Below are positions 1 to 32,569 of a stretch of 32,569 nucleotides of DNA, piece after piece. This DNA is from Candidatus Omnitrophota bacterium (GTDB lineage Bacteria > Omnitrophota > Gorgyraeia > JABMRJ01). A program made the position numbers and the translations under genes. Within the stretch, counting starts at the first letter, position 1; each line of letters opens with the position of its first letter. The stretch lies in the NCBI GenBank assembly GCA_013202745.1, contig JABMRJ010000007.1:1-32569 (forward strand). Reading direction: 5' to 3'. The notes below the pieces were generated by a model, which worked only from the letters and a program-made list of their open reading frames with translations, ran no database searches and was not told the origin of the DNA.

Positions 1-3000
1 TCTTTACCATGGGTGCGATGGGCGATTCACCGTGGCTGGGATTGGCTATAGGCGGTTTAGCCGCGATCATCATCGGCGTTGTCAATTTTGCGGTTCCGCC
101 GAGCTCACCTGCGGGTGAGGGGATAGGACCTTTAAGAGAGGCCTTACGCACGGCAAGAACGACCGCCCGGAAGAGACAGGCTATAGAGGCATTGGGCAAG
201 ATTGGCGGCCAAGAGGCATTTAGTATATTAAATGAAGAGTTAGAGAAATTGCAAAAAGGGAGTTGGAATTCAGAACTTAACCGGGCTATATATGAGGCGA
301 TGGCCAAGATCGACTCCTCTAAGGCAAATGCGATCCAGGTGGATCTGGCCGCCAGAGGTGCCACCGAAGGTAAATATCAATGGCGAAATAGCGCCTTAAG
401 ACTTTTAAGGGATAGAGAGGCTGAGTTTACCCCTATTCAGATAGTAAATATCCTTCTTAGTCTCCCATACTATGACAAGGTTAGCATTACAGACTTTATT
501 GAAGGACACAAGATAGAGATAGGCAATCTCCTCATTCTGCTCTGGGATGATAACAAGCGGGATGAGGTCAAAAGATTACTCAATTGGGGCATATCGGATC
601 GTTATTGGCTTAAGTTGGTTGGTGTAAAGCTTTTGGAGCGCCTCAAAGAAGATAAAGAGGTAGTTACAGAAATCCGGGATTATATCTTGGCGGATGAGGA
701 TTTTCAAAAGAAGAGATTAAGGCATCTGTGGTTTAAGGGACTATTTATGCCTGATCTTGAGAGTTTAAGGGGTCTTCTGCATATGGTAGATCAAAGTCAG
801 GCTGCAAAGAGGACCATGTTGAGGTGTCTCGGGGCTAGAATGACCGAGATTAGTGATGATGAAATTGTAGGATTCTTAGAACAGATCCTCGCCGCTAAAG
901 TAAAATACTACCCCATAAAAGGAGAAGCCAGAATTACCTTAGAGCAAATCGGCGGACCAAAGGCAGCGGCTGCATTTGGCAGATTGAGTGAAGAGCCAAG
1001 CGAAACTAGCTTTGAGGGGCTGAGAAAGTGGATGACGGCTTATGTAAAGAGGAAGAGTTGGAATGAGGAGACCATAGAACTCTATGAATCCAATTATAGA
1101 AGGATGGAATTAATTGACCCCGCCAGGGCAATAGAGGTACAGATGGAGATAGCAATGCTTGATAGATGCTGCCTTGGAATACGGAGATTGGCTATGGAGC
1201 TCTTAAGAAAAGCAGAAGTTAAGCTTACTATTATTCAAGCGGCAAGGGTTATCGTAGGCCTTAAAGGTGCACATAGAGACATAGCCTCTTTCATTAGAAG
1301 ATTTGATATAAAAGCGGGTGAAGTTATCATCCAACTTTGGGTGGGTGGTCATCGAGACGAAGTCAAGAAGTTGTTTAGGTTAAGGATGTCAAATCTTTCT
1401 TGGATATGGTTGATAGGAAAGGAATTATTGTCTTATATCCGTAGCAGGAAGAAGGTTAGGGAGGGGGAGGAAAAAGAAGAGAAAGACGTAATCAAAGAGA
1501 TTATGGACTATGTCCTGGATGATGATTTTAAACAGAACGCGAAATTTAGATATCTATGGCTCAAGGGACTCTTTACCCCGGATCTTTATGATAGCTTGAC
1601 TGAACTTGCAGAAAGCGGAGGGGCTATAGCTATAAAGATAAACGCAATAGGTAATCTAAGACCAGGAGTACCTCTTTCAGAAGATAAGGAGATAGTGAGA
1701 TTCTTAGAATCTATAACCCCTGAAAGTGCTAAGACACAATATATGCTTAAGATAGAAGCAATCATCGCCTTATCAAGATTTGATAAGGATAAGGCCAAAT
1801 CTATGCTGGAGGGATTATTCGAAAAAACCGGTGAAGATGATTATGAAGCCTTGTTAAGGATATTGAAAGGATTGGCAGAGATTGGCACAGAGGAGGCTAC
1901 CATACCGCTTCTTCTGGATAGGGTAGGGCTTGAGATAGAAAATGAGAATTATACTGGTTTGATAAACGAAATCCTCGATACCATTGAGAGAATAGCCAAG
2001 GATAGATTCAAGGAATTTCTAAATGAATTATGGCCTGTAGTTGAGAGAAAGATGGAGCAGTATCCCGGAAGTATCCCAGTCCTTACAAAATATTTCAGAA
2101 AGAGAGACCCTGATAGGGTCCGCGAGTTGCTGGATAAGATGCTCTTTAAAAAGAAATACTGGCAGGCGCTTAGTCTATGGATTGAAATGAACAAGGATCA
2201 ATTAAAGAGAGATACTAGAAAAGTGATGGATACTATCTTTAGATTAAACGACGCCGAACTCATTCAAAGATTCTTTAAAGGATGTGAATTCTCATTATCT
2301 GAAACGATCCTTCTTGCTTGGCGGCGGCCCGAAACCAAGGCAAAGCTATTAGGGCTCAAGGCTAAGGCATTGAAGGAGGTAATCTCATGGTTCTTCACCG
2401 ATTTAAAGAACCACCTTGAGAGGATTGAGGGGCTTTACAATGAAGGCTTTTTCGAAGATGACATGCTGGTTGAGATACTTATCGAATTTACCAAGAGGGA
2501 TAGAAATAAGGCAATAGAGCGCTTAAGGGATAAGGATGAGTATGAGGATCAACACGAAGACTTAAGAAAATTTTACTGCAGGATATTAGGAAGGGCCGAC
2601 TCAGGAAAGGTCAAGGAATTATTGCGTATTTTACTACAGTCTAAATATGCGCAAGCCTTAGAGGCAATATTAGACAATCAAGGCATAGATCAATCTGTGC
2701 GAGGTGGCGTAGCATACCTGGCTATTATATGTGAGGATTTAGAGCTGAGGCCTGATATGACTCAGAGAGAACTGGAAGAGCTTATTAGTGAAAGGACCCC
2801 GTTATCCGACAAAGAAAAAGAAGAGATCAAAGAGAGGATAGAGGATATTACCAGAGAGATATGGAATGGTATAGCTGATGGATTGCAAGAGGATTTATTG
2901 GGGGATGGGGGGGCGCATGTAAGGCCTGATGGGAGCATAGCCTCAGTCGCTATACCAGCCTCACCGGCCATGACGATGGAAACGAGGATAGGGCTTGTGC

Positions 3001-6000
3001 AAAAGATGAGGTTTGAGTTGTTGCCTAAAGAAGGAATTACCATAGATGAGTTATTGGCCACTCATAGCAGTATGAGTGTTAGGAATACATTCTTGCGGGC
3101 TATGAACTTTCTGGTGCACCATGAAGTAGCTCATATCATGATTAAAGTCTTAAACGGACGCAAGGCCGAAGGCGAAGAGACAACATATGATATTTTAGTA
3201 CCCGATGAATTCCAAGGCCGGGCCGGAGATGAAGATGTAGAACAGGTGATAGCAGACAGGATAGCCTTTGAGACGGCCAAGAGGATTCATACTAGCACAC
3301 AGACGGGTTATGACAGCTCATTTAATAGGGAAGAAGTAATAGTAGATGCCCATAGGTCTTTTGTTGAGCTTGTATACTTAGTTTTTGGCGATAAGGCCAA
3401 AAAGGCCCGTGCGAACAAGAGGTTCTTAATGGAATGGGCCAGATGCGAATCTATCCTGCGCATACATGCAGAGAGTGATATAAGACCGGAGCTAAAGGAG
3501 CGGAATATCCTTTGGGCGAAAAAGTTCCGGAAAGTAGTAGATCCCAGAAATAGAGATACGTATGAAAGATACGCCGGCCGTATAGAAGGCGGCAGGTGGC
3601 ACGAAGGCGAATGGGCGAGATTATACAGAGGCATAAAAGTGGAAATTACCCAAGATGCACCCCCGTCAACACCGTCAACCCCGGAAGTTGACACAAGTTC
3701 GAGCACTATTGTGCAGAGCCATCCTATTGTGGGGATTTTAGCATTGCTCGCCATAGGCCATGCAACGGAGATCTTCGCTATTGTTGATCCGGGTATCTTA
3801 ATAGTCTATGCAGTAGCCCTATTTCTATTATATTGGATCTGTGTAAATGCAAAGTATATCTATCAAGCCTTATTTAAATCATTCGCGGTTGAGAGTGAAG
3901 TAAGGGAAAAGTCAGGCATGGTAATCAAAATGGGAACCGCCATAGACCGGATCTTTGAAAAAACAAAAGAAGGGCTTGAGATCACAGAAGTTCAAAAACC
4001 ATTGGTGAGATTGAAAACCCAGCTGAGTATAGTCCGAGAATGCAATTTCGAAATTAATGATATTATTAGAGACGCAGAAAGAACACGCGGATTAATAAGG
4101 CATACTATTCCTGGCTCTAGTCTCTTTATAAGATTATCCGAGGTTAGCTATATTAAGTTCCTCTCAATTAATATAGCGGAATTGGACAGGGTTATTAAAA
4201 TAACTCAGTCATCGTTTATAGAGATACGCGCCATCCTTGATTCATTTAGAGAGGACCTTATTAAAGATAGAGATGGGGCAGATGATCCTTCAGAAAGAGA
4301 GCGATTAGACCGAAAGATCGAGGCAGTCAGCGAGATGCTCGGGATTATCGAGCCGTTTGTGGAGAAGAGAGAGATAACCACATCAACCCCTATGGTTGAT
4401 GGAGGTTCAGGCATGTCCGGCCGCGATACATTGATAAGGGCGCGGGTGAGCCTTGTCGGCGGCCCTCTCTTGGCTGTAGAGGCCGCTATCCTGACAGGTA
4501 GTGTTATACAGGGTATAGCGGCATGGGCGATTGCGTTTATAGCTGGCATCCTGGCCCGCAAGTTTGCCGTAAGTTTAAAGGATCATGAGAAGAGGGCCGG
4601 CCCGAGCGAGAGGAGAGAAGTGGCTTATGAAGAGGGAAGAAAGACCCATCTCTCTAAGCGCTTCAAAGATTTAAAACCACTCCAAAAGCTCTCCACCCTT
4701 GCCCACGAAGGGGCACACGTCATCATATCTTACATACCGATCCTAAGGCGCATAAATCAGATTCCAAAGATAAAAGAGATTTTTCCTCAGAGCATCCAGG
4801 CCATGCCGGCGATAGGGGCTCTCCTTTACCTTGGTTTCGGAGTCGGCCCTGTTATCGGCGGGGTCTTCCCAGCAATATTTTTGATTACGGCTATAGCAGG
4901 GTTGGCCTCTGTTGAGATAAGACCGGGGACCCTGGCCCTTAGGAACGCCCGTGCGCAGTTTAAACGGGCGGCCAAGATTATCAGGCTGGACAAGGCAGTG
5001 GTCAAAAGGCTTATGGGCTTTAAGAAGGTACTGGTGATAGATATACCGGTTAAGATGAACAACGGGATAGTTCGGATATTCCGCGGATACTGCGCTCATC
5101 ACAACGATGCCAGGGGCGCGTTAAAAGGCGGCATAAGGTTCCATCCCGATGTGGACGAAGATGAAGTGAAGGCCTTGGGCATGTGGATGACCTGGAAGAA
5201 TGCAGTCGGGGGTTTTATCTTCGGCGGTGCTAAAAGCGGGATTATAGTCGACCCGAAAAAGCTTGAGCCGGATGAGCTTGCCAGATTGATAAGGGGTTTT
5301 GTGAGGGCTATATTAGAAAAGGATGAGAATGCCATAGGGCCGTATCTTTATATACCTGCGCCTGATGTAGGGACAGACTCTGGGCTTATGGCGTGCTTTG
5401 CCGATGAATATATAAGGTATCTTATTGAGAGAGATTTTATAAGGGATATTGAGGTTAAAATTGCATTGCATGAGTTACGAGGCGCCCTGACAGGCAGACC
5501 CGAGGATTCATTATCTACGCCGTATTTAGATAGATATGCGCGGATTGTTAGCAAGAATAGGCTTGCAGACAGAGAGGAACTCGCGGTTGTAACCGCAAAG
5601 CCCGTAGGAAAAGGCGGCTCTAAAGGCAGGGACATAGCCACAGGCCAGGGTGGTTTCTATTCTGCGAGGGAGGCAGCAAGGCATTTCCTGAAGAAGGCCT
5701 TAGGTGAATGCTCTTGCGCTATTGGCGGATACGGGAAAGTCGGCAGGGGATTGGCTACAGCCCTCTGGAATGAAGAAGAAGGGACAAAGAAGATAGAGGT
5801 AATTTGGGATATAGACGGAGGTATCTACAAGAAAGGCGGAATCGATATTGCCAAACTGAATGAGCATATAGACAACGGCGGCACGATTTACGATTTTGGA
5901 GGCATAGACGGGCAGGTAGGTATCGAGGAGGCCGCCGCCATGGAGGTTGACATCATATTCCCCTGCGGAGGCGATAGGCAGATTACGGCCGGGATCGCCA

Positions 6001-9000
6001 GGCAGATGGACACACGTCTTGTGATTGAGCTCGCCAATGGCCCGACCACGACCAAGGCAGACAAGATCCTGCGCAGGCGGGGTATTGTAGTTGTACCCGA
6101 TATATTTGCGAATATCGGCGGGGTAGGCGTCTCATATTTTGAATGGCTGCAGAATATACAACGCGAGGAATGGACGGAGATCGGCGTAAAAAAGATGCAG
6201 GAGACGAGGATGAAGGACGCCTTTAGAGAGATGCTCAGGGTAGCCGGTTCTTACGGCGTGCCCCTGAGAGACGCTGCTATGATTATGGCCGTAATAAGGG
6301 TAGCGGATGCTGAATTGGCAAGAGATAAAGACCTGGCGGCGCTCTTTAGAGGAGGGAGAATGCCCTACAAAGCCAAAGAAGATAATTGGCATACCGAGAC
6401 CATAGAGAGATTGAATAATTTTACCGGGACGGGGCAGATTTCTCGACTTATGAGCCAGTGCGAAACCAAACATAAGAGAGAACTGGAAGATGCGGCTCTG
6501 GATATATTGGATAGACTCCCCCATCAGCGCGGCAGCGTTGTATTCTTAAGCGGCCCGCTTTCCGTGGGAAAGGTCGTTATTGCGGAACGGCTGGCAGAGC
6601 TGTTGAGGCAGAAAGGCGTTGATTCAGATGTGCTGAACCTGGATGCCTATCCGGAAGGTACCATGGATACGCTGCTTTCAGGAAGCGAGGTTGATCTGGC
6701 AGATGATGCCCAGATAAGATACTTCAGAAAGAAAGAAGGCCGGAGATTGTCACTAAAAGAGAATGGCATATTGATTGTGGAGGGCACCAGGACCCTGGAT
6801 GAGGAATGTATCAAAAAGATAAAACCCGAAGATAGATATACCATATTCGTCAATACCGCCCCAAGCATGAAGATGGCAAGGAATGAACCGCTCACATCAC
6901 TGGACCTTAGATTATTGAGGCAGGTCCTGGAATATTATACGTTTGAGGGGATGAGCGCCAGTGATTCCATAAGGGAATTTCTCAAGATCAGACAGGAGCA
7001 GATAGAAGAGCTATATCCGACCTGGGAACATGCCAACCGAACGCTCAATACCTACCTCCCTTATGAGATAGCCCTGATAAAAGATAAGGTATGGCCATTG
7101 TTGATAGAGGCGGAAAGGGAAGCCGTAGAGAAGAAGGATTTATATCTATATAATGAAACGGTAAGGCGCATAAGGTTATTAAGGGGCGTGGAGGCGGCGG
7201 CCGGCTTGCTGCCTCCGGAAGATTCGGTACTTAGCGAATTTGTCAATATCGGAATTGACTGCCGCAGGATATGGAATGAGGCGATACATGAATCGGTGCG
7301 CCTGATCGGGGCAAAGTCTGAAGATGAAGTTATAGATAGGCTTAAGCGGGGCGATTCATTAGCGCATGCCAGGTTGAGGTACCAGATAGGCATGAGGGGT
7401 TTAAGATATGCGGCTGAAAATGTAAAAGGCATAGAGAGGGCCTGGATCTATGGCTCAACACTTAGCGATGAAAGAGTTTCTTACTCAAGCGATATAGATT
7501 TGATCTTACAGGTAAGGCCTGAGGCAAAAGAAGAGGCCGCCGGATTTATGGGTAGGCTGGATAAGTTCTTTACCGTTCTCTATAACGATCTCATGAAGGA
7601 TGTATCGGGATTAGTACTCACATCGTTTATCGATACCAAAGACAAATTCTTTACAGCCGATGAGATTGAAAAGAGGGTAGGTTTCGCTGCCGGTATTAGG
7701 GCAATAGATGCCCCGGCCATAGAAGTCGAACTGCCTGCCTTCTCAGATGGAAAAAGGCCCGATGCCGGCCGAGGCACTGTTGCGAGAAACCATCCTGTTG
7801 TTGGTATTGCGGTATTGGTCGGTGCGCTTCTGCTTCTGTGCGGCGGGAATCTCCAAGCGGGAAGATTCATTATTGGTGCAGCAATTGTGCTAGTCAGCAT
7901 ACTTGGTATTGTGCAGTATGCGGCGCCTCCGGATTCGACAATACCTGATAGCGATACAGCGGGAGAAGATAGGACTCATTTACTTGAGCGTTTTCTTGTA
8001 GGCGATTTTATTGAGTTTTATAGTCTGATAAGTGATAAAGGCACTGTAATTGATGATAGCGTGTTCACTGATATGGAGCGCAGGCTTGTTTCATTCTGTC
8101 CCGAGAGAGAAGATGAAATAACTCAGGCGATCCAGATTTTAAGGGAAGAGAGAAGGGCGAATGCACCGCTATACGCCGGCAACTTTGTAGTAAGGATAAA
8201 TCATATAATATCCCTGCCGTTAAACCGCGTCTTTCATGTTACAAAAGATCCGTTTACGCCGGGCGGGATTTGTCATATTCTGGGAAGAATCGATCCCGAC
8301 AGAACCGAGGAATATATAATCGACAATGCTTCCCGTCATGTATTTATGATAGAGGAGATTATCTCGACCGATCTGGCAGATATGGCTATAGCTATTTCAG
8401 GAGATGTAGGAATGGGCATTATTGAAGAGCGCGTAAGGCAAACCGCCGTAAATGCTCTTAGCCAGCTGCGTAAGATAGAAAGAGAAGGGGCCCATACGGA
8501 TCATTCGCGACCGGCGACGAAGATATACAGAGATTACGCAAGAAGGATATTCGGCAAGGGGTCTGACGAAGAAATGATAGAGAGATATATTCAGCAGGTC
8601 ATAGAGGGGACCAGGTATCATGAATTGGCCCACGCCAGAGATCATTCATTAGGCCGCCTGGTCATACACCATTTAACCGGAGAAGAGGATCGCAGACTCA
8701 CAGCGGTTTTAAGAAGCGTACCCGGCGCCCCTTGGCAGGCGATCCTCTTTGCAGAGAAGGGCATTAAGAGCGGCGGCATGATAAGCGGGTATAGACAAGC
8801 AGATACATATGGGGAACCGGAGATGAGGGTAAGATTGGATTTAGCCATAACAGAGGCATCCGCTTATCTAAGAAGCATAGCTTTATCCGCTGAACCTTGG
8901 TGGGGTATATTTAACCTTTATAATCCGGTGATAATACCAGGCGGAGATAATCAGCAGAACATGAATGCAATGTTGGCCATAGAGATTCTTACGGGAGAGT

Positions 9001-12000
9001 CAGGTTATGGTGTTGGAAAATTGGCTGATGAGCTCCTGGAAAAGAGGCCGGAGGATATTAGGCGATTGGTAAGATTGGCTTATGAAAGAGAATTTCATCT
9101 TCCCATAGGAGGCTTCTGCTTTAGGCGCGATATAACCGATGACGGCAGATTAATAACGCCGACCGAGGAAGATAGAGAAGAAGTGCCTCCGATACCGTTG
9201 GAGATAACAGAAACCCAAAGATCAGAACCTACAGCAACGGAGGAGATAAGTAAAAAAGGGCCTGCTGAAAAAGAGGAGATAGAAGTAGATCCGGCTCGCG
9301 TAAAGGCATTTGAGAAGGAGCTGGATAGCTCCTTTAGAATCGACAGTAAGATGGGCATGAGTCTCAGAATGATAATGATAAAACACGCTAGGATGCTGCC
9401 TGAATCCGTGGTTAGAGAGTCGCTTGTCAGGATGGGTTTTGAAGAGCGCGACGGAAAATGGTATAGGGTAAGGGGTTCTGATAGCGGTACTGTTGCGAGA
9501 AGTCATCCTATTGCGGGGATTGCGGTATTGGTCGGTGCGCTTCTGCTTCTATACGGCGGGAATGTCTCTATGGGAAAGCTTCTTATAGGAGGGGTAATCA
9601 CTCTGGTTAGCATGCTCGGCATTACAATGTTTGCCGCTTCGCCGGTTTTGCCCGGAAGCGACAAAGATTTGCCGGCAGGCGAAGACGGGGCTAAAACCGA
9701 AAAAGGCAGGAATGTCTACTGGACACTTTTGGGAACCCTCGGAAAGGGAAATCTTATACCAGAGAGGATAGACGCATTCATGGGGGCGGCCATAGATGGT
9801 AAACCTCCGATCGAGTATTTGTTAGGATTGATGCAGTCTAAGGGATATAAGGTAAGAAATATATCCATGATAGGAAACTATGTCAAATATCCGAGATTTA
9901 ACGACATAGATATAATGATACTCGTCGAAGGCGAGCAGAAGAATATAAGTCTGGACGAAAAACCGACATTGACTTTTGCAGACGGAAAAAAAGTAGAATG
10001 CGAGATATTCTTAATGGGAGAAGAGAACGCAGAACGTGACGGGAATCTATGGTATACGAAATTTGCCTGGCATAAAGATATCGTTATATACGGAGAAGAT
10101 ACTCATAGGCGTGTTCCTTCGGAAGAGTTAAGAAGAAAGGCGATAATAGAATCGTTTGAACGCGCCAAAGGTGAAGTAGGGGAAAAGAGGATTCATGGTT
10201 TGATCGGCGCAAACCTCATGTGCTACGATCTATTTAAAGATTTCGCCCCGCTTTACGGAAGGGGATACCTAAAAGTAGCGCAGGATTTATGGCTCATGCT
10301 TGAAGAGGGCCGCTTGAGGCCGAGAGATACCCTGCCGATTAAAAGAGTTATCCCCAAATTTATTATAATAGCTATTGCCAACCTCTTTTTCGCGTCAGCG
10401 CTCTTTGCTGGAACAGGGGAGGCATATGCTGGTATCCCTATTATGATTGCTATAGCAATAGCGCTTGTAATAGCAGCTTCAATTGTGACGATAAAGATGA
10501 TTAATAGACGGCGTGAGGAACTTGAATCAGATACAAAAAAGGCGATGATGAAGGCCCTGGAGAGGATCGGCAGGAATGTAGATCCAGGCCGCAGTTATGC
10601 CAAGATGCCATTAAGTCAATTAAAAGAGGATTTGACGGAACCGATCTTCTGGTATTCCTTCGGTTTCTCCAAAAGGATGGTGAAAGTAGCAATTGCTATA
10701 ATGGCTGAGAGCGTTGGTGTTATAGATAATTATTTTGCAGAGAAACACAAGCCTGTTAAAATCGTCGACTTAAACCGTTTCTACGCCATGAGAATATATG
10801 CGTACCATATCGGCGATTGGGACTGGGATAAGGAGATTGACGAAAGGATAGAGGCATTTAGAAAGCGAGCAAGAGAAAAAAGGCGCGGCAGGCCGGGTAG
10901 GCCGGCTGCCGGTGCGCCATATAGGTTGCAGGATAGATACATAGAAGCACTTGAGACATTAGGTCTTCCTGAAAGTGCCAACTGGGAGGATGTTAAAAGG
11001 GCATATAGAAGACTCGCAGTTTTGCATCACCCCGATCACAACCCACCGGCGTTTAAGGAGCAGGCAGAGGCGAGATTTAAAGTGATCGGCGCGATGTACA
11101 AGAGGTTAAAAGGAGTACAGAGTATATTGGAAAAGAGAAAGGCAGGTGTTGCAGCAGGAGGATTAAGGCCGGGAGAATATTCTCAAAATGTAAGAAAAGG
11201 CGTAACCGAATATTTAAGGGATCTTTTTGCGCGCATGGATACAAGAAGCCTGAAGACCTTCTCGGTTGCTTTACTGGAGAGCCCTGATTATTGGGGCGCT
11301 GTAATCACTCCTCCCTTGACGGAAGAAGAGGCATGGCAAGCGAGCGAGCTCTTTAATAGTTCTTGGTCACACGCCTGGAGGGAATTGAAGGAAGAGGTAG
11401 AGGATGAGTCAAAGATCAGCACAAAGATGTTCTTCGCAAGAGTCATAGCTATTATAAGCGGCGAACCGTATGAACGCGGCAAGAGAGAACGAAGGCTGCT
11501 AAGAAGCTTAATGACTTTGCCATTCGGGAAAGACTCCGGCGCAGGGATGATACCGGCCTTAAGCTGGGCGCTTACAAAGATGGGTATTGATTTGAAATGG
11601 CAGGCATTGGTTGAGCAGGTTATATTCTGGGCCGCGAATATAGGAGTTATATTTATACCTTATGTAAATCTTATGCATGCCACCATAGGCATATGGGCGA
11701 TCTTCGGACTTCTGCATGCGATTAAGTTCGAAGGCATGCCTAACGCGCCGCCATTGACTGTAGCAACTATTACCTTAATGAATTACCTTACCTTCCTTGC
11801 ACTCCCTTACATCGCAACACCTTTCTTAAGAGTGCTAGCCATTTTTTCTGTAACAATAATACACGATATATGGAATAGAAAGCTACTCGCCGGCCGATAT
11901 CTACCCGAAGTTATATCAGTAGAAAGTGTTATTGACGATATAAAGAGTTCACCTGCGGATATAAGCCGCTCTTATGGTGGAGCAAGGTTTATTATAAACT

Positions 12001-15000
12001 CCTCTGTTATAAATGCCCTTACTCAGTCTATACCTGATCCATCACTTCGAAGGTTAGCCCAACAGATTCTGGAGAAAAGAAGAGATAAATTGATGTCACT
12101 TACTACACTTTGGCCAGGTGATCCCAAGATAATCCGTTCGGTATTAGATAGTCAGCTTATTGCCATATTAGAGAAGGTAGCCGGAATAGAAATCGGCCAG
12201 ACAGAAGCTATCGCCTATCTTCGTTTAAGGGGATGTTTAAAAGAACATTTTAAAATGGAGAATGAACCGAGGGTTGATTATTCCAACCTTAGCGATACTC
12301 GTGACTTAAGTGATATAAGAAGGCTAATCGCCGGTATTAGTAAAGAATGTAATCTTGTTACTTCAACAAAGAATACCGCCAGGTTAAACAGGATATTTAA
12401 AAAATTCTCTGAATGGATTAAGGGCTATAGATCCGGTCACAGCTTTGCTGATAGATATAGCTTCTTGAACTTATATACTAAAGAGGAGAGGAAAGCGGTT
12501 GAGGCAGCCATTGTTAACTTTATTACAACCTATAGTAAGAATTGGAAGAGAATAAGAGGTGGAGCAGATAAAGCAGATGGTTCCTATACCCCAAATAAAG
12601 GAGGGCCTATGGAGATTAATAACGTCTTATTTGGTTATATCCCGCAGATGGCCATTGATATAAGATATAATCCCCAACTTTTAATAACCAGTTTAAATAC
12701 AGCAGCTGGGGTAACAGAATATGCCATCGATCCTCACAATATCGTTCAATACGCAGCACCCCTGGCTTATCGATTGGGTGGCAATCAAGATGAAAGAGTC
12801 CAAAATATGGCTGCCATCTGTGGTTATGCAGTAAAGATTGCCGAATTGAATGATGAAGTTTTTAAACGTGACTATGATTCCGTCAGTGAAATTTGCCTTG
12901 GCCATACAGACAGCTCAGCTCGGTTGATAAGCCTTATGAATCAACTGGAAACTGAACTCGAGCAGGGCATAACACCAGAAGAGATTCGGGAGGTTATGAA
13001 GAAAGGACTTGATTTGGTCTCAGCCGAGCGTCGGCAAGAGGAGGTTCAGCCAGAGGATAAATCCAGCGACTTAGTTCCATGCACAGAGGCAAGATTTGGC
13101 AGGCCCTTATACGGGAGCTGCTTCTATATTATAAATGGGGTTTTAAGAGAGCTGGCTAAGCTGCGCGGCCAGCCATATGATGAGAAAGTGGGTAGTTTTA
13201 GAGCACATTTAACTGCTATGAAGTATGGGACTATAAGCACACCTCGTGAGATTGGTTTGATGAGAATTGTACCCGATAATTTATTACAAGAAAAACTCGG
13301 ATTGTTACCAGACTATTTAAGGAGAGGTTTTACTTATGAAAGGATTTGTGAGAGTGCCGATAGACCTAATATACCATACGATAATCCGCCAGTGGCCCTT
13401 CTGGTTTTATTTGACCAAAAAGATGGCACCCGTATCCTGCGGCCAGAGATTCAATTAAAAGATGTCTCCGATTTGGTCTTATATAGGATGATCGAAGATG
13501 TCTGGGCATACTATAATCCTGATAAAGATCCACCTCGAGATCTGCCAGATAAGGCGCTCCATTCACCTGAGGTTTTAGAGTGGTATCAAAAGGTAATGGC
13601 AATGGGTCTTTTGGTCTATGCTGGTATGGTTATCTGGCATCTAATGCCCGGGGAGTATAAGAAGAGGTGGGCCGGTACTCCTACCTTATTTGGCCACAGG
13701 CTGGCCATATATTTAGATAAAGATGATAGGGCCTTTTATAAAACAATAGACGAAAAGCTAAGCCCTGAAGAAGAAAGCTTTTTTATAGATGTATTAGCAG
13801 ATTTTCAAAGAAGGGCTGCTGGAGGTGAAGATCTCTTTGTGATGAGGCCAGATATGGGTGTTACAAGCGCACAAAGATGGTTATACGAAAATAAATTTAT
13901 TGCACCTAAGGCAGTAGCTCCTATATATATTATTGGGCCTATTGATAGAGGTGAACGCAGATATAAATTCCCACACTTGATAGCCCATTTCTACAATAAA
14001 AGCGTAGATGAGTGGGGATTGGATATTAAGAAGATAGAGATGCCTTCTTATATAGGCAGGTTGGAGATGGCCTTTAATAGATATGTCCCTGAAGATACCA
14101 GGGAAGAATTTGGGAGGATGATTGCCGATAGAAGCACTGGGAGATACAGGTTTGCAGCAAAGCCCGATGTCGAGGAATTAAAAAGACAGATTTTAGAGTT
14201 GTGCCAACATATGTTTAATACCCTGCTTATAAACTTACATAGAGTGCCGGATGAAAATGAATCGGAGCAAGCTATTGCCGGCCTTCTGGGTACTGTGGCA
14301 AAAGAAGAATCTGCCGCAGGCAGAAAATGGGCAACAGATGGACTCCTTCGTTGTAAGACGCACAGGAATGCCAAGGTCCAAAGAATTTCCGGAATGGCTT
14401 TAGAAAAGGGTTTTGATAATAATGGAGGTTTAGATGCCGGCGCAGGGACGATCCCGGCCTTAAGCTGGGCGCTTACGAAGATGGACATTGATCTAAAATG
14501 GCAGGCAGGGATTGAGCAGGTTATATTCTGGGGGCTTAATATAGGGCTTATATTTGTACCGGGTTTAGGGAGTGTCTGGGCCAGCGTAATTACATGGGGC
14601 AGCTTTGCATTGCTGCATATATTCAAGATAAAAGGCATGCCGAACGCGCCGCCATTGACTGTAGCAACTATTACCTTAATGAATTACCTTACCTTCCTTG
14701 CACTGCCTTACATCGCAACACCTTTATTAAGAGCCCTGGCCGTAGTTACCGTATCGATAATACACGATATCTTGAATAGAAACAAGCTGACAGGGCGATA
14801 TCTGCCTCATCTTACGTTTCTACGTAATTTTATAAGAAACATCCAAAAAAGATTCTCTAATTATCCAATCGCAACAAAGATAAGCGTAGTCGGAACTGTT
14901 TTATCTGTAGTCTTATTCAATTATATCAGCACATTATTGCCTACAATCTTAATTGGTCTTTCCTTTGCATTAGGGGGGGTCTTTTTAACCAGCAGCGATT

Positions 15001-18000
15001 TGGGGCATACAGGCGGGGAGGGGGATTCATCTTCTCGAGGAGATAAAGACCAGCACTTTTGGTTAAAGGCCGATCCTGTAGAACTGAGAGAGACCGAGAT
15101 CTTTATTCCTTGTTGGACCAAAGAAGGTTTGGGCGATTTATCCTGTATAGTTAAGATGGTAGATGCATTAAATAAGCGCGGCATAATTCCCAACCTTATT
15201 TTAGAGATAGATTCCAGCGCTACCTTCAGAGAGAAATTTAAAGTAGTCACAGAACACTTCCCTGGTCTCCAATATAATGAACTTTTTACTGATGGCAAAA
15301 ATATATTTGCCTCAGATGAACAAGAGGGCCCTTATAAGACAGAGAGAACCCCTATAATATTGGAATTCTTAAATAGTATAGTTAACCCTCAAGCAGATTC
15401 CATGGTAAGGGAGCATATCAGCGTAGTTGAAGGAAGCAGTTCAAAGGCCCCTAAGATAATTGCCATGAGAGAATATAGCGATAAGTCAACGTTAAGCAGT
15501 CTTGCCGAGATTAAAGACAAATCGGATTTAGTTGAGATTTACGCGTTAAACCCCCTTAATAGCGGAATTAATCCGGATAGCATACACGCGGGTTATATGT
15601 ATGACAGTCAGCTCCAGGAAGTAGTGGAACAAACCGCTTTATTATCCGATTCAGAAAAAATAAAAGCAAGAGAAGAATTATTAAATTTGGTATGCGGGAA
15701 GGCTAAAAACACTGAGGCATCGTCTCTTTTAATAGAAAGCTCCAATGAGATAGCAGCATCTTTCTGGGTCGATCGCTATACAAGCATTCTCGGCAACAGC
15801 AGAGAATTGAGGGCATTCCTGCAGGCGGCTAAGAGGATCGTAGATATAGGAGGCAGGCAGGTCACCATTTTCACTTCCTATCGGAACGACTATCCGGGCC
15901 TGGACGAAGAGGGCATAAAGAGAAGTGACCTCTATCAGCAGAGAAAGAAGACATACGGTGAGCGCTACCAATCAGTCCCGATAGTATTAGATTGGTTACG
16001 CAGAAGCGATATTTGCAGGGGTATAGAATTTAGAGATTTAACAGGAGACTTTGAAGACATGCTATGTGAGAATCCCGCCGTTAGAATCATAAATATCCCT
16101 TATATCGGCAGAGATGCGCGACTACTTTTAGGGATTAGCGATTTTGGCATTGTCAGCGGAGCAAATACCTATATGGATGCCTTAGCCTTGTCTAGTCATA
16201 AAGCAGGGCCTCCCTTCGCAGTCTTTCCGGCGTTTGATAAGCAAGAGACAGAAATTATGGACTTTGTCAAAGAATATGATTCAGAAGAATTGCTTAAACG
16301 TTTTAAGGCATATTTTGATATTCAAAAAGGGCCTTCCGGAAAGAGTAGAGAGATGGAAGAGGAGAGCGTAGCAAACGCTACAGATGCTATTTTTGAACTA
16401 ATGTTTGATGAGAGGATACGCCAGGAGAACCGGGTAATCATGGGCGATTTCCCTTATTACAACATAAAGATGTTAGGGGTTAATACGCTGGTGAATAGCC
16501 TTAATGTATTGACCGACCAGATTGAATGGTTTGAATCTCATATAAGGGGCCCGCCGGCGTTAAATTGGCAAGGGGTTCCTGTCAGCCCTTCCGGTCAGAT
16601 ATTGACGAAGACGGAAATAGACGATGCCGTCTCTAGATTGGAGTCAGAACCGGATAAGGCCCTGTCATTATTAAAAGAGATAGATTCGATTGCCGGCCGG
16701 TTAGGTTACGAGAATCTGCCCTCTGCTGCAAGATACACCTATCAGTCCTTTATTTTGCTTTTAGGCAGAGAATGTCTGAATGAGTTACAGGCGCTTCCTC
16801 CCACAGCAAAAGAAGAACTTACCTCTGTATTATCAGAAAAAGGTGTTTCTTTTGCCGATAGCGCAGAGGCAATTGCATATGGTCTAATTTGCGATAGAGA
16901 AGAATTCAGGGATTTCAGAGATAGGCGGCCTATATTAGGCAGCCCTAAGATCCTATTTGTTACTCATGCTGGATTCGTTGAAGGCCCCCAGGATCCGGTC
17001 TTACGAAAACGCCGTCTTTATCCCCATGCATTTCGCCATCCTTCATATCTGAGGCAATTTGGATTCGATGTTACTATTTGCAATATCGGTTTAGAAAAGG
17101 TGCGAAGTGGTCGAAAAGACGATTTAGATGTGCTAATAGAATATCTAAAAGATAAGGAATTCGATATCGTCTGTTATACCACTCAAAATCCACCGAATCA
17201 AGAGGATGCCAGGTTGGTTGAATGGTTAGCAGAGAACTTACCCCCCGAGGTCTTGCTCGAGTTCGGTGGTGAGACAGCGATATTTGACCCGGAGAGGTTG
17301 TTAAATAACTTCTCATCAAAGAGGGGGGTAGCGGTATGCGATTTTGGTTGTAATACTTTACTGGATATGTGCCGGCTATGGCGTCCAGGCATAGTAAGTA
17401 GCGGTAATGAGTGGCTTAAGGGGGTGCGAGGGTTGGCATTCATAGAGAAAGAGAGGTTATATCAGACGGAGAGAAGAAGGGAGTATACCGAGAAAGATTT
17501 GAGGGTTGCCTCCCGACTTACCGATTTTACATTCATCCGTTATCCGCTCTACTGGGATAATAGCCCAGGAAGGAGCAAGACACGCATCCCTATTTTAATG
17601 ACTCATGAAGAGAAGCTGTTCTGCAGAGATACGATAAGAATGACTTCGCGCAGCCACTGTCCTTTAGGCTGCGCTTTTTGCGGTTTCACTAATATTATAA
17701 AGCAGATCACAGGAAGGCAACAAAGGCCCGTTGATTTACCAGCTGAGGATATAGTGATTATGATTAAGAAGGCCTTGGCCGCCCATCCAAGGATGCTCGA
17801 GGTAGGTGAGACCGGAGAGAAGGGATTGATATTCTTTAATGACGATGATTTCATAAGAGATAGAGCGGATTTTAGATGGATTATCCAAAGGCTGAAAGAG
17901 GAATTTGACAAAAAAGGTATAGGATTCTTTGTATATACCGGCTATGAGAGCTTAAACCGCGAGCTATTACGCCAGATGGCAGAGGCGGGTGTTAAGCGTA

Positions 18001-21000
18001 TACTTGTAGGCCAGGAGACATTTTCTAAGGAGTTGCTGGATAAGATGCAAAAGAGACAGGACCCAGAGACAGGTATTATAAGAATGGCTGAAGCGATTCA
18101 GGCAGGGATTATCCCTGTTTTTACATTGATGCTTTTTTATCCCGACGTTACCTTAGAGGATATAAGGCTTACTATTGAGAGATCGGTCGAAGCTATTGGG
18201 CTGGGGGCTGTACCCAATATCTACCCTTATTGTGAAGCCCGCTGGGGGGCGAGGATTACCGAAGAGTCCTCTGAAGATGCCTGGGATGAGATGGGGCGCT
18301 TCATAGTTAAAGATAACAGAGTAAGAGAGCTGGCAGAGGAGGCCTTAGAGAGAAAAGAGGCGTATGAAGATGAGTTTAGACGGAGATTTCAATGGCCCCG
18401 GGAGGAGGTCTTGCCGCCTCAATTAAAGGCCTTGGCTCTGTTTAAGGCAATTTGTGAAATTCAGGCGTGGGATAGATCGAGGATTGATGAGGTTGCGGAA
18501 AATTTTATAGATAATTACCGCGACGAATTAGTAGTCAGTCTCTTTGAGGGATTAAGCAATCCTCGATTAGCAAGAGAGTATTCAAGCATTGAGGATATGA
18601 CAAGGGTTGTCCATGAATTTATCCGGTTGATACCCGACGAGAAAGAGCGGAGAAAAAGGGTCAATAAATTTTTAAATAACGCACCTACAGAAAAGTTAGA
18701 ATTGTACCGCAAAATCGAAGAGAGACTGCGCACGCAGGAATTATATATAGGTGTTGAAGAAGAGATAGGCAGATTTTCACACGCGCTATCCTCTCTGTCT
18801 TCTCGGGGATATAGGGAGTGTGTATTGGTATATGACAATAGTGTTGATGGTGTAGCCTCCGCCGCTATTGTAGAGAGGGCGTTGGGCAGGATAGGCATTA
18901 AAGTAAAAAGTTATTATTTAGAGATGGCTTTAGATGGGGCCCTGGAAGCCGTATTTGATAAAGCCAAAGGCAGGCCCGTAATATTTGCTAATTTAAATAT
19001 CGTCCATACCCAAAGGATACCCGCGGATAACTCAGCGCCCGTCTTTATTATCAATCACCACGGTAATCTAAAGGGAGAAATTCCTAAAGACGTATATCTT
19101 TTAGACCTTTCTGATTTATTGAGCAGATCGGAAGGTATAAACAAAAAGGATGTTACTCAGAAGATATCTTCTTCTACCACTGCCTATTTGGCCGTTCGCA
19201 AATGGGTGGAAGGGGAATCGCCGGAGGATAGGAAGAGGGAGATATCTTTTATGGCCCCCTTAGCGGCTTTAGGTGCGGTAGGAGATAATCACGACCGGGC
19301 CAATGGCGGAGAATTGGCGGGATTTGATTGTATACCATTGGATGATTCAGTTTCTTTAGGTTCAGATAGCATAATCATTCAGTCCTGCACTGAAGGCAAA
19401 AGATACTTATTAAGGTTAAGCGGAGGCGAACTGACAGAAGCTCGGGAATTAATCGAGGAGAGACTCAATCCTATCTCTTTAGTTTTATATAATGACGAAG
19501 AGAAAGGGCCGGAAAAGGTCAAGGATTGGTTATTGGGCAGGATAGACAGTACACAGCTCGAGCCGCTTTTAGCAAGATCAACAGAATTACTTGAAGGCAT
19601 ATATAGAGACTTAAAGACGAGAAGAATGCATAATTTAGATGACATCCGATGGTTCTATGAACCAGATCTATTCGGGCCTTTATCGAGCAGGGCTGTAGGG
19701 CTGGTATTGGAAAGATTGATTTCGGAAGACCCTCAGCATATTGACGAAAATAGGTATTTTATAGCCGCTTCTAATATTGTACCTCATCCTTTATTAGGGG
19801 AGATAGTTGCTTATCCCGCGGTGAAGGTAAGCGTAAAATATTCTAATAGGGTTATGCAGAGAATCAGCAACAGGGAATTGCCATCTTCTAACGAGATTAC
19901 CGGGGGAGTGTTCTTAAAAAGAGCGAAGGAAATGGGCAGCCTGCATGATTTTAGGATGTCCACCGTTATTCCCGAAGGAGATTTACCGGTGGTAGTATCA
20001 AGCATACAGGAGTTTATAGATGAGAAGAAGAGGCCCGTCAAGACCGCCGCTTTACGTTCTCTAAGCAGGATGGGTGAATATATTCAGAGAGAATTATTTG
20101 ATTGCTGTCAGCACTATATAAAGGTTGAGTTGCCCGTAGCTCAACTAATGGGCTGGGTGGAAGAGATAGTAAACCGTTATGCCCGCGATAATGCAATAGA
20201 GGTTAAATTTGATTGGAAGGTATATCGGACCCTCAATTACACCTATTTTATCTTTAAGCTCTCCGGAAAAAGGGAAGAGGAATATATTTACCTTAAGTAC
20301 GACCATCGCGGGAATATTTTAAGCAGCTTAAGCGAAGAGGGATTAAGATTAGAGCTCAAAGGCGTTATAGAAGACATTCCTGGAGAGGACGAGGGCGGTT
20401 GGACCGATGATATGAAAGATGAGATTCGCGAAGTAGCGAGGCACTATCTTTTAGAATATCAGCAAGTACTGCCTTTACCCTTCATGGAAGATATAAAAGT
20501 TATTTTCAGATTCACGCCTGATAGAGATAAAGAGAGGGGAGAATCAGAAAGCCCCTACGATTTTGCCCAGCAATTTGGATTTGTTCAAGAGTTTGATAGG
20601 GAGGGGGTCAAGCCTTATCTGTTTATTAATACCGCCCGTTGGTCTTACGAAGGGTTTTGTTCTATAGCCAGCAATGCCATACCATCCATGTTTGCCGAGC
20701 TTATGTTGACCCCTGATTTTTGTTTGCCGGATTCAAAGATTGATACGCCGGATATCCAGTTCAGCAGTCAACAGGCAAGGATAAGCCCGGAGAGAAGTTT
20801 TGAGTTAGGCGGTGTATTCGAAGAACAGGTAGTGAGATTTTCTGCAAAGAAGATTACTGCCGATGCAATCGCGGAAAATTTAGCAGCTTATTTTATAGAC
20901 CGCAGTCTGCATGGGGCAGCGGGATATATCATCGAGAAGACCAACCTGGCCCTAAAGGCATATGCTGATAGGGATAGATTTGAGACCTATCTGGAAAATT

Positions 21001-24000
21001 GGAAGGTGATCATTCAGGGCGAAGAGCAGCCCATGCCGCCAGCGAGCAGGATTCTGCCTGCCTTGGCCCGATACGAAGCATTCTTTGCGGAACAGGTGCG
21101 TCTTATGACTTATGAAAGAGAAAGACGCCTTGCCCAGCATTATCGCGATGAATTTCATAATTTAGCCCGCCAGGCCATTTTTAAGGATATCTCTATTTCT
21201 TCAGGAAGGATAGGCGATAGCATGCGTGCCTATTCCCAGCTTGTCTTGACCTACAGATACTTATTTATCTCTACTCAGATTAAATTTGCCCAAAAGCCAA
21301 ACCTGAAAATTCCTGTTCAAATATACGGTAATCCACATGAAGCGGCCGTGAGAGGGGCGCGCACAGCTACAGCGTTATTAATAAGAAAACCCGATGCTAA
21401 TATCGGCCTAGCCACGGGCAGCACCATGCTTTCTCTATATAAGGTTTGGTTAAGATATATAGCAGATTTTCAATTGGATATGCGTAAGCCCTGCTTCTTT
21501 AATTTGGATGAATATTATCCTGCGCCGGAAATGGGGTTCAAGAGGGGTTATCGTTGGTACATGTGGGAAAACTTCTTCAGCAAGATATCTCCCGAGTATA
21601 ACCGTCCCAGAATCGCCCTTACGGATGTAAGAGTTGTGGATGGCAAAAGAGAGGTAGTTATTATTAACGAAGGAGAAAATCCCAACGCCTTTATACCTGC
21701 AGCGCCTCAGAATGAGGAAGACCTGCGGCTATTTATGGAATGGTACGAAGGGCTGATCAGGCTCCGTACTAATGGTGAAGGGCTGGACCTTCAGTTTTTA
21801 GGGGTGGGCAAAGGAAATTATGGGAAGGGTGTTCATGCCACAATAGGGGGTAGGAGATATACCAAAAGGGTATTTTCTGGAACAGGCGGACATATCGGTT
21901 TTAATGAGGCCTTAGAAGGACCAACCTATGAATTAATAAGAGATTTTGTTGTAAGAATACTGAAGAAAGATTTTACCTCGCCGGATTTGCCGGAAGCAGT
22001 GGATGAATTCTGTCAGAGGAATCCTGAGTTTGTAGAGAAACTGGTGCGCGAACATAATCTGAGATTGATGAGAGAATTTGGAGATAGTCAATCTATGCCC
22101 ACAGAGTTTCCGCTTACTGTAGAAGAGTTTAAGAAATTGGCCTGTTTCTTTTTTACCCCTGTATATAAGGTGAGACTTTCTGATGAGACAAAGAGCGCCA
22201 ATGCTAATGATTTTGGAGGCAAGTCTTATATGCCTGATTTTGCTGTAACAGCCGGCATAGCTACTATAATGGGTGCGCAGAGAATAGTGTTGATAGCCTA
22301 CGGGACCGATAAGACAGATGTGGTAGGATACTCAGTTTCGAGTGATTTAAAGAAGGATGTTACCCCTGAACTGCCCGCCTCTATTTTGAGATTACATCAA
22401 GATGCGGTTATGCTTCTTGACCCAGAGGCAGCTAAATTGGTTGAGCCTAATCCTTTTAAGTTCGGCATAGAAGAGGAGATCAATGACGCCTTGTTTAAAC
22501 TCTCTCTAGAGAAAAGGGTCCCTCTGTTAGAGTTAGACGCTGCTTTAATATCGGAAGACGAGCGCCTAAAGGGCCTTTTGGAGATGCATTTAGGAGGCCC
22601 TCTAACCCGACCTGATATAGCTGAAAGATTAGAGAGATGGTTACAAGATTTTGCATCTGATTTGAGAAAAAAGAGCATAAGGGATGATTACCTCCTCCGC
22701 AATACAGACATAAGCGCTACTCAACCCCATAGCGACGATGTAGCAATATGCATAAGCGGCTTATTGTTTAAGCTAACCGAACTTGGTGCTGATGATCCTT
22801 CGAGAGGCAATCGCACCACCATCCTTACCGCCACAAACGGTTATACCGCTGTCTGGTTGGAAGATTGTTTAGTCGTTGCCAGGGGGCATTTAATTAGGGG
22901 GGATGTAATAAAATTAATCTATGAGGGAGAGAATATATCGTCAGACAAATTTAAACCAGCGGAGCGATTAAAGGGCAAACCCTTAAATGATACCTCAAGG
23001 ATTCAGAGGATATATGAAGGATACGGTGCTTATGAAGCTTTATTTGGCGAGGGCTGGCTTAGCGGACTTGATTTGGAAGGAGAATTGGAGGCCTTCCGAG
23101 AAGATATAAGAAGAGAACCTTTGACAGAGAAAGAAAAGGCCCTTTTATGGGATCGCCTCTGGGATCAAAAGAAAGAAATTCGGCGGAGGGAAGATATCAG
23201 GGCCGCTGAGTCCTTGGGAATAGACCCGAATCAAAGTTATCTTTTGGATCTGCCATTCTATCTTACTCAAGGCGTGCGCAAACTTGACCCAACCCACAGA
23301 GATTTTTCTATAACAAGGACGGCATTAACCTGGATATTTAGAGATTGGTTGGTCAAGAGGCAATCTCAACCAGAAGTTGATCCGCAACGGATAAGTCCTA
23401 GACATGAAAAGATGATAGAGGTTTTAGAAAAAGTGGAAAGCCCTATAACTCAGATGAAAGATCTACTAAAGACCGGCTGTAAGATTATAGATATGGTCTA
23501 TGAAGGATTTAGCTACAAAGAGATATGGGGTCAGTCAAAGCTAAAGGCTCAGCTAAACGGTATTACAGAAGACGCATTTAATGCTATTACCGAAGTCATC
23601 GATAAGTCTGACATTCTGGAACCTTTGGTTTTATTTATCTCTGACGATATTGACCCTCGAGGCACACATGGAACTGTTCAAGATGTAGTTCGTGAATCGC
23701 TGGTTCAATTATTGGAAGAATACGATATAGTAAAACCGATATTGAGGATTTGCTATCACGGGGCATGGGGAGAATATCCTCTGGCATATAGGATTGCCTA
23801 TATCTTTGAGTTTCCCGAAAATGTTATGAGAAAAAAGAAAGAGAGCATATGTATCTATCTTTCACAGAAACCCCCTCCAGTTCCCGGGGACGATGAAAGG
23901 GATTTTGATGACAGGGCCGAACAAAGAAACAGAGACGCCTTTATAGAATATCATATGGTTTTAGGCGATCTAGAAGATGAGACGGGCTTCGCCGAGGTCT

Positions 24001-27000
24001 TAAAGGTAATGATTAGCTTGCCGAATCATAAACCCGATGAAGACCCTGCCTTGCCCAAGACGTTAAGAGGCTTAATCTTTGCCCCCCGAGAAGATTCAGA
24101 CGCCAAGCCGGCAACCGGCGCAGGCATGATATCGGCCTTAAGCTGGGCGCTTACGAAGATGGGTATTAACTTAAAATGGCAGGCAGGGATTGAGCAGATT
24201 ATATTCTGGGGTATTAATGTAGGGCTTATATTTGTGCCGGGTTTAGGGAGTGTCTGGGCCAGCGTAATTACATGGGGCAGCTTTGCATTCTTACACATAT
24301 TTACTATTGAGGGCATGCCGAACGCGCCGCCTGTGTCTGTATTGGCAATCGCCTCTATGAACGCCGCTCTTACAATAGCAACACTTTCATTAATACACGC
24401 CTTCCCGGGTGCGATACTCGCCTACGTCTTTGCATTGACAGCGTTTAGCATAGCAACAAAAGCCCACCATATGGCGAATTTAGAGGAGATGATCACGTCA
24501 TTCTTACCCATGCTTGCCTTCGGCTCCATAATTTATGCCATCCTCGCAGCTTCAGGAGCAACTATACCTTCCCATGTAATCGCAGTAATCGGTGCAGCAT
24601 TAGGCGGGGTTATGTTTATGGCGCCGGAGTCTAGCGATTCACTGATTTCACCCGAGATAAAAAGCGCCATCGAAGAATATATGAGGCTTAAGCTTGGAAT
24701 GATAGATGAGGTTCAGTCTGATAACCGGGATGGTTATAGAGAGAAGAGGAGAAAATTATTGGATCTTATGGGTAATATATACCCTCTTATAAAAGATCTT
24801 TCCTTTGAAGTCATGGCAGGGCTTTATACCGAGATTAAAGAAGAAAAGGGCCTTCCGGACTTCTTATTGGCTAATCCTGTGGAAATACAGCGCATGCTTA
24901 CCCCCGACTTTACAGATGAAGAGCAGAGTTTAATAGAGAAGATAGTGGGCGAGGTAGTAGGAGAAGTGTTTGACGACGAAACCGAAAGAAAAGAGTGGGC
25001 CGCCAAGATACTTTCCGACATAGTGCCGTGGCGCATGGAGATATTCTTACCTGAGGAGATTCCGCAGGAACTTGGGGAAGCATGGCCAGAAATTATGTTT
25101 GGAAGAATTGCAGAGGACTTGCCTAGGTTGGCAACAGCCGGAGGCTTTTTTGACCCTCTGACCAAGAAAGTTTGCTTCCCGAAAATTGATGACCCTATCA
25201 TATGGAGATTTTCTCTTAAGCATGAACTGATACATTATCTAGCCTTCCATAACGTTATTCTAATACCTCCGGGTTTTGAATTCGTCACTACCGCAGTACA
25301 GGTTCTTGAAATTGCCGATCAGGCCGGCGGTGAGAATCTGGGAGAGTATGCGAAGGAGATAGGTTCACCCGCGATTATGGATTTATATAATGAAGGAAAG
25401 TCCGTATTTAAAGAAGGACATACCTCATTCTTGATCGAGCCAAAGGCCTCATGGGAAGAAGGTTTCTATGTGAATATAAAATTTCTCGAAGAGAGGGTAA
25501 GAGAGGTATATAGAAGAAAGGGCATACCTTTAGCGAGACTAGCCTATGATGAAATGATGGATCGCGAAGTCGGGGTAATGTTCGCAGGTATTATGGCGGA
25601 GAATCGAAGCCAGAATCAAATAGCGCCCCTTAAGACCCTTAAGAGATTCTTTGAGGCCCTTTATGCTAGATTTAGGCCGCCCACGGGCTACGAGAAGCGA
25701 TGGGCAGAGCAGACCCTTCTACCGCGACTTAAGGATTACACAAAATTTAGCTTGGGGCATGATGTTAATATGCAGCCGGTAGAGACCGCCGGAGGGCTGG
25801 GTGTATGGAGATATACCCCGGTATCGGAAAGGCTGGGTGTCCAGACCTATGTCCCGACAGACTTATATCCGAGAGATTATGACGGTCCGAACGACGATAC
25901 AAGAAAGGACAAGGCGATGGACAGGGCCTTCGGCCATCTATTTCAGTCGATATATCGGGCCCGATGCAGCCACTGGAATGATGTGAGCAAAAGCGTCGAT
26001 ATGCCTGAAGAAGAGAAGGCCTTACTGGCGATTATGTGGCAGGTCTTAGAGACGCCGCAGGTATTAAGAGATGGTTTCTCGGAGAATTTATTAAATATAG
26101 AGGAATTTGGAGATCTTGCCGGAGCTACCGGCGCAGCCCGATGGATAAGGCTGATATATGAAGAGCGCTATAGACCGGGAGATGATGAGGTTGCAAGAAC
26201 CGTCTTAGCCGGTTTACCCCTACACCTTCAGTATCTCGATACATTCCTATATCGCTGGGTATATGCGCATGTGGATCCGGATGATAGGAGGCTAGCCAAT
26301 AATGATGTAAAGAAGGCGGTTTTAAGAACGCAAGGGGCATGGGCGACCGTATTTAATACCGAAAATATGCCCCTTGAAGATGTTAGAAGGCATGCATTAG
26401 ATGTAATATGGCCCGAGTATAGAGTGCTTTACAATAAAGCCCAACAGGATGAGATACGCAGAAGGGTATTCGAAAGGATGCAGAAAGAGAAGGAATGGCC
26501 TGGAAGCTGGGAAGCCCTGCCGCCTGAGGAGCAGGAAGCTATAGAAGCAGAGTGGAATCGACTTCCTCAGGAGGTAAAAGATGCCATACATCAGGCGGTG
26601 GAAAAGATGATGCAACAGGCATTACAAGGCTTTATGTCAGGTCTAACTTCAGGCGGGAGAGAGATGCCGCAGCCGCAAGAAGGCGCAAAAGGTATTTCAA
26701 TCCCGACCCCGGGGGCCGGGATTGGTGGTATAAGCGGTGAGGGTGAAAAGCCAGATCTAAAGAAGCAATTGGAAGAACTTGAGGGCATGCTCGGCCGGCT
26801 TGAAGAGGAGATAGACGATATTCAAAGCCAGGCAAAAGGGATATCGAAAGGTGCGGGCGATATTTCTGAAGGAGGAAGAGAGATAGGCGCCGCTTCAGGT
26901 ACAGGAAAGGATCTAAAAAAAGAAGCGCAGGAGCTCTCTAATAAAGCAGAAGTTTTGGAGGATAATGCGCATAGATTAAGGAATACAGGGACTGATTTTG

Positions 27001-30000
27001 CAAGCCAGGCCCAGGCTTCAAAGAATAGCGCACAAGCGAGTCTTACAGATCCCCGTTCATCGGATCAGATGGAGGGCGTTGCAGGGCATACGCAAGGATT
27101 GGACCAAAAAGGCCAGGAGATTCTGGATAAGATTCAAGAACTCGAGCGCCGGGTATTAGAGTTAAAGAAAAAAGTTGATGCGCTGAAGGGTGCCGTTGAA
27201 GGAGGGGGAGAGACAGAGACGGTAAGCGGCTATGCCGGAAGGGTAAGCGAAAGCGCAGATGATGTTACTGATAGGGCCGAGGATATTTCGGAGATTGCTC
27301 AAGGGATAAGAGGGCTTTTGAATGAGGTCGGGAAGATGGTTCAGGATAAAAGGGGCGAGCCAAAGGCTAAGCCAAGTGTTTCAAAAGGTGAAGAAAAGAC
27401 AAAGCCGTCAGAAAAAAGCGGTGCCCCAGCGATTACAGAGAAGGCGGCCCCTTCTATTGCACCGGAGCCAATAAAAGGGCTTCAGGATTTAATTGAAGCT
27501 TTAAAGAAGGAGCCCGCTTTTAAGCCTGCCGGGCAAGAAGACGAAGGTTTGAAAACGCCGGTGTCACCTCCATTACCGATAGAGGTAGATGTGGACGAGT
27601 TATTAAAAAAGGTAAAAGAGACAGAAGATAGAAGGACCGAATCCACCACTGGATTGAGCGCACAAGAATTGGCAGAATATACCGAATTCAAGAGGAAGAT
27701 AGCTTCTCAAATAGATAAATTCAAAAGAGAATTTAGGAAGCTTTTAGTACCGGAAGATATGGAAGCCGAAGAGAGTGGTTATGCAGAGGGAATAAAGCTT
27801 ACAGATCCAGTCGCGGCCATAACCGGAGACGGAGGGTTTTCAAGGAAGACCGAACTCGTGCCGTTTGGCATGAGGATATCTATTGGAATAGATACCAGCC
27901 AGAGTATGGGCTATAACGATAACAAGAGGATTCAAGCCGCACGGGCGGCTTTGTTTATGGCGCTTGAGGCCTTCTTGCCTCTTATTATAGAACTTAGGAC
28001 CTATGGTATTTTGCTTGAACTCGAGGTCTTTCATTTTAACAATTTTCTCGATAAAGAAGCAGAGGTTTTATTGAGCTATGAAGAGTCAAGAAATATCCAG
28101 CTTGCCGGAATACCCGCTAAGGTATGGGACATACTAAGGAATATCCGCCCTGTCCAAGGCGCCTCTAGTAACGATGCCGAGGCGTTGGCAAAGATGTACC
28201 AGAGGGGGATGAAAGATAAACCCGCCAATATGCACATCTTCGGCCTATGGATAGGCGACGGAAATTTCGGAAGTTTCACCAAACCGATGCAGGGGCTTAT
28301 TACACGTATGAAGCAGGATAAGTTCCCTGTTCTGGCCGGCGCTGTTGGCGATGAAGAGAACCATAGTTTCATGCGTAACATCTTTGGCGAGAACGAGGCT
28401 GTAATACTCGATTTCAATCGCCTGAATAAGCTAGGTGAAGATATAATGGAGAAGGCCAAGCGTATACTATCTCCGGCAGGAAGACCTTTATGGAAGGGTT
28501 TCCTGCTTTCCATAGCCCCTTTACTTCCGATATCGGGCCTATTTGCCCTTGCCGCAAGATTTGGGGATGAGGTAGGAAGGCTGTTTTTACAGTCCACCCC
28601 GGAGGCCCCGGAGATAGCAGACGAACCATATCCGGATATCGATGAGCGATTCGATTTTTATATACGTCATGCAGGCGACAGAAGATACCTTATACATAAA
28701 AATAAAAAGGGCGTAGTCGACGTGGAGATAGAGATGGGACCGGGCGGCGAGCTCATTCCGGATGAGCCATTTCCATATACGCCTACCAATGAGAGATTAT
28801 TAGTAGAGATACTCCAATCGCTTTATCCTAACAGGTATAAGCACTATACCTCTGTTTCACATGATGGGAAGATCTTTATGAAGAAGATTGATGGGGGAAT
28901 GCAAATATGGGATTCGGTAAAAGAAGAGCTCTTAATGTATGTAGACAGAAAAGAGACCTTCTGGGAAGAGGCCGTGGATGAGAAAGGGGTCTTTTATTCT
29001 TCGGATAAGAAATTTAAACTTGTAAACAGAAAGAGACTCTTTATTCAAGATGGCGCTTCCTATAGACCCGTAGGAGAGCTGGATGAAGAATCGGGCATGC
29101 CGAATTCTATCAGTGTCGACACCCAGGGGTTTGTATATGTATTTTATACAGGAGACGGCCCCAAGGACAGGGTTGGAATCTATAGGCGCCGACAGAATGA
29201 ATATAATCTTGAATACGACCTTACCTATAAAGAAGAGGTCGAGGAGATAAAGGTACTCAATCTTGAGGGAGAAGGCGGTGTGGGTAAGGGCGAGCTTATG
29301 AAGTTTGCCTGTCGTTTGATGAATAGACACTTAGCCCAGATGAGTGCACATGCCGGGATGAATAAGGAAGACTTTAATTTCTACACTACAATAAGCGAAG
29401 ACGGAGAGCTCCTTTCCACCGGCCAAAGGTATTCACCATTGAATGTAGGCAGTGAGTTCGGATGGGTAGTATTCATCGATGAGTTTAACAAAGTAAAACA
29501 GCATGTCCGCAAAGGACTCCAAGATGAATTTCAGTCAAGGGTATATGTGCGTGAGGATAGACGTTATCCGATGCATCCCCATGCCAGGGTTGTTGTGGCC
29601 GGAAACCCGCCGGGCGTTCACGATATTATTCTTTTTGACGATGCGGAAGAGAGGCGCATGAAGACAGTACATGTAACCTGGCAGCCGCCGGCAGAGGAGT
29701 TGGAGATCTTGAAATTCTACGCCTTCAGGGGCAGGCGGATTACAAGACAAGAGAAAGCGGAACTCGAGACCATATTTAGAAATTTAATAAGAATAGCAGA
29801 TATGCTGAGGCTCCAATACGCCGGTTATGACAATGAGCAGATTCAGGCCATATTTAATGACTGGACCCTCCTTACCGATCCGATAAAACGGGCAAACTTT
29901 AGACCTAAGTTCCAAAAAGCGCAGATGATGTGCCGCGCTCCATCGCCCAGGCTTTTAGTAAATATGGCCGTAGATTTAACAGCATTCCCTTCGTATCGTA

Positions 30001-32569
30001 GGTATAGACCATGGTCTATCATAAGAAGAATCTTCAATTTCGATGCAGAGGTATCGCCGCCCGGCCACTGGGATACCGTTGAGACGCTCTTTAAGAGTAT
30101 ATTTGAAAATGTGAAAGATAAGGAAGGTAAAGAAATCACCCCTTCAGTTACGTTGGATGATGTAAGCATAGAAAGTACACAGGTCGACGGCAGGACGATT
30201 AAGATATTGAAGATAAAACCAAAGCCCACCACATTTATAAACGAGAGAGACGAGCAAATGACAGTCGAATGGGATCCGGTAGAGATCCAGCTTCACCCTG
30301 ATGCACGGGGCCGGCTTGACGGCATGACAAGAGAATTATTCGAATCCCCAAGCATCGCCCTTCGTACCTATGAGGTGCTGCAGGACCGCATGCCTCTACA
30401 CAAGGATGAATTCGGTAGAGATTTTATCTTTGTAGGATTGCCTGATACAGGGAAGAGTTGGTTCTCAGAGAGGATTATAAGACTACTTTGCGGCCCTGAT
30501 ATGTTATCGGTTACATTTCAGAGAGGGACTCAGCCAGAGGATGTAACGGTAAGAAGACATATAAAAAAGGCCAGAACCGGCTGGACAGCACGGCCTTTAA
30601 TTACAGGTTTTGGAGACAGAGATAAAGTCGACAGCGACCCTGCCCAGAGGGGTAAGATTGTCCGATGTGAAGAGACGAACCAGGCCAATCCGAGACTTCT
30701 TTCCATATCGAGCGATGTAAGCCAGAACAAGCGTTTTATGACGCCTGATGGAAAAGAACATCACGCTGGACCCGGTTTCGGCACTATAGATACCATAAAT
30801 CCGCCCGGAAGACAGACATCTGTCTATGCCTTCTCACCTGAATATTTGGAACGGCGCACAATCTGGAGTTTCAATTTCCCGCCGCCTGAAGAAGAGGTAG
30901 ATATATTATTTAAGACATCAGGCCGAATGCTGAATACATATTTTATAGGGCATAAGGGTGAAGAGACCGGCGTGTGGAAGGGATTGATGGAGGTTATAAT
31001 CAAATTGCGCCAGATTGCCAAAGATAACCCGCAGGCATTACCACGTGCGCCCGGATTGAGCGCTACAAAGGACTTTGTAAAGACCGTCCGCAGTTATTAT
31101 GAGTCGGCAGCAGAAAATCTGGACAACTTTATTCTTACTAATTTCTTACGCTCTTATAATATTTCAGAGGAATATCACCCCGTAGTAATCAAGGCCTTTA
31201 AAGAGGCAGGGTTGTGGAACGAAGAAGGGACCGCTATCGAGACATTTATGGCCGGCCAGCCGATGCTGCTCGAAGGCTTAGAGCTCTTTAGAGTGCCCCA
31301 GACAGAGGATCCAGAAGTAAATAGGATCCTTTCCATGTTGCAACTGACCACAAAGAGTCCAGTCATACCAATAATGCTGAATGGCCTCAAAGATAAAACC
31401 ACCCTTTATATTCAGGAATGGAACGAAGCCGATATGGGAAGACGCCTTGCCATTGCCGCTAATCTAGTAGAGGCATACCAAATCCTTGGCGAGATAATAG
31501 AAAAGAGAGACCATTTACCCGAGAATAAGGAGAAGATGGAGGAGGCGAGGGGTGACATAAAGAAACATTTTAGTACATGCAATTGGTATCTTTCCATTCT
31601 GAATTACGAACCACAACAAATAAAAGAGGCCGTAAAGGTTATACCTAATACAAGCGATATTAATATAGATGAACTGTTAGTGTCGCTACAGCTATTTATC
31701 GATGTTGACGAATATGTACAGGATATTATTCAGAGGATAGACAGTGCCATAGATACTCGCAGGGCAGATTTTACAGGGAAACTTCTCCATGAACTCGCCC
31801 CTGACTTAACAATAGTTGAAAATACATATTACACAGTTTGGGATATAAATAATAAACTTCCAGACGATCACGCCTTCTCGCTATTCAACAGAATAGGCGA
31901 TGTTATTAACGAAAGCCCCTTTCCGTTGCCACAGCAAGAAATGGTGATAAGACAGAATTTATCATCGAAGACAGAGGAATTTCAAAATAAGACCGGAACT
32001 AGCGGCATACCCATCCTAGACGCGACAGAAAAAATAAAAGAGAGGCTTAATATAGAAGGGGATGCCAGAGATGTTTTATTGGAAACGCTGCGAGGCTATA
32101 AGTTATTCCTGCCCAAGCTATACAGATACTTAATAGTTAAGACTATACGAGCCGAACAAGAACAAGAGCGAAAAGAATCGCTTACTGCTTGTGAATCACT
32201 CTATCACATTTGGCAAGAGACGATAAGATCATACAGAAAACCGACTCCCCTAGACTGGTTTCAGCAGTTCTTATCACAACTAAAAAGGCCTGTTCCGGTT
32301 GAAGAAACGCCTGGTGAAGAGAGGCCTGAACCTCAATATCCTTTCTTATGGCAGATATTAGAGGACGGCCTTATCTCTGGCAGCGCCAGATTAAGCATAG
32401 ATGATGAGGTAATAGGCAGGATAAAAGAGAGGGTCGAAGGGGTTGATGTAGAGGAATTATATAATAGAAGTAAAACAGAATATTACTTAGGCCAATATCT
32501 ATATGGCATAAAGAAGGATAACCAAGAGGATCAAGACCTATTAAACAAGGCCTTTGATGCCGCAAAAAA
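1..32569 (+). CDS. Internal part of one giant multidomain membrane protein gene (both ends outside window)
   Basis: Frame 3 is open from position 3 to 32567 without an in-frame stop, giving about 10,855 residues, and the gene runs off both edges. Recognisable domains lie in this same frame from start to end (GDH near 5000-6330, J-domain near 11030, radical SAM near 17660, NagB near 21420, VWA near 27890, AAA+ near 29270 and 30440), so no frameshift splits it. About a dozen membrane segments or hairpins separate soluble domains. Four HExxH motifs and three CPBP-like membrane modules recur along it. There is no gap with a promoter, terminator or leader, so the domains must be translated together unless internal initiation occurs. 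Ultra-long ORFs are known from Omnitrophota, and that assignment is an inference. The function of the whole protein is unknown; a self-processed polyprotein and an envelope-spanning scaffold are both possible. Confidence 0.97.
33..95 (+). other. Transmembrane segment at left edge (domain of the giant CDS)
   Basis: Residues 11-31 are a Gly/Ala/Ile-rich hydrophobic helix followed by a PP-rich turn. It resembles the second helix of the hairpin modules at 7773-7931 and 9486-9644, which also end in an A(A)xP turn. The window therefore probably opens inside such a module. The ATG codons at 9 and 18 could in principle be starts, but only eight bases precede the first, so this cannot be judged. Confidence 0.6.
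513..887 (+). repeat. Internal protein duplication, copy 1 (helical repeat unit)
   Basis: About 125 residues that reappear at 1308-1715. Shared landmarks in the same order are LLILLW, RDEVKRL, a DYILAD-D block, LWFKGLFMPDL, and a closing DDEIVGFLEQI. The similarity shows in the protein but not as long identical DNA, so the duplication is old. Confidence 0.7.
1308..1715 (+). repeat. Internal protein duplication, copy 2 (helical repeat unit)
   Basis: About 136 residues matching 513-887: VIIQLW, RDEVKKLF, a DYVLDD-D block, LWLKGLFTPDL, then DKEIVRFLESI. The extra length comes mostly from a charged Arg/Lys/Glu insertion near 1443-1490. Confidence 0.7.
2901..3690 (+). other. Zincin-like metallopeptidase domain 1 (HEVAH motif)
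   Basis: The zinc-binding signature HExxH occurs as HEVAH at 3120-3134 (residues 1040-1044) within an HHEVAHIMIK helix, preceded by hydrophobic residues as in zincins. A strongly acidic helical segment around 3230-3290 (EDVEQVIADRIAFETA) could provide the third, glutamate ligand of a gluzincin, but this is a guess. Known members of the superfamily hydrolyse peptide bonds. The domain follows the HEAT region and is followed by a Pro/Ser/Thr-rich linker (3660-3700) and a membrane hairpin. HExxH can occur by chance, but three more copies in similar settings elsewhere in this protein raise the likelihood. I could not assign a specific peptidase family. Confidence 0.5.
3702..3856 (+). other. Membrane hairpin module (QSHPIVGI type)
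   Basis: Two hydrophobic helices joined by a short loop. The entry sequence STIVQSHPIVGI resembles GTVARNHPVVGI at 7773 and GTVARSHPIAGI at 9486, so this is a diverged member of the same recurring module. It separates zincin-like domain 1 from a helical region. A hairpin returns the chain to the same side of the membrane. Confidence 0.75.
3857..4382 (+). other. Long-helix, coiled-coil-like region, unrecognised
   Basis: About 175 residues of charged and hydrophobic heptad-like helix (examples near 3950-4080 and 4130-4370) directly after a membrane hairpin and before another. The arrangement recalls the helical signalling or spacer regions that follow membrane anchors, but no family motif is seen. 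No function is assigned. Confidence 0.5.
4383..4940 (+). other. Membrane module enclosing a HEGAH zinc-peptidase-like motif (zincin-like 2)
   Basis: A Gly/Ser-rich linker leads to two hydrophobic helices (4446-4556), a charged loop, the HExxH sequence HEGAH at 4704-4718 (residues 1568-1572), then two more hydrophobic helices (4803-4919). HExxH next to membrane helices is the general layout of integral-membrane zinc proteases (M48 and M50 types). The further ligands of those families could not be identified, so the family is uncertain. It lies immediately before the glutamate dehydrogenase domain, where a protease could cut or where the helices simply anchor the enzyme. Confidence 0.5.
4983..6330 (+). 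other. Glutamate dehydrogenase (Glu/Leu/Phe/Val dehydrogenase) domain, apparently complete
   Basis: This domain matches NAD(P)-dependent glutamate dehydrogenase, which interconverts glutamate with 2-oxoglutarate and ammonia. All expected landmarks are present in order: KGGIRFHP (Lys codon 5124), MTWKNA (Lys 5196), GGAKSG (catalytic Lys 5232), IPAPDVGT (Asp 5364), AKPVGKGGSKGR with ATGQG (5595-5650), the Rossmann GGYGKVG at 5724-5744, ELANGPTT near 6030, and PDIFANIGGVGVSYFEW with Ser at 6132. About 45 extra residues replace the short segment usually found between FADEY and VVTxKP (5412-5582). The domain is about 440 residues, close to the free-standing enzyme. Standalone GDH is a soluble hexamer, so a copy fused inside a membrane polypeptide is very unusual. 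Conserved active-site residues argue that it is, or recently was, active. Substrate preference within the family is not certain. Confidence 0.93.
6366..7110 (+). other. Uridine-kinase/phosphoribulokinase-like P-loop domain with altered Walker A
   Basis: After a helical lead-in, a P-loop occurs at 6552-6575 as GPLSVGKV, followed by a VLNLDAYPEG strand and loop like the LDDYF region of uridine kinases. Then come an IVEGTRTLDE motif near 6776 and PLTSLDLRL at 6888-6914, which leads into a basic helical C-terminal part ending with LPYEIALIKDKVWPLL. This order matches the uridine kinase group fused to TGS domains in other bacteria. The residue after the P-loop Lys is normally Ser or Thr, which binds Mg; here it is Val (codon 6573). 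That suggests weak or no phosphotransfer. It sits directly behind the GDH domain without a membrane spacer. Another P-loop kinase of the same superfamily remains possible. Confidence 0.65.
7111..7772 (+). other. Nucleotidyltransferase (Pol beta superfamily) domain 1
   Basis: A helical part (7111-7360) precedes the nucleotidyltransferase signature: Gly-Ser at 7452-7457 (IYGSTLSDER) followed by DID at 7488-7496 (SSDIDLIL). This is the hG[GS]...DxD pattern that binds Mg-NTP in the minimal nucleotidyltransferase fold (MNT, KNTase, Cca types). Such enzymes transfer nucleotides to proteins, RNA or small molecules. The third acidic residue may be the Glu of EVEL near 7728. The domain closes with a charged linker leading to the membrane hairpin at 7773. 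The substrate cannot be predicted. Confidence 0.65.
7773..7850 (+). repeat. Direct DNA repeat, partner of 9486-9563
   Basis: 78 bases with 9 differences from 9486-9563 (about 88 percent). Codes for the entry and first helix of the membrane hairpin. Confidence 0.88.
7773..7931 (+). other. Membrane hairpin module, copy A (GTVARNHPVVGI)
   Basis: About 53 residues with two hydrophobic helices and an AAPP exit turn. It is a close paralogue of the hairpin at 9486-9644: the first 78 bases differ at only 9 positions by my count, including a perfectly conserved stretch of about 30 bases. The two copies bracket the third HExxH domain. A third, more diverged copy lies at 3702. Confidence 0.85.
7932..9230 (+). 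other. Zincin-like metallopeptidase domain 3 (HELAH motif)
   Basis: HExxH appears as HELAH at 8619-8633 (residues 2873-2877) in the context GTRYHELAHARDHSLG, which is zincin-like. A candidate third ligand is the Glu in LAITEASAYLRS around 8844-8879, spaced and shaped like the Glu helix of gluzincins. The N-terminal half is mixed alpha/beta without recognisable motifs; the C-terminal part includes EPWWGIFNLYNP (near 8892) and a Gly-rich loop. The domain is enclosed by two nearly identical membrane hairpins. Peptidase activity is inferred from the motif only. Confidence 0.55.
9231..9485 (+). other. Acidic linker and small helical unit
   Basis: A Glu/Thr/Lys-rich linker (9150-9290) is followed by about 60 residues forming a compact helical unit with a short beta end (FEERDGKWYRVRG, ending near 9478). 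The unit leads directly into the membrane hairpin at 9486. No family was recognised. Confidence 0.4.
9486..9563 (+). repeat. Direct DNA repeat, partner of 7773-7850
   Basis: Copy of 7773-7850, lying downstream of zincin-like domain 3. Synonymous positions are largely conserved, so the copy is recent or has been homogenised. Confidence 0.88.
9486..9644 (+). other. Membrane hairpin module, copy B (GTVARSHPIAGI)
   Basis: Two hydrophobic helices with the same entry motif and AASP exit as the hairpin at 7773-7931. Near-identity at the DNA level, including synonymous positions, indicates recent duplication or gene conversion. It separates zincin-like domain 3 from the second nucleotidyltransferase-like domain. 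Confidence 0.85.
9645..10349 (+). other. Nucleotidyltransferase-like domain 2
   Basis: The core reads MIGNYVKYPRFNDIDIMIL, with DID at 9903-9911 and an upstream Gly-Asn (9873-9878) in place of the usual Gly-Ser. A following strand, KVECEIF near 9990-10007, sits where the third acidic residue of the fold is expected. C-terminal helices follow (10080-10340), as in MNT-type proteins. GS to GN weakens the nucleotide-binding loop, so activity is uncertain. The domain lies between hairpins 9486 and 10350. It shows only fold-level resemblance to the domain at 7111-7772. Confidence 0.5.
10350..10500 (+). other. Two-helix membrane segment
   Basis: Two hydrophobic stretches rich in Ile, Ala and Val (10359-10410 and 10431-10493), separated by a Gly/Ala loop and followed by the basic stop-transfer-like KMINRRRE. 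The sequence is unlike the SHPI-type hairpins, so it is a different anchor. Confidence 0.75.
10501..11109 (+). other. Basic helical linker, RGRP motif and J-domain (DnaJ-like) with intact HPD
   Basis: After a helical stretch, a very basic segment contains RRGRPGRP at 10881-10904, whose RGRP core resembles an AT-hook. The J-domain follows (10938-11106): a first helix, then NWEDVKRAYRRLA, then HPD at 11028-11036, then the third helix with QAEARFKVIGAMYK. The HPD loop is what stimulates the ATPase of DnaK-type Hsp70, so the domain should be able to recruit Hsp70. Its place close behind a two-helix anchor suggests Hsp70 recruitment at the membrane, perhaps to help fold or translocate this giant chain. 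The AT-hook reading is weak, since short basic Gly/Pro linkers can imitate it. Confidence 0.85.
11110..11534 (+). other. Helical region, unrecognised
   Basis: About 140 residues of mixed charged helix between the J-domain and the first CPBP-like module, including a Trp-rich stretch (11330-11385). The end is basic (ERGKRERRLLRSL). No motif was recognised. Confidence 0.4.
11535..11911 (+). other. CPBP/Rce1-like multi-pass membrane module, copy 1
   Basis: A hydrophobic, multi-helix block. Three short motifs appear in the order and rough spacing of CPBP glutamic intramembrane proteases (Rce1 / Abi family, usually EExxFRG, FxxxH and HxxxN/D): EQVIFW at 11613-11630, FGLLH at 11703-11717, and HDIWN at 11862-11876. 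Glu-Glu is reduced to Glu-Gln and the Arg is replaced by Trp, so catalysis may be lost. The block starts with GAGMIPALSWALTKM and contains GMPNAPP, both repeated in the copies at 14436 and 24108. The family assignment rests on motifs alone. Confidence 0.5.
11731..11832 (+). repeat. Direct DNA repeat, partner of 14632-14733
   Basis: These 102 bases match 14632-14733 with only 3 differences by my count. The offset of 2901 bases is constant through the preceding module (11538 aligns with 14439), so the two modules align without gaps for about 295 bases. Confidence 0.9.
11912..14435 (+). other. Large unrecognised soluble region (about 840 residues)
   Basis: The region lies between two copies of the CPBP-like module. 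The first third is helical and basic. A middle part (12600-12960) contains many Asn, Ala and Tyr residues (for example QYAAPLAYRLGG). The last part (13080-14400) is mixed alpha/beta, with a hydrophobic helix near 13597-13633 (GLLVYAGMVIWHL) and a Cys-containing start (VPCTEARFGRP at 13077). I see no P-loop, HExxH, DxD or CxxC pair. No function is assigned. Confidence 0.4.
14439..14653 (+). repeat. Direct DNA repeat, partner of 24117-24331
   Basis: These 215 bases align without gaps to 24117-24331 (offset 9678). I count 24 differences, about 89 percent identity, including an uninterrupted run of 53 identical bases. Many synonymous sites are conserved, so this is recent copying or conversion rather than protein-level constraint alone. 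Confidence 0.9.
14632..14733 (+). repeat. Direct DNA repeat, partner of 11731-11832
   Basis: Matches 11731-11832 with 3 differences in 102 bases. It codes for the segment from GMPNAPP to the LPYIATP helix of the CPBP-like module. Confidence 0.9.
15060..16300 (+). other. GT-B-like glycosyltransferase-type region (tentative)
   Basis: The N-terminal part begins with a strand and a Gly-rich loop (EIFIPCWTKEGLGDL, 15096-15137) then a helix ending DALNKRG, as in the first Rossmann half of GT-B enzymes. The C-terminal part has LLLGISDFGIVSGANTYMDA (16122-16181), which looks like the donor-binding half, where a strand-loop SGA-T motif is followed by a helix and a PPFAVFP strand (16209). This resembles nucleotide-sugar transferases only in layout, and catalytic residues cannot be named. 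The region follows the membrane helices at 14990 and precedes a helical stretch before the radical SAM domain. Confidence 0.35.
16301..16940 (+). other. Helical linker region, unrecognised
   Basis: About 210 residues of mostly charged helix between the GT-B-like and radical SAM regions. It includes a Pro-rich turn at 16545-16590. No motif was recognised. Confidence 0.4.
16944..18260 (+). other. Radical SAM domain with N-terminal B12-binding-like Rossmann domain
   Basis: A Rossmann-like half (16944-17440: KILFVTHAG, then FDIVCYTTQN and LLEFGGE strands) has the layout of the cobalamin-binding domains found in front of many radical SAM proteins. It lacks the DxHxxG cobalamin motif, so it may not bind B12. 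The radical SAM half has the cluster-binding CPLGCAFC at 17658-17681 (Cys codons 17658, 17670 and 17679; CxxxCxxC). It continues with an acidic strand (LIFFNDDDF, 17827-17853), FFVYTGYES near 17920, and KRILVGQETF near 17998. These match the beta strands and SAM-contact positions of the TIM barrel. The enzyme would generate a 5'-deoxyadenosyl radical from SAM; the substrate is unknown. Such oxygen-sensitive chemistry points to an anaerobic cytoplasm-side location. Confidence 0.88.
18261..18806 (+). other. Helical linker region, unrecognised
   Basis: Charged helical stretch of about 180 residues joining the radical SAM and DHH-like domains. No motif was recognised. Confidence 0.4.
18807..20040 (+). 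other. DHH-family phosphoesterase-like domain, metal site degraded
   Basis: The fold signature of RecJ/archaeal DHH phosphoesterases is recognisable. VLVYDNSVDGVASAAIVERA (18822-18881) stands for the usual H-x-DADG block, IFANLNI near 18981 for the DLG strand, FIINHHGN at 19047-19070 for the IDHH motif, SSSTTAYLAV for the helix after it, and LGAVGDNHD at 19269-19295 for the fourth motif. Metal-binding residues are altered: the first H-x-D pair reads DNSVDG, the DLG strand reads NLN, and DHH is NHH (Asn codon 19053). This looks like an inactive or repurposed phosphoesterase. A second, DHHA1-like part extends to about 20040. Family members are nucleases or cyclic-dinucleotide phosphodiesterases. 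Confidence 0.7.
20041..21314 (+). other. Unrecognised mixed region (about 425 residues)
   Basis: Contains a beta-rich stretch (20190-20380, with a YIYLKYDHRGN hairpin), another strand block (20485-20650, ending YLFINTARWSYEGFC) and helices leading to the NagB-like domain (20850-21300). No catalytic motif is recognisable. It separates the DHH-like and NagB-like domains without any membrane helix. Confidence 0.35.
21315..22440 (+). other. Glucosamine-6-phosphate deaminase (NagB/6PGL) domain
   Basis: Matches the sugar-phosphate isomerase/deaminase fold of NagB, which converts glucosamine 6-phosphate to fructose 6-phosphate and ammonia. Landmarks: ATGSTMLSLYK (phosphate loop, from 21411), FNLDEY (21498-21515, Asp 21507), RWYMWENFF at 21555-21580, LQFLGVG near 21791, GTGGHIGFNE (21879-21908, His 21891, Glu 21906), and AVTAGIATIMGAQRIV (22242-22289). 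In NagB the loop reads G-x-D-G-H-I-A-F-N-E; here the Asp, an active-site residue, is replaced by Gly. About 25 extra residues lie between the LGVG strand and the GHIGFNE loop. The fold is confident, but activity is doubtful. A PIG-L-like region follows, as in known NagB-PIG-L fusion proteins. Confidence 0.85.
22441..23890 (+). other. PIG-L (LmbE-like) N-deacetylase domain fused to NagB
   Basis: PHSDDVAICISGLLFKL at 22725-22775 corresponds to the zinc-binding PHPDD motif that opens PIG-L deacetylases, and TTILTATNGYTAVW to the next strand. Further on are AAESLGID (23203-23226), LDLPFYLT (23247-23270), and a late DIDPRGTH block at 23649-23669 whose His (23667) matches the third zinc ligand region, then YHGAWGEYP near 23755. 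In several bacteria a NagB domain is followed by this domain in one protein, which supports both calls. Family members remove acetyl groups from GlcNAc-type sugars. An insertion (22900-23200) makes it longer than usual. The P to S change in PHPDD is mild, and the His and Asp ligands are kept. Confidence 0.7.
23891..24107 (+). other. Acidic linker
   Basis: About 70 residues, Asp/Glu/Pro-rich, joining the PIG-L-like domain to the third CPBP-like membrane module. No motif was recognised. Confidence 0.5.
24108..24640 (+). other. CPBP/Rce1-like multi-pass membrane module, copy 3
   Basis: Same start as the other copies (GAGMISALSWALTKM). EQIIFWG at 24192-24212 (normally EExxFRG), FAFLH at 24282-24296, and HHMAN at 24465-24479, which matches HxxxN. 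The part after GMPNAPP diverges from copies 1 and 2, with a different set of Ala-rich helices, then a further helix and the APES exit near 24628. This looks like a homologous front half joined to a different back half. Loss of the second Glu and of the Arg argues against catalysis. Confidence 0.55.
24117..24331 (+). repeat. Direct DNA repeat, partner of 14439-14653
   Basis: About 89 percent identity over 215 bases with 14439-14653. The match ends at the GMPNAPP codons, after which the two copies are unrelated. Confidence 0.9.
24641..25790 (+). other. Zincin-like metallopeptidase domain 4 (HELIH motif, candidate Glu ligand)
   Basis: HExxH as HELIH at 25221-25235 (residues 8407-8411) sits in WRFSLKHELIHYLAFHN, the typical helix of gluzincins, after a beta hairpin (FFDPLTKKVCFPK, 25146-25184). 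About 64 residues on, FKEGHTSFLIEP (25407-25442) has the EGxT pattern often carrying the third, Glu ligand of gluzincins (Glu codon 25413). This is the best supported of the four HExxH regions. N-terminal helices (24680-25060) and C-terminal helices (25480-25740) surround the core. It directly follows the third CPBP-like module. Specificity is unknown. Confidence 0.65.
25791..26640 (+). other. Helical region before the VWA unit
   Basis: Begins with a beta-rich, Pro/Tyr-containing stretch (25790-25900), then long helices. The last helix has the run AVEKMMQQALQGFMSGL (26596-26646) before Gly-rich sequence. N-terminal helices with an acidic or Gly-rich middle in front of a VWA domain recall CobT/NorD-type chelatase or activator subunits. 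This comparison is an inference. Confidence 0.35.
26641..27480 (+). other. Low-complexity and coiled-coil tract
   Basis: A Gly/Ser/Pro/Glu-rich stretch (26650-26760) is followed by heptad-like coiled coils (26763-26840, 26920-26990 and 27090-27190). Between them lie Ser/Gly/Ala/Gln-rich segments in which short GI/DIS units recur (for example GISKGAGDISEGG). The tract ends in a Lys/Pro/Ala-rich linker (27350-27480). No catalytic motif. It would act as a flexible or oligomerising stalk in front of the VWA domain. Confidence 0.65.
27481..28560 (+). other. VWA domain with intact MIDAS, followed by a transmembrane helix
   Basis: A charged helical lead-in (27650-27780, EFKRKIASQIDKF) precedes the VWA fold, as in CobT, NorD and other AAA+-partner VWA proteins. 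The MIDAS metal site is intact: GIDTSQSMG with Asp 27891, Ser 27897 and Ser 27903 (DxSxS). A later ASSNDAEAL (28161-28187) carries the downstream Asp position, and LWIGDGN (28239-28259) fits the third MIDAS loop. One hydrophobic helix (28497-28558) follows. VWA domains bind a divalent metal and partner acidic residues, and they commonly work with MoxR-type AAA+ ATPases; here both are on the same chain. Confidence 0.85.
28561..29240 (+). other. Beta-rich region, propeller-blade-like, unrecognised
   Basis: Short strands with Tyr, Gly and Asp turns, for example PNSISVDTQGFVYVFY (29101-29148), resemble a single blade of NHL/kelch-type propellers. Only one or two blades fit, so this may be an insert between the VWA and AAA+ units rather than a full propeller. 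Confidence 0.4.
29241..29730 (+). other. MoxR/midasin-like AAA+ domain 1 (Walker A altered, Walker B intact)
   Basis: Walker A region GEGGVGKG at 29268-29291 has the loop and Lys (29286), but the usual following Thr/Ser is Gly (29289). Walker B is strong: WVVFIDEFNKV, with Asp 29478 and Glu 29481. The sensor-1 strand VVVAGNPP carries Asn 29604. This order matches the MoxR/CbbQ/midasin AAA+ clade, whose members remodel protein complexes together with VWA proteins. Walker A loss predicts reduced nucleotide binding, with catalytic Glu kept in trans or cis. It is followed by AAA+ domain 2 on the same chain. Confidence 0.75.
29731..30290 (+). other. AAA+ lid and linker region
   Basis: Helices (29750-29830 and 29840-29990) in the position of the AAA+ small domain, then a Tyr/Arg/Pro-rich helical stretch and a beta hairpin (IKILKIKPKPT, 30199-30231). 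This links AAA+ 1 to AAA+ 2. No separate function is assigned. Confidence 0.5.
30291..30960 (+). other. AAA+ domain 2 (Walker A intact, Walker B altered)
   Basis: Walker A GLPDTGKS at 30435-30458 is complete (Lys 30453, Ser 30456). Where Walker B is expected, KIVRCEETNQ (30654-30683) has Arg and Cys in the hydrophobic strand and Glu in place of the first acidic Asp; the second Glu (30672) remains. Sensor-1-like FGTIDTINPP carries Asn 30798. C-terminal Phe/Pro segments match the MoxR lid start. AAA+ 1 has the reverse defect, so the two may form one functional composite pair. Confidence 0.72.
30961..32569 (+). other. Helical C-terminal portion within the window, unrecognised
   Basis: About 535 residues of predominantly charged helix after AAA+ 2, with an occasional Trp and Tyr-rich helix. 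Reading continues past the right edge (last codons AAA then two bases). No motif was recognised; HELAP at 31788 is not a metallopeptidase signature. Confidence 0.45.

Follow-up and report, generated by a model that had tools for sequence, protein, structure and literature searches.

Open reading frames (ORFs) longer than 20 kb have been reported from 77 of 116 Velamenicoccia genomes, and Candidatus Velamenicoccus archaeovorus LiM encodes a protein of 39,678 amino acids with 42 membrane helices, peptides of which rose in attached cells (PMC10066038). Few domains are annotated in these giant ORFs (PMC10066038; Seymour et al. 2023), and it is partly because so few domains could be named that the roles of Omnitrophota giant genes are obscure. 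For the PVC superphyla, proteins of up to about 85,800 amino acids have been cited (PMC12057145). A giant modular protein with carbohydrate-binding and toxin-like structures is described from the Menyafoubacteria, a sister lineage, and is interpreted as extracellular (PMC12057145). The extracellular giants of Apilactobacillus kunkeei (3,000-8,000 aa) are encoded in a tandem array (PMC12863079); they come from an unrelated phylum, and the likeness considered here is one of organisation.

Here, a stretch of 32,569 nucleotides (the window) from an Omnitrophota genome was analysed. With the LiM-type giants the window shares its phylum, an ORF of more than 20 kb, many membrane segments, the lack of a catalytic RNA inside the ORF, and poor conservation between relatives. 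Published Omnitrophota giants contain few domains, or adhesin and carbohydrate domains, whereas the window encodes intact central-metabolism enzymes that have stand-alone paralogues in the genome. The Menyafoubacteria protein is likewise giant and modular, but no carbohydrate-binding or toxin-like structures were found in the window. The size of the window ORF is ordinary for the phylum; less ordinary are the intact housekeeping enzymes and the presence of signal sequences on enzyme-bearing ORFs of relatives. On balance, the evidence leans towards the window encoding a section of a modular enzyme chain that is exported or spans the membrane, the product of one of several giant Omnitrophota genes.

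Frame +3 of the window is free of stop codons from base 3 to base 32567 (10,855 codons, or 10,853 when the count begins at the first ATG, base 9) and is open at both ends. The other five frames contain 319-911 stops, and about 679 are expected in 10,855 random codons of the same base composition (log10 P = -304). Codon-position GC is of the coding type (high GC1, low GC2) in nearly all 1.5-kb bins. The next longest ORFs, of 196 and 173 aa (14048-14638 and 28076-28597, both on the minus strand), lie within the giant frame and appear chance-like. These results confirm the initial annotation of a single ORF of more than 10,800 codons that fills the window. Its claim that neither gene end lies inside holds as well: the window is exactly one entire contig (G000:C75, 32,569 bp), and both gene ends are therefore unseen. 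A search with the contig ends revealed no overlap of assembler length with other contigs.

Within the window, no tandem repeats and no Rfam matches were found, and simple consensus scans for internal promoters scored at or below chance. Terminator-like sites in the first half are somewhat above expectation (24 versus 13.4 in shuffles, sd 3.3), and internal starts with a Shine-Dalgarno sequence occur at 13% per 60 codons in frame versus 15% in another frame.

The frame could in principle result from chimeric assembly, contamination or an altered genetic code. The source is a fragmented metagenome-assembled genome (1.67 Mb, 195 contigs, 91.5% complete, 4.6% contaminated), and the tip of a sister contig, C173 (L004, minus strand, first 50 nt), has two in-frame TAG codons where its paralogue on C155 has AAG; these are either real nonsense changes or contig-end error. 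However, 32.6 kb without a stop, a uniform coding signal and matching composition argue against an artefact (in tetranucleotide usage the window correlates at 0.95 with C173 and at 0.85 with the genome's ordinary genes). Closed giant ORFs of 9,603-12,928 aa are also present in other assemblies, and since one of 12,701 aa lies within a 1.59-Mb contig, an assembly artefact is unlikely for genes of this kind. General stop depletion was rejected and an altered code is not needed, because ordinary contigs of the same genome carry normal ORFs and stops. Overall, we regard an artefactual origin as extremely improbable.

The features identified along the window, all on the plus strand, are as follows.

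3-32567, plus strand: giant-gene interior, an open frame of 10,855 codons (ORF scan; the contig ends are the window ends)
129-326, plus strand: HEAT-repeat region (PF13646, E=9e-11)
3120-3134, plus strand: HExxH motif 1 (HEVAH), a putative metallopeptidase site (motif scan)
4704-4718, plus strand: HExxH motif 2 (HEGAH; motif scan)
4947-6323, plus strand: embedded glutamate dehydrogenase (PF02812, 6e-41; PF00208, 2e-54; T. maritima GDH)
6480-6992, plus strand: P-loop nucleoside-kinase-like domain (weak NF006746/AAA_16 matches)
7410-7592, plus strand: nucleotidyltransferase-like motif (YGS...SDIDLIL; by eye)
7770-7946, plus strand: membrane hairpin repeat, copy R1 (hydropathy, repeat comparison)
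8619-8633, plus strand: HExxH motif 3 (HELAH; motif scan)
9483-9659, plus strand: membrane hairpin repeat, copy R2 (63% amino acid identity to R1)
9855-9992, plus strand: second nucleotidyltransferase-like motif (by eye)
10953-11111, plus strand: DnaJ domain with HPD motif (PF00226, E=2.5e-10)
11538-11876, plus strand: repeated membrane module, copy 1, with CPBP-like motif order (sequence comparison)
14439-14777, plus strand: repeated membrane module, copy 2 (sequence comparison)
17046-18179, plus strand: B12-binding-like and radical SAM domains, CxxxCxxC present (PF04055, E=1.4e-17; PF02310 weak)
18840-19334, plus strand: DHH/RecJ-like phosphoesterase domain, motif partly degenerate (NF053576, 5e-9)
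21345-22868, plus strand: glucosamine-6-phosphate-deaminase-like and PIG-L-like unit (NF002557, 4.6e-54; PDB NagB matches)
24117-24476, plus strand: repeated membrane module, copy 3, modelled with AlphaFold2 (sequence comparison)
24879-32240, plus strand: 2,450-aa block co-linear with an ORF of genome G047 (25% identity, E<1e-160)
25221-25235, plus strand: HExxH motif 4 (HELIH; motif scan)
27855-28232, plus strand: VWA-like domain with DxSxS motif (by eye; without Pfam match)
29280-29642, plus strand: AAA+ domain 1, MoxR/dynein-type (PF07728, two stretches; Walker B)
30423-30815, plus strand: AAA+ domain 2 (PF07728, E=1.8e-21 over both AAA+ domains; NorQ match)
32334-32567, plus strand: helical repeat at the contig end, like the start of sister contig C147 (sequence comparison)

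Domains were called with Pfam and NCBIfam, and inspection by eye added the VWA domain and the two nucleotidyltransferase-like motifs. Recognisable domains had been described throughout the frame; they do occur along it, but well over half of its length lies outside them. Simple hydropathy gives 24 hydrophobic 19-residue segments in the window.

Giant frames are not confined to the window. In the same genome, at least seven more contigs are occupied by such frames, either over their whole length or at an end: C173 (4,815 aa), C190 (3,700), C45 (3,480), C155 (2,836), C103 (2,021, with a stop), C147 (1,833) and C159 (1,218). Together with the window they comprise 30,758 codons (92 kb, 5.5% of the assembly). 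Among about 28 arbitrarily sampled unmasked contigs, two were wholly open, so more giant contigs probably exist. Their domains are varied. C173 encodes UDPGP, GHMP kinase, helicase and GNAT domains and, by eye, a ROK-like one; C190 encodes glycosyltransferase, HD, kinase, methyltransferase, GNAT and pterin-binding domains; C45 encodes M50-like, glycosyltransferase, MatE and GGDEF domains; and C155 encodes a long TPR array. On C147, a complete acetate kinase (E=1e-142) with every catalytic motif in the alignment kept is inserted into a membrane module, one half of which lies on either side of it. C45 has a signal sequence at its start, as judged by a rough rule (described below), and C155 begins inside a signal sequence and runs on into a domain shared with the C173 tip. 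These add further N-termini, giving at least three different N-terminal regions and therefore at least three giant genes in the genome. A single giant gene in the order C173-C75-C147-C103 is ruled out by the N-termini on C155 and C45. No overlap was found among the giant contigs, and C147 was rejected as the direct neighbour of C75: the two share 18 nt, a suggestive repeat only, compared with the exact 57-bp overlap of the truly adjacent contigs C171 and C135. Thus, beyond the initial annotation, the genome carries several giant genes, and the chain includes intact housekeeping enzymes that are also present as stand-alone proteins.

The best PDB match of the embedded glutamate dehydrogenase (GDH) is the Thermotoga maritima enzyme (E=8e-88, both domains aligned). 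Like this ELFV-type GDH (PDB 2TMG), it has dimerisation and NAD domains with aligned catalytic residues; the lysines, Asp and Ser needed for catalysis are present, as is the GxGxxG motif. The embedded enzyme differs in sitting within a giant chain and in an insert of ~55 aa between the two domains. The GDH followed by the P-loop kinase forms a unit that is co-linear in genomes G117 and G144. Elsewhere in the window, the NagB-like part reads GTGGHIGFNE against GxGxDGHIxFNE, so that the catalytic Asp is seemingly replaced, and the DHH and AAA motifs, read from the sequence, are partly degenerate; for these reasons not every window domain is likely to be active. In contrast, the motifs of GDH, acetate kinase, DnaJ, radical SAM and GHMP kinase are intact.

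This mixture of intact and degenerate sites bears on the view that the protein is an adhesin or coat protein, as in Ca. V. archaeovorus, with enzymes as decayed passengers or structural beads. Such a role corresponds to the published view of the phylum's giant ORFs (PMC10066038) and would accommodate both the 24 membrane-like segments and the degenerate active sites. However, profile searches found no adhesin or carbohydrate-binding domain in the window, and the five intact motif sets speak against decayed passengers. We consider an adhesin or coat protein quite unlikely.

The genome has a stand-alone GDH of 468 aa (G000:C105) and a stand-alone acetate kinase split over C171 and C135, and identity of the embedded enzymes to these is ~27% for GDH and about 54-59% for acetate kinase; an origin of the embedded copies by recent duplication of the genome's own enzymes is therefore not supported. 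In trees, the stand-alone GDHs form a group with 100/100 support and the embedded GDHs fall outside it, while the embedded acetate kinases cluster weakly (72/89).

A hydrophobic module of ~120 aa recurs in three copies in the window and is also present on C147 and C173. In 14 copies from many genera, a Glu and an FxxxH motif are invariant and an HxxxN motif is nearly so, and dN/dS between copies is 0.22-0.48, which indicates purifying selection since duplication. The order of the three motifs on successive predicted helices is that of CPBP/Rce1-like proteases (PF02517). The second Glu and the Arg of the CPBP EExxxR motif are not conserved, the former being Gln in the module and the latter replaced, and the loop before the last motif is longer. 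None of the 14 copies matches PF02517. Comparison of the module with 20 CPBP-family loci by hhalign gave E=0.036 and lined up the module's first two motifs with those of genuine CPBP proteins. An AlphaFold2 model of the module has four helices at moderate confidence (pLDDT 78), and a Foldseek search of this model against the PDB returned no significant match. As a separate observation, the genome itself (G000) has no canonical PF02517 match, compared with 20 of 24 searched genomes that have one; the missing gene may sit in the unassembled part of the genome.

Peptidase-like sites raise the possibility of a self-processing polyprotein, in which the chain's own peptidases (HExxH sites and CPBP-like modules) would cut it into enzymes in the manner of a viral polyprotein. 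HExxH motifs are in excess both in the window (4 versus 0.26 expected in shuffles) and on C173 (2 versus 0.10), and an M50-like site is present on C45. The near-invariance of the three module motifs and the CPBP register of two of them point in the same direction. Membership of the CPBP family nevertheless fails by Pfam, by Foldseek and by hhalign significance, a cleavage motif was looked for and not found, and envelope proteins commonly carry peptidase-like sites too. We therefore judge self-processing to be unlikely.

In named genomes, all loci with the membrane module are from Omnitrophota, including Ca. Tantalella remota, and named Omnitrophota are among the members of the source organism's class. 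With giant ORFs already published from this phylum, the earlier reading of an Omnitrophota-type ultra-long gene that exceeds the window is supported. Among the giant ORFs compared, none is co-linear with the window throughout. Homologues in these ORFs cover about one third of the window and are spread over different relatives, so that the window is a mosaic. The longest shared block is the 2,450 aa held in common with a complete, signal-bearing ORF of 7,423 aa in G047, and includes a metallopeptidase-like region, a coiled coil, the VWA domain and the two AAA+ domains. Orthology of the window to a family of 9,500-12,900-aa ORFs is not supported, as no long match was found.

Other relatives combine related enzymes in different ways. 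A contig of G001, from the same family, is one open frame with glycogen debranching, phosphorylase and GH77-type domains beside GDH. In two relatives, acetate kinase and phosphotransacetylase (PTA) occur in one ORF, in one of them with PfkB and NagB-like domains as well; the PTA-AckA ORF (L101:5407-10386, minus strand) and the PfkB-NagB-AckA-PTA ORF (L102:9968-18040, plus strand) both have a signal-like start.

Export would require a signal at the N-terminus, which can be sought in relatives with a readable start. A rough, home-made rule was used (basic n-region, hydrophobic stretch, small residues at the cleavage site). By this rule, signal sequences are present on several relatives' enzyme-bearing ORFs and on 0 of 28 stand-alone enzymes. 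A few more enzyme-bearing ORFs appear signal-like by eye yet fail the rule, and of six small GDH loci two show no signal, one of these being cut off by its locus. A DTLRP/STLAP-like motif just after the signal was seen in 4 of 16 large signal-bearing ORFs (in G047, G040, G144 and G126) and in 0 of 108 small ones, against a background of 0.3%.

A related feature is an N-terminal domain of ~500 aa (alignment A4), found in 145 of 292 class genomes and 119 of 227 genera. Frames with this domain range from about 500 to 12,928 aa, are often 9,500-12,900 aa, and also occur as tandem arrays; in G117, a tandem row of four giant genes takes up ~92% of an 86-kb contig (G117:C68; L225-L227, L106, L244). 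All complete giant A4 ORFs that were read start with a hydrophobic, signal-like segment, often ending near QQxxWAQ. The A4 domain has weak EreC/ChaN-like fold matches in the PDB and a sub-threshold PF04187 match. In the genome under study it is present on C155 and partly on C173, contigs separate from that of the window.

The signal sequences on related enzyme-bearing ORFs also weigh against a cytoplasmic multi-enzyme machine, anchored in the inner membrane, that channels metabolites. The cofactors of GDH, acetate kinase, AAA+ and radical SAM domains are cytoplasmic (textbook background), and hydropathy shows no membrane segment in C103, the only fragment whose end can be read, both of which would suit such a machine. 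On the other hand, the enzymes do not form one evident pathway, and we find this explanation very unlikely.

Taking the relatives as a guide, the favoured exported or membrane-spanning enzyme chain would have a Sec-type signal sequence at its start and the ~500-aa N-terminal domain next to it. It would either be exported or, by way of its many hydrophobic segments, be threaded through the cell membrane. The gene may owe its length to enzyme and membrane modules that were captured in frame and shuffled, probably as repeats recombined and adjacent genes of tandem arrays fused. The product could function as a cell-envelope scaffold that displays enzymes for the conversion of nucleotides, sugars and amino acids at the surface or brings them into contact with another cell, and such a scaffold would serve the epibiotic or predatory lifestyle that has been suggested for Omnitrophota. 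The location of the window protein, its translation as one chain and its function are all points that we infer from sequence. Several observations speak against an envelope chain: it is hard to see what ATP- and NAD-dependent enzymes or AAA+ domains would do outside the cytoplasm; the A4 N-terminus sits on other contigs, none of which is joined to the window; and several domains appear degenerate in a chain that is poorly conserved among relatives. The data do not separate the polyprotein, adhesin or coat, and cytoplasmic-machine explanations well from the envelope chain.

A bolder version holds that Omnitrophota export entire series of functional enzymes of central metabolism as giant proteins (with glutamate dehydrogenase, acetate kinase and phosphotransacetylase, sugar kinases and glycogen-degrading enzymes), and that these act outside the cell, or in a prey or host cell that has ATP, NAD and substrates. 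We consider this conceivable but rather improbable; were the enzymes indeed active outside the cell, another cell could be fed on or manipulated in an unusual manner. Where a named enzyme within a giant chain has its catalytic residues intact, its domain can be expressed and assayed by itself, and the A4 domain with its signal, present in half of the class genomes examined, provides a handle with which to define, count and locate the family.

GDH-like domains are found in many other long frames among 147 class genomes, including frames of 8,868 (G001), 6,804, 4,435 and 3,160 aa, and weaker GDH-like matches lie in frames of 44,856 and 33,383 aa. One apparent frame of 24,712 aa (G140:C26:575077-649212; L060-L063) was rejected as a masked run of N adjoining an ordinary GDH gene. 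The 44,856-codon frame (G115:C3:2-134569; L078-L084) is open without any N, has its 5' end cut by the contig start, and is longer than the 39,678-aa LiM protein.
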